Shown here piece after piece: positions 1 through 64,000 of a stretch of DNA of 64,000 nucleotides. Source of the stretch: Sinomicrobium kalidii (GTDB lineage Bacteria; Bacteroidota; Bacteroidia; Flavobacteriales; Flavobacteriaceae); assembly GCF_021183825.1 (NCBI RefSeq), contig NZ_CP089211.1:3211501-3275500 (forward strand). The letters run 5' to 3'. Below the pieces are notes generated by a model. It searched no databases and was not told the DNA's origin. It saw only the letters and a list, made by a program, of their open reading frames with translations. Made by a program: the position numbers and the translations under genes. How positions within the stretch are numbered: position 1 is the stretch's first letter; each line of letters starts with the position of its first letter.

Positions 1-2579
1 ACAGGGCAGCCAAAAAGTATGAGACTCGTATACAATCCCCGGCTTCTCCTACGGCTATAAAAGGCACTGATGTTTACTATACCAATGTGAGTCCGCCTAC
101 TGGGATATTCCAGGTATATACCATAAACTATTACGACGACTACAAATTTGACCTGGCTGGATTAACCGTACCTGCCGAGGTGTTGGGACAAATGGTGGAC
201 AGCAGGACCAAGACCCTGGCTACAGGAAGTAAGGTCAGGGTATTGGGGACGAATCATTGGATTACCACAATTACGGGTTATGATAAAAAAGGAAGGGTAA
301 TCTATACTGCCAGCAAGAACCCTTACCTGAATACTACAGATGTTGTGGAATACAAGCTGGATTTTGTAGGAAAGGTACTGGAAACCAAAACCACCCATGC
401 CAAAGGCAACAACTCCGCCATAGTAACTGTAGACAATTTTGAATACGACCATGCCGGGAGGTTAATAAGGCAATCACAATGTATCAATGGGGATTGTGGT
501 GCAGGGACTGCAGGGGAAGACCCGGTCTATGACGATATCATCACGTCAACCCAACACAAAGTAGCCAGCAACTCCATTACCTTAAAACCTGGTTTTCATT
601 TTAAAGCGACCAGTACTGCCAGTTTTAGTGCTTCGATCAGCCCGGAGGGAGAGCTTATCGCAGAAAATGTATATGATGACCTGGGGCAATTAAAAGAAAA
701 GAAGGTAGGGAATAATTCAGACAATCCCTTGCAAAGCATTGCCTATAAATACAATGTACGTGGATGGTTAACAGATATTAATGATGTGGACAACCCCGGT
801 AATAAACTATTTAATTTCCAGATCAATTATAACAAGAGCCGAAGCGGAACAGTAACTCCGTTGTTTAATGGTAATATAGCGGAAACGTACTGGAAGACAG
901 GTAGTGACAATATCATGCGGCGTTATGCGTACACCTACGATGCTCTGAACCGGATCACCTCCGGGAAGTTTAACGGCAGCGGGCAAACAGACCGTTATAC
1001 GGTAAAAGATATTGCCTACGATAAGAACGGGAATATTACCGGGTTGACCCGTAACGGTCATCTCGTAGCCAACCCAGTTCAAAGCAATGCCGACCATTTT
1101 GGGGAAATGGACAAACTGACCTACGCCTACCATAACGGAGGCAACTTTTTGGTCAAGGTGACTGAGGCTGATACAGCCAATAAGACTTATGGTTTTAAAG
1201 ATGGCAGTAATACGGATAATGATTATGCCCGGGATGCCAACGGTAATATGACAAGGGACAAGAACAAGGGTATTACAGGTATCACCTATAATCATTTGAA
1301 CCTTCCAACCCAGGTCAGTTTCGGAAGCGATAAAATTGCATATATTTACGATGCTTTGGGCACCAAATTAAAGAAAGAGGTTACCCAGGGAAGTTCTGTG
1401 ACAGCTACGGAATATGCCGGGAATTATATCTATGAAAATGGGCAACTCAAGCAGGTCAGCCACCCGGAAGGGTATTTTGAGCTGAAAGCTGGCGGTGGTT
1501 ATCAGTATGTGTACTATCTGAGAGATCATTTAAATAATGTAAGGATCACGTTTGCCGATGATAATGGTGATGGTATTGTAGGGGCTTCGGAAATCAGAAG
1601 GGAGCAAAACTATTACCCTTTCGGCCTGGAACACAAAGGGTATAATAATGTAATTGTTGGAACTCAAAATAATTACAAACAATTCCAAGGACAAGAATGG
1701 ACAGAAGACTTAAACTTGAATGTTGACGAATTTAGATTTAGGATAAGTGATCCAGCAATTGGAAGATTTTGGCAAGTTGATCCATTAGCGGAGAAATTTG
1801 CACACAATGGAGTATATAATTTTTCTGAAAATAGGGTTGTTGATGGTATTGAGTTAGAAGGATTGGAGAGACTAGATTATAGATATACTTTGGATGACAA
1901 TGGTTATGCTCAATTTTCCAGTTTAACTATTGATTTAGAAGAAGACTTTAGTGTTAACTATAATCTAAATGGTAGAAACACTTCTTTTGAAACAATAAGT
2001 AAAATTAATGGGTGGTCAGAAAATGACCCTGTCGTACAAAAAGGGATAGATAAATTGCGTTCTGACAATGCTACTAATGGAGGTAATTTTTCAGATAATT
2101 ATTATGCAGAATTTGGAGGTTTTTTGATAAACAACTCAATACCATCAATGTCAAGTATAAGAAATGATAAAAGTTCAATGATAGCAATAAAAGACGGGGT
2201 TAGTAGTGTTACAAGTTTTTTGGATAACACTACAGGTTTTGGTAATGGTAAAGGTTCACCTTTATTCCATCTTTATGAAAATATGGTACGAAAAAATGAT
2301 GATACTGGTTATGACAAATTAATGCACTTTTCATTTACAGCTAAATATGCAACATATGGTGTAGGTTTGTTTATGGGAGAAATGAAGGAATTCTTTAAGG
2401 ATGAAGTTCCTAGTTGGTTTGGTAATGATAAAGGTTGGGACAATATGGATATTAGGGCGAATCAGCAAGGGAATAGTTATATGTTAAATATTATTAGACA
2501 AATTGGAGCTAATGATCCAACATCTTTACATAATAGTTCCTTGTTTAATAATAATCTTAATAAAGGAAGAAGATTTTAG
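1..2579 (+). CDS. RHS repeat-associated core domain protein, 5' end missing, with a divergent C-terminal tip
   Basis: The reading frame is open from base 3, so the gene runs off the left edge; a GTG at 87 is internal, not the start. YD-type repeats (YDALNRIT, YDKNGNITG, DANGNMTRD) lead to the conserved RHS core near 1600-1860 (YYPFGLEHKGY, YKQFQGQE, RFRISDPAIGRFWQVDPL). These proteins are large cell-surface or secreted shells that enclose a C-terminal toxin. After about base 1640 the DNA becomes clearly AT-richer and the protein (about 230 residues) leaves the RHS family. The tip holds a short motif pattern DKLMHF...GEMKEFFKD...NMDIRANQQG, which faintly recalls membrane-associated YfiM/VanZ-like proteins; no toxin family was firmly recognised. 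The next gene starts directly after the stop codon. Confidence 0.88.
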   Translation, partial: RAAKKYETRIQSPASPTAIKGTDVYYTNVSPPTGIFQVYTINYYDDYKFDLAGLTVPAEVLGQMVDSRTKTLATGSKVRVLGTNHWITTITGYDKKGRVIYTASKNPYLNTTDVVEYKLDFVGKVLETKTTHAKGNNSAIVTVDNFEYDHAGRLIRQSQCINGDCGAGTAGEDPVYDDIITSTQHKVASNSITLKPGFHFKATSTASFSASISPEGELIAENVYDDLGQLKEKKVGNNSDNPLQSIAYKYNVRGWLTDINDVDNPGNKLFNFQINYNKSRSGTVTPLFNGNIAETYWKTGSDNIMRRYAYTYDALNRITSGKFNGSGQTDRYTVKDIAYDKNGNITGLTRNGHLVANPVQSNADHFGEMDKLTYAYHNGGNFLVKVTEADTANKTYGFKDGSNTDNDYARDANGNMTRDKNKGITGITYNHLNLPTQVSFGSDKIAYIYDALGTKLKKEVTQGSSVTATEYAGNYIYENGQLKQVSHPEGYFELKAGGGYQYVYYLRDHLNNVRITFADDNGDGIVGASEIRREQNYYPFGLEHKGYNNVIVGTQNNYKQFQGQEWTEDLNLNVDEFRFRISDPAIGRFWQVDPLAEKFAHNGVYNFSENRVVDGIELEGLERLDYRYTLDDNGYAQFSSLTIDLEEDFSVNYNLNGRNTSFETISKINGWSENDPVVQKGIDKLRSDNATNGGNFSDNYYAEFGGFLINNSIPSMSSIRNDKSSMIAIKDGVSSVTSFLDNTTGFGNGKGSPLFHLYENMVRKNDDTGYDKLMHFSFTAKYATYGVGLFMGEMKEFFKDEVPSWFGNDKGWDNMDIRANQQGNSYMLNIIRQIGANDPTSLHNSSLFNNNLNKGRRF

Positions 2580-2843
2580 ATGAATAAAATTATTAAAATT
2601 ATACTGTTATTAGTGATAATCGTTATTGAAATAATAGTGATGTCATTATTATATAATAAGTGGTTTGATACTCTTGATATGATAAATAGTAATACTACTT
2701 TTAGTCCTGAAGAATATTATAATAGACCTAGTAAAATATGGGAAAATATAATATACTATTCTATAATCATTTTATTTTTGTTAGTAGACTTTATTTATGT
2801 CAAAAAAGTTTTATTAAAGAAAAAGAACATGAATAATGGATAA
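2580..2843 (+). CDS. small two-TM membrane protein, candidate immunity protein
   Basis: The ATG directly follows the TAG of the RHS gene. The 87-residue product has one hydrophobic helix at residues 4-24 and a second near 59-75, separated by a polar loop, with a lysine-rich C-terminus. Base composition is as AT-rich as the RHS tip and unlike the rest of the window, so the two probably arrived together. Position, size and composition are those of an immunity gene for an RHS tip, but no immunity family was recognised and this role is inferred. Confidence 0.55.
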   Translation: MNKIIKIILLLVIIVIEIIVMSLLYNKWFDTLDMINSNTTFSPEEYYNRPSKIWENIIYYSIIILFLLVDFIYVKKVLLKKKNMNNG

Positions 2844-2931
2844 GAGATAAAATAATCTTAACGTAAAAAAAGAGTGAAATCATCGTATTGGTAATTGATA
2901 ATCATGTAGTTACAATAAGTGTTTTGCTCCC

Positions 2932-3153
2932 GTGAACGAAGATGAAATTACGGGAATTTTTGTGCAAATAGACGATTTTATCCAGTTTTTTGAGACTGAG
3001 CTCAAACAATTACGCTTAGAAAGTACCTCTGGGAAATCGAGAGACCGAAAAAGCAGACTCTCCGACAGTGAGATGACGACTATCTTGATTATCAAGTTAA
3101 AGGTTCAAACCCTGCAATTTCATTGCAGTTACTTTAGTTTCTATAAACTTTAG
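2932..3153 (+). pseudogene. IS982-like transposase fragment (N-terminus only)
   Basis: A GTG-initiated 73-codon frame begins NEDEITGIFVQIDDFIQFFE and continues to RLSDSEMTTILI, which matches the start of IS982-family transposases of Bacteroidota as I remember them. Similarity stops near base 3093, followed by unrelated sequence and a stop. Full transposases of this family are roughly 300 residues, so this is a decayed remnant. It marks the boundary of the accessory region. Terminal inverted repeats of the parent element were not found. Confidence 0.55.
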
Positions 3154-3206
3154 CCACGAATACACGGATATATTAATAGTGAAAAAATAATTCGTGGATC
3201 CGTGGC
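3153..3206. repeat. short inverted-repeat element, copy 1
   Basis: Left arm GCCACGAATACACGGAT (3153-3169) and right arm ATTCGTGGATCCGTGGC (3190-3206) match as inverted repeats at 14 of 17 positions. The same arm sequence occurs as a perfect pair at 52722-52865, so this is a dispersed intergenic family. The rest of 3207-3468 has no gene: it holds two small palindromes (AGACTTTTCAGTCT near 3209 and ATGGATTTCAAATCCAT near 3236) and the two hairpins listed separately. Confidence 0.6.
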
Positions 3207-3325
3207 AAACAGACTTTTCAGTCTGCTACAAACCTATGGATTTCAAATCCATAGTGGTTTAGTTGCTTTCACCTAAGCCGTATTAATGATTTTAAATCTT
3301 TTTATATCATGTATTTGTCCAAGAA

Positions 3326-3374
3326 AAAGGCTACCCCCAGTTTAAATACGAATTACTGGAGTAACCTTTGTTTT
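3326..3374 (+). terminator. imperfect hairpin with T-rich tail
   Basis: AAAGGCTACCCCCAGT pairs imperfectly with ACTGGAGTAACCTTT across a 12-nt AT-rich loop and is followed by TTTGTTTT. It may end transcription coming from the accessory region. Confidence 0.45.
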
Positions 3375-3431
3375 CATATCAATTATTTTGAAGTTAGTTA
3401 GTTTTTAAGTTTTTTATTTTTTAGTTGCAGT

Positions 3432-3465
3432 AACCCCGGTGGCCGTAATGGTTGCCGGGGTTTTG
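3432..3465. terminator. hairpin at the 3' end of the TonB receptor gene
   Basis: AACCCCGG (3432-3439) pairs perfectly with CCGGGGTT (3455-3462), a few bases past the stop codon of the minus-strand receptor gene. The T-run lies on the plus-strand side (TTTT at 3461-3464), so it looks better as a plus-strand terminator; in the minus direction it has only the stem. Confidence 0.5.
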
Positions 3466-3468
3466 TAG

Positions 3469-6009
3469 TTAAAAGAATACCCTGAACGTCATGTTCGGCG
3501 TGATGCCCAGCGATAGGTTTTCCACCTGTTGAACCTCGGTGCTCTGGTCATCTTCGAGGCGGTAGTAAATATCCAGTGTATTGGTTTTGTTAAAGATGTT
3601 CAGGATGGCAATACCGAGCGTGGCATCCACTCCTTCACTGATGGAAAAATTATAGGTGGAGGAAAGGTCGGCACGCAGAAACTGGGGGAGCCTGTCGCTG
3701 TTGGAGGGGTGGTAATTGATGGTGTTCCCCGTTTCCCTTTCCGTAACTTCATTCCCTTCCTGCGGACGGGTGTAGGGCTTTCCGGAATGCCAGTTGAGCC
3801 CCAGGGCAAGTTTCAGGTTCTTCATGATGTAAGTCCCTGCAAAGGAAACGGAATGACGGATATCCAGGCTGTTGGGGAAGCCGGATGGTTCCAGTGCTTC
3901 AAATTCATAATCGTTCAGGGCGTAGGTATAGCTGAGCCACGTACTGTATTTGCCGGTTTTTTTGTTCACCAGGAATTCCAGCCCTTTTACCGTGTAGCTT
4001 CCGGAGGTTCTCAGGTACTGGTCCTGATTCTGGAATTCCTGACCCGAGGTGGTAATGCCTTCCACCGTTTTGTAGAAACCTTCCAGTCCTGCATAGAAAC
4101 TTCGTTTATTGTAATTGACCCCCAGGGAAACCTGTTTGCTCCGGGTCACGGGGAGGTCATCATTGTTGGCCAGTATCCAGCGCCTTTTTTCCACACCCAG
4201 AAAATCGCGTTGCAGGTCAACGACCTGGTTAGTAACCTGGCTCCGCATTTCGCCCTGGAATTCCGCAGCCAGGTATTTCGACAGTTTCTGCCGAATGTTC
4301 AGCCGGGGTTCGGTAATATATTTTTTGAATTTTCCGATATAGTTGACCCGCACTCCCGCCCTTGCATAAGTATTCTTTGACGGCGATTGATAGGTGATCT
4401 CCGAAAATGCGGCGTGATTCTTTATTACATCTTTGTGTTTTCTGCGGAACCTGGGAGTATTTATATCGTCTGTATTGGAAATCCCCACTTCATAGAACTG
4501 ATACCCGTTAAGCCAGTGCAATGCGTTACTTATCTTATAATTGGTGTGCAGTTTTACCCCCGTCTCGAGCACTTCGTTGTTCAATATCAGTCGCTGGTCG
4601 GTAAAGAGGGTGTAATTGGCAGCATTCAGGTTGTATTTGGTGTAGTAGCCGGTAAGGGCAGAGGTAAACCTGTCGGACCATTCGCTTTCCAGACTGCCGC
4701 CGAAAGCAAGGTTTTGCTGGTCCAGGCTGCTTTGTTTGGATTCGGATGTAGACACGGTACTTTCGTCATACAACAAACTGTTATTGAAAAAAGTGGCATT
4801 TAGGCGGATCTTGTGTTTTTCATCCGGGTCGTAAAGGACCTTGAGGCTGGCATCATAAAAGAAAAAATCCTCTTCCCTCTCGATATTTTCAGATACTTCC
4901 TGGTTATGGATGTCCGTGATCTTGGAGTCCTGGAAAACACGTTCAAAGTATGAATTGTAGGTAGGAGAAGTAATAAAATCGGTGGCAGAACGCCGGGCAG
5001 AAAGGTGCACGGCAAGTTTTTTATGGAGCGGTATGCGTGCAAAGGCATCAATACCGATAAGGTTGAAACCGGCCCCTCCGCTAAAGTGGTCGTCGATGGT
5101 ATTGGCCGAGTGCATGTCTACGGTGCCACTCACGCCGTCGCCATACCGTGCGCTGGCCCCGTTTTTAATGACGGAAACATCCCTTGTGAGGTAAGGATTA
5201 AATGCGGATATCAATCCGAAAAAGTGACCGGACTGGTACATTTTTATCCCGTCCCACAGGATAAGGTTCTGATCGTGTGAACCGCCCCGGATGTTAATAT
5301 TCGATACGGTTTCGTTAATGCTTTCCACTCCCGGGAGGGCCTGTATGGTTTGCAGGATATCGGGCTCTGCAAGTCCGGGAAGAATACCGAATTTTTCGGT
5401 GCTTATGGTAACGCTCCCGTCCGATTTTTTTTGGAGCCCGGTAGTTAGGAATTGCCGGACCACCACTTCGTCCAGTTGTTGGTATTCCGGGTGAAAGAGT
5501 AATGTTTTGCAGGGGGTGCCCATCCATTCTGCTGCCCTGATGTCGGTTGTTTTATACCCCAAGGAACGGATGTGGAGCACAGCATCCCCGGGAATGTCGG
5601 GAAAGTGGAAATTCCCCAGGGTGTCGGTTATGGTTGCCCTGTTGCTTTCCCGGATTTCTATTGTAGCCCCGGTGACGGGTGCACCGGTTACGGCGTCTTT
5701 CAGGGTAATGCAGACTTCTGCCCTTTGTCTGGTAATGGTATAGTAACGTTTGTCGAGCTTTTTAAAAACCAGTTCGGTCTGGGCTTCTATCCTGGAAAGG
5801 ATAAGCGGTAATTGCTCCGAAAGATCGGGAGAAATGACCCGGTACGGGACAATATCGCTATCCGAATAGGAAAATTTTATATCAAACCGGTTTTCCAGAA
5901 CAGGGAGTACCTCTGCAAGGGCTTCTTTTTTCTGGGCGTATAAGCGGGGAGCGATACACAATATTAATAAACAGGTCAATAACTTAACCGGTTCAGTTGT
6001 TATCGGCAT
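3469..6009 (-). CDS. TonB-dependent receptor with STN signalling domain
   Basis: Outer-membrane receptor of about 846 residues. I prefer the ATG at 6009 (MPITTEPVKLL) because a signal peptide ending LYAQ follows at once; an upstream ATG at 6036 is also in frame. Order: signal peptide, secretin/TonB N-terminal (STN) domain near residues 45-100, carboxypeptidase-like CNA-B domain (VCITLKDAVTGAPVTGATI), plug (VSNINIRGG...NLILWDGIKMYQ), and a 22-stranded-type barrel ending in the aromatic RVFF. It overlaps the end of the FecR gene. The STN domain and the adjacent fecR and sigma genes imply trans-envelope signalling in which substrate binding releases the sigma factor. No SusD gene follows, so an iron-chelate or other small ligand is more likely than a glycan; the substrate is unknown. 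Confidence 0.88.
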   Translation of the reverse strand: MPITTEPVKLLTCLLILCIAPRLYAQKKEALAEVLPVLENRFDIKFSYSDSDIVPYRVISPDLSEQLPLILSRIEAQTELVFKKLDKRYYTITRQRAEVCITLKDAVTGAPVTGATIEIRESNRATITDTLGNFHFPDIPGDAVLHIRSLGYKTTDIRAAEWMGTPCKTLLFHPEYQQLDEVVVRQFLTTGLQKKSDGSVTISTEKFGILPGLAEPDILQTIQALPGVESINETVSNINIRGGSHDQNLILWDGIKMYQSGHFFGLISAFNPYLTRDVSVIKNGASARYGDGVSGTVDMHSANTIDDHFSGGAGFNLIGIDAFARIPLHKKLAVHLSARRSATDFITSPTYNSYFERVFQDSKITDIHNQEVSENIEREEDFFFYDASLKVLYDPDEKHKIRLNATFFNNSLLYDESTVSTSESKQSSLDQQNLAFGGSLESEWSDRFTSALTGYYTKYNLNAANYTLFTDQRLILNNEVLETGVKLHTNYKISNALHWLNGYQFYEVGISNTDDINTPRFRRKHKDVIKNHAAFSEITYQSPSKNTYARAGVRVNYIGKFKKYITEPRLNIRQKLSKYLAAEFQGEMRSQVTNQVVDLQRDFLGVEKRRWILANNDDLPVTRSKQVSLGVNYNKRSFYAGLEGFYKTVEGITTSGQEFQNQDQYLRTSGSYTVKGLEFLVNKKTGKYSTWLSYTYALNDYEFEALEPSGFPNSLDIRHSVSFAGTYIMKNLKLALGLNWHSGKPYTRPQEGNEVTERETGNTINYHPSNSDRLPQFLRADLSSTYNFSISEGVDATLGIAILNIFNKTNTLDIYYRLEDDQSTEVQQVENLSLGITPNMTFRVFF

Positions 6010-6907
6010 ATATAATAATCTCGTCTTTTTTGCCATCCGTAAACTCGTACTTTAGACGGAACGGCAAGGTAATACTTTTTAAGGCGGTTTCTATATCCCG
6101 GTTGCTAAAACTTCCGGTAAAATGACGATTTATTTGTGTATCAGCCTTGATTTTAACATTGTACTGCCTTTCAAATTCTTCCAGCACCTGCTGGTACGGT
6201 ACACTTTTAAATGCGCTTTCATTGTGTATCCACGAGGGTTCGCGGCCGGTAAAATTCCCGGTTTTGACTATACTTCCCCCAAGGGCCCTGAAAGCACTTC
6301 CCGGTGTCAGCCTTGTAGTATCATTTTGATAGACAACCCGTACGGCGCCTTCATAACAGCTTACTTCAAAAAAATCTTTCCGGTTTTTCACATTGAACTG
6401 TGTACCCAGTACGATAATGGTTCCGGAGGAAGTCTGTACATTAAACGTATTTCCCTGCGATACTTTAAAGAACCCTTCTCCTTCCAGTTTTACCTGCCTG
6501 TTTTTACCCCATTTCTTTTTATTGTAAGTAAGGGTAGAGCTGGCGTTGAGCACAACTTCAGACCTGTCGGGCAGTACGACATCCGTTTTTTCCGCATTGG
6601 CGGTTGTGATTACGGTGTCTCCGTTGCGAAAGAAGAAGAAAGATATAAGGAAGACTGCGGCTACGGCAGCTACGCTTGCTATATTTTTCCAGCGATTGAT
6701 CGGGATGGTTCTGGATGAAGTCCCGTATTTCTCCTGCTGTATTTTTTGCAAAAGGGCATCCTGGTCAAAAGCCGGAGCTTTTAACTTGTCGGCGTGGGAA
6801 ACGATCTTCTCATATGAAGAGAGGTCTTCAGACCTTTTGAGGGCCTCGAGCTCTTCTTCGGAGATGTTTCCGCTAAGCCATTTTGCCAACAGATTGTCGT
6901 TCTTCAT
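5993..6907 (-). CDS. FecR-family anti-sigma factor
   Basis: 304 residues. The cytoplasmic N-terminus (LLAKWLSGNISEEELEAL) is typical of Bacteroidota FecR proteins. It is followed by one transmembrane helix near residues 77-92, the FecR domain (LPDRSEVVLNASSTLTY, GEGFFKV, GTQFNV) and a C-terminal domain of the DUF4974 type (RHFTGSFSNRDIETALKSI). It lies between the sigma gene (gap of about 55 bp) and the receptor gene, which it overlaps, so the three form one unit. The expected role is to hold the sigma factor at the membrane until the receptor STN domain signals. Confidence 0.92.
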   Translation of the reverse strand: MKNDNLLAKWLSGNISEEELEALKRSEDLSSYEKIVSHADKLKAPAFDQDALLQKIQQEKYGTSSRTIPINRWKNIASVAAVAAVFLISFFFFRNGDTVITTANAEKTDVVLPDRSEVVLNASSTLTYNKKKWGKNRQVKLEGEGFFKVSQGNTFNVQTSSGTIIVLGTQFNVKNRKDFFEVSCYEGAVRVVYQNDTTRLTPGSAFRALGGSIVKTGNFTGREPSWIHNESAFKSVPYQQVLEEFERQYNVKIKADTQINRHFTGSFSNRDIETALKSITLPFRLKYEFTDGKKDEIIIYADNN

Positions 6908-6961
6908 CCCTAGTGTTTAGTTATTTAACAGGTTTAATGGTAAAAACCCTACCCCGTAATC

Positions 6962-7474
6962 TCATAATCCTTCTATTTCTTTTCTCAGGCTCACCAAAGC
7001 CTTGTGTATTCTTTTTTCCACAGCCTTTACCGAAATACCGAGCATTTCGGCTATTTCGGCATATTTCTTTCCGTCAATCCGGTTGAGCAGGAAGGCGGTG
7101 CGCTGTGCTTCACTGAGATTGGCAATGGCGGTCCGGAGTTTTTCCATGTATTCCTTTTCCTCCAGTACAAATTGCGGACTCTGATAGTCTGTCTTGTCCG
7201 GTGTTTCCCTGGCATATTTCAGGACTACCTTTTTGTGTGCCACAATATTTAAAAACAGGTTGTTCGCCACCGTAAACAAAAACGACCTGGCTTTTTTGAA
7301 CGGTACCTTACTGCAATTCTTCCACAGCTTTATGAATGATTCCTGTACAATGTCTTCTGCCTCGTCGCTGTCCCCGCATTTGTAATATGCAAAGTTCCTC
7401 AACGTTTCCGCATGGGTGTTATACAGCGTAATATACGTTTTTTCAGAACACACCGAACTGTCTTGTCGTGACAT
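6962..7474 (-). CDS. ECF RNA polymerase sigma factor, FecI-like
   Basis: About 170 residues from the ATG at 7474 (MSRQDSSVC); an upstream in-frame extension to 7531 crosses the likely promoter. Region 2 is clear (GDSDEAEDIVQESFIKLWKN, KARSFLFTVANNLFLN) and region 4 carries the helix-turn-helix (LSEAQRTAFLLNRIDGKKYAEIAE, LGISVKAVEKRIHKAL). This is the sigma-70 family, ECF Bacteroidetes type. It is the first gene of the sigma/anti-sigma/receptor unit and probably drives it. Confidence 0.93.
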   Translation of the reverse strand: MSRQDSSVCSEKTYITLYNTHAETLRNFAYYKCGDSDEAEDIVQESFIKLWKNCSKVPFKKARSFLFTVANNLFLNIVAHKKVVLKYARETPDKTDYQSPQFVLEEKEYMEKLRTAIANLSEAQRTAFLLNRIDGKKYAEIAEMLGISVKAVEKRIHKALVSLRKEIEGL

Positions 7475-7497
7475 ACGATTTATAGCTAATGGTGAAA

Positions 7498-7505
7498 CAA
7501 AGATA
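7498..7505 (-). promoter_or_regulatory. -7 promoter element for the ECF sigma gene
   Basis: On the minus strand the bases read TATCTTTG, an exact match to the Bacteroidota -7 consensus TAnnTTTG, 24 bp before the ATG at 7474. No convincing -33 element was seen. Confidence 0.5.
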
Positions 7506-7720
7506 TTTATTTTCAAAAATCCGGGAAACATCCTGTTGAATGCTCTCGTGCTCGAAAACGGTTTGTTTCCGGTTATATTATATAACGGAAAAACCTTTTA
7601 TTTTTTATTTCCGGACTTGTGCCGAAGGGGATGTGGGTGTACATTGCAGTACTGTAACCGATGGTGTTCCCAATATGACCTGTTGTCAGGGCTTTCCGGT
7701 TCCCGTCAAAAAAAATAATT

Positions 7721-8461
7721 ATGAAAGGTAGGGTATTTTGGCTGATGCCTGTTATACATACAAAACGTACCGTAAAAAGCATGAGTGATTTTGTTGCAGG
7801 CCTGTTGGCGGTGATAATGTCCCTTGTTTTATTTTCCTGTCAGAGTGAGGTGGATGAAACAATCGGGGAGGACCCTGATGCGGTTATCACTTCGGATTCG
7901 GAAATAGCCATGTGGATACAAAGAGCCAGCGCTAATGACGGAAGTGCCGATGACTTCCTGGACGGATACGGTTGCGGAACAATAAAGCTCCCGGTTGCCA
8001 TAACCCTGAACGGGGCCGTGAGAATGGTAAATAACGAAGGCGACCTGAGCATTGTTCAACGGATCATTGAAGAACTGGATATGCCTGTCTCCCTGCAGTA
8101 CCCGGTGACCATTATTGCCGGGGATTATTCGGAAATAAAAGTGAATTCCGAAGAAGAACTGGAGGCACTGAAGGAAATATGTACGGAAAGCCCGAACAAG
8201 AGGATTCCCTGTGTCAATTTCCGGTACCCTGTTGAAATGCTTACGTACAATGCCAATAACCAGTCAAACGGCAGGGTAACCATTCAGAACGACAGGGAAT
8301 TTTACCTGTTCATAGAAGAAATAGGGAATCTGCATACCAGCATCAATTATCCTGTGGATATTGAATTTTCCACGGGAGGAATGATAGAAATAAATACCAA
8401 CAGCGGATTGACAGCCGCAATAAAACAAGCCGGAGAAGTATGCCAAACAAATGGCGGCTGA
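7721..8461 (+). CDS. hypothetical secreted lipoprotein
   Basis: 246 residues from the first ATG; internal ATGs at 7745 and 7781 are also possible. A hydrophobic stretch ends in the lipobox SLVLFSC, followed by the acidic linker of a surface-exposed lipoprotein. The mature part contains two related-looking blocks beginning with a Cys or Asn and YPV (CGTIKLPVAITLNG..., CVNFRYPVEMLTY...), each followed by a loop of the type DREFYLFIEEIGN or EGDLSIVQRIIEEL, suggesting tandem beta-rich repeats. No known family was recognised. The next lipoprotein gene follows within 21 bp, so they are likely cotranscribed. Confidence 0.75.
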   Translation: MKGRVFWLMPVIHTKRTVKSMSDFVAGLLAVIMSLVLFSCQSEVDETIGEDPDAVITSDSEIAMWIQRASANDGSADDFLDGYGCGTIKLPVAITLNGAVRMVNNEGDLSIVQRIIEELDMPVSLQYPVTIIAGDYSEIKVNSEEELEALKEICTESPNKRIPCVNFRYPVEMLTYNANNQSNGRVTIQNDREFYLFIEEIGNLHTSINYPVDIEFSTGGMIEINTNSGLTAAIKQAGEVCQTNGG

Positions 8462-8482
8462 ATAAATTAATTGAGAATAAAA

Positions 8483-9439
8483 ATGAAAAAGGTTATGAAA
8501 GATCGGATTTTAAAATTGACTTTGCCCCTGTTGCTGGTATTTTTTGTAATGTCATGTTCTGATGATGATGACAATACGGATAATACGCTTACCGGAACTG
8601 CCGAAGTACATATCACGGACGCTCCCGTGGATAATGCGAGTGTAAAAGGTGCTTTTGTTACCATTACGGATGTCAGGGTGAACGGTATGTCCGTAGAGAA
8701 TTTCAACGCTGTGACCATTGACCTTATGCAATACCAGAACGGCAGCACAAAACTGCTCGGTGACCTTGAGGTGGAAGCAGGAGATGATACCGAAGTGACA
8801 CTGGTATTGGATTATGAAGCTGATGTTGACGGAAATGCCCCGGGATGTTACATACTCACGGATGACGATGAGAAACATGGCCTGGAATCAGACGGAAATG
8901 AAATTACCCTCGATGAAGATGTTGAAGTTATTGCCGATACCACCAACGAGATTATAGTTGATTTCGACCTCAGAAAAACTGTTCGCAGCAGTACGGAATC
9001 AGAATTTGAGTTCGTATCGAGGACAGCGCTGGAAAATGCCATGAGGGTGGTAAACAAAGGAAATACGGCGGAAATCAATGGTATGGTATCAAACAGGGCT
9101 GAAGCAGATGGTGATGTGATTGTTGTATACGCCTATGAAAAAGGAGAATACAATGAAGGAGAAGAAAATGAAAACGGTGAAGGCGTACGTTTTGCAGGAG
9201 CCGTAACCAGCGCCCTGGTCAATAACACCAGCGGCGAATACAGACTCACCTTTCTTGAAGAGGGAGAATACGAACTGCACTTCGCTTCCTATTCGCGTTC
9301 CGATATCACGGGACAGGCGGAGTTTCAGTCGTCATTAACAGTAGAATCACTTGTGGATCTTAATATTTTGGATTTGGAATTGACATCCGCGGTTAACTTA
9401 TCTGTCAATGTCATGATAACCGGAACAGTCAATCAGTAA
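8483..9439 (+). CDS. DUF4382-type lipoprotein
   Basis: 318 residues from the ATG at 8483, with a second ATG four codons later. The signal peptide ends VFFVMSC with an SDDDD tail. The mature N-terminus (TGTAEVHITDAPVDNASVKG followed by AFVTITDVRVNG) is the hallmark of the DUF4382 domain, seen in extracellular lipoproteins of unknown function. The C-terminal part looks like a carboxypeptidase-regulatory beta sandwich (GEYRLTFLEEGEYELHF). It follows the preceding lipoprotein closely and ends at a strong terminator. Confidence 0.85.
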   Translation: MKKVMKDRILKLTLPLLLVFFVMSCSDDDDNTDNTLTGTAEVHITDAPVDNASVKGAFVTITDVRVNGMSVENFNAVTIDLMQYQNGSTKLLGDLEVEAGDDTEVTLVLDYEADVDGNAPGCYILTDDDEKHGLESDGNEITLDEDVEVIADTTNEIIVDFDLRKTVRSSTESEFEFVSRTALENAMRVVNKGNTAEINGMVSNRAEADGDVIVVYAYEKGEYNEGEENENGEGVRFAGAVTSALVNNTSGEYRLTFLEEGEYELHFASYSRSDITGQAEFQSSLTVESLVDLNILDLELTSAVNLSVNVMITGTVNQ

Positions 9440-9463
9440 AATTTAGGTTGTTTGGATTGTACT

Positions 9464-9518
9464 GTTAGGTAGGGGTGCCTAACAGTCGGAAAAGAGGCCG
9501 TTTTGGCCTCTTTTTTTT
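9464..9518. terminator. bidirectional intrinsic terminator
   Basis: A first hairpin (TGTTAGG...CCTAACA) is followed by AAGAGGCC-GTTTT-GGCCTCTT and a run of eight Ts. The reverse strand also ends in CTCTTTT, so it can serve both convergent genes (9439 plus and 9539 minus). Confidence 0.9.
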
Positions 9519-9538
9519 GTTTCCGGGAACAGCTTTGT

Positions 9539-10825
9539 TTACATGGCGGTTATCCGTACCGAACTCATCCTGTCATTGAATTCACCCAGACATTGATCGG
9601 AAGAAGTCCCGGTTACCGAACTTCCGCTAAAACCATCGTCGGTATAAAGCACTGCTTTAAACCCGCTCTCCATCCTTAAAGAAGAAATTTCATCATTGGC
9701 TATACCATAGGCCTGCAGTTGTTCCAATGTATAATCCCCCGGCGGAAGTGCCACGGCATAACCTTCATACCCACAGTGCTCATAAAAAGTGATTACCCCG
9801 CCTGCCGCACTGTTGTACGGGTTGTTGAGGTATTGATGAGAGAAATCGCCGAAACCGTGAAAATAATTATCCGCCAGTTTGGCCGGGTCCGTAGCGATCT
9901 CGCCCGTTTGTACAAGTCCGTCATCACCGTCATTCCACGCCCAGGGGGCATTGGCTCCGCCACTTCCGAAATTGTTCCCCCTGAATCCGCCGCCGGCATT
10001 AAAGAACAGTTGGGTGTTGAAACGTTGGTCCCACAGTCCGCCGCTTTCAAAAATATTTACCAGCTTGTATTCCACATGCGTATCGTAATTGTCGGCCGGT
10101 ACCCGGGCATTGTCATTTGCCGAAGGATAGTAGATAATACCGTCGCCGTTAATGTCATACTGGGGCCAGGCTTTTAGTCCGTGCCCTTTGGCTTCCTGGG
10201 CGGTTACGGGATGCTGTTCGCCGTTGTGATCCTGTGTTTGCAGGGTGCCGTCCACATCTTCCGGACCGCTGTACAGAGGACTGCCTGCGGTGGTGTATGA
10301 AAAGAAATCGGAATGGCTCACTGTAACGGCGCCCTGCAGGCTGCCGAATGCGGAACCGTCTTTTTTAACGATCATCAGCACACCCTCCAGGTCGTTCTCG
10401 TGTTGATCGAGTTCATAAAGTAAAAAGATGTCTGTCCAGTCCCGGGGATGAAAAAAGGCATAAGTAATAAACCAATGCGTACGGGTTTCCGCGACCGAAT
10501 AATAACAATGGGCGCCGAGAGCATTGCCGTAGTCGGGAAGGTTGTCCCAGTTGTTTTCGGCATTCCAGTCGCCATCGTAATCAATGGCCGTAATATAATC
10601 GGATTTACCGCCTTCCGAATAGGTCCCGGTAGCATCCACGTCCATGTAGTGGATGGGGGCCCACCGTTTAACGAGATCGGTGCTTTCGGTAGAAAACACC
10701 GTATTTTCCGCTTGCGGTGTTACAAAATCTTCGGTTTCGGGACTGTGGCAGGCACACATAATGCCTATGCACAAAAGTGCCGGAATTTTTCCGGATAGCT
10801 GTAAAAGCAGTTGAGGCTTTTTCAT
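9539..10825 (-). CDS. secreted lipoprotein with C-terminal beta/gamma-crystallin domain
   Basis: 428 residues. The signal peptide ends GIMCAC. The main domain (KRWAPIHYMDVD, HWFITYAFFHPRDWTD, HENDLEGVLMIV) has the layout of a VPS62/necrosis-inducing-like extracellular fold, a tentative assignment. The last 85 residues (ITFYEHCGYEGYAVALPPG, NDEISSLRM, AVLYTDDGFSG, NDRMSSVRI) show two beta/gamma-crystallin Greek-key motifs; the NDEISS and NDRMSS elements match the N/D-N/D-X-X-S/T-S calcium-binding pattern. The substrate is unknown. Confidence 0.8.
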   Translation of the reverse strand: MKKPQLLLQLSGKIPALLCIGIMCACHSPETEDFVTPQAENTVFSTESTDLVKRWAPIHYMDVDATGTYSEGGKSDYITAIDYDGDWNAENNWDNLPDYGNALGAHCYYSVAETRTHWFITYAFFHPRDWTDIFLLYELDQHENDLEGVLMIVKKDGSAFGSLQGAVTVSHSDFFSYTTAGSPLYSGPEDVDGTLQTQDHNGEQHPVTAQEAKGHGLKAWPQYDINGDGIIYYPSANDNARVPADNYDTHVEYKLVNIFESGGLWDQRFNTQLFFNAGGGFRGNNFGSGGANAPWAWNDGDDGLVQTGEIATDPAKLADNYFHGFGDFSHQYLNNPYNSAAGGVITFYEHCGYEGYAVALPPGDYTLEQLQAYGIANDEISSLRMESGFKAVLYTDDGFSGSSVTGTSSDQCLGEFNDRMSSVRITAM

Positions 10826-11014
10826 AAGTATTTGGTTTTTGTTTCATGATATGGTGTAAATTACTTTTTTTTAGCACCGGAGATGCAGGTATTGATTTAT
10901 GAAAAAGGAAAGTTTTTGTTAAAAGCAGTAAAATAACGTCGTTTTACCTTGATACCGAGTGATGAAAATGTTTAAAATTCATGTTCCTGTCTGGTAGTCT
11001 TCGGTTCAAATTCT

Positions 11015-11047
11015 TAAATTTGCACCTGCCTGTCGGTAAAGGCAGGT
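11015..11047 (+). promoter_or_regulatory. ffh promoter -7 element and leader hairpin
   Basis: TAAATTTG at 11015-11022 matches TAnnTTTG. Just downstream, ACCTGCCT and AGGCAGGT form an 8-bp stem that would sit at the 5' end of the message, about 50 bp before the ffh ATG. The rest of 10826-11097 shows nothing else. Confidence 0.55.
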
Positions 11048-11097
11048 CCGCCGGAAAAATTTGAGCGGCACTCGTGTAAAAAAAGAAGCAGGTAATT

Positions 11098-12435
11098 ATG
11101 TTTGATAATTTAAGTGAAAAGCTGGATAAGGCCCTTCATGTCCTTAAGGGACACGGGCAGATTACGGAGATCAATGTAGCGGAAACCCTGAAGGAGGTAC
11201 GGAGAGCATTGCTCGATGCCGATGTTAACTTTAAGATAGCCAAGGAATTTACCAATACCGTTAAGGAAAAAGCCCTGGGGCAGAATGTACTGACTACATT
11301 ACAGCCCGGACAGCTCATGGTAAAGCTCGTCAAGGACGAACTTACCCAGCTTATGGGAGGTGATGCCGAAGGAGTAGACCTGTCCGGAAACCCATCCGTA
11401 ATACTGATGTCAGGATTACAGGGGTCCGGTAAAACCACTTTTTCCGGTAAACTGGCCAGTTTCTTCAAGAACAAAAGAACGAAGAAACCCCTGCTCGTAG
11501 CCTGTGACGTATACCGTCCCGCGGCGATTGATCAGTTACATGTTGTAGGAGACCAGGTCGGGGTTGAAGTGTACTCGGAAAAGGATAACAACGATCCCGT
11601 GGCCCTGGCAAAAGCCGGAATTGCATATGCCAGAGCCAACGGGCACAATGTGGTTATTGTCGATACCGCAGGGCGTCTGGCCGTGGATGAAGAGATGATG
11701 ACGGAAATATCCAATATCCACAAAGCGATAACTCCGCATGAAACCCTGTTTGTAGTAGATGCCATGACCGGTCAGGACGCCGTGAACACGGCCAAGGCAT
11801 TTAACGACAGGCTCGATTTTGACGGTGTTATTCTCACCAAGCTCGATGGTGATACCCGGGGTGGTGCGGCCATTTCCATCAAATCGGTGGTCGATAAGCC
11901 TATCAAATTTATAGGTACGGGAGAAAAGATGGACGCTATAGATGTGTTCCACCCTTCACGTATGGCCGATCGTATTCTGGGTATGGGAGACGTGGTTTCC
12001 CTTGTGGAGCGTGCCCAGGAACAATATGACGAAGAAGAAGCGCGAAAGCTGCAGAAAAAAATAGCGAAAAACCAGTTCGGTTTTGACGATTTCCTTTCCC
12101 AGATTCAGCAGATCAAGAAAATGGGAAGCATGAAAGACCTTATGGGAATGATCCCCGGTGCAGGGAAAGCACTGAAAGGAATGGATATCGATGACGATGC
12201 CTTTAAGCACATTGAGGCGATCATCCACTCCATGACCCCTGCGGAACGTTCCAGTCCGTCCATGCTGAACGCCTCCCGCAAGAAAAGGATAGCCAAAGGT
12301 TCGGGAACATCCGTTCAGGAAGTTAATCAGTTGCTGAAGCAGTTTAACCAGATGGGCAAGATGATGAAGATGATGCAGGGCGGGGGCGGCCGTAAAATGA
12401 TGCAGATGATGGGCGGTATGAAAGGGATGCCGTAA
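11098..12435 (+). CDS. ffh: signal recognition particle protein Ffh
   Basis: 445 residues, normal length. It has an N domain (LSEKLDKALHVLKG), then the GTPase G domain with G1 GLQGSGKTTFSGKLA, the DVYRPAAIDQL box, G3 DTAGRLAVDE and G4 TKLDGDTRGGAA, then a methionine-rich M domain ending in MMKMMQGGGGRKMMQMMGGMKGM. With 4.5S RNA it delivers ribosomes translating membrane proteins to FtsY at the inner membrane. It is a housekeeping gene, followed by folD after 125 bp. Confidence 0.98.
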   Translation: MFDNLSEKLDKALHVLKGHGQITEINVAETLKEVRRALLDADVNFKIAKEFTNTVKEKALGQNVLTTLQPGQLMVKLVKDELTQLMGGDAEGVDLSGNPSVILMSGLQGSGKTTFSGKLASFFKNKRTKKPLLVACDVYRPAAIDQLHVVGDQVGVEVYSEKDNNDPVALAKAGIAYARANGHNVVIVDTAGRLAVDEEMMTEISNIHKAITPHETLFVVDAMTGQDAVNTAKAFNDRLDFDGVILTKLDGDTRGGAAISIKSVVDKPIKFIGTGEKMDAIDVFHPSRMADRILGMGDVVSLVERAQEQYDEEEARKLQKKIAKNQFGFDDFLSQIQQIKKMGSMKDLMGMIPGAGKALKGMDIDDDAFKHIEAIIHSMTPAERSSPSMLNASRKKRIAKGSGTSVQEVNQLLKQFNQMGKMMKMMQGGGGRKMMQMMGGMKGMP

Positions 12436-12560
12436 TCGCAATCAATGTTAGCTATGTGATAGGTGATGCGTACGGGTACTATCAGGACCATTATATAGTC
12501 ACTCTCCTTAACCAAACCTGCAATTTGAAACCTGAAACTACTAAACAATAAACAACAAAC

Positions 12561-13451
12561 ATGGAATTACTCGACGGGAAGAAAATATCCAGCCTGATCA
12601 AGGATGAGATTGCCGCGGAAGTGAGCGAAATAAAGAAAAAAGGAGAGAAAGTACCACACCTTGCCGCCGTGCTTGTAGGAAATGACGGTGCCAGTCTCAC
12701 TTATGTAGGGAGTAAGGTCAAAGCTTGTGAACGCGTGGGATTTGAATCTACCCTGGTAAAACTTCCCAGCACCATCAGTGAAGTGGAACTGCTGAAAAAA
12801 ATCAAGGAACTCAATGAAGATGACGGTATAGACGGCTTTATAGTGCAGTTGCCTCTGCCCAAACAGATCGATACCCAGAAAGTGCTCATGGCAGTCGACC
12901 CCGACAAGGACGTGGACGGTTTCCACCCCGTGAATTTCGGGAAAATGGCACTGGACATGACGACATTTATTCCCGCTACCCCTTTCGGTATCCTGGAATT
13001 ACTGGAACGTTATAATGTGGAGACCAAGGGAAAACATACCGTGGTTATAGGGCGGAGCCATATTGTGGGCAGGCCCATGAGTATTCTTATGGGGCGAAGA
13101 GGCTTTCCCGGTAACTCTACCGTGACGCTTACGCACAGTCACACCAAAAACATCACCCAGATCACTTCCCAGGCCGATATCATCATCACAGCTCTGGGAC
13201 AGCCCAATTACCTGAAAGCGGAGATGGTAAAGGACGATGCCGTTATTATTGACGTGGGGATTACCCGTGTCCCGGATGAATCTGCTAAGAGAGGATACAG
13301 GATCGTGGGGGATGTGGACTTTGAGAACGTAAGTAAAAAAGTGAGTTATATCACTCCCGTGCCGGGAGGGGTAGGTCCCATGACCATTGCCATGTTACTG
13401 AAGAACACCCTGCTCGCAAGGGAAAGGCACATAACGAACGGAAGAAACTAA
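12561..13451 (+). CDS. folD: bifunctional methylenetetrahydrofolate dehydrogenase/cyclohydrolase FolD
   Basis: 296 residues, full length. The catalytic motif YVGSKVKACERVG holds the Tyr and Lys of the FolD active site. The family signatures DGFIVQLPLPKQID, PDKDVDGFHP and the NADP-binding GRSHIVGRPM are present, as is the C-terminal PVPGGVGPMTIAMLL. It interconverts methylene-, methenyl- and 10-formyl-tetrahydrofolate. The TAA stop codon is the left flank of the MITE-like element that follows. Confidence 0.98.
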   Translation: MELLDGKKISSLIKDEIAAEVSEIKKKGEKVPHLAAVLVGNDGASLTYVGSKVKACERVGFESTLVKLPSTISEVELLKKIKELNEDDGIDGFIVQLPLPKQIDTQKVLMAVDPDKDVDGFHPVNFGKMALDMTTFIPATPFGILELLERYNVETKGKHTVVIGRSHIVGRPMSILMGRRGFPGNSTVTLTHSHTKNITQITSQADIIITALGQPNYLKAEMVKDDAVIIDVGITRVPDESAKRGYRIVGDVDFENVSKKVSYITPVPGGVGPMTIAMLLKNTLLARERHITNGRN

Positions 13452-13612
13452 GAGTCTGTCTAAGTTTTATCCTTTGGTTCTTTTATGCGCCTTTTTCCGC
13501 CATGCTTCAGGTATTTTTCGCCACGTAGCTATGGCTATGTGCCTCAAAATACCTTCGCCTGACGAAAAAATCCACTATAAAATATTCCAAAAACAAAATT
13601 TAGACAGACTCT
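13451..13612. mobile_element. MITE-like element with 18-bp terminal inverted repeats
   Basis: AGAGTCTGTCTAAGTTTT (13451-13468) and AAAATTTAGACAGACTCT (13595-13612) are inverted repeats matching at 17 of 18 positions. The 162-bp element has no coding capacity; its centre folds further (GTATTTT...AAAATAC around GTAGCTATGGCTATG). If the element is GAGTC...GACTC, both flanks read TAA, which would be a 3-bp target duplication (a TA duplication is the alternative). The left TAA is the folD stop codon. Confidence 0.75.
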
Positions 13613-13631
13613 AAAAAGACAATTATAAGAT

Positions 13632-13673
13632 CCCGGATGCCGGCCCTTCAGCGAACAGGGGCCGGCATCCGGG
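13632..13673 (-). terminator. strong hairpin ending the small sigma operon
   Basis: CCCGGATGCCGGCCC and GGGCCGGCATCCGGG form a perfect 15-bp stem with a 12-nt loop, 18 bp past the stop of the minus-strand gene at 13691. The tail on the minus strand (TCTTATAATT) is only moderately T-rich. Confidence 0.6.
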
Positions 13674-13690
13674 GCAATTATGATAACATA

Positions 13691-13927
13691 CTACACCAGT
13701 GCCTTGCAGCGGGTGTTTTGCCGTATCATGATGCTTTCTACTTCGGGTTCGGTAATTCCGCAGGAAACCACTCTGAGAATATTGTCAACATCTTCGAGGT
13801 CAAAATTAGCCTGTTTTACGCCTTTGTGAAGCAACAGGGCTTCCAGGATTGCGTTGGCTTCTTTGGTTGAGTTTATGCTGGTAGCAAAGACCAGTACTTC
13901 CAGCGGGGCAGTTTTATTGTTCATCAT
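13691..13927 (-). CDS. small HMA-fold-like protein without the metal-binding Cys pair
   Basis: 78 residues. The pattern LEVLVFATSINSTKEAN-AILEALLLHKGVKQANFDLEDVDNILRVV resembles a beta-alpha-beta ferredoxin-like heavy-metal-associated domain, but TSINS replaces the CxxC loop, so it should not bind copper in the usual way. Its start overlaps the end of the upstream membrane-protein gene by 14 bp, making it the last gene of a three-gene unit headed by a sigma factor. Function unknown. Confidence 0.6.
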   Translation of the reverse strand: MMNNKTAPLEVLVFATSINSTKEANAILEALLLHKGVKQANFDLEDVDNILRVVSCGITEPEVESIMIRQNTRCKALV

Positions 13928-14216
13928 TATCGGTTTGACGGTTGCACATTTTTTCTTTCCATTTTTGCCGGAATCCGGATTTCCAGCGGTGTTTTACGGA
14001 GTGGGGAGGGCCATACCTTCGCCTGTAATTCCAGCCACTTCCCAGGAATAACAGCTTGCACAGCAGCAATACCCCCAGGGTCTGCCAGAACGTAAGCGTG
14101 GTGATCCCGAATATGGAGGGCATCAGCCAGTTCCACAGCCGCATCACCACGAAAACATAAAGGGTAATGACAGCCAGTTTTAAAACTACGAGTCCTGCGA
14201 TCTTAAATGCTTTCAT
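13914..14216 (-). CDS. small membrane protein, unknown function
   Basis: 100 residues. Two hydrophobic helices (near residues 7-30 and 40-60) are followed by a strongly basic, Arg/Lys-rich tail. It starts 3 bp after the sigma-factor stop codon and overlaps the next gene, so it is translationally coupled. Small membrane proteins encoded next to ECF sigma factors are often their regulators; here that is only an inference from position. Confidence 0.6.
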   Translation of the reverse strand: MKAFKIAGLVVLKLAVITLYVFVVMRLWNWLMPSIFGITTLTFWQTLGVLLLCKLLFLGSGWNYRRRYGPPHSVKHRWKSGFRQKWKEKMCNRQTDNDEQ

Positions 14217-14219
14217 GGG

Positions 14220-14783
14220 TCAATCGTTTAATTCGTTATACAATAATTGCAGTTCTTTTTTAAGCTGTTTCACGGCATATCGCTTTCTCGACAATACGGT
14301 GTTGACAGCCACTTTTTGTTTCCGGGCAATTTCCGCTACAGGAATACCTTCCAGCTCATGGAACACGAAGGCATTCCGCTGTTCTTCCGGAAGCATTTCC
14401 AGGGTGTATTCCAGTACCCGGTACACCTCTTCCTGCCACAATTCGGTTTCCTGATGGGCGGGGATGTGCTCCTGAAGCCATTCAAAAATACCCGTTTCGT
14501 GCTCGTCGTCGTCCGAAAAACCGGAAAGTGCCGAAGCCGGGGTGGCTCTCTTCTTCCGGATAAAATCAATGGCCTTGAACCTTGCCGTACTGTAAAGCCA
14601 TGAGGTAATCTTGTTCATGTCCTTGATATCTTCAAAGCCCAGCACCAGGTTATAAAAAACATCCTGTACGATATCCTTTGCATCCTCCCTGTCGGGTATC
14701 CATTGTTTCAGAAAGTGGATCAACCTGCCTTTCTCGGAAATGGTTACCCGTTGTATGAGACTATTTTTTTCCTGTTGGTTCAT
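14220..14783 (-). CDS. RNA polymerase sigma factor, ECF type
   Basis: 187 residues from the ATG at 14783 (MNQQEKNSLIQR). Region 2 is DREDAKDIVQDVFYNLVLG and ITSWLYSTARFKAIDFIRKK; region 4 is LPEEQRNAFVFHELEGIPVAEIA plus KQKVAVNTVLSRKRYAVKQL. An acidic insert (SDDDEHETG) lies between them. It heads an operon with two small genes and is divergent from the metallothionein-like gene. Confidence 0.9.
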   Translation of the reverse strand: MNQQEKNSLIQRVTISEKGRLIHFLKQWIPDREDAKDIVQDVFYNLVLGFEDIKDMNKITSWLYSTARFKAIDFIRKKRATPASALSGFSDDDEHETGIFEWLQEHIPAHQETELWQEEVYRVLEYTLEMLPEEQRNAFVFHELEGIPVAEIARKQKVAVNTVLSRKRYAVKQLKKELQLLYNELND

Positions 14784-14958
14784 GCAATGAAGATGCGTTA
14801 TACTATATAGTCGGAATAGCGGGGGAAATATTTTATCCAAACGGGACTTTTTTGAATTTTAGCATTAATTACTCCTCCTGCCTGCTAAAAAAAGAATGTA
14901 AAATGCGTCTTTTTACAAGATCTTCCGTCTTAATAAATGTAACTTAAAATCCATTATT

Positions 14959-15063
14959 ATGAAAGCAGCAGCAAATTGTGAATGCCAATGTGCATCCTGT
15001 AAGACAGGGAACTGTGCAGATTGCACCTGCGAAAATTGTACCTGTTCCCATTGCGAATGTTAA
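14959..15063 (+). CDS. metallothionein-like cysteine-rich peptide, 34 residues
   Basis: The ATG at 14959 opens a frame of 34 codons with 11 cysteines, arranged CECQCASC...CADCTCENCTCSHCEC, closed by TAA. The Cys-x-Cys and Cys-x-x-Cys spacing, with no hydrophobic core, is what a metal-thiolate cluster peptide looks like. The regular spacing and absence of stop codons argue against chance. It lies between a divergent sigma factor and a second sigma factor whose own C-terminus is cysteine-rich. It probably binds Zn, Cu or Cd; the family was not identified. Confidence 0.7.
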   Translation: MKAAANCECQCASCKTGNCADCTCENCTCSHCEC

Positions 15064-15110
15064 TTGAAGGAATGGTGCAATACAGGTTGTATGATCAATT
15101 CCAGGGTTTG

Positions 15111-15143
15111 CCCGGGAGGTTTCTTTTAAGAGACCTTTCCGGG
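15111..15143. terminator. hairpin after the metallothionein-like gene
   Basis: CCCGGGAGGTTTCTT pairs with AAGAGACCTTTCCGGG over a short loop with one or two mismatches. No T-run follows, so termination is only possible, not clear. Confidence 0.35.
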
Positions 15144-15175
15144 TTGATATGTATATGCAGCTGAACAAGAGCAGT

Positions 15176-15183
15176 TAAATTCG
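15176..15183 (+). promoter_or_regulatory. -7-like element of the SigZ-like gene
   Basis: TAAATTCG differs from TAnnTTTG at one base and lies 13 bp before the ATG, which would give a very short leader. Confidence 0.35.
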
Positions 15184-15195
15184 TATATTCGTACT

Positions 15196-15738
15196 ATGGA
15201 TACAGCCGAAGTGTGGAACCGGTTTTCTGAGGAGGTAACAAGGTATATCCGTTACAGGATAAACGACCCGGAAACAGCCAGGGATCTGTTGCAGGAGGTC
15301 TTTGTCCGGGTGCATACGAACCTTCACAGGGTAAAACATGAAGGGCGTGTAAAATCCTGGGTCTTTACTATTGCGCGGAATGTTATTACCGATCACTATA
15401 GAAAAGGGAACACCCCTGTCCTCCTCCCGGAAGAAGATACCATTGCCGACAGGGAAACGGAGCAACAGGAACTGACGGAAAAAGACTGCTTGCTGCCCCT
15501 TATTCACAACCTGCCTGAAAAATACAGGAAAGCCATGTTGCTCAGTGAAATAGAAGGCAGGAAACAGGCAGAGGTGGCCCGGATACTTGAAATATCGCTT
15601 TCGGGTGCCAAATCGCGCATACAGCGGGGGCGCAGGCTTCTGCAGCACGGCTATATGGATTGTTGTGATTATAAACTCAATGAAGATGGTTACCTTGTGG
15701 GAGAGCACAAGGAAGATTGCAAGGTTTGCAGCCAATAA
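15196..15738 (+). CDS. sigZ: sigma factor of the SigZ type with cysteine-rich tail
   Basis: 180 residues. Region 2: DPETARDLLQEVFVRVHTNL and VKSWVFTIARNVITDHYR. Region 4: LPEKYRKAMLLSEIEGRKQAEVARIL and LSGAKSRIQRGRRLL. The tail (YMDCCDYKLNEDGYLVGEHK then DCKVCSQ) carries four cysteines, a feature of SigZ-like sigma factors in this phylum; these could sense metal or redox state, which would suit the metallothionein-like gene just upstream. The gene symbol is by family resemblance only. Confidence 0.75.
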   Translation: MDTAEVWNRFSEEVTRYIRYRINDPETARDLLQEVFVRVHTNLHRVKHEGRVKSWVFTIARNVITDHYRKGNTPVLLPEEDTIADRETEQQELTEKDCLLPLIHNLPEKYRKAMLLSEIEGRKQAEVARILEISLSGAKSRIQRGRRLLQHGYMDCCDYKLNEDGYLVGEHKEDCKVCSQ

Positions 15739-15760
15739 CCTTTAAAAGCTAAAACAGGCT

Positions 15761-16747
15761 TTACGGTTTAAAATACCCTTCTTTGGCAAACCAGTTCACG
15801 GCATCTTCAATACTCCTGTTTATATCGGTATCGGGCATGTCCAGGTATTTCCTGGCTTTGGCATTGCTGAAATAATTGTCCAGTGTCAGCATTCGTATAT
15901 GGGTTTTTAACAGACGTACTCTCGGGAAAGGGAGTACCCGGTGTGCCAGGCGGAAGGTGGTTTCCATATGCCGGGTTATGGGTATCATCCATTTTTGTTT
16001 ACCGGTAACGTGCAGCACTTTTTCAAAATAGGCTTTATAGGAAAGGTTTACTCCTGAAAGCAGATAACATTCCCCCGGTTTACCCCTGGTAAGGGCATTT
16101 GCTGTTGCAACGGCCGCAGCATGAACATCTACAAAGCTTTTGCCTCCTTTGGGATAGAACAGTATTTTATTTTTCAGCGCATACAGCATTAAGGCACCGC
16201 TGGAGGGTTTAAAGTCATTGGGGCCTATCATAAAGGTGGGCGCCACCACTACGGCAGGAAAATTTTCTTCACGCACCTTCTCCAGAACATAATTTTGTGC
16301 CAGGTATTTACTGTAGGCATAGCCCGAATCCTTTAACCAGTTCATAAAACCTGAATTTTCATGTCCCGGTTCCTCTAGGGTCCCATTGGTAAAACAGTTG
16401 GCCGTACTTACCAGTACAAAACGGCAGATACCGTATTGACGGCAGGCCCTGACCAACGTTTCGGTAGAGGTGAGGTTGGCTTTTTTGTACCGGTTGAGAT
16501 CGGTGGTGTTCTGGGAGGTCATGGAAGCACAGTGAATGATGTAATCTGCGGTTTTTACCACTGCGGCCACATCATCCGGGTTGTGCAGTTCTCCCCTGTG
16601 GATGGTACAGTCCAGGCCTTTCAGGGCACTGATATTGCTGGTGGGCCTTACCATAGCGATCACCTTCAACTTTCTTTGGAGCAGCACTTTTACGATATGA
16701 TTGCCCAGAAAACCATTTGCACCTGTTACCAATACCGTTTCCGCCAT
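15761..16747 (-). CDS. NAD-dependent epimerase/dehydratase (extended SDR)
   Basis: 328 residues. The Rossmann motif TGANGFLG is at residues 8-15 and the catalytic Tyr-Lys pair sits in GYAYSKYLAQN near residue 144; a Ser-rich strand (VLVSTANCF) precedes it. This is typical of dihydroflavonol reductase-like or nucleoside-sugar-type extended SDRs that reduce or epimerise a small substrate in the cytoplasm. It begins 4 bp after the stop of the upstream short-chain dehydrogenase, so the two are an operon and may act in the same, unidentified, pathway. Confidence 0.85.
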   Translation of the reverse strand: MAETVLVTGANGFLGNHIVKVLLQRKLKVIAMVRPTSNISALKGLDCTIHRGELHNPDDVAAVVKTADYIIHCASMTSQNTTDLNRYKKANLTSTETLVRACRQYGICRFVLVSTANCFTNGTLEEPGHENSGFMNWLKDSGYAYSKYLAQNYVLEKVREENFPAVVVAPTFMIGPNDFKPSSGALMLYALKNKILFYPKGGKSFVDVHAAAVATANALTRGKPGECYLLSGVNLSYKAYFEKVLHVTGKQKWMIPITRHMETTFRLAHRVLPFPRVRLLKTHIRMLTLDNYFSNAKARKYLDMPDTDINRSIEDAVNWFAKEGYFKP

Positions 16748-16751
16748 TGTT

Positions 16752-17549
16752 TTATTGTTGTAGTTCGCGTTGCAATTTATTACTGAATATTTTTAATTGA
16801 AAATCCACGGGCATGAGTTTTTGCAATATGGAACTGAACCTGTTTATTTTTCCCGGGATAATGATCGATTCCTTCTGTAACAATTTTTCCATACAGATGG
16901 CAGCAGTAGCTTCGGCAGACAGTATGGAAAACCGGATGAACTTTCCGTGCGACTTTATCCTGTTGGAAGTGTCCCTGTTGGTAGGCATTCCCCCGGGATG
17001 GGCTACCGCAACATGGATATTACTGCCTTTCAGCTCGGCATTCAGCCCGCGTGAAAAAGAATATACAAAAGCCTTGGTCGCCGGGTAAACGGTTTTGTAG
17101 GGCATGGGAGAAAAGGCGGCCAGGCTGGAGATGTTCAGTATGTAAGATTCTTTCTGTCTTTTCAATACAGGGAGTAATTGATGGGTGAGAATAACCAGTG
17201 AACGCATGTTCAGGAGTAATATGTCGTCAATATAAGTGAGCGAGCAGTCCATAAACTTTTTGGTTCCGCCAATTCCGGCATTGTTGATCAGCATGTTGAT
17301 GTTGTGCTTTTTCAGATAGGAGACCGTTTTTGATACGTTTTCCGCTTTGGTCAGGTCGGTTTCATAGCAGATGACATTGACGGAATACCGGAGCATCAGG
17401 TCTTTTGCTATGCTGTTAACGTGTTCGTCAGGCAACGAGATGAGGATGAGGTCCCGCCCCTGTTTGGCGCAAACTTCGGCCAAAGCCCTTCCCAATCCCT
17501 GGCTGGCCCCTGTAATTACAGTAAATGTGTTTTGATTGTACATTAGCAA
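16752..17549 (-). CDS. short-chain dehydrogenase/reductase (classical SDR)
   Basis: 265 residues, or 263 from the second ATG. TGASQGLGRALAE is the cofactor-binding TGxxxGxG motif, NNAGIGG is present near residue 90, the catalytic Ser lies in LNISSLAAF and the YPATK motif supplies Tyr and Lys. The C-terminal extension is hydrophobic/basic, as in SDRs of the lipid-associated group. First gene of a two-gene unit with the extended SDR downstream. Confidence 0.87.
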   Translation of the reverse strand: MLMYNQNTFTVITGASQGLGRALAEVCAKQGRDLILISLPDEHVNSIAKDLMLRYSVNVICYETDLTKAENVSKTVSYLKKHNINMLINNAGIGGTKKFMDCSLTYIDDILLLNMRSLVILTHQLLPVLKRQKESYILNISSLAAFSPMPYKTVYPATKAFVYSFSRGLNAELKGSNIHVAVAHPGGMPTNRDTSNRIKSHGKFIRFSILSAEATAAICMEKLLQKESIIIPGKINRFSSILQKLMPVDFQLKIFSNKLQRELQQ

Positions 17550-18236
17550 TATGTTTTTTTCTATACCAAAGCAAAACCAGATGGTAGCTTATCCATACAG
17601 TGAACATGCCGGTGATACATCCCCGATAGCAGGGAACGTAGACACTTTTCCCCGGGGAAATATGGCATATATTAAATCCATACCGGTTTTATCCGGAAAA
17701 TAAAACCGGGAGGACAATCCGAGAACGTTTTTCACAGCGGCTAATTATAATACGTACACAAATGTTCCAGCGCTTATATTGAAAACGGCCGGGATGGACA
17801 TCATATCGATAAAAAAACCGGAACGAAATCCTTCGCAATTTGTTCCGGACTGCCTTTGAGAGCGAAAATTTTCTTTTTTAATATAGTTAAAACCCCGGTT
17901 ATAAAAAAACGCTTTTTAAACTTGTTTTGGCATTGGGTTTACAGGTCGTGTCGATTTATTCCTATAACAAGTACGGTGAAAGCCTCCGGACCGGGCGGCG
18001 GGTTGCCATGTTTTTTGTACCGGGCTCATTTTTTCATGTAGCCCTTATCAAGCAAATGTATGAGGTAAGACGAATGTTACAATAGAAATTCTGCAGGAAG
18101 TCGTATATTTCGTCAGACCGTGTTAAAGATCACCTGAAACGTATGACTTTTCAATATGTTAACAGTAATTTTTTCTTAAAATAACCCCTGCTTAACTGTT
18201 TAACGTTTCCTTTGGGGAAATTTTAAAAATTCAGGT
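17550..18236. other. 687-bp intergenic region with two hairpins
   Basis: No convincing gene. CCGGTTTTAT (17683-17692) and ATAAAACCGG (17700-17709) form a perfect 10-bp stem; CCGGAAC (17818-17824) and GTTCCGG (17842-17848) form a second. Short frames in this stretch have no ribosome-binding context or family resemblance. The promoter of the lipoprotein gene at 18237 should lie near its right end but no clean TAnnTTTG was seen. Confidence 0.5.
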
Positions 18237-19754
18237 ATGAAATTAAAGGATATATCGTGTTTTTTTCTGTTGGCAGTAGCCCTTGTTTCCTGTACTAATG
18301 ACGACGACCAGGGAGGTAACGGCGGGGAAACCCCTACTGAGATCAATTTTCGGCATGTCACCACCATCAATGCAGGAGGAACCACTGAAATAACGGCTTT
18401 CGATCCGGCTACCAATAAAATGTTTACGATAAACCCGGATGATGCCGAAGTTATGGTATATGATATATCCGATCCGTCTTCACCTGTAGCCGGGACTTCC
18501 ATTCAGGTAGGGGCCACGGGGATTCCGAACAGTGTGTCGGTACACGGAGAAAGATTGGCGGTGGCCGTGGAAGCCGTAAACAAACAGGATAACGGTAGCG
18601 TCCTGGTCTATAATACGGATATCCAGGAACTGGAAGACACTTTTACGGTCGGGGCATTGCCCGATATGGTGATATTTTCTCCGGACGGAAAGTATATCGT
18701 TACCGCTAATGAAGGCGAACCCGATCCTGATTATACCAATGATCCCGAAGGAACAATAAGCATTATAGATACGGAGGCCAATACGGTAACCACCCTTGAT
18801 TTCAATGCGTTTAACAGTGAAGAAGAGACCCTGAGATCAGAAGGGTTCCGGGTGTTCGGCCCCGGCGCTACGCTGGCAATGGATATAGAGCCGGAATACG
18901 TGGCCATAGATGATGATTCCCAAACAGCCTGGGTAACCCTTCAGGAAAATAACGGGATCGCCCGGGTAAATCTTTCGGCCAGACAAATAGAGGATATATA
19001 CCCGTTAGGATTTAAAGACCATTCGCTTGCCGGGAATGAACTCGATGCCAGTAACCGCGATGATGTAACAGAATTGAAGAACTGGCCGGTATATGGTATT
19101 TATCACCCGGATGCGGTAATTTACGTGAACCTGGATGGTACGGATTACCTGATCACCGCAAATGAAGGAGATGCCCGGGATTACGATGGCTTTTCCGAAG
19201 AGGAAAGAATAAAGGACATCACGCTCGATGGAACCGTATTCCCCGATGCGGAAACACTTCAACAGGACGAAAACCTGGGGCGCCTGAAAATAACTACCAC
19301 CCTGGGCGATACGGACGGCGACGGGGAGTATGAAGCACTCTATGCGTATGGTGCCCGTTCATTTTCCGTGTGGTCGGCCGCCGGCGAACTGGTATATGAC
19401 AGCGGGAGTGAAATTGCCTCCAGGACACTGGAACTCACACCCGGAAGCTTTAATGCCGATGAGGGCGAAGCGGATGACCGGAGTGATGATAAAGGGGCAG
19501 AGCCCGAGGCTGTGGAAAAACTCAGGGTAGGCGATCGCACCCTGCTTTTTGTAGGACTGGAAAGAAACAGCCAGGTATTGGTCTACGACGTCAGTAACCC
19601 GGTTTCACCTGAATTTATCCAGCTCCTGGAACAGCCGGGCGATATGGCACCGGAGGGTGTGCTGGCTATTCCGGCCGAGGACAGCCCTAATGAAAGGGAT
19701 CTGCTCATCGTTACCAACGAAGACAGCGGAACGATATCCATCTACCAGAATTAG
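18237..19754 (+). CDS. choice-of-anchor I family lipoprotein (beta-propeller)
   Basis: 505 residues. The signal peptide ends in ALVSC with a TNDDDQGG linker. The mature protein has YncE-like propeller blades (NKMFTINPDDAEVMVYDIS, FSPDGKYIVTANEGEPDPDY, LITANEGDARDYDGF, VYDVSNPVSP). The ANEGEPDPDY and ANEGDARDYDGF elements are signatures of the choice-of-anchor I domain, which also occurs beside alkaline-phosphatase-like proteins. Located at the cell surface; substrate unknown. Confidence 0.87.
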   Translation: MKLKDISCFFLLAVALVSCTNDDDQGGNGGETPTEINFRHVTTINAGGTTEITAFDPATNKMFTINPDDAEVMVYDISDPSSPVAGTSIQVGATGIPNSVSVHGERLAVAVEAVNKQDNGSVLVYNTDIQELEDTFTVGALPDMVIFSPDGKYIVTANEGEPDPDYTNDPEGTISIIDTEANTVTTLDFNAFNSEEETLRSEGFRVFGPGATLAMDIEPEYVAIDDDSQTAWVTLQENNGIARVNLSARQIEDIYPLGFKDHSLAGNELDASNRDDVTELKNWPVYGIYHPDAVIYVNLDGTDYLITANEGDARDYDGFSEEERIKDITLDGTVFPDAETLQQDENLGRLKITTTLGDTDGDGEYEALYAYGARSFSVWSAAGELVYDSGSEIASRTLELTPGSFNADEGEADDRSDDKGAEPEAVEKLRVGDRTLLFVGLERNSQVLVYDVSNPVSPEFIQLLEQPGDMAPEGVLAIPAEDSPNERDLLIVTNEDSGTISIYQN

Positions 19755-19770
19755 AGCAAAAGTACTGCAA

Positions 19771-20832
19771 TCAGTAATCCCGGATCAACGTGCGCCATTC
19801 CATGGTTTTCAATGTTTTTACCAATTCGGGGTTGATTATGGATAACCACGGGGAACCCTTGGGAAAGGAGTAACTGTAATAATCCTTTTTCAGGGTTGTT
19901 TGCAATACTTCTACATCATCCCCGATACCTTGTTTTTCAATTTCGTGTTGAAGTATGGGCAGGTCGTAAATAAAAACGGCTTCAGGGTCTTTCTGCAATA
20001 CATCAAATCCCTGCTGGCGGTTGTCTGTTGCCGTGTACCTTATATCATACTGGTCCAGGAATTCCTGTGAACCCGAATTTCTTACGGTAACCACATGAAA
20101 CCGCTCCAAATCCGACACCGAACTGATCCTGTCATTGATGCTTTGCACCGTGAGTGCCGAGGCTATTCCCGCTGTTAAACTGGAAATGATGATAATGGCG
20201 AGGAACATCCAGATAAAACCAACAAACCTGCCCCCGGCGGTGCGCGGCGATTTGTCGCCGTAACCTACCGTGGTCATGGTCACGGCACTCCACCAGAACC
20301 CCTGTGCCAGTCCCTTGGCCCCGCCACCAAACTCTTCCGGGTTCCGCTTGCGTTCAAAAAGCCACACCAGCAGCCCGAACAGAGAAATAACCCCGAGCAA
20401 CAGGAGCAGGGCAGAGAGAAATTTCCAGCTCCACAGGTTTTTGAGTAACCGCCATACAAAGTGCTCCCTTTGTTTGGCAATGGCCGTGTGCGAGATAAAG
20501 TAGGGCTGCGAAAAGTTGACCCGCTCCATACGAAGGTCGGTAACCGTAACGGGATTAATGCTGAAGTCGACCTCCCCGTTTTCCACGGCTTGCAGTAATG
20601 CCGTCAGGTCCGGATAATTTTTGTATTCATAATCGAGAGACAGTTGCTGGTTCACCATTTCCCATGAAGCAATGCTAAGTCCGGAATAGCTGTCGTTATC
20701 GGTAACAACAAAAGGCGGGGTTTCCGTGAGGCCAATGATCACTTTTTTATCCGGAATCTGATCGAGGGTATCCCGGGCGGCGACGGAAAGGCTAAAAAAT
20801 AACAGGCAAATGTAAAGTAAGGCGTTGTACAT
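19771..20832 (-). CDS. GluR0-like ligand-gated potassium channel
   Basis: 353 residues. A signal peptide is followed by the first lobe of a periplasmic solute-binding fold (KKVIIGLTETPPFVV, YSGLSIASWEMV, GEVDFSINPVTVTDLRMERV), then TM1 (near 140-160), a pore loop with the potassium selectivity filter TVGYGD at residues 188-193, TM2 (near 205-225), and the second binding lobe (DLERFHVVTVRNSG, AVFIYDLPIL). This is the architecture of prokaryotic ionotropic glutamate receptors of the GluR0 type: an amino acid or similar ligand opens a K+ pore. The Arg in TDLRMERV is where the ligand alpha-carboxylate is bound in the family. Confidence 0.88.
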   Translation of the reverse strand: MYNALLYICLLFFSLSVAARDTLDQIPDKKVIIGLTETPPFVVTDNDSYSGLSIASWEMVNQQLSLDYEYKNYPDLTALLQAVENGEVDFSINPVTVTDLRMERVNFSQPYFISHTAIAKQREHFVWRLLKNLWSWKFLSALLLLLGVISLFGLLVWLFERKRNPEEFGGGAKGLAQGFWWSAVTMTTVGYGDKSPRTAGGRFVGFIWMFLAIIIISSLTAGIASALTVQSINDRISSVSDLERFHVVTVRNSGSQEFLDQYDIRYTATDNRQQGFDVLQKDPEAVFIYDLPILQHEIEKQGIGDDVEVLQTTLKKDYYSYSFPKGSPWLSIINPELVKTLKTMEWRTLIRDY

Positions 20833-20999
20833 AAACAGGTTTTTATCAGGAAGGTTTTATAAAGCCCTGAAATTACTAAAAAGTAGGGGTAAAACAAAAA
20901 ATGCCCGGAACCTATGGGTTTTTTCCTATAGTGATAAGTACGAAGAAAATAAGGAAAACATGTATACAAAAAGATTCAATCAAACCCTCCAACAAAACG

Positions 21000-21043
21000 A
21001 TGACAAATATCATATTATCTTTATAAACCATTTAGCATCTTCG
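21000..21043 (+). promoter_or_regulatory. Fnr-type box 1 with -7 element, upstream of the Crp/Fnr gene
   Basis: The palindrome ATGACAAATATCAT spans 21000-21013. CATCTTCG, a weak TAnnTTTG match, begins at 21036, 29.5 bp from the box centre. This suggests autoregulation of the gene at 21094 or control by a second regulator. Confidence 0.6.
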
Positions 21044-21093
21044 CATTTTATAATTACACAGCATACTTTCAGCCGGGGAAACAAAAGGCAATT

Positions 21094-21690
21094 ATGATCA
21101 CTACAGATTTATTACTGGATTTCGGGGCAAAACTGGTGTCGTACGATAAGGGAGACCGGATATTCCTTGAAAAACAAAGTGCACGGAACTACTACCAGGT
21201 ACATTCCGGGGGTGTAAAAATGAACAATTTTAACGAGGAAGGAAAAGAATTCATACAGGGGATATTTCAGGAAAGCGAGAGCTTTGGGGAACCCCCGTTG
21301 TTTATCGATGTGACCTACCCGGCCAATGCGGAAGCACTTTCAGATACATATATTTATGTACTCCCCAAACCCTTTTTTTTCGATCTGCTGAATACACATC
21401 CCGAAGAACATCTGAAAATTACGGATACCCTGGCCCGGAGGTTATACTACAAAGCCATTATGGCCAGCGAATTGTCCAGCCAGGAACCGGAACACCGTAT
21501 ATTACGTATCCTGGATTACCTTAAAAAACACGTATACGGATTGGAAGCACCTTTTTCCTTTAAAGTAAACCTCACCCGCCAGCAGATCGCAGACCTTACG
21601 GGCCTGCGTGTAGAGACCGTGATCCGTGCCAGCAAATGCCTGGAAAAGAAAGGGGCGGTGAAGATCTTAAAGCGCAAACTCTACAGGTAA
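21094..21690 (+). CDS. Crp/Fnr-family regulator without Fe-S cysteines (Dnr/NnrR-like candidate)
   Basis: 198 residues. A cyclic-nucleotide-binding-type sensor domain (KGDRIFLEKQSARNYYQVHSGG) occupies the first two thirds, then a long dimer helix and the winged helix with HTH (LTRQQIADLTGLRVETVIRA). The recognition helix keeps Glu and Arg (ETVIR), the residues that read TGA half-sites in CRP and FNR. The sensor domain has no cysteine, so it is not an oxygen-sensing Fe-S FNR; a haem-based NO sensor of the DNR type is plausible. It precedes the nitrate-reductase-type cluster and has an Fnr-type box of its own. Confidence 0.85.
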   Translation: MITTDLLLDFGAKLVSYDKGDRIFLEKQSARNYYQVHSGGVKMNNFNEEGKEFIQGIFQESESFGEPPLFIDVTYPANAEALSDTYIYVLPKPFFFDLLNTHPEEHLKITDTLARRLYYKAIMASELSSQEPEHRILRILDYLKKHVYGLEAPFSFKVNLTRQQIADLTGLRVETVIRASKCLEKKGAVKILKRKLYR

Positions 21691-21697
21691 CGTCATT

Positions 21698-21741
21698 ATG
21701 ACTTAGATCATATGCTGCCATAAAAACGGGCTGTACTTTTA
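21698..21741 (+). promoter_or_regulatory. Fnr-type box 2 with -7 element
   Basis: ATGACTTAGATCAT at 21698-21711; TACTTTTA, close to TAnnTTTG, begins at 21734, 29.5 bp from the box centre. The next ATG is at 21765. Confidence 0.7.
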
Positions 21742-21764
21742 TATCAAACATAAAAATACAGCTT

Positions 21765-22049
21765 ATGCAACTCTACCAAACACTTTTTTCGAGATTTAAA
21801 GAGATGTATTATGCCTCCGTAACCATAGGCATTATAGCTTCCAGTTGTATCGGCTCCATTGCGGCCATGCTTATCCTGATGAACGGTTACGGGCTCTGGC
21901 AAATGTTCCAGTTATTTCTCATTGTAGCCGTAGCCATGACGTATAATGCCACGGTCCTTGCCCAGTTGAAACCGAAGTTCATTTTCAACGCATTGCTGAT
22001 AAGCTTGTCCGCCAGTGTGATAGTCATTACCGGTTACCTGTTGTTTTAG
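21765..22049 (+). CDS. small three-helix membrane protein in the Fnr-type regulon
   Basis: 94 residues. Three hydrophobic segments (near 18-38, 45-62 and 74-93) after a short basic-aromatic N-terminus (FSRFKEMYYASV). No family was recognised. It has its own Fnr-type box and -7 element, so it is probably produced when oxygen is low or nitrogen oxides are present. It lies between the Crp/Fnr regulator and the anion carrier of the nitrate-reductase-type cluster. Confidence 0.7.
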   Translation: MQLYQTLFSRFKEMYYASVTIGIIASSCIGSIAAMLILMNGYGLWQMFQLFLIVAVAMTYNATVLAQLKPKFIFNALLISLSASVIVITGYLLF

Positions 22050-22177
22050 AATGCGGGTAATGCGGAAGCAGGGCAAAAAAGTCTCCGGAGTTTTTGTTGT
22101 GCCCGGGGATGCCGGTGACTCATGGAGCGGCATGTCCCGGTAACGGTTTAGGGCTTAACATGTACAAAGAAAAATCG

Positions 22178-22185
22178 TACATTTG
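22178..22185 (+). promoter_or_regulatory. -7 element for the TDT-family gene
   Basis: TACATTTG matches TAnnTTTG exactly and lies 25 bp before the ATG at 22210. It contains the TTG that would otherwise be read as an earlier start codon, which argues for 22210. There is no Fnr-type box at the expected spacing. Confidence 0.5.
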
Positions 22186-22209
22186 TTAGACCCGTCAAAA
22201 ATTTTGAGA

Positions 22210-23262
22210 ATGAACCTGCTAAACACCCGGATCAAAACATTGCTGCCTGCGTATTTTGCCCTGGTCATGGCTACGGGAATTATTTCCATAGCGTCTTTAC
22301 TGGAAGGACTGACAGCTTTTGCACACGCACTGTTTTATGTAAACATAGTATTTCTTGCCACTCTCATTTTTTTATTCCTTTACAGGCTTGTCTTTTTCAG
22401 GGCACAAATACTGGAAGACCTGAAAAGTTATCAGAAAGGACCGGGGTTCTTTACCATCGTGGCCGCTCTTTGTATTGTAGGGAACCAGGTTGTTTTGTTC
22501 TGGCAATCGGTGGCTGTGGCAGAAGTGATCCTCCTTGTGGCCGCCATAATCTGGCTGGGGATCGTGTATGGCTTCTTTTACAGTATAACGGTTACCGAGA
22601 CCAAAAAATCCCTGAAAGAAGGTATCAATGGTACCTGGCTGGTTATTATTGTGGCCATACAGGCGCTGTCGGTATTGATCTCGTTTGTTTCCGGGGATTT
22701 CGGAAAACAGGCCTATGTTTACCTGTTCGTGGCTCTTTGCCTGTTTTTACTGGGGTGTATTTTCTACCTCTATATCATGTCGCTCATTATTTACCGGATT
22801 TCTTTTTTCTCCCTGAACGCCACAGAGCTGGGGGCGCCCTACTGGATAAACATGGGGGCTACGGCCATTTCCACACTGGCCGGTTCCATGCTGATCCTGC
22901 ATACCGGGGATTTTAATTTTATTGCGGAGATACTGCCTTTTCTCAAAGGCTTTACCCTCTTTTTCTGGGCGGCCGGTACCTGGTGGATACCCCTGCTTAT
23001 TATTTTAGGGATCTGGCGGCACATGATCAAGAAAGTCCCGGTACCCCTTTCGGCCGGGGGGTATGATCCCACTTACTGGGCCATGGTCTTCCCTCTCGGG
23101 ATGTACACTGTCTGTACATTCAGACTGAGTGAGGCGCTGGAGATCCCTTTTTTAAAGGCTATTCCGGAATATTTTGTATATGTTGCCCTGTTCGCCTGGA
23201 CCGCTGTAATGATCGGGTTTGTAAGGCACCTGGTCTCGCTTTTGAAAGGGAAGACGCAGTGA
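22210..23262 (+). CDS. TDT/SLAC1-family anion transporter
   Basis: 350 residues from the ATG at 22210, with about ten transmembrane helices. The N-terminal [19 protein letters not shown] and the later [14 protein letters not shown] and [20 protein letters not shown] are signatures of the tellurite-resistance/dicarboxylate transporter family, which includes the plant anion channel SLAC1, permeable to nitrate and chloride. Beside a nitrate-reductase-type enzyme, nitrate/nitrite passage is an attractive role; dicarboxylate export or sulfite efflux are alternatives. Confidence 0.83.
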
Positions 23263-23391
23263 GTGACCTGAAAATCAGTGTTTAGAATGGATTTAAATTA
23301 TGGTTCTCTGAAGCTGACTTTTGGACAGATCGCCCTAAAATGCTTAAATTTAACTGTTACCCGTCGAAGTTTCATCTAAAGCCCCATAGTA

Positions 23392-24447
23392 ATGAACAGA
23401 CTCTTCCGGACATTAAACAGAAAAGCGCTCATCAAGGCCATTTTAGCGACAATGCTGGTTATTGTACTGGTGCTTGTCGGTTCCCGTAACCTTCAGAATT
23501 TCGATCCGGCCCTGATCGCGTATCTCATCGGGACCTTATTTGCTGTTTTCGGGATTGCCTATCGCTATTCCGTCTGGCTTCAGCGGCCGCCTACGAGGCT
23601 TTACTGGCGCCGCAGCATGCAGTTTCTCTTTAGCAGGCACTTTGTTCCGTATTTTCTGCGTTCCGTTCGGTTGTTTTTCAGGAATATCATGTTTCAGAGG
23701 TTTCTGGTCTATCGGAGCAAAACCCGGTGGATAGGCCATTTTCTCCTGGCTACGGGGTGTTTGCTGGCCTTTGCTATTACTATACCCCTCACTTTTGGCT
23801 GGATACACTTTATATTGAAACCCGGAGACGATACCACTTATTACGCCTATCTGTTCGGATTTGAAGCAGGGGCTTTCGTTCTGGGGTCACCCCTGGCCTT
23901 TATTGCTTTTCACGGGCTGGTATGGTGTTCCGTACTGGTAACCATAGGTGCCGTGATTATGATGAAAAGACGGCTTACCAACGGAGGGCTGATAGCTACA
24001 CAAACATTTGAGAACGACTGGTTGCCGCTTATTCTCCTCATTGCCATATCCCTGACGGGATTGGGGATTTCCTACGACTATACTTTTCTGGGAGGAAAGA
24101 CCTACCAGTTTATGGCTGTCATACACGCCATTACCGTTATATTATTTTTGGTATGGCTGCCGTTCGGCAAGTTCTTCCATATTTTCCAAAGACTTGCCCA
24201 GCTGGGGGCCAACCTGTATAAGAAAGAAGGAAAGCGAAGGGGAATGGCCGTGTGCCCCCATACCGGGAAAGCATTTGCCTCGCAAACTCATGTCAATGAT
24301 CTTAAAAAGGTAACCGGGGAACTTGGATTTGATTTCAGCGGAGAAGACGGTACAAGTCATCTGGACCTGAGCCCAGAAGGAAAACGATCGGCTTTGGCGA
24401 AGGCCCATTTCGAGGCCAGAAAGGAATCGGGACATTTTTTTGGTTAA
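23392..24447 (+). CDS. NarI-like cytochrome b membrane subunit
   Basis: 351 residues with five or six transmembrane helices. His residues lie within helices (WIGHFLLATGC, FGWIHFIL, FIAFHGLVWC, FMAVIHAITVILFLVWLPFG) and the element GKFFHIFQRLAQLG after the last helix is the quinone-site signature of respiratory nitrate-reductase gamma and heterodisulfide-reductase-type di-haem cytochromes b. The C-terminal 90 residues are soluble. It starts the four-subunit set (cytochrome b, molybdoenzyme, ferredoxin, Rieske) and probably passes electrons from menaquinol. Confidence 0.75.
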   Translation: MNRLFRTLNRKALIKAILATMLVIVLVLVGSRNLQNFDPALIAYLIGTLFAVFGIAYRYSVWLQRPPTRLYWRRSMQFLFSRHFVPYFLRSVRLFFRNIMFQRFLVYRSKTRWIGHFLLATGCLLAFAITIPLTFGWIHFILKPGDDTTYYAYLFGFEAGAFVLGSPLAFIAFHGLVWCSVLVTIGAVIMMKRRLTNGGLIATQTFENDWLPLILLIAISLTGLGISYDYTFLGGKTYQFMAVIHAITVILFLVWLPFGKFFHIFQRLAQLGANLYKKEGKRRGMAVCPHTGKAFASQTHVNDLKKVTGELGFDFSGEDGTSHLDLSPEGKRSALAKAHFEARKESGHFFG

Positions 24448-24466
24448 AAACAGATAAAAAAAATTC

Positions 24467-26686
24467 ATGGCAAAACTTCCGGTAGCTGCAGATCAACTAA
24501 TAAAAAAGTACGGACCTCATAAAGCCTATGCCCCGCAATCGGGATTTTACGGGGCACATGAGCCGGACAGGCTGGTAAAGACCCATTGCTGTTATTGCGG
24601 AATGCAATGCGGAATACAGCTGAAGGTAAAAGACAACAAGGTGACCGGCTTTGAACCCTGGATGGAATTTCCGTTCAATGAAGGCCGTCTGTGTCCCAAA
24701 GGTGTGCAACGTTACCTGCAGAACAACCATCCGGACAGGCTCCTGAATCCCATACAAAGAGCAGAAGGCAAGGGGTTTGAACCTGTCTCGTGGGAGCATG
24801 CCATGAGTAAAACCGTAAGCGAGATCAGGAGGATACAGGAAAAATACGGCAATGATGCCTTTGCCATGCTGAGTGGCGTTTCCATCACCAATGAAAAGAG
24901 TTATATGGTGGGAAAATTTGCCCGTGTAGCCCTGAAAACCGCAAATCTTGATTACAATGGGCGGCTTTGTATGGTAAGTGCTGGGGGAGGAAACAAAAAG
25001 GCTTTCGGCCTGGACAGGAGTTCCAACAGCTGGGCGGACCTGGCGCATGCCGAAGTCATTATCGTGGCCGGGGCCAATATCAGCGAGACCTTTCCCACGC
25101 TTACACACTATATCTGGCAGGCCAGGGACAACGGGGCCAAGCTGATCGTGGTGGACCCGCGGGTCATCCCCCTGGCCAGGACGGCCGACCTGCACCTGCC
25201 GGTAAGGCCGGGGGGCGATTCGGCCCTGTTCGGTGCCATGCTGAAGATCCTTGTGGACAATGACTGGCTGGACCACGATTTTATAAACAGCCACACTTCC
25301 GGATTCGAGGAAACCATAGCTGCCGTAAAGGATTATGACCTGGACTGGGCTGAGGAACAGACAGGTATTCCCGGAGAGAAAATCAGGGAAGCAGCGACCC
25401 TCTGGGGAAAGGCTAAAACCAGTTTTCTGCTCCATGCCCGCGGTATAGAACACCATACCAAAGGAGTGGAGAATGTGCTGAGTTGTATCAATCTCGTCCT
25501 GGCCACGGGGCGTATAGGAAAACCGTACTGCGGATACGGCACCATCACCGGCCAGGGCAATGGCCAAGGTGGAAGAGAACACGGCCATAAGTGCGATCAG
25601 TTACCCGGAAACCGCGATATCACCAATCCCGAACACCGGGAATATATAGCCGGGGTGTGGGGGATCGATGAAAAGGAAATGCCGGGAAAAGGGCTTACGG
25701 CCTACGAACAGATCGAAGCGATTCACCGGGGCGAGATTAAAGGGTTAATATCCATTTGTTTTAATCCGTTGGTATCATTGCCCAATAACAATTTCGTTCG
25801 GGAAGCGCTCGAAAAACTGGAATTTTATATGTGTATTGACAGTTTTCTCTCCGAGACCGCCCGCCATGCCGATATTGTTATGGCCGGGTCGTTACACGAA
25901 GAAGAGGAAGGAACGGTGACTACTGCCGAAGGAAGGGTCGTGAAAATAAATGAGGCGGTGACCCCTCCGGCCGGGGCGAGAAGGGACGGAGAAATACTCA
26001 TGGAACTGGCCGACAGACTCGGGGCAGGAGATAAGTTCAGTTATACGTGCAGCGAAGATATATTTAACGAACTGAGAGTCGCTTCCCGTGGAGGTACGGC
26101 TGACTACTACGGGATCACCTATAAGAAAATCGTGGACAACATGGGCGTTTTCTGGCCCTGTCCGTCGCTCGACCACCCGGGTACCCCCAGGCTGTGGGAA
26201 GACCGGAAATTCAGGACGCCGGATGGTAAGGCACATTTCAATCCCGTACCTTACAGACCGGCCTCGGAGGTAACAGACAAGGAATACCCGGTAGTCCTGA
26301 CCACGGGCAGGGTGGTCTCTCAATACCTCAGCGGAACCTCCACCCGGAGGATAGGTAAGCTTGTAGACCAGTATCCCGAACCCTTGCTGGAGATACATCC
26401 CAAACTGGCTTTTCAGTACGGGATAAAGGAAAGGGACCTGGTCCGGGTAAAGACCAGGAGGGGGGAAGCAGAGTTTCCCGCACAGGTGGTGGAGACCATC
26501 CGGGAAGATACGGTATTTATCCCGTACCATTGGGGAGGAAAGCACGCTGCCAACCAGCTGACCATTGGAAACCTCGACCCCGTGTCCAAGATCCCCGAGT
26601 TCAAGGTGTGTGCCTGCAAATTGATCCCTACGGGGAGCAAGGCACCTGATGTAATGACAGAAACTGCTTATCAAAGCGGATTGTAA
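24467..26686 (+). CDS. molybdopterin oxidoreductase, Nas/Nap-type nitrate reductase catalytic subunit
   Basis: 739 residues. The N-terminal cluster motif CCYCGMQC...GRLCPKG (residues about 43-80) binds one [4Fe-4S]. [20 protein letters not shown] near residue 165 matches the NasA/NarB/NapA active-site loop, where this Cys ligates molybdenum; formate dehydrogenases have Sec/Cys-His here. A molydopterin-dinucleotide-binding domain forms the C-terminus ([21 protein letters not shown]). There is no Tat signal, so the enzyme faces the cytoplasm. Predicted reaction: nitrate to nitrite. mobA lies downstream and fits a bis-MGD cofactor. Another oxyanion substrate is not excluded. Confidence 0.8.
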
Positions 26687-26729
26687 AATGTAATGAAGAG
26701 AAAACAGAAATCAACCATAAAAATAAATT

Positions 26730-27302
26730 ATGATACCAGCAACCGATTATAACCAGGAGATGGCCTTTTTTGTCGACATGCAACGCTGTATTGGTTGCCA
26801 TGCCTGTGAAATGGCCTGTGCAGAATGTGAAACCAACGGACAGGAAAGCATGATACACGTCAACTACGTGAACCGTGCGGAAAGCGTACAGACCACCGTA
26901 CAGGTGTGTATGCACTGCGAAGACCCCGCCTGTGCCAATGTATGCCCGGCCGATGCCATTCACAAAGACGACTTTGGTGTAGTCCATTCCGCCAATACTT
27001 CCCGTTGTATAGGGTGTTCCAACTGTGTCCTGGCATGCCCTTTCGGGGTGCCGAAAAAAGTGGAGGAAGCGGAATTGATGATGAAGTGCAATATGTGTTA
27101 TGACCGTACCAGCGCCGGGAAGAAACCCATGTGTGCTACGGTTTGCCCGAGCCAGGCCCTGTTTTACGGAACCAGGGAAGAGATCGAAAGAATGCGCCCG
27201 GACAGCGTGCCCGTAAATTCCTTTAAGTTCGGGAAGCAGGAAGTCGATACCAAGGTGAGTATTATGATGCCCAAAGGGACCCATCAGTTGATTGTAGAAT
27301 AA
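26730..27302 (+). CDS. four-cluster 4Fe-4S ferredoxin-type electron-transfer subunit
   Basis: 190 residues with four cysteine groups: [39 protein letters not shown] and [21 protein letters not shown]. This is the arrangement of DmsB/NarH/NapG-like subunits that wire a quinol-oxidising membrane subunit to a molybdoenzyme. No signal peptide. It starts 44 bp after the molybdoenzyme gene and belongs to the same operon. Confidence 0.92.
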
Positions 27303-27360
27303 ATTTGTTGCGTTTATATGCCGGAAAATAATGGATTTGTAAAAGATTGAATCCCAATAG

Positions 27361-27432
27361 TCCCGATAGCTATCGGGATCGGGAGATTGATTTTAAGCGT
27401 TTCAATCTCCTTCAATCTTCCGGCGAAGCCGG
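27361..27432. repeat. palindromes in the ferredoxin-Rieske spacer
   Basis: TCCCGATAGCTATCGGGA (27361-27378) is a perfect 18-bp palindrome; CCGGCGAAGCCGG (27420-27432) is a short hairpin, and the bases between and after them repeat TTCAATCT several times. The 187-bp gap is otherwise empty. It may be an RNA-processing or extragenic palindromic site inside the operon. Confidence 0.5.
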
Positions 27433-27488
27433 ATCAATCTCTTTCAATCTTTGGAAAACATATACTTAACCCCATAAATTTGTATGTC

Positions 27489-28019
27489 ATGGCAAAAAAA
27501 AGTTCTCATGACCACCCGGAAAAAATGCCGACCTGGAAAAGCGATTTTCCGATAAAGGAGGAACAGGTCACCCATGTGGGCCGCAGGGAATTCGCAAAAT
27601 TTCTCGGGCTGCTTTCGGGGACACTGGCGTTGGGTAACGGTGTTATTGTGATAAAGGCACTGGCCTTTCCTGCAAAACCTCTGGAAGGCGAGCATTTTGT
27701 CTGTAATGCGGATGAAGTAGCCGTGGGGGAAATGTTCCAGTTCGAGATCGCAGGAAGCAAGGTCATTCCCTATATCCTCATTCATCTGGAAGAAAATGTA
27801 TGGCGGGCCTTTGAACAAAAATGTACACACCTCACATGCGCAGTGAGATACCGGAAAGACCTGGGTAAAATAGAATGCCCATGTCATCACGGCTTCTTCA
27901 GTGCCGATACCGGGGAAGTGTTACAGGGCCCCCCGCCCAGGCCTCTCCCGAGGCTTGAAGTGGTGATAAGGGATGGAAAAGTATATGTAAGAGAAGAAAA
28001 ACAGGACCAAACCGTATAG
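27489..28019 (+). CDS. Rieske [2Fe-2S] protein with Tat-type N-terminus
   Basis: 176 residues from the ATG at 27489 (MAKKSSHDHP). GRREFAKFLGLLSG followed by a hydrophobic stretch is a Tat-type motif that would anchor the protein with its iron-sulfur domain outside. The cluster ligands are in CTHLTC and CPCHHG, with GPPPRPLPRLEV completing the fold. A Rieske protein beside a NarI-like cytochrome b and a nitrate-reductase-type molybdoprotein suggests a bc-like quinol-oxidising module. One small membrane protein follows after 3 bp. Confidence 0.9.
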   Translation: MAKKSSHDHPEKMPTWKSDFPIKEEQVTHVGRREFAKFLGLLSGTLALGNGVIVIKALAFPAKPLEGEHFVCNADEVAVGEMFQFEIAGSKVIPYILIHLEENVWRAFEQKCTHLTCAVRYRKDLGKIECPCHHGFFSADTGEVLQGPPPRPLPRLEVVIRDGKVYVREEKQDQTV

Positions 28020-28022
28020 GAT

Positions 28023-28283
28023 ATGAGCGATTTCAGAAGATCACAGAACGAGGCACACCCCAACAAGACCAATACGCTGATGACTGCTATTATCGTGCTG
28101 CTTATCCTTTTTGTGGGGATCCAGATATGGTTTTTGTTCGGCGCACTCAACAACGCATTGCAGGGCAATATTTACTTTGCCGTGACCACATTCATAGGCT
28201 CTTTCCTTCTGGCCCTGGCTTCTTTATGGCTGTTACGCTATTTACCCGATCCATTGAAAAAATCGTCCGGGAAAAAGAAATGA
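28023..28283 (+). CDS. small two-TM membrane protein of the Rieske operon
   Basis: 86 residues with hydrophobic helices near 20-40 and 50-70, and a basic tail (KKSSGKKK). It begins 3 bp after the Rieske stop codon, so it is translationally coupled and likely an accessory subunit of the same complex. No catalytic residues are visible. Confidence 0.7.
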   Translation: MSDFRRSQNEAHPNKTNTLMTAIIVLLILFVGIQIWFLFGALNNALQGNIYFAVTTFIGSFLLALASLWLLRYLPDPLKKSSGKKK

Positions 28284-28372
28284 CCCGTTGTGTATACTGA
28301 GGGAGTTTTTTCTATAGAACAATACCATTTAGTTATAGCATATTGTTGTCTATTTTTTTAACCCCGAAAGCT

Positions 28373-28415
28373 CCTCCCTTCATCTGAAGGGAGGTGGGCG
28401 GACTTCAGTCCGCCC
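28373..28415. repeat. paired extragenic hairpins upstream of mobA
   Basis: CCTCCCTTC-ATCT-GAAGGGAGG is followed directly by GGGCGGA-CTTCAG-TCCGCCC. The rest of the 281-bp gap (28284-28564) shows nothing recognisable. The first hairpin could end the operon upstream, although no T-run follows. Confidence 0.45.
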
Positions 28416-28564
28416 GGAGGGTTTGAAAGCCCGGACCATAGGTTAAACACAAACGTTTGAGCCTAAATCCCAATGCTTGGGCTGGGTCAAACTCCCTGTT
28501 CCCTAAAGTATAATTTATAAAAGTTTTATAAGTTTTAAAGTATAGAATAATCTGAAATTTAGTT

Positions 28565-29155
28565 TTGAAACAGTACAACACCATAGAAGCCTTCGTCCTC
28601 GCCGGAGGAAAAAGTATCCGTATGGGAAGCGATAAAGGGCTGACCCTTCTGAAAGGGAGGCCCATGATATCCTACATTCTGGAAACACTACAAAAAGCGG
28701 AACTGCCTGTCCGGATCATTGCCAATGACAATGCCTACGAAGTTTTTGGCTCGAAAGTTCATTCCGATATAATCTCCGGGAAAGGGCCCATGGGCGGATT
28801 GCTTACGGCCTTTGAACATACCGCCGCCGATATTGTTTTGCTGGCGGGCTGTGATATGCCGTTAGTTCCTGTTGAGGTGGTTAAATGGTTGCTCGGCCAT
28901 GCAGATACTGAAAAGATCGTTGCCCCTGTTCCGGAAGGGCATATCAATCCGCTGTTTGCCTTGTATCCGTGTTCCTTCAAGCAAAAATTGAAGGAAAATA
29001 TATCCTCCGGACGATTAAAGATGGCAGGTTTTGTTCTGGAAAACAAACACGTCCTGATACCCTTCCCCGGGAAGGATAGGCCCTGGTGTTTTCAAAATGT
29101 CAATGACCCCTTGCAAATCAGGGAACTGGAGGCCGGGTGGGATAGTTTTAAATAA
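28565..29155 (+). CDS. mobA: molybdenum cofactor guanylyltransferase MobA
   Basis: 196 residues from a TTG start (KQYNTIEAFVLAGG); the next ATG would remove the nucleotide-binding loop, so TTG is required. LAGGKSIRMGSDKG is the GTP-binding signature, GKGPMGGLLTAF and LLAGCDMPLV complete the MobA pattern. It links GMP to molybdopterin to make MGD, needed by the adjacent molybdoenzyme. Confidence 0.92.
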   Translation: MKQYNTIEAFVLAGGKSIRMGSDKGLTLLKGRPMISYILETLQKAELPVRIIANDNAYEVFGSKVHSDIISGKGPMGGLLTAFEHTAADIVLLAGCDMPLVPVEVVKWLLGHADTEKIVAPVPEGHINPLFALYPCSFKQKLKENISSGRLKMAGFVLENKHVLIPFPGKDRPWCFQNVNDPLQIRELEAGWDSFK

Positions 29156-29179
29156 CGGGGAGAGGGTTTCCCTGTTTCT

Positions 29180-30406
29180 TTAATCGTCTTTATTGTTGTT
29201 AAATTTCCTCAGGTTTTGAAAAAACAACATTCCCGTTGCAACAGGAAAAAGAATACTTCCGGAAAACAACAACAGGTAATAATGTTCCGGCAGGGGCCAT
29301 TGCAGCCACAGTGCCACCCCCTTGTAAAAGATCAGGAACTCCGTAATAAAGAAACCGGCCAGGTAGATCCCGATAGCCCGGCGGGAAAGCGTCCATAACC
29401 TGAAATATGAAAAGAAAGCAAACAGGGCAAGGGAAACTACCCCCAGGAATGTCCAGTGCAGGTAGCCTATGATAAACCCGGGAGTGTGGTAAGCTATCTT
29501 TGCTATTTCAGGAACCGCAGAAAAACATTGTAACAGTAACTTCACAGCAAGGAGTATGCCACTTAATTTTAAAAGAAAAACAACACTCTTTGACAATCCC
29601 GCTTTTCCATCGGAAAAGATCCGGGACGACCGGATAATATTAAAGAACACGGTATATGCCCATAACTGGATCACAGCCCCCAACAAACCGAGGACATAAA
29701 AAATATGATGAGGTTCTGTCCATAAGACGGACAGAAAAAAGCTGAGGATTATCCCCGTGTTCAACATCCGGTAAAACAGGCGGGACCGTCCGGGGTCTAC
29801 AGGTGTTTTTCGGGATTCGAGTATAAAAAACAGAAAGCCGCACAGCGCCATAAGGAACCAGCCGTTGTACTGGAAGTGCAGGTAGAAATAAATGGCAATT
29901 TTATACCATACCGACGTGCTTCCCAGGGTGTTCATAATAAGCCCCAGAGCCCAGGGTCCCAGGCTGGAGACGACCATATAGTAAAGCCCCGCCTTTACAC
30001 ATTTAAATGAATATCTTTTGCGGTATCGTTGCGGGGTTTGACGGATAAAGAACCACGTAAAGGCATAGCTCACCAGGATAAACAGGGTGGAAAAGAAAAT
30101 GGAGTAGGGGTGATAACCCCATAAGGGAAAAGTGGCCAGCATTCCGACAAGGGCCATCAGGGTTGCCCGGAAGATATTCCGGTATGTTTTGAATTGTTTG
30201 GTCTCCCGGAGAAACAGCCGGTAAATAACAGCGGTAAGCCCGATATATACCCATCCCAGAAGGGCAATATGGGAATGTGCGTGTACCATGTAGCGATAGT
30301 TGAAAGAGAAGTCCGCCAGGGGGTAAGCCCGTAACAGGACACCCAGAAGGGCGGTCATGAAAAAAAAGAAAAGGGCGATACGGGTATGGTTCTTTACGAG
30401 GCTCAT
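29180..30406 (-). CDS. polytopic His-rich membrane protein, haem-copper-oxidase-like/NnrS-like
   Basis: 408 residues with eleven or twelve helices. His residues lie in or at the ends of helices: VHAHSHIALLGW (H42, H44, H46), YFYLHFQYNGWF, WTEPHHIFYVLG and FIIGYLHWTFLG. This spacing recalls subunit I of haem-copper oxidases and NnrS-type proteins seen beside nor and nos genes, but the full His set of an oxidase is not obvious. It is coupled to nadB by a 4-bp ATGA overlap and is the last gene of the nos operon. The true family should be checked. Confidence 0.6.
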   Translation of the reverse strand: MSLVKNHTRIALFFFFMTALLGVLLRAYPLADFSFNYRYMVHAHSHIALLGWVYIGLTAVIYRLFLRETKQFKTYRNIFRATLMALVGMLATFPLWGYHPYSIFFSTLFILVSYAFTWFFIRQTPQRYRKRYSFKCVKAGLYYMVVSSLGPWALGLIMNTLGSTSVWYKIAIYFYLHFQYNGWFLMALCGFLFFILESRKTPVDPGRSRLFYRMLNTGIILSFFLSVLWTEPHHIFYVLGLLGAVIQLWAYTVFFNIIRSSRIFSDGKAGLSKSVVFLLKLSGILLAVKLLLQCFSAVPEIAKIAYHTPGFIIGYLHWTFLGVVSLALFAFFSYFRLWTLSRRAIGIYLAGFFITEFLIFYKGVALWLQWPLPEHYYLLLFSGSILFPVATGMLFFQNLRKFNNNKDD

Positions 30407-31884
30407 AACATCATTCGGGCAATAGTTATCATGTTTTCCAGTTCGCAGAGTTCCCTGGAAGGACTGCCTGCATGCTTTGGAAAATCTCCTTTCCGGGAAA
30501 CGAGTTCCCGGATTTTCACGACCTCTTTTTCAGTACGGCTTCCGGCAGTTTTTCCGGTATAGTAATTATACATGAGTTCCTGTAATTGTCTTTTAATACG
30601 CTTAACTTCATCCGGCATGATCTTCCGGCCGGTAGCACGACCGGGATTTCCGGGGATTTCCGGGAAAACGGGGAATGCAATATAGTCAATAATCGATGAG
30701 ATATCCACGGCGGCTTTGTGTGCAATGACCACGGCTTCCAGAAGGGAATTCGAAGCGAGCCTGTTGGCACCGTGCAGGCCGCTGCAGGCACACTCACCGT
30801 TGGCATAGAGGTTTTTAACAGAGGTCTTACCCTGAAGGCTAATGGCAATACCACCACATTGATAATGGGCGGCCGGCATAACGGGAACAGGGGTTTTAAA
30901 CAGGTCGAATCCCGTTTTCCGGCATCGGTCGGCTATGCCCGGAAAATGCCTGTGGAATTTTGTTTTGTCCAGATGACGGCAGTCCAGGTACACACGGTTC
31001 ATTTTGTTTTTCCCGTATTCCGAGAAAATGGCATGGCTCACGATGTCACGGGTAGCCAGTTCTCCCCTGGGGTGATAACGGAACAGAAACCGTTCTCCTT
31101 CCGCATTGATGATATATGCCCCGAAACCCCGTACGGCTTCCGAGATCAGAAAGGCAGGATTACTTTGCCCGGCGGCGAGCGCTGTGGGGTGGAACTGGTA
31201 AAAAGCCATATTCCCGATCTCTACCCCGGCCCGGGCGGCCATGGCAACCCCGTCCCCGGTAGCGATTTCCGGGTTGGTGGTGATCCTGAATACCTGTCCG
31301 CTTCCGCCAGTGGCAAGGAAGGTGATTTTTGCATAACTGCTTTTTATTTCCCCGTTGCCCGTATCCATATACCGGATACCGTAGCATTGGTTGTTCCGGA
31401 CCAACAGGTCTACGGCAAACAGCCCGGGATAAAACGTAATGTTTTTATAGCTCCCGGCCCGTCGCAACAAGGCTTGAACGATGTCAAAACCGGTCCGGTC
31501 CCTGCAATGGAGGATGCGCGGCCGGGAATGTCCGCCTTCCAGGCCGAGGTCCCATTTCCCTTCTGTGTTCCGGTCAAAAGGCACTCCCCATTGTGCCAGT
31601 TCGGCAATGCGCTCCGGGGCGGCTTCTATAATAGCCCTGACAGCATTTTTGTTGCAGTGTCCCCGACCTGCTGTAAAGGTGTCCCTTATATGTTGCTCAA
31701 AAGAATCTGCCGTGAAATCCGTTACAGCGGCGATCCCGCCTTGTGCATAACGGGTATTGGTTTCCAGGGTATCGGCTTTGGAACAGACCCGGATGGAAAC
31801 TCCGGGCCGGCGTTCGGCCAGTTGTATGGCAAATGACAGCCCGGCAATACCGGAACCGAGGATAAGTACATCAACAGGTTTCAT
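30403..31884 (-). CDS. nadB: L-aspartate oxidase NadB
   Basis: 493 residues. FAD-binding GSGIAGLSFAIQLAERRPG, the flavoprotein loop TRYAQGGIAAV, GTHR-equivalent HSRPRILHCRDRTGFDI, and the C-terminal GANRLASNSLLEAV are all present. It converts aspartate to iminoaspartate, the first step of NAD synthesis; with fumarate as acceptor it works without oxygen. It overlaps nadA by 4 bp and the following membrane-protein gene by 4 bp. Confidence 0.97.
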   Translation of the reverse strand: MKPVDVLILGSGIAGLSFAIQLAERRPGVSIRVCSKADTLETNTRYAQGGIAAVTDFTADSFEQHIRDTFTAGRGHCNKNAVRAIIEAAPERIAELAQWGVPFDRNTEGKWDLGLEGGHSRPRILHCRDRTGFDIVQALLRRAGSYKNITFYPGLFAVDLLVRNNQCYGIRYMDTGNGEIKSSYAKITFLATGGSGQVFRITTNPEIATGDGVAMAARAGVEIGNMAFYQFHPTALAAGQSNPAFLISEAVRGFGAYIINAEGERFLFRYHPRGELATRDIVSHAIFSEYGKNKMNRVYLDCRHLDKTKFHRHFPGIADRCRKTGFDLFKTPVPVMPAAHYQCGGIAISLQGKTSVKNLYANGECACSGLHGANRLASNSLLEAVVIAHKAAVDISSIIDYIAFPVFPEIPGNPGRATGRKIMPDEVKRIKRQLQELMYNYYTGKTAGSRTEKEVVKIRELVSRKGDFPKHAGSPSRELCELENMITIARMML

Positions 31885-32819
31885 CTGGACAGGCTTAGCA
31901 TTTTCCGGATGGGGAGGAGCGCTTTTTCGAGTAGTGTTTCATCCACAAATACTTCCGGTGTTTCGTCCCGCAGGCAACGGTATAGCTTTTCTACGGTATT
32001 CACTTTCATAAAGGCACATTCGCTACAGGCGCAACTGTTGTCTTCATGTGACGGAAGAGGGATAAATTGCTTGCCGGGGGATTCTTTTTCCAGTTGGTGT
32101 ATGATACCTGCCTCCGTTCCTATAATGAAGGAAGTTGAATTGCTGTTCCGGATATATTCCCGTATTTGTGAGGTCGAACCTGTGAAATGTGCGATCTGTA
32201 ATACGGGTGCTTCGGATTCGGGGTGTACCACGATCTTTGCTTCCGGGTTTTTGCGATATAATTGTATGAGCTTTTCCTTCGAAAAAGCCTCGTGTACGAT
32301 ACAGGAGCCTTCCCACAATATCATATGGCGTCCTGTGATCTTATTGAGATAATTTCCGAGGTTTTTATCCGGTGCAAAAATAAGGGGCTGGTCTTCAGGT
32401 ATGGAGCGTATAATGTCTTCGGCGTTGGATGAAGTACAAACATAATCGCTCATGGCCTTTATACCGGCGCCGGTATTGATATAGCTTACCGTCTGGTGCC
32501 CGGGATACCTGGCACGGAAACGGGCAAACTCTTCGGGCTGGCAATGGTCGGCAAGCGAGCAGCCTGCGGAAAGGTCGGGAAGGAGCACTTTCTTATCCGG
32601 ATTCAGGATCTTTGCAGTTTCCGCCATAAAATATACCCCGGCAAAAACAATGACAGCGGCTTCTGTCCGGGCAGCTTTACGGGCGAGGTCCAGGCTATCT
32701 CCTACAAAGTCGGCAAGGTCCTGTATGGCCTTGTCCTGGTAGCAATGGGCGAGAAGAAGCGCATTTTTGTCCTCCAGAAGCCTTTTGATCTCTTTATAAT
32801 AAAAATTGTTATCCCGCAT
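31881..32819 (-). CDS. nadA: quinolinate synthase NadA
   Basis: 312 residues. It has LLAHCYQDKAIQDLADFVGDSL, the cysteine-containing DLSAGCSLADHC and YVCTSSNAEDI, IVHPESEAP and the cysteine-rich CACSECAFMK near the end. It condenses iminoaspartate with dihydroxyacetone phosphate using a [4Fe-4S] cluster that oxygen destroys. It sits 70 bp after nosY in the nos operon, an unusual neighbour. Confidence 0.97.
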   Translation of the reverse strand: MRDNNFYYKEIKRLLEDKNALLLAHCYQDKAIQDLADFVGDSLDLARKAARTEAAVIVFAGVYFMAETAKILNPDKKVLLPDLSAGCSLADHCQPEEFARFRARYPGHQTVSYINTGAGIKAMSDYVCTSSNAEDIIRSIPEDQPLIFAPDKNLGNYLNKITGRHMILWEGSCIVHEAFSKEKLIQLYRKNPEAKIVVHPESEAPVLQIAHFTGSTSQIREYIRNSNSTSFIIGTEAGIIHQLEKESPGKQFIPLPSHEDNSCACSECAFMKVNTVEKLYRCLRDETPEVFVDETLLEKALLPIRKMLSLSR

Positions 32820-32889
32820 GGGTTGATTATTTTTGGTCTGGTTCAGAGGAGGATGGGGCCTTCTGTGTAATTCCGGCCCTGCATCGCAC

Positions 32890-33672
32890 CTAAAAATCTT
32901 TTTTCTTCGCTGTTTTTCTCATTCTCCACAGAGGTAACACTATCCACAGCAACAACATCAGGGAGGAAAGGATACTTCCCGTTGAAGTGCCGAAAAATTG
33001 TTTGAAAACAGCACCTGTATATCCGAGCAATGCGGATATATCGAGCTTCAGGAGGATGAGTATGCGCGACAGGTCTATGGGGTTGAGCACCGTAGCGGCC
33101 AGGGAAAATTTTTCCAGCGGGTATTCCTGGAAGCTGGCCAGCAGCAGCAAAAAAATACCGTCATACACTACGGCCAGCAGCAACCATAACAATATGGCAT
33201 AACCGAAACCCTTGATCCTGTTTTCGTTAGACAGCGCAATATTAAATGCCAGCGAAGTAAAAATAAAGGTCAGGGCCACACCTGTGATCATTAGTATGGC
33301 AAAATTCCAGATCATTGCCGAGCGGAAAAGGCCGTATGCAGCAAACGGAATACCGAGCCCGAGAACGAGACTAAGGGAAAGTGAGCCGGCGATGCCCAGG
33401 TACTGCCCGGTAAAAATGGCACTCCGCTTTAAGGGCTGGGCGAGAAGGAGGTTGGTAAATTCCCTGGAATTGTAGTGATACATCACCCCGAAAACGGTAG
33501 CGATAAGCGGTACCAGGATAATATTGACGTTCATAAGCGTTATAATGGCCCCGGAAAGATTGTTGTTGAGAAACAGCAACACCGCAGCCAGGAGCAGGTA
33601 GAACAGGAAATAGGCATAGCTCCACCTGCTGCGTACCAGGTCGAAAAAACTGTATTTGATGATTTTTAGCAT
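32890..33672 (-). CDS. nosY: ABC transporter permease NosY
   Basis: 260 residues with six transmembrane helices. The N-terminal basic stretch followed by SYAYFLFYLLLAAVLLFLNN and the motif TNLLLAQPLKRSAIFTGQYLG are typical of NosY. With NosF it forms the transporter that cooperates with periplasmic NosD in assembly of the NosZ copper-sulfide centre. It lies 40 bp after nosF; the gap holds TTCAAxxTTTAA-like direct repeats. Confidence 0.93.
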   Translation of the reverse strand: MLKIIKYSFFDLVRSRWSYAYFLFYLLLAAVLLFLNNNLSGAIITLMNVNIILVPLIATVFGVMYHYNSREFTNLLLAQPLKRSAIFTGQYLGIAGSLSLSLVLGLGIPFAAYGLFRSAMIWNFAILMITGVALTFIFTSLAFNIALSNENRIKGFGYAILLWLLLAVVYDGIFLLLLASFQEYPLEKFSLAATVLNPIDLSRILILLKLDISALLGYTGAVFKQFFGTSTGSILSSLMLLLWIVLPLWRMRKTAKKKDF

Positions 33673-33712
33673 GACTTACCGGGTTCAAAATTTAATGTTC
33701 AAGGTTCAAAGT

Positions 33713-34471
33713 TTAAAGTTGCAAATTACAGGTTACAGGTTTTTCTTGGTTTCTGGGCGGAGTTGGGGAGGTACTTTGGAGTAATAGGCTTGCAATGGCA
33801 TGTTCGAGGTCTTCCTGGCCTGTTTTTGTCCTTAATTGGGAGAGGGAGCCGTTGAAATAGATCTTCCCGTCGAGCAGGAATGCTATATTTTCGGCGATTT
33901 CCTCTACGAAACTCATAATGTGGGAGGTAACGAGTATGATCTTGCCTTGTGCCTTTTCCCTGTTTATCCATTCCTTCAGGCGGATCAGGGATACGGGATC
34001 GAGCCCGGAAGAAGGTTCATCCAGGATCATTAAGGGGCTGTCGAACATAAAGGCCAGTATGAGGTTGACCTTCTGGCGGGTACCTCCGGACAGGGTGTTG
34101 AGCTTTTTATCCAGGAAAGGTTCCAGCCCGAAAAACCGGATCAGGGTCTCATCCCGTGCGGGTTTGTTCCGCAGGTCCTTGATCATTTTTATGAGTTCTT
34201 TTACTTTCAGGTTATCGGGAAAATCGGCGATCTGCGGCAGGTAATCGAGGTTTTCCCGGTACAGCACGTCCTTTTTAATATCCTTGCCGTTTATGGTTAT
34301 GGTCCCCTTGTCGGGAATGGTCATTCCCAGTATGCTTTTTATCAGGGTCGTTTTCCCGGAGCCGTTGGGCCCCAGTATGGCGGTAACCCCCTTTTGATTT
34401 ATTTGCAGGGAGAGGTTGTCCAGTACCTGGTTGCGACCGAAAGCCTTATTTAGATTTTGAATACTTACCAT
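33713..34471 (-). CDS. nosF: ABC transporter ATPase NosF
   Basis: 252 residues. Walker A LGPNGSGKTT, signature LSGGTRQK, Walker B ILDEPSSGLD and the switch His in VTSHIMSF are all intact. It starts inside the end of nosD (7-bp overlap), showing tight coupling. It energises NosY for NosZ maturation. Confidence 0.95.
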   Translation of the reverse strand: MVSIQNLNKAFGRNQVLDNLSLQINQKGVTAILGPNGSGKTTLIKSILGMTIPDKGTITINGKDIKKDVLYRENLDYLPQIADFPDNLKVKELIKMIKDLRNKPARDETLIRFFGLEPFLDKKLNTLSGGTRQKVNLILAFMFDSPLMILDEPSSGLDPVSLIRLKEWINREKAQGKIILVTSHIMSFVEEIAENIAFLLDGKIYFNGSLSQLRTKTGQEDLEHAIASLLLQSTSPTPPRNQEKPVTCNLQL

Positions 34472-35706
34472 ATAATTTTTTTCATTTCCGGAGCATTGTC
34501 CATCAGTCCGGGTGGTGTAAATACGGGGGTTACTTTTTCCGAAAAATCGAGCAGCCCGGTGAAAGTGCTGCGCAGCAATACAATAGCCTCGGGAATCCGG
34601 TTGGTCATATGAGAAAAGAGCTTTACCGGGCGGTAAGGCACATCGCCCGTACCGTCCCTGTTGAGATCATAGCCGTAATAATCACTCCAGTAGTTGCGGT
34701 CAAAGTTGTTTTCATTTATACGGCCGGAATACGAAAGGTCAAAAGTATTGTACAGGAAGTTGTTGCGGGAAAATGTATTGTTATAACAGGCTCCCTGGAT
34801 TTTGACCGCATAACCGTTGTTTGCAAAATCGTTTTCTGTAAAGGTCATTCGTGACACCCCTTCTGCACGAATGCCCTGGGTGTTACTTTCGAAAGTGTTC
34901 CGGGTCAGTTCCGAATCCGTAATTTCTTTGAGGAGCAGACCATAGGACGAAGGCCCCCAGTTTTTCCTGAAGGTGTTATCCCGCATATTTATGAATTTTG
35001 AAAACATGACCGCAACTCCGGCACCGTTATTTTCAAAAAGGTTTTCCGTATAGGTATCGTGATTTGAAAACATAAAGTGCAGGCCGTACCGCAGGTTGTC
35101 AATGCTTTTGTTGTTCCGGATCTCTATGTTGTCCGAAAATTCCAGATAGATCCCGTCGCGTACGTTTTGTACGGTATTCCCGCTTACTTCCACATTGTTG
35201 GAATACCACAGCTGAATACCATTACCCGAATTGTATTCATTCACGGCATCGCCCTTAATGGTGTTGTTCAGTACTTTTCCCTGCCTGGCTTTTTCGAGGT
35301 AAATGCCAAAGAAAAGCCGTTCCAGCGTATTGTTACGGATATTGAAATCCTTGCTTTTCACGACCCGTATTGCGGCATAATCGGTGGTGTAGCTGGTACC
35401 CACGTTGACGAGGGTGAAACCGGCAAGGGTCACATTATCGCTTTGGATGGTAATAATTTCTCCTTTGTGCTCTCCATCGATAACAGGGTTGTCTTTTCCT
35501 GTAATGGTGAGGGGTTTGGTAATACCGATATTGTATTCCTTATACGTGCCCGCCCGGACCTCAATGGTGTCAAACGGCTTTGCTTTTTCCACGGCCCGGG
35601 CGATGGTGGAGATCTCACAGGTTTTACAGACCTCCGTTTTTTGTGCAGACAGTACGGATGTCATAAGGAAAAACACCATCGTGATATGTGAAAACAGTTT
35701 GATCAT
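34465..35706 (-). CDS. nosD: periplasmic copper-centre assembly protein NosD
   Basis: 413 residues. A signal peptide ends in SVLSAQ; a long right-handed parallel beta-helix follows (repeats such as NNTLERLFFGIYLEKA, NTIKGDAVNEYNSGNGIQL, NNVEVSGNTVQNVRDGIYL) ending in the NosD-type YWSDYYGYDLNRDGTGDVPY. It works with NosFY to supply sulfur/copper for the CuZ site of NosZ. Confidence 0.96.
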   Translation of the reverse strand: MIKLFSHITMVFFLMTSVLSAQKTEVCKTCEISTIARAVEKAKPFDTIEVRAGTYKEYNIGITKPLTITGKDNPVIDGEHKGEIITIQSDNVTLAGFTLVNVGTSYTTDYAAIRVVKSKDFNIRNNTLERLFFGIYLEKARQGKVLNNTIKGDAVNEYNSGNGIQLWYSNNVEVSGNTVQNVRDGIYLEFSDNIEIRNNKSIDNLRYGLHFMFSNHDTYTENLFENNGAGVAVMFSKFINMRDNTFRKNWGPSSYGLLLKEITDSELTRNTFESNTQGIRAEGVSRMTFTENDFANNGYAVKIQGACYNNTFSRNNFLYNTFDLSYSGRINENNFDRNYWSDYYGYDLNRDGTGDVPYRPVKLFSHMTNRIPEAIVLLRSTFTGLLDFSEKVTPVFTPPGLMDNAPEMKKIIW

Positions 35707-35719
35707 TTGCGATGAAATT

Positions 35720-36202
35720 TTAATGGTCCCGTTTTTCTTCTTTTTTAAAGTGTGTCACCAGCTGTTCCCAATCGTAGAGTGTTCCGTCATGATTTGCCTG
35801 TGTTTCCCGGGCCTCCAGTTTTGAATGAAACCCGGAAAGGTTGGCCCCCATAGGGCTTGATATTTCCGGACTTATCAAATAGGTGGCGTTTGTGGCATCT
35901 ATAAGTTCGCCGGGGTTTTTAAAGTCATTGACCAGGTATATCGACACGGGGCGGGCCGTGTTTTCCCGGGTGTAATTGAGCAAACACTCGATAGCATCGA
36001 ATTTATACACACGGCCTTTATCGGTTACGATCTGCGCGGCGTGTTGTTTGTCTACGATGGTCATATTGCAGTATTGGCAATTATCGCTTCCGTAATTGAT
36101 AGGTTTGGGTTTTATCTCGCAGGAAGTAAAGAACCACATTAAAATTACTATTGAAAGTATGGGTTTCACGATACTGATCTTTAATAAAATTGAAAAAGCC
36201 AT
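35720..36202 (-). CDS. nosL: copper-binding lipoprotein NosL
   Basis: 160 residues. The signal peptide ends in the lipobox FFTSC. The NosL signature CQYCNMTIVD (two Cys and a Met for Cu(I)) and KFDAIECLLNY are present. It is an outer- or inner-membrane lipoprotein thought to carry copper to the NosZ maturation machinery. It sits between the NosB-like gene (4 bp upstream) and nosD. Confidence 0.95.
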   Translation of the reverse strand: MAFSILLKISIVKPILSIVILMWFFTSCEIKPKPINYGSDNCQYCNMTIVDKQHAAQIVTDKGRVYKFDAIECLLNYTRENTARPVSIYLVNDFKNPGELIDATNATYLISPEISSPMGANLSGFHSKLEARETQANHDGTLYDWEQLVTHFKKEEKRDH

Positions 36203-36206
36203 TTTG

Positions 36207-36821
36207 TTATTGCGCTATGTTTTTACTCTTTTTTCCTATGAAAAAGGCCACAAGGGTCAATATCATTCCTGCGAACATGAGGTAGCCCCCGGTGTGCGGC
36301 CAGGAATCCACATCGAAATTCAGCATTTTCTGATGTCCGAAAAGGGGTGGTTTGTAGGTCATGGGTCTACCATTGGGACGGGTCATTTTCATGATGGCAT
36401 TCGGGTCTAAGTTGGTTCCGTAATCGTTGAGCCATAGGTTAAAATCGTACATACCCAGAATACCGAGAACAGCCATAAGGCCGAACCATCCCAAAAACCA
36501 CCAATGGTTTACTTTGCCGAAGAATCCCAGCAACCCTATTACAACACCCAGTGCCGCCATAGTGCCAATAACCAGGGGGAAGACACGGAATTCCCACATT
36601 TCCCATGGTTTCGGAATGGTCTGCATTCCTATATAGTGGTTGACACCGTCGATATTTTGGATATCAAATTCTTTTACGCCTTTAATGCCACTTATATAAA
36701 TATTCATCCCAAGCGGGTCGGGATATTGCGGTGCGCCCAGCATAATATTCCAGAGGGGAAATTCGAACAGCCCCAGGAGGAGGAGTGACCCCAGGATCAT
36801 TAATATTCCAGCTTTTTTCAT
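36207..36821 (-). CDS. nosB: NosB-like membrane protein
   Basis: 204 residues from the ATG at 36821 (MKKAGILMILG), with four to five transmembrane segments and a periplasmic region rich in Trp, Pro and His (NHYIGMQTIPKPWEMWEF, FDVDSWPHTGG). A membrane protein encoded directly after nosZ is a diagnostic feature of atypical (clade II) nos clusters, where it is called NosB; assignment here rests mainly on position. A hairpin lies between it and nosZ. Confidence 0.65.
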   Translation of the reverse strand: MKKAGILMILGSLLLLGLFEFPLWNIMLGAPQYPDPLGMNIYISGIKGVKEFDIQNIDGVNHYIGMQTIPKPWEMWEFRVFPLVIGTMAALGVVIGLLGFFGKVNHWWFLGWFGLMAVLGILGMYDFNLWLNDYGTNLDPNAIMKMTRPNGRPMTYKPPLFGHQKMLNFDVDSWPHTGGYLMFAGMILTLVAFFIGKKSKNIAQ

Positions 36822-36836
36822 GTCTTGTCTTTTGAG

Positions 36837-36873
36837 AAAAGGCGGGAGCAAAACCAATCCGCTCCCGCCTTTT
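36837..36873 (-). terminator. hairpin in the nosZ-nosB spacer
   Basis: GGCGGGAGC (36841-36849) and GCTCCCGCC (36861-36869) make a perfect 9-bp stem. On the minus strand it is followed by TTTTCTC, so it can act as a partial terminator or as a 3'-end stabiliser for the nosZ message, keeping nosZ at higher levels than the assembly genes. Confidence 0.75.
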
Positions 36874-36922
36874 CGGGAAACAGTAGCAATCTTATCCTAA
36901 TTCCTATCACCAGGTATGAGCA

Positions 36923-38884
36923 TTATTCTCCGAGAGACCAGCTTAGTTTAATATCGGAATTTGCCGGTGAAACCCGCACATATCCCTGCATCTCCTGGTG
37001 CAGCGCAGAGCAGAAGTCGGTACAATAGAATGGCCATACCCCTACTTGCTCAGGTTCCCAGACCAGGGTCCTGGTTTGTCCCGGCATAATGAGCAACTCG
37101 GCGTTATTGGCACCGATCATGGCGAAACCGTGAGGTACATCAAAATCCTGTTCGTGGTTGGTGATGTGAAAGTATACTTTATCGCCAACCCTGATCCCTT
37201 CTATATTGTCCGGGGTAAAGTGGCTGCGTATCATTGACATATAAACATGAACTTCATTTCCATTACGTTCTACGCGGGTTTCGTCGCCGCCAAGCGCAGC
37301 AAATTCGTGCTTGTTGTCTTCCAGCCTGTATATTTTTTGTGATTTCGGGGCCAGTATTTCTGCGGGTATCCCGGCGGCATAATGAGGCTCTCCGTGCGTT
37401 GGAAAGTCCAGCAAGAGTTCCATTTTCTCTCCGGAGATGTCAAACAGTTGGGCCGAGTGCTCCAGTTCCGGGCCTGTAGGCAGGTACCTGTCTTTCGTGA
37501 TCTTGTTCATGGCAACGGCGTATTTGCCGAAAGGTGCTGCCGAGTTTCCGCCGGGGATCATAACGTGGCCTACGGAATAATAGTTAGGTTGCCGGTCTAT
37601 GACTTCGCGGGTTTCCACATTCCATTTTACCAGTTCCGAAGAGATAAAAAATGTGGTATAAGCATTTCCTTTCCCGTCAAATTCGGTATGCAGGGGGCCG
37701 AGCCCGCCGCTTTTTACCTGGCCGGCCAGAACGTCTTCGAATTTCAGGATGGGAATTCCGTAAGCGTTTCCGTCAAATTTCTCCGCTTCAATAGCTGCGA
37801 TCATTTTGTCAAAGGAGTGGATGGTCAAGTCTGCCGATAGTTTTCCGTTTCCTATGATGTATTTTCCTGTCGGGTCCACATCGCACCCGTGGGGCGATTT
37901 TGGTGTGGGGAGAAGGAAAACGGCACCGGGCACTTTAGTGGGATCTACCGTTAAAACCTCTTTTTTTATAGTGCTTTTGGCGCTGTGGGTACTATGATCA
38001 TACACATTATGGGCATATTCGGCGGGCATTTTTGTGCCCCCTCCGTTGTTTATGTATTCCTCGATCTTTTTCCAGTTTACGGCCGCGATGAAATCTTTGT
38101 CGTTTTGTGAAGCATTAACCTCCAGAAGTGTGTTGGCTTCTTCGGTATTATAGGTGGTAAAGAAAAACCAGCCGTGTGATTTCCCGCGCCCGGGATGTGA
38201 CAGGTCATAGTCAAATCCCGGCATCATGATCTGGAATTTCAGGTTCATCCTGCCGGTCTCCGGTGCTACTTCAATAAAGGACAAAGCGCCTTTAAAATTT
38301 CCCTTGTATTCTTTTATGGAAATATCCTTTTGAGGCACAGGTACGGAAAAACGGGTGCCGGCCACTACGTATTCGGTGTTTTCAGTGACAAAAGACGAGC
38401 TGTGGTTCCCTGCGCTGTTGGGCACTTCGATTATTTCATCGGTTTCGAAGGTCTTAAGGTCAATCCTTGCAATACGCGGGGTATTGTTCCCGTTAACAAA
38501 GATCCACCTTCCGTCGAGTTTTCCATTGGTCTGTGAAATATCAGGATGGTGCAGATCGTCCCAGGGAATAAATCCGTGGGAAGTGTTCAGCATGGGTTTG
38601 GTTTCTTCCGAATACCCGTACCCGTTGGTGGGGAATTGTGAAAACACGGGAATTTCCTTAAACATTCTGCCCGACGGTAATCCGTATACGGTGAGGTTTC
38701 CGCTGTATCCTCCGGAAAAGAAGGCGTAAAATTCATCGTGTTCTCCGGGCGGGACATATACTTTTTCTGCGGCAGTAGAGGCCAGGGCCCCGCGATTGCC
38801 GTTGGGTGACTTGCTGTTATTACAACCGCTAAACATAACGGCCATTAGCGCGAATATGGGTAAACTTTTGATTGTTGGTTTCAT
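36923..38884 (-). CDS. nosZ: nitrous-oxide reductase NosZ, clade II-like with lipobox
   Basis: 653 residues from the ATG at 38884 (MKPTIKSLPIF); an open extension upstream runs into the cytochrome gene and has no signal peptide. The leader ends in AVMFSGC, a lipobox, with no Tat motif, so export is by Sec, as expected for clade II. Catalytic CuZ histidines start in WDDLHHPDIS. The CuA site is at C621-TDF-C625-SAL-H629-QE-M632. It reduces N2O to N2 in the periplasm. Electrons probably come from the lipoprotein cytochrome encoded 28 bp upstream. Confidence 0.97.
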   Translation of the reverse strand: MKPTIKSLPIFALMAVMFSGCNNSKSPNGNRGALASTAAEKVYVPPGEHDEFYAFFSGGYSGNLTVYGLPSGRMFKEIPVFSQFPTNGYGYSEETKPMLNTSHGFIPWDDLHHPDISQTNGKLDGRWIFVNGNNTPRIARIDLKTFETDEIIEVPNSAGNHSSSFVTENTEYVVAGTRFSVPVPQKDISIKEYKGNFKGALSFIEVAPETGRMNLKFQIMMPGFDYDLSHPGRGKSHGWFFFTTYNTEEANTLLEVNASQNDKDFIAAVNWKKIEEYINNGGGTKMPAEYAHNVYDHSTHSAKSTIKKEVLTVDPTKVPGAVFLLPTPKSPHGCDVDPTGKYIIGNGKLSADLTIHSFDKMIAAIEAEKFDGNAYGIPILKFEDVLAGQVKSGGLGPLHTEFDGKGNAYTTFFISSELVKWNVETREVIDRQPNYYSVGHVMIPGGNSAAPFGKYAVAMNKITKDRYLPTGPELEHSAQLFDISGEKMELLLDFPTHGEPHYAAGIPAEILAPKSQKIYRLEDNKHEFAALGGDETRVERNGNEVHVYMSMIRSHFTPDNIEGIRVGDKVYFHITNHEQDFDVPHGFAMIGANNAELLIMPGQTRTLVWEPEQVGVWPFYCTDFCSALHQEMQGYVRVSPANSDIKLSWSLGE

Positions 38885-38912
38885 TGTTTTTAGATTTACG
38901 ATGATTTTAATT

Positions 38913-39416
38913 TTAAAGTGTTCTGAAATACTCCAGGATCTTTCTTGCCTCTTCTTCCGTAAGTCCCTGGTTGGCCATTGGCGATCCGTTATAGTCCATG
39001 AGCAATTGCTTTGCAATGGGATCTTCCTTGACCATGACTTCCGGGTTTAAGATCATATTCATAACCCATTCCGGGGAGCGGCGGTCCAGAACCCCCTGAG
39101 GTGCAGGACCGATGAATTTCTTATCCGGTTTATGGCACAACATACATTTGCTTTTAAACAGTTCCTTTCCTGCCCGGGCCATAGCCTGATCTACGCCAGC
39201 ACCTAATGCTACGTTTTTAACCGGGCCAACACCTTTGTTGTCCAGGTCCGTTATATCCTTGGCGGCCTTATCTTCGGCAACCTGATCTTCGGCTTCGACC
39301 TTTTTTTCAGTTTTTGTTCTTTCATACGTAAACTTTTCCTTTTTTTCCGGGGTGCCGCCACATGCCGTGAGCAGAATCCCGAAGAGCAGTAACATTGTTT
39401 TTTCAATAGTACTCAT
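38913..39416 (-). CDS. monohaem cytochrome c lipoprotein, first gene of the nos operon
   Basis: 167 residues. The signal peptide ends LLTAC; a Lys/Glu-rich spacer of about 60 residues is followed by a class I cytochrome c domain with CMLCH, FIGPAP and a likely axial Met in SPMANQGL. The long charged spacer would hold the haem away from the membrane so that it can reach NosZ. The Fnr-type box 3 and a -7 element lie upstream, so this is where the operon starts. Confidence 0.9.
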   Translation of the reverse strand: MSTIEKTMLLLFGILLTACGGTPEKKEKFTYERTKTEKKVEAEDQVAEDKAAKDITDLDNKGVGPVKNVALGAGVDQAMARAGKELFKSKCMLCHKPDKKFIGPAPQGVLDRRSPEWVMNMILNPEVMVKEDPIAKQLLMDYNGSPMANQGLTEEEARKILEYFRTL

Positions 39417-39446
39417 GTTCCGTGTTTTTGTTTGTATAAATCGGTG

Positions 39447-39490
39447 TAAAGGTAGGAGGCGGGTTAGCGGGAAAATATGATTTCTGTCAT
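39447..39490 (-). promoter_or_regulatory. Fnr-type box 3 with -7 element, nos operon
   Basis: ATGATTTCTGTCAT at 39477-39490; on the minus strand TACCTTTA runs from 39454 to 39447, its first base 29.5 bp from the box centre. The cytochrome c ATG is at 39416. The 310-bp region 39417-39726 is a divergent promoter region that also holds box 4. Confidence 0.8.
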
Positions 39491-39604
39491 ATTCCCATAC
39501 TTAGAACATATTTTTACAATCTTTATCATTTAAACGGGTGTACCGCAGACAAGCGTTCAGGCCCGTTGCCGGGTATTCACAGAAAAACCCTTTTTATTCC
39601 CGGG

Positions 39605-39648
39605 ATGACTTATGTCATGTTTTACGCTTTGAGCGTCTTCTATATTTG
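39605..39648 (+). promoter_or_regulatory. Fnr-type box 4 with -7 element, copper receptor gene
   Basis: ATGACTTATGTCAT at 39605-39618 and a perfect TATATTTG at 39641-39648, spacing 29.5 bp from centre. It drives the gene at 39727. Confidence 0.85.
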
Positions 39649-39726
39649 CCGGATGTAAAACACAATAGTTTTGTTTGTCACTATCCTTTTGCTTACCGGT
39701 TTTTATGTTGCGTTTAATTATTTAAA

Positions 39727-41754
39727 ATGCGTCTGATGAAGGTCAGAATGGGTTTATTATGTTTCTTAGCGTGTCTCTTAATCACTTCTTTTCGGGTCAG
39801 CGGGCAAAAGCTGACATTCCACAAACAGAAGGATACGATTTTAACCGTTTACCTGGATGAGGTCGTATTGATCTCCGCCGGAGGCCAATCCGGTGATCGG
39901 GGACAGGCAAAACCACTGTCTTCCATCGATGAGTATCTGACATCCGCTCAAAATGTAAATATGGTAAAACGGGGCGCTTACGCATGGGAACCCACACTCA
40001 ATAGCATGTCTTCCGAACGGCTTTCCGTCACCATTGACGGCATGCGGATATTCGGTGCCTGTACGGATAGAATGGACCCCGTTACTTCTTATATCGATGT
40101 GTCCAACCTCTCCGAAGCACATATTGTATCCGGTCAGCAAGGGGCGGAGTACGGTGCCGGCATAGGCGGGGCTATCGATTTAAAACTTGATAAACCTGAT
40201 TTTAGGAAAGACGGCTTTACCATAAGCCTCGAAAACGGTTTTGAGACGAACAATGAACTGAAGATTATAGGAGCCGGGGCTAATTTTTCCGAAGATCATT
40301 ACTATATAGGCGGGGACATCAGCTACCGGAAAGCGGAAAATTATGTTGCGGGAGGAAGTGAAGAAATTAATTTTTCACAGTATGAAAAGTATAACATAGC
40401 CGTAAACGGGGGGTACAAGTTTAATCAGGGAAACAGGTTAACCGCCACGCTGATCTATGACGAGGCCCGTGATGTCGGGTATCCCGCCTTACCGATGGAT
40501 GTATCCCTGGCCCGGGCTGTGATCACTTCTTTGGGTTATAAAGAGGAGACCGCAGGGATATTCGGCTCGTGGGAATCAAAGCTGTATTACAATACGATTA
40601 CCCACGTAATGGACGATTCCCGGAGACCGGATGTGCCCGTACGAATGGATATGCCCGGTTGGAGTGATACCTACGGTTTTTATTCCCGGGCGAATTTTAA
40701 AACCGGAAATCACCGTTTTTTATTCAAGTGGGATGGTTTTTACAACAAGTCGCTCGCAGAGATGACAATGTACCCCGTTAATCCCCGGGAAGCTACGATG
40801 TTTATGCTTACCTGGCCGGATGTTCGTACACTCAACACCGGTTTGTATGCGGAAGATGTGATCCGTTTTAAAGAAAGTTCCTTAAAGATCTCGGCAAGGG
40901 TTACGGCACAGGGCGATCGTATAGCAGATGAATCCGGCCTTAACAGCTTGCGCATTTTTTATCCGGATATGAAGGTATCGCAAATGCGTTTTCTTTCCGG
41001 CATATCCACACAATATAACCGGCAACTGCGATCTTTTCAGCTCAGTTTCGGATTGGCCTATGGTACCAGGGCCCCGTCGGTGTCCGAAGCTTACGGGTTT
41101 TATCTCTTCAATAGTTCTGACAATCACGATTATGTGGGGAACCCCGGGCTGAAAAATGAACGGTCCATGGAAGTAAATGCCGGGTTTTCCATCACCAAAC
41201 CCGGGTTCAGCATGGGGTTAAAAGGGAACCTCTTCAGAATGCCCGATTATATTATCGGGGAAGTAAATCCTTCATTGAGTACAATGACCATCGGTGCGGA
41301 CGGCGTAAAAATGTACACCAATTTGAAATATGCGGATATCGTCAACTTGTCGTTTAACGGTGAATATAAGCTGTGGCCCGGGTTAACCTGGTCCGGCACC
41401 GTGTCCTGGCACCGCGGAACAGATAACCAAAACCGGGATTTACCCTTAATCAGTCCGCTGGCCTATCAGTCCTTCCTGAAATATCGGGCAAAAGGCTTTT
41501 ACGGAGAGCTAAGTGTAAGAGGGGCGGGTAAGCAGGTCGATTTTAACCCGGAGTTCGGTGAAGATCAGACACCGGCTTATACGATATTTTCCATGGCGCT
41601 GGGAAAAACGTTCGATATGTTTGGTAACCCGCTGTATACCAGGGCCGGGATAGAAAATATATTCGACAGGCATTATTCGACCTATACCGACTGGAACAAT
41701 ATCCCGAGGATGGGACGCAACCTGTTTTTCAATATTTCGTACAAAATCAATTAA
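39727..41754 (+). CDS. nosA: TonB-dependent copper receptor, OprC/NosA-like
   Basis: 675 residues. Signal peptide to VSGQ; plug with MVKRGAYAWEPTLNS and DGMRIFGACTDRMDPVTSY. That GACTDRMDPVTS block is the copper-binding Cys/Met region of OprC and NosA, which import copper for nitrous oxide reductase; a Met cluster (AEMTMYP) in the barrel may complete the site. It ends with the barrel-terminal IKN-type strand. It is divergent from the nos operon and under the same type of box. The two downstream genes look copper related. Confidence 0.88.
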   Translation: MRLMKVRMGLLCFLACLLITSFRVSGQKLTFHKQKDTILTVYLDEVVLISAGGQSGDRGQAKPLSSIDEYLTSAQNVNMVKRGAYAWEPTLNSMSSERLSVTIDGMRIFGACTDRMDPVTSYIDVSNLSEAHIVSGQQGAEYGAGIGGAIDLKLDKPDFRKDGFTISLENGFETNNELKIIGAGANFSEDHYYIGGDISYRKAENYVAGGSEEINFSQYEKYNIAVNGGYKFNQGNRLTATLIYDEARDVGYPALPMDVSLARAVITSLGYKEETAGIFGSWESKLYYNTITHVMDDSRRPDVPVRMDMPGWSDTYGFYSRANFKTGNHRFLFKWDGFYNKSLAEMTMYPVNPREATMFMLTWPDVRTLNTGLYAEDVIRFKESSLKISARVTAQGDRIADESGLNSLRIFYPDMKVSQMRFLSGISTQYNRQLRSFQLSFGLAYGTRAPSVSEAYGFYLFNSSDNHDYVGNPGLKNERSMEVNAGFSITKPGFSMGLKGNLFRMPDYIIGEVNPSLSTMTIGADGVKMYTNLKYADIVNLSFNGEYKLWPGLTWSGTVSWHRGTDNQNRDLPLISPLAYQSFLKYRAKGFYGELSVRGAGKQVDFNPEFGEDQTPAYTIFSMALGKTFDMFGNPLYTRAGIENIFDRHYSTYTDWNNIPRMGRNLFFNISYKIN

Positions 41755-41773
41755 TGACATTAAAAATTAAAAA

Positions 41774-42622
41774 ATGAAAACAGTAAAATTTTTATCCCTT
41801 ATCGCGATTTTCGTCTGTTTTATGTCCTGTTCTTCAGATGATGACGAAGTACTGAAAGACGATCCCGTAGCCGGGCTCAGCCTGGTAACATCCTTTGAGG
41901 CCAATGGGCATACGGTTGAGCTTTATTCGGAAAGCAGCAATTTCACTACGGGCTATAATGAGATCTCGGTCCGGATCAAAGAAGCTGCCTCCGACCGTTA
42001 TTTTTCAAATGCAGAGATCGGCTGGATGCCGGTAATGCACATGGCGGACAAGGAACACTCCTGCCCGAAATCGGAGGTGGCACTTACGGAAAACGAAACG
42101 GTGTCCAAAGGCTTTTTGATATTCCAGATGCCCGGTAATGCCGAGGAGTACTGGAGTTTAACATTAAACTACAGGCTTGGCGGAGTGACTTATGAAGCTG
42201 ACGGCCGCCTGGAAGTAAACCCGTCGCTGGACGGAAAGCAAAAGATCAGTGTTTTTAAGGGAAATGATGATGCCCGCTATGTCCTGGCGATGGTAGATCC
42301 GGAAAAGCCCGGGGTTAAGATCAATGACTTCAAGGCCGTTCTTTATAAAATGGAGGATATGATGAATTTTTCCGTAGCGGAGTACTACAAAATAACCGTA
42401 GACCCCAGAATGCCGGGAATGGATAACCACAGTTCCCCGAATAACGAAGATCTGACCTATAACGCTGCATCGCGAATGTATAGCGGGAAACTCTCACTGA
42501 CCATGACCGGGTACTGGAAAATCAACCTCAAATTGCTGAATGCTGACGGTGATGTTATAAAAGGTGAAGATGTAACGGAAGAAAACCCCGAAAGCAGTTT
42601 GTATTTTGAAGTGGAGTTCTGA
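41774..42622 (+). CDS. Met/His-rich copper-type lipoprotein with two YtkA-like domains
   Basis: 282 residues. The signal peptide ends CFMSC with an SSDDDE linker. Two beta-sandwich-like halves each have a possible metal site: WMPVMHMADKEHSCP near residue 85 and DPRMPGMDNHSSPNN near 215. The closing strand LTMTGYWKINLKLLN is of the YtkA/FixH type. It lies 19 bp after the copper receptor, so periplasmic or surface copper hand-over is a reasonable role; this has not been shown for the family as far as I know. Confidence 0.75.
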   Translation: MKTVKFLSLIAIFVCFMSCSSDDDEVLKDDPVAGLSLVTSFEANGHTVELYSESSNFTTGYNEISVRIKEAASDRYFSNAEIGWMPVMHMADKEHSCPKSEVALTENETVSKGFLIFQMPGNAEEYWSLTLNYRLGGVTYEADGRLEVNPSLDGKQKISVFKGNDDARYVLAMVDPEKPGVKINDFKAVLYKMEDMMNFSVAEYYKITVDPRMPGMDNHSSPNNEDLTYNAASRMYSGKLSLTMTGYWKINLKLLNADGDVIKGEDVTEENPESSLYFEVEF

Positions 42623-42681
42623 TGCAATTAATAAAATATTCTTGATGGATTAAAAAAACGGATTGAAATAATATATGTATT

Positions 42682-43296
42682 ATGGCCAACAAGATCATAG
42701 AAGATAGTATACAAAAATCACTTTCCTATAAAGCCTATACCGAACTGGTAAAACAACTGGCTTCCGGGAGAAAGACCACAGGACCGGAACAAACGGAGGT
42801 ACATATAAATTTTACAAAACTGAATGCCAGCAGAATGCGCCGGCTCGACAAAACCCTGGTTATTCCGGAAAAGGCGATGAGGAGTTTTAAAAACATAGAT
42901 AAAAAACAGACCTGGCTCGTCATCATGGAAAGCTGGTGTGCCGACGGGGCGCAGACGATTCCTGTTTTAAATAAGATCTGTGAAGTAGTTCCCGGTCTCG
43001 ATCTCAGGATCGTCATGCGGGACGAAAACCCGGAGCTGATGGACCTGTTTTTAACAGACGGCACACGTTCCATACCCAAACTTATCATACTGGATAATGA
43101 ACTTAATGTGGCCCATACCTGGGGGCCAAGATCGCGAACAGCGGCGAATATGGTGGCTGCCTACAAAAGTCAGAATGGAAAAATTGATGATGCTTTTAAG
43201 GAATTCCTCCAGGTATGGTATAACAAAGATAAGGGGACAGCCATTATTGAAGACCTGGTGGAATTGGCAGAAAGCAGGATGGTTGCGGGGAAATAA
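42682..43296 (+). CDS. thioredoxin-fold protein with a single active-site cysteine
   Basis: 204 residues. The thioredoxin core is recognisable (WLVIMESWCADGAQTIP, DLRIVMRDENPE, GTRSIPKLIILD with the cis-Pro). The active site reads WCADG with C86, so the second Cys of CxxC is missing. Cytoplasmic, no signal peptide. It follows the copper lipoprotein after 60 bp and may be cotranscribed. A one-Cys version may act in thiol or bacillithiol-type chemistry; function unknown. Confidence 0.8.
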   Translation: MANKIIEDSIQKSLSYKAYTELVKQLASGRKTTGPEQTEVHINFTKLNASRMRRLDKTLVIPEKAMRSFKNIDKKQTWLVIMESWCADGAQTIPVLNKICEVVPGLDLRIVMRDENPELMDLFLTDGTRSIPKLIILDNELNVAHTWGPRSRTAANMVAAYKSQNGKIDDAFKEFLQVWYNKDKGTAIIEDLVELAESRMVAGK

Positions 43297-43349
43297 GGAA
43301 TAATCGGATTGAGATAGTACAGCATAAAAAAAGCCCTTGCTTTCTGCAC

Positions 43350-43393
43350 ATGATATTTATCATCTTCCGGGAGCATATCAGTGCTGATATTTG
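43350..43393 (+). promoter_or_regulatory. Fnr-type box 5 with -7 element
   Basis: ATGATATTTATCAT at 43350-43363; GATATTTG, one base from TAnnTTTG, begins at 43386, 29.5 bp from the box centre. The ATG of the TIM-barrel gene is at 43423. Confidence 0.8.
43375..43390. promoter_or_regulatory. second palindrome overlapping the -7 element
   Basis: ATATCAG-TG-CTGATAT is a perfect inverted repeat that covers the first part of the -7 element of the gene at 43423. Its position is that of a repressor operator. Confidence 0.45.
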
Positions 43394-43422
43394 CATCTTT
43401 TCCTCTAAACAAACCCTAAAGG

Positions 43423-45207
43423 ATGATACACAATTTTCATATCCCTGTAATGGGACTGGCCTATACGATCGATACCCCGCTGCGGGTGGCTTCTTATGGA
43501 ATAGATTCGGTAATTTCTATTGTAGATGACGAACTTGCGGAAAAAATGAGGGTGTTTTTCTGTGAAAAATACAGTCTGCCCTACACCCCGATCCCGACAA
43601 AAATACAGGATTACCGGGCCCGGCGAATTACGGGCTATCTCGATCTGATGGATAAACTGGTAAAGGAAAAGTTTAAAAAATTTTCCGAAGAGCTTTCCAT
43701 GAACAGGCACGAACTCGAAAAGTTTGTCGCCATGCTTCCGAAGACATCGGTGATAAAGAAAAAGCTGGAAGATCTTTCTTCCGACAGGTTTTTCGGCAGG
43801 GCCGGAAAGGTCATCAGGGACTACCTGTCTCCGGGAGCCATAGATGTGAACATTATGACGAAGGTCGATAAAACGAATTACCGGGGTAAAACGGCCCTGC
43901 CTTCCCTGTATAATGATGCCCATGCGGCTTTACGGGGATTTGCCAATAGCACGCTCAATTCATCTTTAGTGCTCTCCGCCGGGATGAACCCTTCACTTTA
44001 CAGCTATATGGGCACTTTCAAAGATTTCTTTCCCGACGGGGAAGGTGTGCTGAAAAAGAAAATAGTGCTGAAGGTAAGCGATTTCCGTTCGGCCATGATA
44101 CAGGGGCGCTTTCTGGCCAAAAAAGGGATCTGGGTCTCCGAATACCGTGTTGAATCGGGACTCAACTGCGGGGGCCATGCCTTCGCCACAGACGGGTTGC
44201 TTTTGGGACCGATCATGGAAGAATTTGCAGAACGACGGCAGGAACTCGCAAAAACAGCCCACGAATTACTGGTAAAAGCACTGGAAGATAAAGGCATCCG
44301 TGCCCCCGAATCGCCTATGGACATCCGTATCACCGTGCAAGGGGGAGTAGGCACTTCCGAAGAGCACGAATTCCTGTTACAACACTATAAAGCGGATTCC
44401 GTAGGCTGGGGGTCACCTTTTTTACTGGTCCCCGAGGCGACTGCTACGGATAAAGCAACGCGGGAATTGCTGGCTAAGACCGGGGAGAACGAGCTGTACA
44501 GGAGTGACCTGTCGCCACTGGGGGTCCCTTTCAATACGGTAGCCGGAACGACAAACGACTATTTTAAAGAACAGCGTATAAAAACCGGCAGGGCGGGAAG
44601 CTCATGCCCTAAAAAACTTCTGGCGCTAAACCGTGAGTTCGGTGAGAAAGGTATTTGTACGGCGTCGAGAAAATACCAGGAAGTTAAGCTGGAGGAAGCG
44701 GAAGAGGAAAAGGGTAACCTGACTGTGGAAGCTCTGGGCCGCCGTCGTCAGGCAATAACCGTTAAGGCTTGTTTGTGCGTAGGCCTGGCAAACCCTGTCT
44801 ACCTTGAAAAAAACATGAAAATTAAAGGGGAGCAACAAGGTGTTGTTATATGCCCGGGGCCCAACATGGCTTATTTCGATAAAGAAATTCCGCTTCGGGA
44901 AATGGTCCGGCATATTTACGGTTATACATCTGTGCTGGCCGAAAGGGACCGGCCCCATTTTTTTATTAAGGAATTGCAGCTGTACCTGGATTATCTGGTA
45001 GAAGAAATAAGAGAAGAACGCAATACGGCAGGCAAGGCAAAGATCAAACGATGGAATACCTTTAAGAATAATCTGTTGTCGGGAATTGCTTATTATGAAA
45101 ACCTGTTCGCCGGGACTTCCTTTTTCGGCAAAGACCGGAAAAATATAAAAACCAGGCTGGCTGATTTCAAGGCCTGTGTAGCGGAAATTGACATCCCGGA
45201 GGCTTGA
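43423..45207 (+). CDS. uncharacterised TIM-barrel protein, nitronate-monooxygenase-like, with C-terminal cysteines
   Basis: 594 residues, cytoplasmic, no family name recognised. The N-terminus (FHIPVMGLAYTIDTPLRVAS) resembles the first strand of FMN-dependent TIM barrels. LNCGGHAFATDG (C249-H252) resembles the GGH motif of nitronate monooxygenases, and VQGGVGTSEEHEFLL with G307-T311 resembles their phosphate-binding loop, followed by a WGSPFLLVPE strand. Residues after 390 are unlike that family and carry C395, C412, C450, C452 and C477, which could hold an Fe-S cluster. It has Fnr-type box 5 and a second palindrome, so it belongs to the low-oxygen/nitrogen-oxide response. Length is about 200 residues more than a nitronate monooxygenase. 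Confidence 0.7.
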   Translation: MIHNFHIPVMGLAYTIDTPLRVASYGIDSVISIVDDELAEKMRVFFCEKYSLPYTPIPTKIQDYRARRITGYLDLMDKLVKEKFKKFSEELSMNRHELEKFVAMLPKTSVIKKKLEDLSSDRFFGRAGKVIRDYLSPGAIDVNIMTKVDKTNYRGKTALPSLYNDAHAALRGFANSTLNSSLVLSAGMNPSLYSYMGTFKDFFPDGEGVLKKKIVLKVSDFRSAMIQGRFLAKKGIWVSEYRVESGLNCGGHAFATDGLLLGPIMEEFAERRQELAKTAHELLVKALEDKGIRAPESPMDIRITVQGGVGTSEEHEFLLQHYKADSVGWGSPFLLVPEATATDKATRELLAKTGENELYRSDLSPLGVPFNTVAGTTNDYFKEQRIKTGRAGSSCPKKLLALNREFGEKGICTASRKYQEVKLEEAEEEKGNLTVEALGRRRQAITVKACLCVGLANPVYLEKNMKIKGEQQGVVICPGPNMAYFDKEIPLREMVRHIYGYTSVLAERDRPHFFIKELQLYLDYLVEEIREERNTAGKAKIKRWNTFKNNLLSGIAYYENLFAGTSFFGKDRKNIKTRLADFKACVAEIDIPEA

Positions 45208-45345
45208 TTATAACCGGGACGTGCGTATCGGTCTCCCGGTATCCGAATGGTTCTTATGATCGTTGTGCTGAAAGTTGATATACAGTACATAAGCATTTTT
45301 ATTAACAATTATAATTTTAAATTGTTGATTGTTATTTTTTTAAAT

Positions 45346-45377
45346 AGGATAAAAAAGTCCTTTTTTAAATAAATTTG
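45346..45377 (+). promoter_or_regulatory. nrdD promoter: AGGA-N8-TCCT palindrome and -7 element
   Basis: AGGATAAAAAAGTCCT (45346-45361) is followed by a perfect TAAATTTG (45370-45377). The palindrome sits where a -33 region would be, suggesting repression. A related 16-bp sequence, AGGATATTTTTATCCT, lies in the nirK leader. A start codon at 45375 would overlap the -7 element, so nrdD starts at 45423. No Fnr-type box is present. Confidence 0.5.
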
Positions 45378-45422
45378 TATTGGACTCATAACGAAACATC
45401 CAACCGGATTAAATCGAACAGC

Positions 45423-47537
45423 ATGGAACATTTAGTTATCAAAAGAGCGGGAAACTATGTACCGTTTGAAGGGTATAAAATTCAGATAGCCATAGAAAAA
45501 GCCTTTACCAGTGTAGGGCGGTCACCTGATCCCGAAATATATAAAAGACTGATGAGCCGTTTGGACGCGGGAAGCATCCTGTCGGTAGAAGAAATACAGG
45601 ATGCCATTGAAAAGGAACTGTATGAAGCGGGCTGTTTTGAAGTGATGCGTTCTTTTATGTTGTACAGACACACACGTAAGATGCAAAGGGAACACGGGCA
45701 CGGGTTAAATGAACATACCACCTATGTGGACAGTTCCCAAACGGTGGCAGAATACATAGAACAAACAGATTGGCGGATCCATGCCAATGCCAATACGTCG
45801 TATTCCAATGCGGGGCTGGTAAATAATGTAGCGGGAAAGCTGATAGCCAATTACTGGCTGGATGAGGTATATTCGAAAGCGGAAGGCCATGCGCACCGGA
45901 ACGGGGATATTCATATACACGACCTCGATTGTCTCACGGGGTATTGTGCGGGCTGGAGCTTAAGGGTTCTGCTCAATGAAGGGTTCAACGGTGTCCGGGG
46001 CCGGGTGGAAAGCCGCCCGCCCGGTCATTTCAGGGAAGCCCTGGGGCAGATGGCCAATTTTCTGGGGATATTGCAAAGCGAATGGGCAGGGGCACAGGCT
46101 TTCAGTTCTTTCGATACCTACCTGGCTCCCTATGTTTTTAAAGACCGGCTTACTTACGAAGAAGTGTTCAAGACTATACGCAGTTTTGTCTATAATCTCA
46201 ATGTCCCGGCACGCTGGGGGCAGTCGCCTTTTACCAACATTACCCTGGACTGGGTAGTCCCCGAAGATTTGAAGATGCAGATCCCCACACGTGGGGACCG
46301 GCATTTGTTCGAGGGAAGTAACGATGCCGCACTTTCCCGGATGGCACGCGAACGGGGAGCAACGAAGGTAACCGATCTCCGGTACCGGCATTTTCAGAAA
46401 GAAATGCAGATCATCAATAAGGCTTACTACCAGGTAATGACCGAAGGCGATTCACAAGGACAGCCCTTTACCTTTCCCATTCCCACGGTGAATATCACGG
46501 AGGATTTTGACTGGTACGGAGAAAATACGGATATCCTCTTTGAGAACACCGCCAAAATCGGGTCGTCCTATTTCCAGAACTTTATAGGCAGTCAGTATTT
46601 AACGGATGAAAACGGAAACAGGGTTCCCAATCCCGACGCCTACCAGCCCAATGCCGTGAGGAGTATGTGTTGCCGCTTGCAACTGGACCTGAGAGAATTG
46701 CTAAAAAGGGGGAACGGCCTGTTTGGCAGCGCCGAAATGACTGGAAGTATCGGGGTCGTCACCCTAAATATGGCACGATTGGGATATTTGTATGCCGGGA
46801 AAAAAGAGCAGTTATACCGGGCTTTGGACCGGCTGTTGGAGTTGGCACAATCGACTCTGGAGAAAAAAAGGGTTTTTATACAGGAAATGTACGACAGGGG
46901 GCTTTATCCGTATACCCGGCGTTACCTGTCGCATTTCCGGAATCATTTTTCCACCATAGGTGTAAACGGAATGAACGAAATGGTACGGAACTTTACACAC
47001 GACCGGTATGATGTGACGAATGCTTTCGGACATGAAATGGTTGCCGGAATACTGGATCACGTACGGTCGCGCTTACAGGAGTTTCAGGAAGAGACCGGGA
47101 ACCTGTATAACCTGGAAGCAACACCGGCAGAAGGTACGACATACAGGTTTGCCAAGGAAGACCTGAAGCGCTATCCGGAGATCATCCAGGCCGGGACTGC
47201 GGAAAACCCGTATTATACCAACAGTTCACAACTCCCGGTCGATTTTACCGACGATCCGTTTGAGGCTTTATTGAAGCAGGACGAATTACAATGCAAATAT
47301 ACCGGGGGAACGGTATTGCACCTGTATATGAATGAAAAGATCAGTTCACCCGAGGCCTGCAGACAGTTTGTCAAGACCGTATTAACACAGTTTAAACTGC
47401 CTTACATTACGGTAACCCCGGTATTCAGTATTTGCCCGGTTCACGGTTATTTGAACGGAGAACATGAATTCTGCCCGAAATGCGACGACATTTTACTTGA
47501 CCGGCTTCATACCGGACAATACGAAGCACCGGCATGA
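45423..47537 (+). CDS. nrdD: anaerobic ribonucleoside-triphosphate reductase NrdD, lacking the glycyl-radical tail
   Basis: 704 residues from MEHLVIKRAGNYVPFEGYK. It has an N-terminal ATP-cone, the class III core (NGDIHIHDLDCLTGYCAGWS, FPIPTVNITEDFDWYG, GSIGVVTLNMARLGY), and near the end TPVFSICPVHGYLNGEHEFCPKC, a four-Cys zinc site. It stops there with TGA. The glycyl-radical segment that normally follows is encoded by the separate frame at 47654. It makes dNTPs without oxygen. Confidence 0.93.
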   Translation: MEHLVIKRAGNYVPFEGYKIQIAIEKAFTSVGRSPDPEIYKRLMSRLDAGSILSVEEIQDAIEKELYEAGCFEVMRSFMLYRHTRKMQREHGHGLNEHTTYVDSSQTVAEYIEQTDWRIHANANTSYSNAGLVNNVAGKLIANYWLDEVYSKAEGHAHRNGDIHIHDLDCLTGYCAGWSLRVLLNEGFNGVRGRVESRPPGHFREALGQMANFLGILQSEWAGAQAFSSFDTYLAPYVFKDRLTYEEVFKTIRSFVYNLNVPARWGQSPFTNITLDWVVPEDLKMQIPTRGDRHLFEGSNDAALSRMARERGATKVTDLRYRHFQKEMQIINKAYYQVMTEGDSQGQPFTFPIPTVNITEDFDWYGENTDILFENTAKIGSSYFQNFIGSQYLTDENGNRVPNPDAYQPNAVRSMCCRLQLDLRELLKRGNGLFGSAEMTGSIGVVTLNMARLGYLYAGKKEQLYRALDRLLELAQSTLEKKRVFIQEMYDRGLYPYTRRYLSHFRNHFSTIGVNGMNEMVRNFTHDRYDVTNAFGHEMVAGILDHVRSRLQEFQEETGNLYNLEATPAEGTTYRFAKEDLKRYPEIIQAGTAENPYYTNSSQLPVDFTDDPFEALLKQDELQCKYTGGTVLHLYMNEKISSPEACRQFVKTVLTQFKLPYITVTPVFSICPVHGYLNGEHEFCPKCDDILLDRLHTGQYEAPA

Positions 47538-47653
47538 CTCCCGGGTTCCGGAAACCGTGATCCCGGGTTTTATTAAAATTGAATTTTTATGTGTATCATA
47601 TAATTATCCTTTAATAACCGCCCGCCGAAAACGGGCACTAAACGACAAAACCT

Positions 47654-47815
47654 ATGAAAACAATCGAGCAACATGAATTGGACCAGTGTACAGTATCACG
47701 AACCAAATGCCTGGTATATACCCGGGTTATGGGGTATCACAGACCGGTAGAAAGTTTTAATATTGGAAAAAAAGGTGAGCATAAGCAGCGAAAACACTTC
47801 AGGGAAGGAAATTAA
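47654..47815 (+). CDS. NrdD glycyl-radical C-terminal piece as a separate 53-residue protein
   Basis: An ATG at 47654 opens MKTIEQHELDQCTVSRTK and continues CLVYTRVMGYHRPVESFNIG then KKGEHKQRKHF, ending in TAA. The RVMGYHRP element holds the glycine that becomes the radical in class III reductases. The frame differs from nrdD (stop at 47537) by 114 bp of spacer, so this is a true split and not a read-through. It overlaps the nrdG start in another frame, so it is coupled to the activase. It must associate with NrdD for activity. Confidence 0.85.
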   Translation: MKTIEQHELDQCTVSRTKCLVYTRVMGYHRPVESFNIGKKGEHKQRKHFREGN

Positions 47816-48485
47816 GAATATTTACAGTATAAGCCCGTTTACATTGCTGGATTATCCCGGGCATCCGGCCTGTATTATATGGTTCGCCGGGTGCAATATG
47901 CGGTGTTCGTACTGTTATAACCCCGATATCGTCCTGGGAAAGGGACGTTTGACCTATACCGGGGCTCTGGATTTCCTGCGAAGCCGGAGCGGGCTGTTGC
48001 AGGGTGTGGTGTTGAGTGGGGGAGAGTGTCTGCTGCACTCTTCCGTCCCTGAGTTTGCCGCTCGTATAAGGGATCTGGGGTTCTTGGTAAAGGTAGACAC
48101 CAATGGAAGCCGCCCGGAAGTGTTAAAAGAACTGATCGACCGGTCCCTGGCCGATTATGTTTCGCTGGATTTTAAAGCCCTGCCGGACCGGGAAGTTGCG
48201 GTCACGGGAGGTAAATATTTTGAAGGTTTCCGTCAATGCCTGGACCTGTTGCTGGACAGCCCTGTAACATTCGAAGTGCGTACCACTGTTCACAGTAACT
48301 TGTTACAGTCCCGCGACCTTTTAAAAATGAGTTCATTTCTGGCGCAAAGCGGGTATAGCGGTGTGTATTATCTGCAAAAGTTTCAGCGGAATGCTCCCAC
48401 TTTAGGGAAACCCGGGCCGGACAGGGGAGGAATTGACCTGGCGGCACTCGAAACATCGCCCCTGTCCATACAGATCAGGGGTTAA
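47775..48485 (+). CDS. nrdG: anaerobic ribonucleotide reductase activating protein NrdG (radical SAM)
   Basis: About 236 residues from GTG at 47775; TTG at 47763 is also in frame, and no ATG precedes the catalytic domain. The start lies inside the 53-residue glycyl-radical gene. FAGCNMRCSYCYN is the radical-SAM CxxxCxxC motif; VLSGGECLLH and VKVDTNGSRPE are the family GGE and SAM-binding motifs. It cleaves SAM to put the radical on the glycine of the neighbouring protein. Confidence 0.93.
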   Translation: MSISSENTSGKEIKNIYSISPFTLLDYPGHPACIIWFAGCNMRCSYCYNPDIVLGKGRLTYTGALDFLRSRSGLLQGVVLSGGECLLHSSVPEFAARIRDLGFLVKVDTNGSRPEVLKELIDRSLADYVSLDFKALPDREVAVTGGKYFEGFRQCLDLLLDSPVTFEVRTTVHSNLLQSRDLLKMSSFLAQSGYSGVYYLQKFQRNAPTLGKPGPDRGGIDLAALETSPLSIQIRG

Positions 48486-48544
48486 TTATTTTCCGGGGAA
48501 ATTGCTGATTTTTTGCCGATAAAAAAGAGTCTTCGTAAAATGTG

Positions 48545-48552
48545 TATTTTTG
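48545..48552 (+). promoter_or_regulatory. -7 element of the Rrf2 gene
   Basis: TATTTTTG matches TAnnTTTG exactly and lies 18 bp before the ATG at 48570, so the gene has its own promoter after nrdG. Confidence 0.5.
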
Positions 48553-48569
48553 CGGTAAATTCCCGGCGA

Positions 48570-49004
48570 ATGCTATCAAAATCTTGTGAATACGGTATCA
48601 GGGCAACTTTATATGTAGCTTCCGAAACCCGGAAAAAACAGCGGGTAAGCCTGCGCGATATTGCCAGGAAGATCAAATCCCCCGAAGCCTTTACGGCTAA
48701 AATACTGCAAAAGCTGGTCAAACACAATATCGTAGCTTCCGTAAAGGGGTTCGGAGGCGGTTTTGAAATGGCCACTGCCAATCTCAGAACCATAAGCATG
48801 AAAGACCTGGTCATAGCCATAGACGGGGACGGACTCTTTACCCGTTGCAGCCTGGGATTGCACGAATGCAGCGAAACACAGCCCTGCCCGTTCCACGCCA
48901 GGTACAAGCCGGTGAAGGAGAACCTGAAAACCCTTTTTGAACAAACCAGCCTCGAAGAATTGATGAGCGGGCTTGATGAAGGGAAGACTTTTTTAAAACT
49001 GTAG
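48570..49004 (+). CDS. Rrf2-family Fe-S regulator, NsrR/IscR-like
   Basis: 144 residues from MLSKSCEYGIRATLYVAS; the extension upstream crosses the promoter. Winged helix with RVSLRDIARKIKSPEAFTAKIL and VASVKGFGGGFEMA. The cluster ligands are three cysteines in RCSLGLHECSETQPCPFH (spacing x6, x5), one longer in the first gap than NsrR and IscR (x5, x5). NsrR senses NO through this cluster. The location between anaerobic nucleotide reduction and the NO reductase supports NO sensing. Confidence 0.85.
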   Translation: MLSKSCEYGIRATLYVASETRKKQRVSLRDIARKIKSPEAFTAKILQKLVKHNIVASVKGFGGGFEMATANLRTISMKDLVIAIDGDGLFTRCSLGLHECSETQPCPFHARYKPVKENLKTLFEQTSLEELMSGLDEGKTFLKL

Positions 49005-49022
49005 TCACAGTCATAGGATTAC

Positions 49023-49044
49023 TGTCCGGTCCCCGGACATTTTT
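49023..49044 (+). terminator. intrinsic terminator after the Rrf2 gene
   Basis: TGTCCGG-TCC-CCGGACA followed directly by TTTTT. A clean, short terminator that separates the regulator from the NO-reductase operon. Confidence 0.85.
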
Positions 49045-49169
49045 AGTGTACTATCCTAAGTACCTTAATCCCGATATCTCATCACCCTAAGTTTATAATC
49101 TGAAGCCCCCTACGCTTACTATCATAAACATTTCAAACTTACCATCCCTGTTGCAGCTTTTTTGCAAAC

Positions 49170-49213
49170 ATGACCTCTGTCATAAAATAAGACTTTCGTA
49201 AACGGCAAATTTG
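49170..49213 (+). promoter_or_regulatory. Fnr-type box 6 with -7 element, norB operon
   Basis: ATGACCTCTGTCAT at 49170-49183; CAAATTTG begins at 49206, 29.5 bp from the box centre. The norB ATG is at 49262. Confidence 0.85.
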
Positions 49214-49261
49214 TACTGTGAAAAATCTTTTGAAAAACAGGAAAAATTTGTCTGATTTAAT

Positions 49262-51511
49262 ATGAAATACATTATGAACAGAGAACGTAAGCTATGGATA
49301 GGTTTTGCATTGGTCATACTGCTGTCTTTCGCGGTTTTAGGTTATTATGGGTACGAAATATACCAGGAATCCCCTCCCGTCCCCGAAAAGATAGTTACAA
49401 CCGACGGTCAGGAGGTATTCACCGGTCAGGAGATAAAGGACGGTCAGAATATCTGGCAGAGTATGGGAGGACAGGAAGTGGGGTCCGTTTGGGGCCACGG
49501 GGCCTACGTAGCCCCTGACTGGACTGCGGACTGGCTGCACAGAGAGGCTTTATTTATACTCGACCTTTACGCAAAGGAAGACCATAATACCACTTACGAT
49601 GCCTTAAACGCGGAACAACAAGCCGCTTTGAAGGTACGTCTTCAAAAGAAACTTCGCACCAATACATACGACCCGGCATCCGGCACCATTACCATATCCG
49701 GAGAAAGGGAACAGGCTATCGAATATCTCAGCAAGTATTATAAAGGCTTGTTTACCGACGATCCCGGATTTGACCAGTTGCGCAGCGACTACGCCATTCC
49801 GAAGAACAGCATTAAGGATGAGGCCCGGATGCACAAGATGAATGCCTTTTTCTTCTGGGCTACCTGGGCAACGGTGACAGAAAGGCCGGGGAGTAGCGTG
49901 TCCTATACCCACAACTGGCCTTCCGATGAACTTGTGGGGAATACACCCACCCGCGACCTGCTGGCCTGGTCGGGAGTGAGTATTATCCTGCTGATCCTTT
50001 GCATAGGCATCATGGTGTTTTATCACGTAAAATCGGGGGAGAACGAAAGTACTCCGGTGCCGGCAGAAGACCCCTTGTTAAAACAGGGAATAACCCCATC
50101 CATGCAACTGGTGAAAAAATACTTCTGGATCGTGAGCCTGCTTATGGTCCTCCAGATGTTGCTGGGCGTGGTTACGGCGCATTACGGTGTTGAAGGCGAT
50201 GGGCTGTACGGCATTCCCCTCGACCGGATACTCCCGTATGCTGTTTCGCGGACCTGGCACACCCAGCTCGCTATTTTCTGGATCGCTACCGCATGGCTGG
50301 CCACCGGGCTTTATATGGCCCCGGCCGTGTCCGGAAAAGATCCGAAATACCAGAAGTTCGGGGTTAATTTCCTGTTTATCGCCCTGTTGATTATTGTACT
50401 GGGGTCCATGGCCGGCCAGTGGATGGGCGTGATGCAAAAACTGGACCTTACCGGGAACTTCTGGTTCGGGCACCAGGGCTATGAGTATGTAGACCTTGGC
50501 AGGTTCTGGCAAATATTCCTGTTTGTCGGGCTCTTCTTATGGCTGGCCCTTATGGTACGTCCCTTAATACCGGTACTCAAAGCAAAAACACCGGAAAAGA
50601 ACCTGATTGTCATGTTCCTGGTATCGTGTACCGCTATCGCCGCTTTCTATGGCGCAGGCTTAATGTGGGGACGGCAGACCAACCTTGCCATAGCCGAATA
50701 CTGGAGATGGTGGGTGGTTCACCTCTGGGTTGAAGGCTTCTTTGAAGTGTTTGCCACCGTAGTGATCGCATTTCTGTTTGTACGCCTGGGCCTGTTAAAA
50801 ACAAAAACAGCCACACTTAATGTGTTGCTGGCTACCATCATTTTTATGTCGGGAGGTATTATAGGTACTTTTCACCACCTGTATTTTACAGGAACACCTA
50901 CCGCAGTTATGGCTTTGGGAGCAACGTTCAGCGCTTTGGAAGTGGTGCCGCTGACCTTGATCGGTTACGAGGCCTGGCACAACTATAAGCTGTCTAAAAC
51001 CGCCAAATGGCTCGAAGATTATAAATGGCCTATCTATTTTATGATCGCCGTGGCCTTCTGGAACTTCCTCGGTGCCGGGATCTTCGGGTTTATCATCAAC
51101 CCGCCCATTGCGCTCTATTATGTACAGGGACTGAACACAACTCCCTTGCACGGGCACACGGCACTGTTCGGGGTATACGGGATGCTCGGTATCGGGCTGA
51201 TGTTGTTTGTACTGAGGAGCCTTTACAGGAATATCAGGTGGAACGAAAGGCTTTTAAAAATATCGTTCTGGTCCCTTAATATCGGATTGCTCGGAATGGC
51301 CCTGCTGAGCCTGTTGCCCATTGGGATATGGCAGGCCGTGGAAAGTATTGAACACGGTATGTGGTATGCCCGTTCTTCCGAACTTATGCAACATCCCACC
51401 ATGATCATGCTGAAATGGCTGCGCTCCATAGGCGATATCATTTTCGGTATCGGTATCGTAGCCACCTGCTGGTTTGTATTTCAATTGACATTTAAAAACA
51501 AAAAACAATAA
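49262..51511 (+). CDS. norB: quinol-dependent nitric-oxide reductase (qNor)
   Basis: 749 residues; the ATG at 49274 (MNRERK) is an alternative. Length and the N-terminal hydrophilic domain (EVFTGQEIKDGQNIWQSMGG, VWGHGAYVAPDWTADWLHRE) identify the one-subunit qNor type, which oxidises quinol without a NorC partner. Fourteen helices include RTWHTQLAIFWIATAWLATG, WVVHLWVEGFFEVFAT and HHLYFTGTP with the haem and Fe(B) histidines. It reduces two NO to N2O. The RIC gene begins 4 bp after its stop. Confidence 0.97.
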   Translation: MKYIMNRERKLWIGFALVILLSFAVLGYYGYEIYQESPPVPEKIVTTDGQEVFTGQEIKDGQNIWQSMGGQEVGSVWGHGAYVAPDWTADWLHREALFILDLYAKEDHNTTYDALNAEQQAALKVRLQKKLRTNTYDPASGTITISGEREQAIEYLSKYYKGLFTDDPGFDQLRSDYAIPKNSIKDEARMHKMNAFFFWATWATVTERPGSSVSYTHNWPSDELVGNTPTRDLLAWSGVSIILLILCIGIMVFYHVKSGENESTPVPAEDPLLKQGITPSMQLVKKYFWIVSLLMVLQMLLGVVTAHYGVEGDGLYGIPLDRILPYAVSRTWHTQLAIFWIATAWLATGLYMAPAVSGKDPKYQKFGVNFLFIALLIIVLGSMAGQWMGVMQKLDLTGNFWFGHQGYEYVDLGRFWQIFLFVGLFLWLALMVRPLIPVLKAKTPEKNLIVMFLVSCTAIAAFYGAGLMWGRQTNLAIAEYWRWWVVHLWVEGFFEVFATVVIAFLFVRLGLLKTKTATLNVLLATIIFMSGGIIGTFHHLYFTGTPTAVMALGATFSALEVVPLTLIGYEAWHNYKLSKTAKWLEDYKWPIYFMIAVAFWNFLGAGIFGFIINPPIALYYVQGLNTTPLHGHTALFGVYGMLGIGLMLFVLRSLYRNIRWNERLLKISFWSLNIGLLGMALLSLLPIGIWQAVESIEHGMWYARSSELMQHPTMIMLKWLRSIGDIIFGIGIVATCWFVFQLTFKNKKQ

Positions 51512-51515
51512 GAAA

Positions 51516-52238
51516 ATGGAAGCATTAATGAACAAACAGATCGGTGAATTCGTAGCTGAAGATTACAGAACAGCTGCCGTTTTTTCAAAATACGGAATTG
51601 ACTTTTGCTGCAAAGGCAATCGCACCATAGATGAAGTATGTACCAAAAAAGGACTCGACAAAACCGTTTTGCTCGACAATCTGAGTACAGTGCTGAACAC
51701 ACAACCCGACCAGGCTATCGATTACAGGTCATGGCCTCTGGACCTTTTGACGGATTATATTGAGAAAAAGCACCATCGCTATGTAGAAGATACTGTTCCC
51801 GTACTCCTGCAGTTCCTGGATAAACTGAGAAGGGTGCACGGGGAACGGCACCCGGAACTGTTCAAGGTGTATGAACTGTTTACCGAAACGGCCGGGGCGT
51901 TAAGCCAGCATATGAAAAAGGAAGAACTTGTACTGTTCCCGTATATCAGGAAAATGTTTAAAGCGAAACTCAACGATAATACTGTTGAAGCGTCACATTT
52001 CGGCCGGGTGGAAAACCCCATTACTGTGATGAAACACGAACACGACGAAGAAGGAGAGCGTTTCAGGGAGATTGCCCGGACAACCGATAACTATACCCTT
52101 CCGCAGGATGCGTGTAATACCTACAGGGTGGCGTTTGCAATGCTGGACGAGTTTGAGAAAGACCTGCACCTCCACATTCATCTCGAGAACAACATCCTTT
52201 TTCCCGGAGCCGTAAAACTTCAGGAAACCGTGTTATAG
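51516..52238 (+). CDS. ric: iron-sulfur cluster repair protein RIC (ScdA/YtfE/NorA)
   Basis: 240 residues. The ScdA N-terminal domain (EYGIDFCC-like KYGIDFCCKGNRTIDEVC) is followed by a hemerythrin-like di-iron domain with His and Glu ligands in EKKHHRYVED, QHMKKEELVLFPYI, MKHEHDEEG and HIHLENNILFPG. It repairs Fe-S clusters after NO or oxidative damage and is often encoded beside NO reductase, as here. Confidence 0.95.
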   Translation: MEALMNKQIGEFVAEDYRTAAVFSKYGIDFCCKGNRTIDEVCTKKGLDKTVLLDNLSTVLNTQPDQAIDYRSWPLDLLTDYIEKKHHRYVEDTVPVLLQFLDKLRRVHGERHPELFKVYELFTETAGALSQHMKKEELVLFPYIRKMFKAKLNDNTVEASHFGRVENPITVMKHEHDEEGERFREIARTTDNYTLPQDACNTYRVAFAMLDEFEKDLHLHIHLENNILFPGAVKLQETVL

Positions 52239-52241
52239 AAA

Positions 52242-52676
52242 ATGACATATATCAAATTCATAGTATTCCTTCATATCCTCGGCGGATGTGTCTGGGTGGG
52301 CGGACATTTGATCTTATTGTTGCGCTATCTCCCGCAATCGCTGAAAACAAAAGATCCGTCGCACATCCTGAGGTTTGAGGAAAAGTATGAAAAAATAGGG
52401 ATACCCGCATTGATCGTCCAGGTGATTACCGGAGTGCTCCTGGGGTTCAGCTACCACATCAACTGGTTTGGTTTTAACAGCCCTGCGGATGTGGTAGTCA
52501 ACCTCAAACTCATACTGTTGCTGGCAACAGTGGGACTGGCCGTACATGCCCGTCTTTTTATCATCCCGAAGTTAAACGAAAAGAACCTTATGCGTTTGGC
52601 TTGGCATATTGCTGCGGTAACCCTGCTGGCCGTGTGTTTTGTGTACCTGGGAGTTTCGTTTAGAATGGGGTTTTGA
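52242..52676 (+). CDS. CopD-like four-helix membrane protein
   Basis: 144 residues with four transmembrane helices. FLHILGGCVWVGGHLILLL, FEEKYEKIGIPALIVQVITG and HARLFIIPKLN are CopD/DUF2269-type features, with His residues that might bind copper or haem. It starts 3 bp after ric, giving an operon norB-ric-copD-like. The role next to NO reductase is unknown; copper handling or haem-linked electron transfer are the options. Confidence 0.75.
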   Translation: MTYIKFIVFLHILGGCVWVGGHLILLLRYLPQSLKTKDPSHILRFEEKYEKIGIPALIVQVITGVLLGFSYHINWFGFNSPADVVVNLKLILLLATVGLAVHARLFIIPKLNEKNLMRLAWHIAAVTLLAVCFVYLGVSFRMGF

Positions 52677-52721
52677 GATGGGTTTTTTAAGCTGTTTTTA
52701 ATATTTCCCTTTTTGTAAAAA

Positions 52722-52865
52722 GCCACGGATACACGAATTACTTTTTAGCGTTGCGTTGTGCCCGGTAACAGTATAAAAACAGGCAACTTTGCTAACTGAA
52801 ACCACCTGCATTCCCCCGGCTACTATACATATTCCCTTATACAAAAACATTCGTGTATCCGTGGC
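52722..52865. repeat. 144-bp element with 17-bp perfect terminal inverted repeats, copy 2
   Basis: GCCACGGATACACGAAT (52722-52738) and ATTCGTGTATCCGTGGC (52849-52865) are exact inverted repeats. The same arms occur in degenerate form at 3153-3206. The interior has no coding capacity. It lies between the ends of two convergent genes. Confidence 0.75.
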
Positions 52866-52911
52866 CCTATGGAAACGTGGAATCTGTATCATTTAAAAGT
52901 AAGGGGCGTTC

Positions 52912-54174
52912 TCAATTATGGACGGTATTGAAAATGACGGGATTGAAATTAACGCTTATCCATGCCCAGTGTTGTAGTTTGCCCGCATTTCCGCCTTTTA
53001 AAACTTCCAGGGAACTGCTGCCGAACATTCGGGAATAGCCGAAAGACAGGTCAATGTGCTTATAAAGTCTGTAACGGGCGACAAGGTCTGCCTCAATACC
53101 CAGGTAGTCCTTCATAATTCCGTTGTTTTCGTTGAGCACGGATGCAGCCGCCCGGAATAAATGGGGTTGCAATACGATATCCAGTTTGTTTTTATGATAG
53201 CCGGCTTTGGCATAAACATCGTGGAGCCCTACGGAATTGATATGGTTCCCCACATAGAAATAATCCATAAAACCATTAAAGGCATGATTCGTCCCGAATA
53301 AAGGGTTGAACGATTTAACGGTGCCCTGCACCTTATTCATATCCGTTCCGGAAAGGTATTCATAGCCCGCTCCCGTGCGCCATGTATCCGATACCCGGTA
53401 ATTGAGGTCGATACCCGCATTCCACGCCCGGACATTCGAGCCGTTTTGTTCTCCGTATTGTCCGTAAACCGATGATGATACCACAAGGTTGTTGTATTGA
53501 AACTTATAAAATCCTCCTGCGGTTTGCAGGTATTGTGTATTGCGTTCTCCTGTAAGGTCGTCCGTAAATTCGTATCCCGTGTTCAGTGCAAGTATGCTCA
53601 GTGCCGAATGCTTAAAATTAAGATGATACCACAGGAACTGCATGTTCTTATAATTATTTATACCATAGTTCTCTTCCGAGAGATTTTCGTTTTCCGAACT
53701 GACGGAAAGTCCGAAATCGATACGATGCCGATGGTCGGGTTTAAAAGTTACCAGGAAGGCGTCATGGGTGCGGCCCTGCTGTGCCCAGTCTACTTTGCCG
53801 AATATTCTTTGATTGTCATATACCAGCTCCTGTCTGCCTAACTTAAAGCTCCATTTCTCATCGGGGGCATAGCTGCCATAAGCCTGATAGACCATGAGGT
53901 TGTTCCTGTCTGAAGTATTAAGTGTTGGTACATCTCCCCAAACCCTGATGTTCTGGAAAGAAAGTTTTACCTCCAGTTTCTCGTTTTCGAAATTCATGTT
54001 TATACGCGAGCGCTGCGATACAAGAGAAGCGGGGTCCCGCTTATCGGTCAAAAGCGTTTTATAACCGTTTCTGTATTCGTATCGCGGACGCAATTGCAGA
54101 GCGATGTTTAATTCCTGGGCAAAAAGCCCCCGGCCCAATACTGCGAACAGTATGGGAAAAATATATAATTTCAT
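52912..54174 (-). CDS. alginate-export-family outer-membrane channel
   Basis: 420 residues. Signal peptide to RGLFAQ, then a barrel with LRPRYEYRNGYKTLL, QRSRINMNFENEKLEVKLSF, FKLGRQELVYDNQRIFG and VDWAQQGRTHDAF, which are AlgE/alginate-export domain signatures in Bacteroidota. It ends with a barrel-type strand. It is the last gene in line after the SCO gene, 90 bp apart. In this setting it may pass nitrogen oxyanions or other small anions rather than alginate. Confidence 0.8.
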   Translation of the reverse strand: MKLYIFPILFAVLGRGLFAQELNIALQLRPRYEYRNGYKTLLTDKRDPASLVSQRSRINMNFENEKLEVKLSFQNIRVWGDVPTLNTSDRNNLMVYQAYGSYAPDEKWSFKLGRQELVYDNQRIFGKVDWAQQGRTHDAFLVTFKPDHRHRIDFGLSVSSENENLSEENYGINNYKNMQFLWYHLNFKHSALSILALNTGYEFTDDLTGERNTQYLQTAGGFYKFQYNNLVVSSSVYGQYGEQNGSNVRAWNAGIDLNYRVSDTWRTGAGYEYLSGTDMNKVQGTVKSFNPLFGTNHAFNGFMDYFYVGNHINSVGLHDVYAKAGYHKNKLDIVLQPHLFRAAASVLNENNGIMKDYLGIEADLVARYRLYKHIDLSFGYSRMFGSSSLEVLKGGNAGKLQHWAWISVNFNPVIFNTVHN

Positions 54175-54266
54175 ATGAGTGTGTTAAATTTAGTTGTTCG
54201 GGATGTATGTTTTCAGGACTTAGGACCGCAGGACGTAAGACGCAGGACTGCTCCCGGGTGCTCTGG

Positions 54267-54983
54267 CTATGGTATGGCGCCGGCAGCCTGTTCTATATGC
54301 ATTACGGTATTCGCTGAGTTTACTCCCAGGCCTTCCTGTTGAAATACCAGTTCCCCATTATGGTCGAAAACACTGATGATATTGGAGTGTGAAAAATCTA
54401 TCGGAGAGATCTCTTTATAGCTTACAGCTACCACTGCGGCAAATTCACGGGTGTTTTCCTCGCTCGACCTCAGGAAAACCCAGGGAGGCTGATCCATAAG
54501 GTTTTCTTCGGCAAAGACTTTTAACCGTTCGGGAGTGTCTGTTTCGGGATCGATGCTTACGAAGACCATTTTTACATGTTTTTTTGCCTGTTCCGAAAGC
54601 TGCTTTTCTATATTTCTCATGTCTGCAACCAGTCGCGGGCACGCCGCTTTGCAGGAAGTGTAGATCATGACCATCACCAGTACGTCACCGCGGAGGTCTT
54701 CGAGTTCAAGCTGTTTTCCGTTTTGATCGGTCCATTCGGATTTCAGGTTAAAAAGGGATAGGTCTGAAACCGGAGCATCTACCGGTGTTTTATGCGATTG
54801 TTGAACTGTGGGCACCAGGCTCATATTACATACCGGGCAGCTCCCTTCGGAGGCATATACTTTATCTCCTTCGCAGTGCATGGGGCATTCGTAGGCTTCT
54901 GCAATGCGATCCTTTTTCGGGTGCCCGTTATGACAGGACATCATTCCTGTCACGATTATCAATATCAAAAATATCTTTTTCAT
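54267..54983 (-). CDS. SCO1/SenC copper chaperone fused to a heavy-metal-binding domain
   Basis: 238 residues. The signal peptide ends in GMMSC. A zinc-ribbon-like metal-binding domain (YECPMHCEGDKVYASEGSCP then VCNMSLVP) precedes the SCO fold with the CuA-loading motif MVMIYTSCKAACPRLV and the distal His in FSHSNIISVF. SCO proteins deliver copper to CuA centres; NosZ has one and this genome region's cbb3 oxidase does not, so NosZ is the likely client. Confidence 0.9.
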   Translation of the reverse strand: MKKIFLILIIVTGMMSCHNGHPKKDRIAEAYECPMHCEGDKVYASEGSCPVCNMSLVPTVQQSHKTPVDAPVSDLSLFNLKSEWTDQNGKQLELEDLRGDVLVMVMIYTSCKAACPRLVADMRNIEKQLSEQAKKHVKMVFVSIDPETDTPERLKVFAEENLMDQPPWVFLRSSEENTREFAAVVAVSYKEISPIDFSHSNIISVFDHNGELVFQQEGLGVNSANTVMHIEQAAGAIP

Positions 54984-55133
54984 ACGAATAAATTCAGGTT
55001 AAATATTGGACATACGACTATGGGACTTAAGATTTAAGGCGGCCGGTTAATATCCGTTTTTCTGTCCTGCGTCTTAAATCGACCGTCTTAGGTCAAAAAA
55101 CTAAAACTATTTTCTCCATCCTCTTTTGCACCG

Positions 55134-55934
55134 TCATGGAAGTTTTATAGGCTTATTTTCAGTGTTTTTTCGGGACCTGACACATCTGAACCCCAGGTTT
55201 TTGATGGTATATCTCGCTTTTACGCTTCCCCGGAAAGCATAACGCATAAAGGCGGCGTAGTTCATGAGGTCGGTTGCCCCGATGGCCGCGCTTCCGCAAA
55301 ACAGGTTACTGTCCTTGCCGGAGTCTTTTCGCGATTCCCCGGAGATCAAAACAGAATTGAAATCGAGCGTCCACTCCCAGACCAGTCCGTGCAGGTCGTA
55401 TACTCCCCAATAGTTTTTTGGGGTTTTGCCGATCGTGTTTTTATGTGTTTTCGGGGTTTCGTACCATGCCAGTATTTGCTGATTGTAGGATGCTTTGATC
55501 CTTGCATCGGGGAGTTTTTCATCGGCCATGGCCACGTATTCCCATTCGTCCACGGTCGGTAACCTTTTTCCCCGGCATTCGCAATACGCTTTGGCGGCAA
55601 ACCAGGAAACATAGGTAACCGGGCTTTTTAAATGTTCGCCGTCTTTAATTTCCAGGTCGTTCTTCCAGTGATACAGGTAGTTGTCCTCGGCAAACAACTT
55701 TTTGACTGCCGACTTTCGCCATTGCGGGTACTGCGTTACAAAGGCAATAAAGTCTGCATTGGTTACGGGATGGACGTCCATTTCAAAATTTTCGACCTCT
55801 GCCACTGTGCCCTTGCTTCCGTACAGAGGCAGGTAGCTGCCGCCCTTTACAAATGCCATACCTTCAGATTGTGCATGGCAAAACCAGTTAACAGCAAAAA
55901 GGGGAATCAGGAACCTGAAGGTTATGGCATTCAT
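55134..55934 (-). CDS. nirV: NirV-like SUMF1/formylglycine-type protein
   Basis: 266 residues. Signal peptide (to CHAQ) and the SUMF1 fold: FEMDVHPVTNADFIAFV, SPVTYVSWFAAKAYCECRGKRLPT then VDEWEYVA, YDLHGLVWEWTLDF and LGFRCVR. Located 26 bp after nirK, which is where NirV is found in denitrifiers. The paired active-site cysteines of true formylglycine enzymes are not obvious. Exact role is not established. Confidence 0.85.
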   Translation of the reverse strand: MNAITFRFLIPLFAVNWFCHAQSEGMAFVKGGSYLPLYGSKGTVAEVENFEMDVHPVTNADFIAFVTQYPQWRKSAVKKLFAEDNYLYHWKNDLEIKDGEHLKSPVTYVSWFAAKAYCECRGKRLPTVDEWEYVAMADEKLPDARIKASYNQQILAWYETPKTHKNTIGKTPKNYWGVYDLHGLVWEWTLDFNSVLISGESRKDSGKDSNLFCGSAAIGATDLMNYAAFMRYAFRGSVKARYTIKNLGFRCVRSRKNTENKPIKLP

Positions 55935-55960
55935 AATACTATTGATTTTTTAGCGGGTAA

Positions 55961-57436
55961 TTATAATTTTTTATTTCTGACTTTAGTGACCATGGCCGGT
56001 GTCACATTCTTTTTGGAATTTCCCCAGCTGTTATATATATAGGCCAGAACATTGGCGATTTCATCATCCGAAAGGTTTTGCGGGGTCATGATGCTGTTGT
56101 ACTTTTCTCCGTTTACCGTAATTTCGCCTGTCAGCCCGCTAAGTACAACATCGATGGCCCGGTTTACGTCCGCATTTAAAAAGTCCGATTTTGCGAGCGG
56201 GGGGAAGGCCCCCGGTATTCCCTGTCCTTCGGCCTGATGGCATGCAAAACAGGTTTGCATATACACTTGTTTTCCGGCGTTGACACGTTCTTCGGGTGAG
56301 CGTGCGGGAGCCCGGAGTTCTGCGATTTCTTCGGTTGCGGGTACTGACCGGGTTTTCTTTTCCCCGGGCTGATAGGTCTCTTCGCGCAACTCCCCTGAAT
56401 AAATCGTTTTGTTCCCTTCGCCCTGAACGTTCAGCATGCCGAGAGCCCCCTTATTAAAAGCTCTGAATATAGAGTGATCGACAAGGACAAAACTTCCGGG
56501 GACTTCTACCCTGAACTCAACGATTGCAGCTCCGCCGGCAGGGATTAAGGTGGTCTGGACATTTTCGTTTTCCAGGCTTCCCCCTTCGGCATATACCTTG
56601 TCGAAAATTTCCCCGATAACATGGAACGACGATACCAGGTTGGGCCCTCCGTTACCCATATATATCCTTACGGTTTCTCCTACATTGGCCGTTATGGCAT
56701 TGTCCCCGGTCAAAGCACCGACCTTGCCGTTGAACACCACGTAGTCGGGGCGTTCATCTACGGCTTTCCGCATGTCAAAGGCCTGTAAGCCTTTTTCCCC
56801 GTTTTTCCCTTTGGTGTAAAAGTCACCCTGCATCACATAGTATTCCTTATCTACCAATGGCAATCCCCCTTCGGGTTCTACCAGGATCAACCCGTACATG
56901 CCGTTGGCAATGTGCATTCCTACCGGCGCCGTGGCACAGTGGTAAACATACAGGCCGGGGTTTAACACCTTGAACGAGAATACTTTTTCGTGCCCCGGGG
57001 CTACAAACGAAGATTCGGCGCCACCTCCCGGGCCTGTCACGGCATGCAGATCTATATTGTGGGGCAGCTTGTTGTCCGGGTGATTCTTTAAATGAAATTC
57101 TACTTCATCCCCGACACGTGTCCTGATAAAGCTCCCGGGGACCGTTCCGCCAAAAGTCCAGTACACATAGCTGACACCATCTGCCATTTCGCCTTCCTCC
57201 TCAAGAATCTCCATTTCCACGATGAGCTTTCGGGCCCGGCGTTTCCCCACGGGCTCCGGAACCCGGGGAGGGGAGGTGAGTTCGGCTTTTGTTTCCTTGA
57301 GATCGGGAGTTTTGGCGGTATAGGCATAAGCCTCCTTTTCTTTCTTTTCACATGAAAATGCAAAAAGAATGATGAAACCATAAACAAGTAATTTATAGGG
57401 TCTACCTCTGAATTTGTTTTGAATGAATGGGTTCAT
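55961..57436 (-). CDS. nirK: copper nitrite reductase NirK as lipoprotein with C-terminal cytochrome c domain
   Basis: 491 residues. The leader ends ILFAFSC, a lipobox. Two cupredoxin domains follow. Type 2 copper ligands and catalytic residues are H126, D129 and H131 (PHNIDLH) with H166; type 1 ligands are C167, H175 and M180 in [16 protein letters not shown], matching the spacing of the AcNiR family. A third His is in VDHSIFRAF. From about residue 390 there is a class I cytochrome c ([19 protein letters not shown], axial Met in SIMTPQN). It reduces nitrite to NO. Confidence 0.97.
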
Positions 57437-57494
57437 AAACTTGGAATTTTAGTACTCAATTATTATTAAATAATTGTTTATTAGTTTTTTAAAA

Positions 57495-57510
57495 AGGATA
57501 TTTTTATCCT
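57495..57510 (-). promoter_or_regulatory. AGGATA-TTTT-TATCCT palindrome in the nirK leader
   Basis: Perfect 6-bp arms with a 4-bp spacer, about 30 bp downstream of the inferred nirK transcription start. It shares its outer AGGA-N8-TCCT form with the palindrome at the nrdD promoter. Position suggests a roadblock or repressor site. Confidence 0.45.
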
Positions 57511-57541
57511 GTTTCTGATCAAAAAAATCCTTTTATCACCC

Positions 57542-57586
57542 CAAAGATAATTTGTCTGTCGATTGTTGTCCTATGACATTTGTCAG
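57542..57586 (-). promoter_or_regulatory. Fnr-type box 7 with -7 element, nirK operon
   Basis: ATGACATTTGTCAG at 57573-57586 (last base off the consensus). On the minus strand a perfect TATCTTTG runs from 57549 to 57542, 30.5 bp from the centre, one base longer than the other sites. The leader to the nirK ATG is about 100 bp. The 302-bp gap 57437-57738 holds this and the AGGA palindrome. Confidence 0.8.
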
Positions 57587-57738
57587 GTTTTGAAAAGGAG
57601 GAAATGGAAGGGGAACAGGTCTTATCAAATAGAATTTACCTGTGGATTGTTCTTAAATGCATGGACATTAAAGCGATATAAAAGAGAATTTGCAGGAGGA
57701 AGTTGTTTCCCCTGGTCAGATGTTAAAGGCCCGGTTTT

Positions 57739-58422
57739 TTATCCGGATGAGATTTTTTCGAGCGCTTCCATAGCGTTTACCCGTAATTTTTTCCCTTTCG
57801 CAGTAACAAGATTCTGTTTTATAAAATCCGAAAGCGTACGGATAAGCGATTCGGTAGCGGTGCCTACCATTCCGGCCAGTTCTTCACGGGTCATTTGTGC
57901 GGAAAGAAACCCGTGCTCATCTTCCCCGAAAGTGTTATACAGGTAGATAAGGGTGTCGGCCAGGCGTTGTTTTACGGTTTTCTGTGCCATGTCAACCGTG
58001 GAATTGTTGGCATTTTTGAGATCGTGACATACATCCCTGATAACTTCGGATGAAAATTCCCTGTTGGTTTCAAACGATCTTAAGATGTCCTTTTTAGGAA
58101 GGAGACAGATTTCCATGTCGCTGATAGCAACTGCACTGAGATTCACTTTTTCATTGCTTATTACGCTTCGCTGCCCCAGCAGGTCACCACTGCTCACCAG
58201 CTTTACGATCTGTTCTCTTCCGTTGGCACTGAGTTTAGTGAGCTTGCATATACCTTTTTTAATACAATAAACCCCTTTCAGGTGATCTCCCTCTTCGAAG
58301 AGGATTTGTCCCTTCTTTATGGTTTCCGATGTTTTACAAACGGTTATCCGCATCAACTCATCTTTGGTAAGTGCATTCAGGGCACTAAACTGTCGTACTA
58401 TACACTGTTCGCATCTGTCCAT
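57739..58422 (-). CDS. fnr: Fnr-type Crp-family regulator with N-terminal cysteines
   Basis: 227 residues from MDRCEQCIVRQFSALNAL at 58422; the open frame runs on upstream but has no similarity. Cysteines C4 and C7 (CEQC), C29 (TVCKTS), C53 and C59 are available; E. coli FNR uses C20, C23, C29 and C122. Sensor domain KKGQILFEEGDHLKGVYCIKKG, then HTH MTREELAGMVGTATESLIRT, whose recognition helix keeps Glu and Arg (ESLIR) for TGA half-sites. A box is present 44-57 bp upstream of the start, consistent with autoregulation. Likely oxygen sensor of the window's regulon. Confidence 0.85.
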   Translation of the reverse strand: MDRCEQCIVRQFSALNALTKDELMRITVCKTSETIKKGQILFEEGDHLKGVYCIKKGICKLTKLSANGREQIVKLVSSGDLLGQRSVISNEKVNLSAVAISDMEICLLPKKDILRSFETNREFSSEVIRDVCHDLKNANNSTVDMAQKTVKQRLADTLIYLYNTFGEDEHGFLSAQMTREELAGMVGTATESLIRTLSDFIKQNLVTAKGKKLRVNAMEALEKISSG

Positions 58423-58465
58423 ATCCGTACCGTTGGGATCCGGAGGTAAAATTACGAAATATAAG

Positions 58466-58509
58466 CTGATAAATGTCATGTTATTTCCTGCTGCTGTTTG
58501 ACACCTTTG
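58466..58509 (+). promoter_or_regulatory. Fnr-type box 8 with -7 element, ccoI and possibly fnr
   Basis: CTGATAAATGTCAT at 58466-58479, one arm base off. CACCTTTG begins at 58502, 29.5 bp from the centre, giving a short leader to ccoI at 58528. On the other strand the box lies upstream of fnr. Confidence 0.75.
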
Positions 58510-58527
58510 CTGCAAAATCATTGCATT

Positions 58528-60942
58528 ATGGAGAATACGGACCGGGTTTGTTTTCATTGCGGCGCTTCCTGTACCGGTACACCGATAGTCCGTGAGAACA
58601 GGGATTTTTGCTGTTCCGGCTGCAGGACGGTGTATGACATTCTTTCGGAGAATGGCCTGGAGGGCTATTACAGCATGGATAGAACCCCCGGAGCCCGTCC
58701 GGGGGAGATTTCCGGCAAATACGATTTTCTGGACAATGAGGCCATTGCGGAAAAATTGCTGGAATTTTACGAAGACAACATACAGGTTGTAAACCTCCGC
58801 ATACCGGGAATACACTGCAGCTCCTGTATATGGGTGCTGGAAAATTTAAAAAGACTCAACAAGGGGATAAGGTATTCCCAGGTAGACTTTCCCGGAAAAG
58901 AACTGAGGATATCCTATGACAGCAGGCATGTTTCACTGAAGGAAGTAGTGTGGCTACTCGGTTCCATAGGGTATGAACCCCGTATAAGTCTTGAAAATTA
59001 CGAAGACAAGCCCGTTGCGGAAAACAGGGCACTCCTGTATAAACTGGGGATCGCCGGATTTGCTTTCGGCAATGTGATGTTGTTGTCCTTCCCCGAGTAT
59101 TTCGAAATGGGGGAATTCTGGCTGGAGCAGTACAAGCCGTTCTTCCGCTGGCTGATGTTTGCACTTTCCCTGCCTGCCGTTTTGTATGTGGCCGGCGATT
59201 ATTTTGTGTCCTCCTACCGTAGTCTCCGTTCCGGATTGCTTAATATCGATGTTCCCATAGCCCTGGGGATCGCGGTGATGTTCCTGCGGAGTACGGCAGA
59301 TATTGTTTTCGGGTATGGCCCCGGTTTTTTTGACAGTCTCACGGGGCTGATCTTTTTTATGACCATCGGGAAATACCTTCAGCAAAGGACTTACGCCTCT
59401 CTTTCCTTCGAACGGGATTACAAATCGTATTTTCCCATCGCGGTAACGCGGATCTCTGGGGAAAGGGAAGCGGCCGTACAGCTATACGATATAAAAAAGG
59501 GGGACAGGCTCCTTATACGCAATGAAGAACTCATCCCCGTGGATTGCAGGCTGATAAAAGGCAATGCCCTGATCGATTACAGTTTTGTCACGGGAGAGGC
59601 CCGTCCCGTGTCCAGATCACCCGGGGCTAAATTGTTTGCCGGGGGCAGGCAGGTTTCGGGACTGGTGGAGGTGGAGGCCGTGCGTTCCGTATCACAAAGC
59701 TATCTCACGAAACTGTGGTCCAGCAATACTTTTAAAGAAAAGAAAGAAGAACGTTATACAAACATCACCAACACCGTAAGCAGGTATTTTACCCCTGTGG
59801 TACTGACTGTGGCATTGCTGTCATTGAGCTATTGGCTGTGGCTCGGAAAAACGGATACGGCCTTCAATGCCTTTACCGCAGTCCTTATCATCGCCTGCCC
59901 CTGTGCCCTGGCCCTGTCGGCCCCGTTTGCCCTCGGCAACCTGCTTCGTATTTTCGGCAGGAGGAAATTCTACCTTAAGAACGCTTCGGTCATAGAACGG
60001 CTGGCAACGATAGATACCGTCATTTTCGATAAGACCGGGACCATCACTTCCGCCAGGGAGGGGAGCATAACCTACGAGGGAGAACCATTGAACCGGACGG
60101 AGGAAGACATGCTTAAAAGTACGCTCCGGAATTCTGCCCATCCTCTCAGCAGGCAACTCTACACCATATTGAAAAGCAATAACATTCTCACTCCCGACGA
60201 GTATGAGGAATGCATAGGAAAAGGAATAGAAGCGACTTACCGGGAACAGCATATTCGTATAGGCTCCGGGGCGTTTGCCGGAAATGAGGATCGGGAGTCT
60301 TCTCCGAAGACAAGTGTCCATATCAATACGAACAACAGGTACAGGGGAAAATTCATCTTCGGAAACAGGTACAGGCAAGGACTTTCTTCCCTGTTCCGGA
60401 AATTGTCCGGTAAATATCGTCTGGTTATCCTCAGTGGTGATAATGAAAGCGAGCGCAAGACCCTGGAAAAAATGTTGCCGCCCGGTGTACAGATGTGCTT
60501 TAACCGGAAACCGGAACACAAGTTGAACTATGTAAGACAATGTCAGCAAAACGGGGCCCGGGTGATGATGGTCGGCGACGGGCTCAATGATGCCGGGGCC
60601 CTGCAACAAAGTAATGCCGGAGTGGTTATTGCCGAAGATACCAACGCCTTTTCCCCGGCTTGTGACGCCATTCTCGATGCTTCGCGATTTCGGGAGATCC
60701 ATGAGTTTCTCAGGATATCCAAAAAGGGAATGCAGGTGGTAAAAATAAGTTTTGCACTGTCCTTTCTCTACAATATCGCGGGGCTGTCCTTTGCGGTGAC
60801 CGGGAAATTATCCCCGGTGATCGCAGCGATCCTGATGCCGCTGAGCTCTGTGACCATCGTGGTATTCGTGACCCTGCTGACCAATTTTATCGGCAGAAAA
60901 CTAAATAACCCACGAACAGGAAATCAAACATCCCAAACATGA
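58528..60942 (+). CDS. ccoI: copper-exporting P-type ATPase CcoI/FixI
   Basis: 804 residues from MENTDRVCFHCGASC at 58528; the frame extends 10 codons upstream across the promoter. The N-terminus has a zinc-ribbon-like FHCGASC...CCSGCRTVYDIL, then a heavy-metal domain with IPGIHCSSCIW, six to eight helices with the CPC ion path in IIACPCALALSAPFALG, the phosphorylation site FDKTGTIT and GDGLNDAGAL. It loads copper for cbb3 oxidase biogenesis. It is upstream of ccoS and ccoNO, as usual. Confidence 0.96.
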   Translation: MENTDRVCFHCGASCTGTPIVRENRDFCCSGCRTVYDILSENGLEGYYSMDRTPGARPGEISGKYDFLDNEAIAEKLLEFYEDNIQVVNLRIPGIHCSSCIWVLENLKRLNKGIRYSQVDFPGKELRISYDSRHVSLKEVVWLLGSIGYEPRISLENYEDKPVAENRALLYKLGIAGFAFGNVMLLSFPEYFEMGEFWLEQYKPFFRWLMFALSLPAVLYVAGDYFVSSYRSLRSGLLNIDVPIALGIAVMFLRSTADIVFGYGPGFFDSLTGLIFFMTIGKYLQQRTYASLSFERDYKSYFPIAVTRISGEREAAVQLYDIKKGDRLLIRNEELIPVDCRLIKGNALIDYSFVTGEARPVSRSPGAKLFAGGRQVSGLVEVEAVRSVSQSYLTKLWSSNTFKEKKEERYTNITNTVSRYFTPVVLTVALLSLSYWLWLGKTDTAFNAFTAVLIIACPCALALSAPFALGNLLRIFGRRKFYLKNASVIERLATIDTVIFDKTGTITSAREGSITYEGEPLNRTEEDMLKSTLRNSAHPLSRQLYTILKSNNILTPDEYEECIGKGIEATYREQHIRIGSGAFAGNEDRESSPKTSVHINTNNRYRGKFIFGNRYRQGLSSLFRKLSGKYRLVILSGDNESERKTLEKMLPPGVQMCFNRKPEHKLNYVRQCQQNGARVMMVGDGLNDAGALQQSNAGVVIAEDTNAFSPACDAILDASRFREIHEFLRISKKGMQVVKISFALSFLYNIAGLSFAVTGKLSPVIAAILMPLSSVTIVVFVTLLTNFIGRKLNNPRTGNQTSQT

Positions 60943-60982
60943 TTTTTATCATGTTTTGCCCGGAAGACGACAAGTAATTTTG
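60939..60982 (+). promoter_or_regulatory. Fnr-type box 9 with -7 element, ccoS-ccoNOQP
   Basis: ATGATTTTTATCAT at 60939-60952, overlapping the ccoI stop; a perfect TAATTTTG begins at 60975, 29.5 bp from the centre. It gives the oxidase genes a promoter separate from ccoI. Confidence 0.85.
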
Positions 60983-61000
60983 TTTCGGAAAACAATCGAT

Positions 61001-61189
61001 ATGAGTGTTATCTACATACTAATAACCGTAAGTATTATCGTAGCTGCCGTATTTCTCATCGCTTTTATCACCGCGGTGAAGAGCGGGCAGTATCGCGACA
61101 GTTACACCCCGTCGGTACGCATGCTTTTCGAAGACGAACTGGTTGAAGACGACCAATCCTGCAATACGGAGAATAAACAATCATCATAA
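61001..61189 (+). CDS. ccoS: cbb3 oxidase maturation protein CcoS
   Basis: 62 residues from the ATG at 61001 (MSVIYILITVSIIVAAVFL); an in-frame extension upstream overlaps the promoter. One transmembrane helix, then WAVKSGQY-like AVKSGQYRDSYTPSVRMLFED, the CcoS signature. Needed for insertion of haem and copper in CcoN. Confidence 0.92.
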   Translation: MSVIYILITVSIIVAAVFLIAFITAVKSGQYRDSYTPSVRMLFEDELVEDDQSCNTENKQSS

Positions 61190-61191
61190 AT

Positions 61192-63390
61192 ATGGAAATA
61201 GAGCAGTTTTACTACGATAACAAAATTGTGCGGAAATTTTTGCTGGCCACCATGTTCTGGGGCATCATCGGGATGACGGTAGGCCTGCTGCTCGCCTTTT
61301 TGTTTTTGTTCCCCAACCTTACCGAGGGGATTCCCTGGCTTAGCTTCGGACGTTTGCGGCCGCTACATACCAACGCGGTGATCTTTGCCTTTGTGGGCAA
61401 TGCCATTTTTGCCGGGGTTTATTATTCGCTGCAACGCCTGCTGAAAGCGAGGATGTACAGTGATTTTCTGAGCAATTTCAATTTCTGGGGATGGCAGCTT
61501 ATTATCCTTTCCGCTGCGATCACACTTCCCCTCGGTTACACGACCTCCAAGGAGTATGCCGAACTCGAATGGCCCATAGACATAGCCATAGCCGTGGTAT
61601 GGGTGGCCTTCGGGGCCAATATGATCGGTACCGTATTAAAACGGCGGCAAAGGCATCTGTATGTGGCGATCTGGTTTTACCTGGCCACTTTTGTCACCGT
61701 GGCCGTACTGCATATATTCAACAGCCTGGAAGTTCCGGTCAGCGGTCTTAAGAGTTATTCCGTTTACGCGGGAGTACAGGATGCCCTGGTACAGTGGTGG
61801 TACGGGCACAATGCCGTGGCTTTCTTTCTCACCACGCCTTTCCTGGGGCTGATGTACTATTTTGTACCGAAAGCGGCCAACAGGCCCATATATTCCTATA
61901 AATTATCCATTGTCCACTTCTGGTCGCTCATATTTATCTATATCTGGGCCGGGCCGCACCATTTGCTGTATTCTTCCCTTCCGGACTGGGCACAGAACCT
62001 CGGGGTAGCTTTTTCCATTATGCTTATCGCCCCTTCCTGGGGAGGGATGATCAATGGCCTGCTTACGCTTCGCGGGGCCTGGGACAAGGTGCGTACGGAC
62101 CCGGTATTGAAATTCATGGTCGTAGCCATCACCGGGTATGGGATGGCCACTTTTGAAGGACCGATGCTCTCCCTGAAGAATGTCAATGCCATAGCCCACT
62201 TTACCGACTGGGTTATCGCTCACGTACATGTGGGGGCACTGGCATGGAATGGTTTCCTCACCTTCGGGATGATATACTGGCTGGTGCCTAAAATGTTCAA
62301 AACAAGGTTGTATTCCACGGGGCTTGCCAATTTCCACTTCTGGATAGGAACACTTGGGATCGTATTGTATACCCTGCCCATGTATGTGGCCGGATTTGTG
62401 CAGGCATCCATGTGGAAACAGTTCAACCCGGACGGGACACTTGTCTATGGAAACTTCCTGGAAACCGTGACCCAGATCATCCCGATGTACTGGATGCGTG
62501 CCATAGGCGGTTCGCTCTATATTGTCGGAGCCCTGATTGGTTGCTATAATATTATAGTGACCATACGAAAAGGCAGTAAAGTCAATGACGAACTGGCCGA
62601 AGCTCCCGCCCTGCAACGGGTAAAGAAAGGAAAACTGATAGGTGAAGGCTTCCATACCTGGCTGGAGCGAAGGCCGGTTCAGCTTACTGTCCTGGCTACC
62701 ATTGCCATCCTTATCGGGGGCATCGTGGAAATTGTACCTACGCTTATAGTAAAATCCAATATCCCCACGATCACCAGTGTCAAACCCTATACACCCCTGG
62801 AACTGGAAGGCCGGGACATTTATATCCGTGAAGGGTGTGTAGGCTGTCATTCACAAATGGTACGTCCGTTCCGGAGCGAGGTGGAACGGTACGGGGAGTA
62901 TTCCAAATCGGGCGAATACGTCTACGACCACCCCTTCCTCTGGGGAAGCAAGCGGACCGGGCCGGACCTGTTGCGCGTGGGCGGGAAATATTCGGACAAC
63001 TGGCACTTTAACCATCTGTGGGACCCGCAGAGCACATCGTCCGGATCGATAATGCCCAGCTATAAATGGCTTATAAAAAACAGCCTTGATCGCAGTGCTA
63101 TAGAAAATAAAATGAAGGCGATGGTCTCCCTGGGGGTACCCTATACCGACGAGGATATTGCACGTGCCCGGGAAAATATGGATGCACAGGCCGCGATGAT
63201 AGAAAAAAGCCTGCACAACGATCCGGATTTTGTCAGGGCCTATGAAGAAGACAAACAGACCGCCCTGGAAAACGGGGAGGTCTTTACGGAAATGAAGGAC
63301 CGGGAGATTGTAGCGCTCATCGCCTACCTGCAACGATTGGGCACCGATATCAAAATAAAGGACGAAAGTATCACCGATAAAAATCAATAG
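61192..63390 (+). CDS. ccoNO: cbb3-type cytochrome oxidase subunits I and II fused (CcoNO)
   Basis: 732 residues. CcoN part: twelve helices with haem b ligands in RPLHTNAVIFAF and AHFTDWVIAHVHVGALAWNG, plus the CuB/haem b3 histidines in WWYGHNAVAFFLTTPFLG and AGPHHLLYS. From about residue 520 the CcoO part begins after a linker, with the haem c motif CVGCHSQMVRPFRSEVERYG and WGSKRTGPDL. The N-O fusion is common in Bacteroidota. High-affinity terminal oxidase for low oxygen. Confidence 0.97.
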   Translation: MEIEQFYYDNKIVRKFLLATMFWGIIGMTVGLLLAFLFLFPNLTEGIPWLSFGRLRPLHTNAVIFAFVGNAIFAGVYYSLQRLLKARMYSDFLSNFNFWGWQLIILSAAITLPLGYTTSKEYAELEWPIDIAIAVVWVAFGANMIGTVLKRRQRHLYVAIWFYLATFVTVAVLHIFNSLEVPVSGLKSYSVYAGVQDALVQWWYGHNAVAFFLTTPFLGLMYYFVPKAANRPIYSYKLSIVHFWSLIFIYIWAGPHHLLYSSLPDWAQNLGVAFSIMLIAPSWGGMINGLLTLRGAWDKVRTDPVLKFMVVAITGYGMATFEGPMLSLKNVNAIAHFTDWVIAHVHVGALAWNGFLTFGMIYWLVPKMFKTRLYSTGLANFHFWIGTLGIVLYTLPMYVAGFVQASMWKQFNPDGTLVYGNFLETVTQIIPMYWMRAIGGSLYIVGALIGCYNIIVTIRKGSKVNDELAEAPALQRVKKGKLIGEGFHTWLERRPVQLTVLATIAILIGGIVEIVPTLIVKSNIPTITSVKPYTPLELEGRDIYIREGCVGCHSQMVRPFRSEVERYGEYSKSGEYVYDHPFLWGSKRTGPDLLRVGGKYSDNWHFNHLWDPQSTSSGSIMPSYKWLIKNSLDRSAIENKMKAMVSLGVPYTDEDIARARENMDAQAAMIEKSLHNDPDFVRAYEEDKQTALENGEVFTEMKDREIVALIAYLQRLGTDIKIKDESITDKNQ

Positions 63391-63392
63391 TT

Positions 63393-63578
63393 ATGTTAAG
63401 ATATATCAAGGACCATATGGCGAGTATCGCCGGGATTGAGATCTATCCCATCATCTCGCTGTCCATCTTTTTTCTCTTTTTCGTGGGCCTGTTCTGGTGG
63501 GTCTTTACCGCGAGGAAGGAATATATAGAAAATGTAAAGCAAATTCCGTTGGAACCGGAGGAAAACGAGCAATTATGA
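63393..63578 (+). CDS. ccoQ: CcoQ-like small subunit
   Basis: 61 residues with one transmembrane helix ([21 protein letters not shown]) and a polar tail. It starts 2 bp after ccoNO and its stop overlaps the ccoP start (ATGA), so position and form fit CcoQ or a FixQ-type linker. Confidence 0.85.
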
Positions 63579-64000
63579 GAACATTTTCATCGTATCTCAG
63601 GGTCATAGCCATAGTAGCCTTAGTATTCGGGGCTGCGGAATATTTTATCGATTCCGGGGACAAGCCCGCCTTTATCGAATACCCGGAAGTGCTCCTTTTC
63701 ATGCTGGTATTTACCATCCTTCTCGTGGCCGTGGAAGCCGTATTGGCTGCACTGCGACGCCTTACCGAAGTGATGATGACGGAAGAACAACGGGAAACAC
63801 AGGCCGAAAAAGAAGTGTGGTACCGGAAATGGTACAAAAAGCTGACCAGGTCCAGACCGATGGAAGAGGAAGGCGAAATTTTACTGGACCACAATTACGA
63901 CGGTATCCGGGAACTCGACAACTCCCTGCCGCCCTGGTGGCTGTACGGGTTTTACCTGTCTATCGTCTTTGCCGTGGTTTACCTGGTGCGGTTTCACGTT
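63575..64000 (+). CDS. ccoP: cbb3 oxidase subunit III CcoP, N-terminal part (cut by window end)
   Basis: 142 residues are visible and no stop is reached at base 64000. Two transmembrane helices near residues 5-23 and 38-58, an amphipathic stretch, and then [18 protein letters not shown], the signature that precedes the third helix of CcoP. The two cytochrome c domains should lie beyond the window. The start overlaps ccoQ by 4 bp. Confidence 0.93.

Follow-up and report, generated by a model that had tools for sequence, protein, structure and literature searches.

In rhizobia, according to the sections of PMC7888657 on this pathway, a FixL-type branch (hFixL–FxkR–FixK) and an Fe-S FNR branch (FnrN) both act through a single box ahead of the cbb3 operon, the anaerobox TTGAT-N4-ATCAA. 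Passages of PMC1274295 describe DNR and NnrR as Crp/Fnr activators of nir, nor and nos genes, with the proteobacteria-based consensus sites CTTGATnnnnATCAAG and ctTTGcgnnnncgCAAag; the same passages present HcpR2 of Bacteroides and others, a Bacteroidota Crp/Fnr protein of nitrogen-oxide stress, with the consensus GTAACnnnnGTTAC and a regulon consisting mostly of hcp. For flavobacterial sigma-A promoters, a -7 element, TAnnTTTG, is placed at -12 to -5 in the relevant parts of PMC9723704, which also report higher cbb3 in F. psychrophilum when oxygen is limited; neither Crp nor FNR is mentioned in its main text. Lacking earlier knowledge to build on, a 2021 meta-regulon study (PMC8510549) placed the Crp/Fnr homologues of its Flavobacteriales in a MalR-like carbon response. 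Flavobacteria with a Sec-dependent nitrous-oxide reductase and a cbb3 oxidase are widespread, and a search of the open-access literature found no paper naming an activator of flavobacterial nosZ.

Boxes and promoters in the Sinomicrobium genome

The window analysed here is a 64,000-nucleotide stretch of the Sinomicrobium kalidii genome, for which the initial annotation had described nine palindromes of the form ATGAY-N4-RTCAT, each followed by TAnnTTTG at a fixed spacing. All nine lie at the coordinates given and seven have the exact pattern; those upstream of nirK (57573) and ccoI (58466) carry one mismatch each, reading CTGAY-N4-RTCAT on the transcribed strand. Elements were scored by their matches to the six fixed bases of TAnnTTTG, at least 5/6 being taken as good, and a gap of 22 nt between box and element equals the 29.5 bp from the box centre measured earlier. 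A good element is found 22 or 23 nt from eight of the nine boxes, while that of the box at 21000 is poor (4/6).

This latter box, ATGACAAATATCAT (21000–21013, plus strand), lies upstream of the Crp/Fnr gene crpA (21094–21690, 198 residues) and is followed by the weak -7 element CATCTTCG (21036–21043, plus). ATGACTTAGATCAT (21698–21711, plus) and its -7 element TACTTTTA (21734–21741, plus; 5/6) precede a gene for a 94-residue membrane protein (21765–22049). On the minus strand, the nos operon is headed by a gene for a 167-residue protein with a cytochrome c domain (38913–39416), after which comes nosZ (36923–38884), coding for a Sec-dependent nitrous-oxide reductase (TIGR04246); its box, ATGACAGAAATCAT, is at 39477–39490 and its -7 element, TACCTTTA (5/6), at 39447–39454. 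Three further pairs are on the plus strand: ATGACTTATGTCAT (39605–39618) and TATATTTG (39641–39648; 6/6) upstream of a TonB-dependent receptor gene (39727–41754), ATGATATTTATCAT (43350–43363) and GATATTTG (43386–43393; 5/6) upstream of a gene (43423–45207) whose 594-residue product gave no match in Pfam and which is followed by nrdD and nrdG, and ATGACCTCTGTCAT (49170–49183) and CAAATTTG (49206–49213; 5/6) upstream of norB (49262–51511). The box of nirK (55961–57436, minus), whose product is a copper nitrite reductase carrying a cytochrome-c stretch at its C terminus (TIGR02376 above cut-off), is CTGACAAATGTCAT (57573–57586, minus); its element scores 3/6 at 22 nt and 6/6 at 23 nt, where TATCTTTG is found (57542–57549, minus). 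Between the divergent fnrB and ccoI-like P-type ATPase gene (58528–60942), CTGATAAATGTCAT (58466–58479, plus) is followed by C-A-C-C-T-T-T-G as the -7 element of ccoI (58502–58509, plus; 5/6). The cco operon, in which a short ORF at about 61001 precedes ccoNO (61192–63390), has ATGATTTTTATCAT (60939–60952, plus) and TAATTTTG (60975–60982, plus; 6/6).

Good elements occur at a frequency of 0.0105 among intergenic positions of a 184-kb region. As the initial annotation had held, the observed spacing is unlikely to arise by chance: seven of the nine boxes have a good element at one fixed spacing (binomial P ~5e-13, or ~2e-9 once multiplied for 31 spacings and two orientations). Genome-wide (5,364,211 bases), the exact box occurs in 47 places, compared with 14 for a reversed-pattern control. 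Eighteen of the 47 lie at 3.232–3.363 Mb, and 13 of these 18 have, on one strand, an element of at least 5/6 after a 22-nt gap, which is true of none of the 29 boxes outside; against strict spacing, 5 of these 29 have such an element at 21 or 23 nt. When box, N22 and TAnnTTTG were searched as a unit, all 17 places with at most one mismatch fell within 3.233–3.346 Mb, a 113-kb stretch that extends beyond the window. Exactly two mismatches were found in 15 places within this stretch and 18 elsewhere, and up to two mismatches in 50 places of the whole genome versus 21 for the reversed control. As an off-spacing control, a perfect box with 21 nt before TAnnTTTG is present once in the genome (324,312–324,354), outside the 113-kb stretch; it belongs to the 5 off-spacing cases just mentioned. 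The set of boxes continues past 60982, where the earlier list stopped: the 184-kb region holds 28 good box-promoter pairs, 20 of them outside the window and 8 inside. The matched boxes look like genuine activator sites at one exact promoter distance.

Some predicted box-driven transcripts have no clear gene. No Rfam family was matched in the four loci concerned (L018–L021), and relatives of such transcripts were found only in L122 and L124. An ORF-free stretch longer than 330 nt comes after only 10 of 316 sites in named loci (see below), and gene-less transcripts are therefore no general feature.

Conservation in Flavobacteriaceae

In 80 named flavobacterial loci, TAnnTTT stands at 22 nt from 316 of 623 oriented boxes, the next best spacing accounting for 12. 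A predicted gene start lies within 150 nt of 292 of these 316 sites, and the outermost box base is A or C in 299 and T in 17. The pattern was present in all 30 family genomes sampled (340 places, versus 6 for the reversed pattern); the same box-promoter arrangement recurs across Flavobacteriaceae. Equal frequency inside coding sequence at the same spacing would have spoken against the initial annotation, and no sense-strand match occurred within the nosZ, norB and ccoN genes themselves (~163 kb).

A box was found upstream of nosZ in 30/30 loci (30 of 73 nosZ matches), reading ATGAY in 29 of them, and upstream of ccoN in 28/28 scorable loci (30 of 116 ccoN matches; L315 and L324, cut by contig ends, were left out), which bears out the inclusion of nos and cco in the regulon. 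For the next counts, matches below 60% query coverage or starting less than 150 nt from a locus end were dropped. Relatives keep the box before the cco operon (17/18 and 21/23 in two locus sets), ccoI (14/17 and 13/13, together 27/30), the nos head gene (17/19), the 94-residue membrane protein gene (1/1 and 4/4), gene 43423–45207 (3/4) and universal stress protein (Usp) genes (88/92, in non-independent rows that overlap where several Usp genes of Sinomicrobium match the same genes of relatives). The hemN box was seen in 9/9 relatives in one locus set and 2/28 in the second. Genes without a box in Sinomicrobium mostly have none in relatives; the kinase-fusion genes described below have a box of their own in 13/79 cases and fnrB in 0/74. 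Among all 21 norB matches, one has an exact box at 22 nt (Sinomicrobium's own) and four have one with at most two total mismatches; norB was accordingly rejected as a core target. The nirK box is found in 1/3 relatives and the TonB receptor box in neither of two. Thus nos, ccoI and cco keep their place among the targets first listed, whereas norB, nirK and the TonB receptor, little or not conserved, look like lineage-specific additions. Judged by these comparisons, the conserved core of predicted targets is the nos operon, ccoI, the cco operon, hemN and the universal stress proteins.

The genome scan and the spacing in relatives support the earlier reading of the boxes as putative Crp/Fnr-type activator sites in class II geometry. 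The -7 element is the same as in the flavobacterial sigma-A promoters described in part of PMC9723704. Because the gap is 22 nt and TAnnTTTG is placed at -12 to -5, a position taken from another species, the box centre would fall at -41.5. A Crp/Fnr dimer on HTGAY-N4-RTCAT centred there would abut RNA polymerase at TAnnTTTG, which would set the gap at 22 nt; there is little sequence conservation between -28 and -18. Class II Crp/Fnr activation of a low-oxygen regulon probably operates in this way across Flavobacteriaceae, and the boxes probably switch on genes for low-oxygen respiration and nitrous-oxide consumption.

Candidate regulators and alternative explanations

FnrB (57739–58422, minus; 227 residues from the Met before CEQC) has the cNMP_binding and HTH_Crp_2 architecture (ORF 57739–58557). 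Residue counts given here for FnrB, the PAS domain and the receiver are for sequences of at least 85% coverage, above set identity floors and without a stop. Cysteines 4, 7, 53 and 106 of FnrB are invariant in 27/27 sequences. When FnrB was aligned with FNR chains, presumably of the E. coli/Aliivibrio type, the fold and the E-x3-R recognition helix aligned, with Ile in place of the Ser that precedes the helix Arg in FNR. Cysteines 4, 7 and 106 fall on FNR cluster cysteines, whereas a serine stands in for one of FNR's three N-terminal cysteines (N or S in relatives) and the invariant cysteine at 53 lies off the third N-terminal position of FNR. Since three of the four FNR positions are matched, we call FnrB FNR-type and not, by a strict rule, a member of FNR. 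It may be a cysteine-ligated, presumably 4Fe-4S, FNR preferring ATGAY.

The other candidate is a kinase-fusion pair. In the fusion protein, receiver, cNMP and HTH_Crp_2 domains form one 349-residue chain, and receiver Asp52 is present in 83/83 sequences. The best solved match of the kinase PAS domain is FixL, and the first 13 of 17 matches are all heme-PAS sensors. His67 is kept in 68/69 sequences, Arg87 in 67/69 and the kinase His in 69/69; we take His67 and Arg87 to correspond to His200 and Arg220 of FixL. The kinase thus has FixL features, namely a PAS domain with a putative heme-ligating His and distal Arg, and a His kinase core, and would phosphorylate the fusion protein. The pair lies outside the window, and two fusion copies are found just past the window edge.

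Genomes with both regulators have a mean of 18.4 sites (12 genomes), those with only FnrB 5.9 (14) and those with only the fusion 9.3 (4), in a count that ignores kinship (13/14 FnrB-only genomes are of one genus, as are 2/4 fusion-only genomes) and scores fusion presence or absence among the 10 best candidates per genome. The first box base is C or A in a ratio of 25:12 in fusion-only genomes (4/4 sampled) versus 8:50 in FnrB-only genomes (9/14 sampled; Fisher P 1.2e-7, kinship ignored); about 9 of 95 FnrB-only sites may be due to chance (reversed control 9). The preferences overlap, Usp boxes having C in 41, A in 39 and T in 8 cases and ccoN boxes being mixed. Because FnrB-only genomes favour ATGAY and fusion-only genomes CTGAY, two related specificities are indicated, and the idea of one specificity for all boxes gives way to distal halves that track different regulators. 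The fusion protein would prefer CTGAY in the promoter-distal half, so that two kinds of sensor, FnrB and the kinase-fusion pair, would feed one box. We estimate at about 75% the probability that this is a flavobacterial "anaerobox" common to two oxygen sensors in a class II low-oxygen regulon.

It is unlikely that FnrB alone binds all boxes, with the fusion having other sites and co-occurring through hypoxia-adapted genomes, and with the A/C difference reflecting lineage drift. ATGAY is indeed the prevailing form in genomes that have only FnrB and before nosZ (29/30 loci; 30 of 73 matches), and ATGAY and CTGAY boxes have identical spacing; however, four genomes of the family that lack an FnrB orthologue have 8, 8, 8 and 13 sites where reversed controls have 0, and these sites lean to CTGAY. 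Many boxes also surround the fusion gene, whose neighbouring Usp genes are boxed in 78/80 loci.

CrpA (21094–21690, plus; 198 residues, cNMP_binding and HTH_Crp_2) has a single cysteine, within the HTH region, and could be a third binder of the box. It seems improbable that activation in the window comes mainly from a DNR/NnrR-like nitrogen-oxide sensor, such as CrpA, with oxygen sensors acting elsewhere. The gene adjoins nos, nir and nor genes and has its own upstream box, DNR is among its nearest solved structures, and two relatives show a different norB box. On the other side, CrpA has no row in the table of relatives, where the nos and cco boxes are nevertheless kept; cbb3, hemN and stress genes are under the same box; and the DNR and NnrR consensus sites, as set out in part of PMC1274295, are unlike it. 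Least credible of all is a repression site or a structural extension of the promoter. The box does abut the promoter, but a centre at -41.5 leaves the -7 element and start free, the half-sites resemble those of Crp/Fnr proteins, the stretch from -28 to -18 shows little conservation, and cbb3 rises under oxygen limitation in F. psychrophilum (a section of PMC9723704).

Comparison with known switches

A fuller version of the reading with two oxygen sensors, to which we give even odds, would combine a FixL-like kinase and a single-chain FixJ-plus-FixK analogue with an FNR that has a relocated cluster cysteine and recognises that box too, in a form whose outer base differs. Jointly they would set the oxygen thresholds of cbb3 and of nosZ, which we take to be of clade II, at a promoter intolerant of spacing change, with nearly the whole Sinomicrobium regulon in 113 kb, among its members box-driven transcripts that lack a clear gene. 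The fixed-spacing box and two candidate regulators make oxygen control of a nitrous-oxide sink directly testable, and box plus spacing provides a search pattern for unannotated genomes.

The published DNR/NnrR consensus is not matched by the boxes in the window. FNR's TTGAT-N4-ATCAA is also distinct from the flavobacterial box, whose outermost base is mostly A or C and seldom T. The nearest parallel is the rhizobial one, where FixL-type and Fe-S branches likewise meet before cbb3. There, in the sections of PMC7888657 cited above, FixK is a protein of its own, produced under FxkR or FixJ control; here the separate response regulator and Crp/Fnr activator of FixJ/FixK are replaced by domains fused in one chain, and, unlike in the proteobacterial switch, a Bacteroidota promoter carries the box HTGAY-N4-RTCAT.

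Box–promoter spacing in the window and the genome

The initial annotation described nine Fnr-type palindromes (ATGAY-N4-RTCAT), each at a fixed distance from a TAnnTTTG-like -7 element. All nine are present, at 21000, 21698, 39477, 39605, 43350, 49170, 57573, 58466 and 60939. Seven have the exact form, but the nirK and ccoI boxes carry C as first base on the transcribed strand. The element starts 22 nt downstream of the box in eight cases and 23 nt downstream in nirK; it matches 5 or 6 of the six fixed bases in eight boxes, but only 4 of 6 at 21000. Given an intergenic background of 0.0105 per position for a good element, its occurrence at one single spacing in 7/9 boxes is not due to chance, in line with the initial annotation.

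TAnnTTTG is placed at -12 to -5 in Flavobacterium psychrophilum in the promoter account of PMC9723704. Carried over, this would put the box at -48 to -35, centred on -41.5, the position typical of class II sites. In the information profile, the box is followed by a weak T-rich signal at -33 to -30, no clear signal between -28 and -18, and then the -7 element.

The window covers bases 3,211,501–3,275,500 of a 5.36-Mb single-contig genome, in which the exact box occurs at 47 places, compared to 14 for the reversed pattern. A good element follows at 22 nt in 13 of the 18 exact boxes within 3.232–3.363 Mb and in none of the 29 elsewhere; in five of these 29 the gap to a good element is 21 or 23 nt. 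When box and element were scored jointly, the 17 places with at most one mismatch all fell within 3.233–3.346 Mb; with exactly two mismatches, 15 fell within this stretch and 18 elsewhere. The box set, initially confined to 21000..60982, extends further. In the surrounding 184-kb region, a good element accompanies 28/59 oriented HTGAY-N4-RTCAT boxes (27 at 22 nt, one at 23 nt; at most two boxes at every other spacing), and eight of these 28 pairs lie in the window but 20 outside it. By crude gene calls, 26 of the 28 are mostly intergenic. Taking the nearest gene as target, the outer boxes precede hemN and genes for universal stress proteins (Usp), HSP20, dodecin, an MlaE permease, a peroxiredoxin, a thioredoxin, DUF892 and DUF302 proteins and a methyltransferase. 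At genome positions 3,326,364 and 3,345,952, separated by 20 kb, stand two ATGATGAATRTCAT promoters that resemble each other, close to genes for a Ca/Mg-type P-type ATPase, a methyltransferase and Usp.

Four CTGATAAATATCAT boxes form two tandem pairs outside the window (window coordinates continued, 93622–94445 and 118719–119548). No long gene follows them; instead there are related 180–360-nt stretches ending in a GC-rich hairpin and T-run, with relatives in Sinomicrobium weinanense and S. pectinilyticum and no Rfam match to the copies at these two loci (L019, L020). Their transcripts, driven by the boxes, may be small RNAs or encode small proteins, since a short ORF is possible.

Conservation among relatives

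Eighty named loci (1.6 Mb) were gathered by a scan with a receiver–Crp fusion protein, the nearest being from S. weinanense, S. pectinilyticum, S. oceani and Sinomicrobium sp. N-1-3-6, on which basis the window was assigned to Sinomicrobium (Flavobacteriaceae). TAnnTTT stood at 22 nt in 316 of their 623 oriented boxes (full TAnnTTTG in 159 of the 316), versus 12 boxes at the next-best spacing and 0/43 at 22 nt in the reversed-box control; a predicted gene start lay within 150 nt of 292 of the 316 sites. MTGAY-N4-RTCAT-N22-TAnnTTT was found in 101/196 genomes of the order and in all 30 sampled family genomes (340 places versus 6 reversed). Four genomes of one genus (G048, G124, G148, G176) have symmetric CTGATAATTRTCAG sites that retain the 22-nt spacing, perhaps a third specificity.

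The proposed regulon membership stood for some targets only. The box at 22 nt precedes nosZ in 30/30 loci from 29 genera (best 30 of 73 matches) and ccoN in 28/28 scorable loci (from 30 of 116 matches). The exact norB box at 22 nt occurs in 1/21 loci, that of its own genome, and another locus (L306) has a box at 23 nt. With at most two mismatches in all, norB scored 4/21, versus 0/21 for downstream controls; in a congener and one other relative its box reads ATGAYC-N3-CTCATAAAA, with CATCTTTG at 22 nt. Equal frequency within coding sequence would have argued against a regulon; no sense-strand box at 22 nt was present in 162,698 bases of nosZ, norB and ccoN gene bodies.

A wider comparison covered 19 genomes and the 80 named loci, in this order where two figures are given. 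Boxes preceded the nos head gene in 17/19, ccoI in 14/17 and 13/13, ccoNO in 17/18 and 21/23, Usp at w76765 in 10/12 and 78/80, the 94-aa membrane protein gene in 1/1 and 4/4, and the 43423 gene in 3/4. hemN had one in 9/9 but 2/28, nirK in 1/3, and norB and the TonB receptor gene each in 0/2. Genes lacking a box in their own genome mostly scored 0 in relatives as well, including the inner nos genes (0/18 or 0/19) and four genes downstream of ccoNO (0 of 17–18 and 0 of 24–30). Exceptions were an Rrf2 gene (5/15), w89800 (28/30, named loci), w31881 (2/6), w72655 (2/7 and 2/7), w42682 (1/4), w51516 (1/7), w52912 (1/2), other Usp paralogues, and a handful of outer genes with low counts. norB is flanked directly upstream by an Rrf2-family regulator gene (48540–49004) and directly downstream by that of an iron–sulfur repair (Ric) protein (51516–52238); these neighbours suggest separate NO control of norB.

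Candidate regulators and box preference

Four of the ten HTH_Crp_2 matches in the genome lie inside the box-rich stretch. FnrB (57739–58422, minus strand) aligns end to end with FNR chains, and its cysteines 4, 7, 53 and 106 are invariant in 27/27 relatives. Three of them correspond to FNR cysteines; FnrB has a serine in place of the other N-terminal FNR cysteine, and its Cys53 aligns with an alanine of FNR. FnrB may thus possess a cluster ligand set different from that of FNR. CrpA (21094–21690, plus strand) carries just one cysteine, located in the HTH region, and shows no recognised sensor feature. Two receiver–cNMP–HTH_Crp_2 fusions are encoded beyond the window (genome positions 3,286,891 and 3,303,925), each gene overlapping the end of a PAS histidine kinase gene. 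The kinase PAS domain best matches FixL (E 4.9e-15); the first 13 of its 17 solved matches are heme-PAS sensors, the heme-His region being ungapped. Kinase His67 is conserved in 68/69 relatives, Arg87 in 67/69, and receiver Asp52 in 83/83.

Among 30 family genomes, the 12 with both FnrB and a full-length fusion averaged 18.4 sites, versus 5.9 in the 14 with FnrB only (one-sided Mann–Whitney P 2.3e-4); the four with the fusion only averaged 9.3. TCAT-ending sites began with C in 25 cases, A in 12 and T in 3 across the four fusion-only genomes; for nine FnrB-only genomes the counts were 50 A, 8 C and 7 T. Boxes of nosZ are nearly all A (A 29, C 1; best 30 of 73 matches); those of ccoN (A 14, C 13, T 1; 28 scorable loci) and of Usp genes (C 41, A 39, T 8) are mixed. 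Judged from these counts, which ignore phylogeny, the apparent A/C split between FnrB and the fusion is thus a preference, not a rule. Both FnrB and the fusion have E-x2-I-R in the recognition helix, where FNR has E-x2-S-R; we infer a possible link to the outer box base.

Comparison with known systems

We conclude that the boxes are real and, in principle, ordinary, probably belonging to class II Crp/Fnr promoters. What appears new, from sequence comparison, is the family-wide exact spacing, the box consensus, its predicted sharing by two sensors and the fused regulator, which are worth testing. No published description of the box or of the kinase–fusion pair was found among the open-access papers searched; the main text of a Cloacibacterium N2O paper (PMC11168931) has zero mentions of FNR, Crp or promoter, as does PMC9697520. 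Flavobacteriales Crp/Fnr proteins are assigned a MalR-like role in PMC8510549. The consensus sites that PMC1274295 presents for DNR, NnrR and HcpR2 differ from the box described here. The nearest known logic to two sensors on one box is that of rhizobial FixL/hFixL–FixK and FnrN, for which PMC7888657 describes TTGAT-N4-ATCAA before fixNOQP as common to both.
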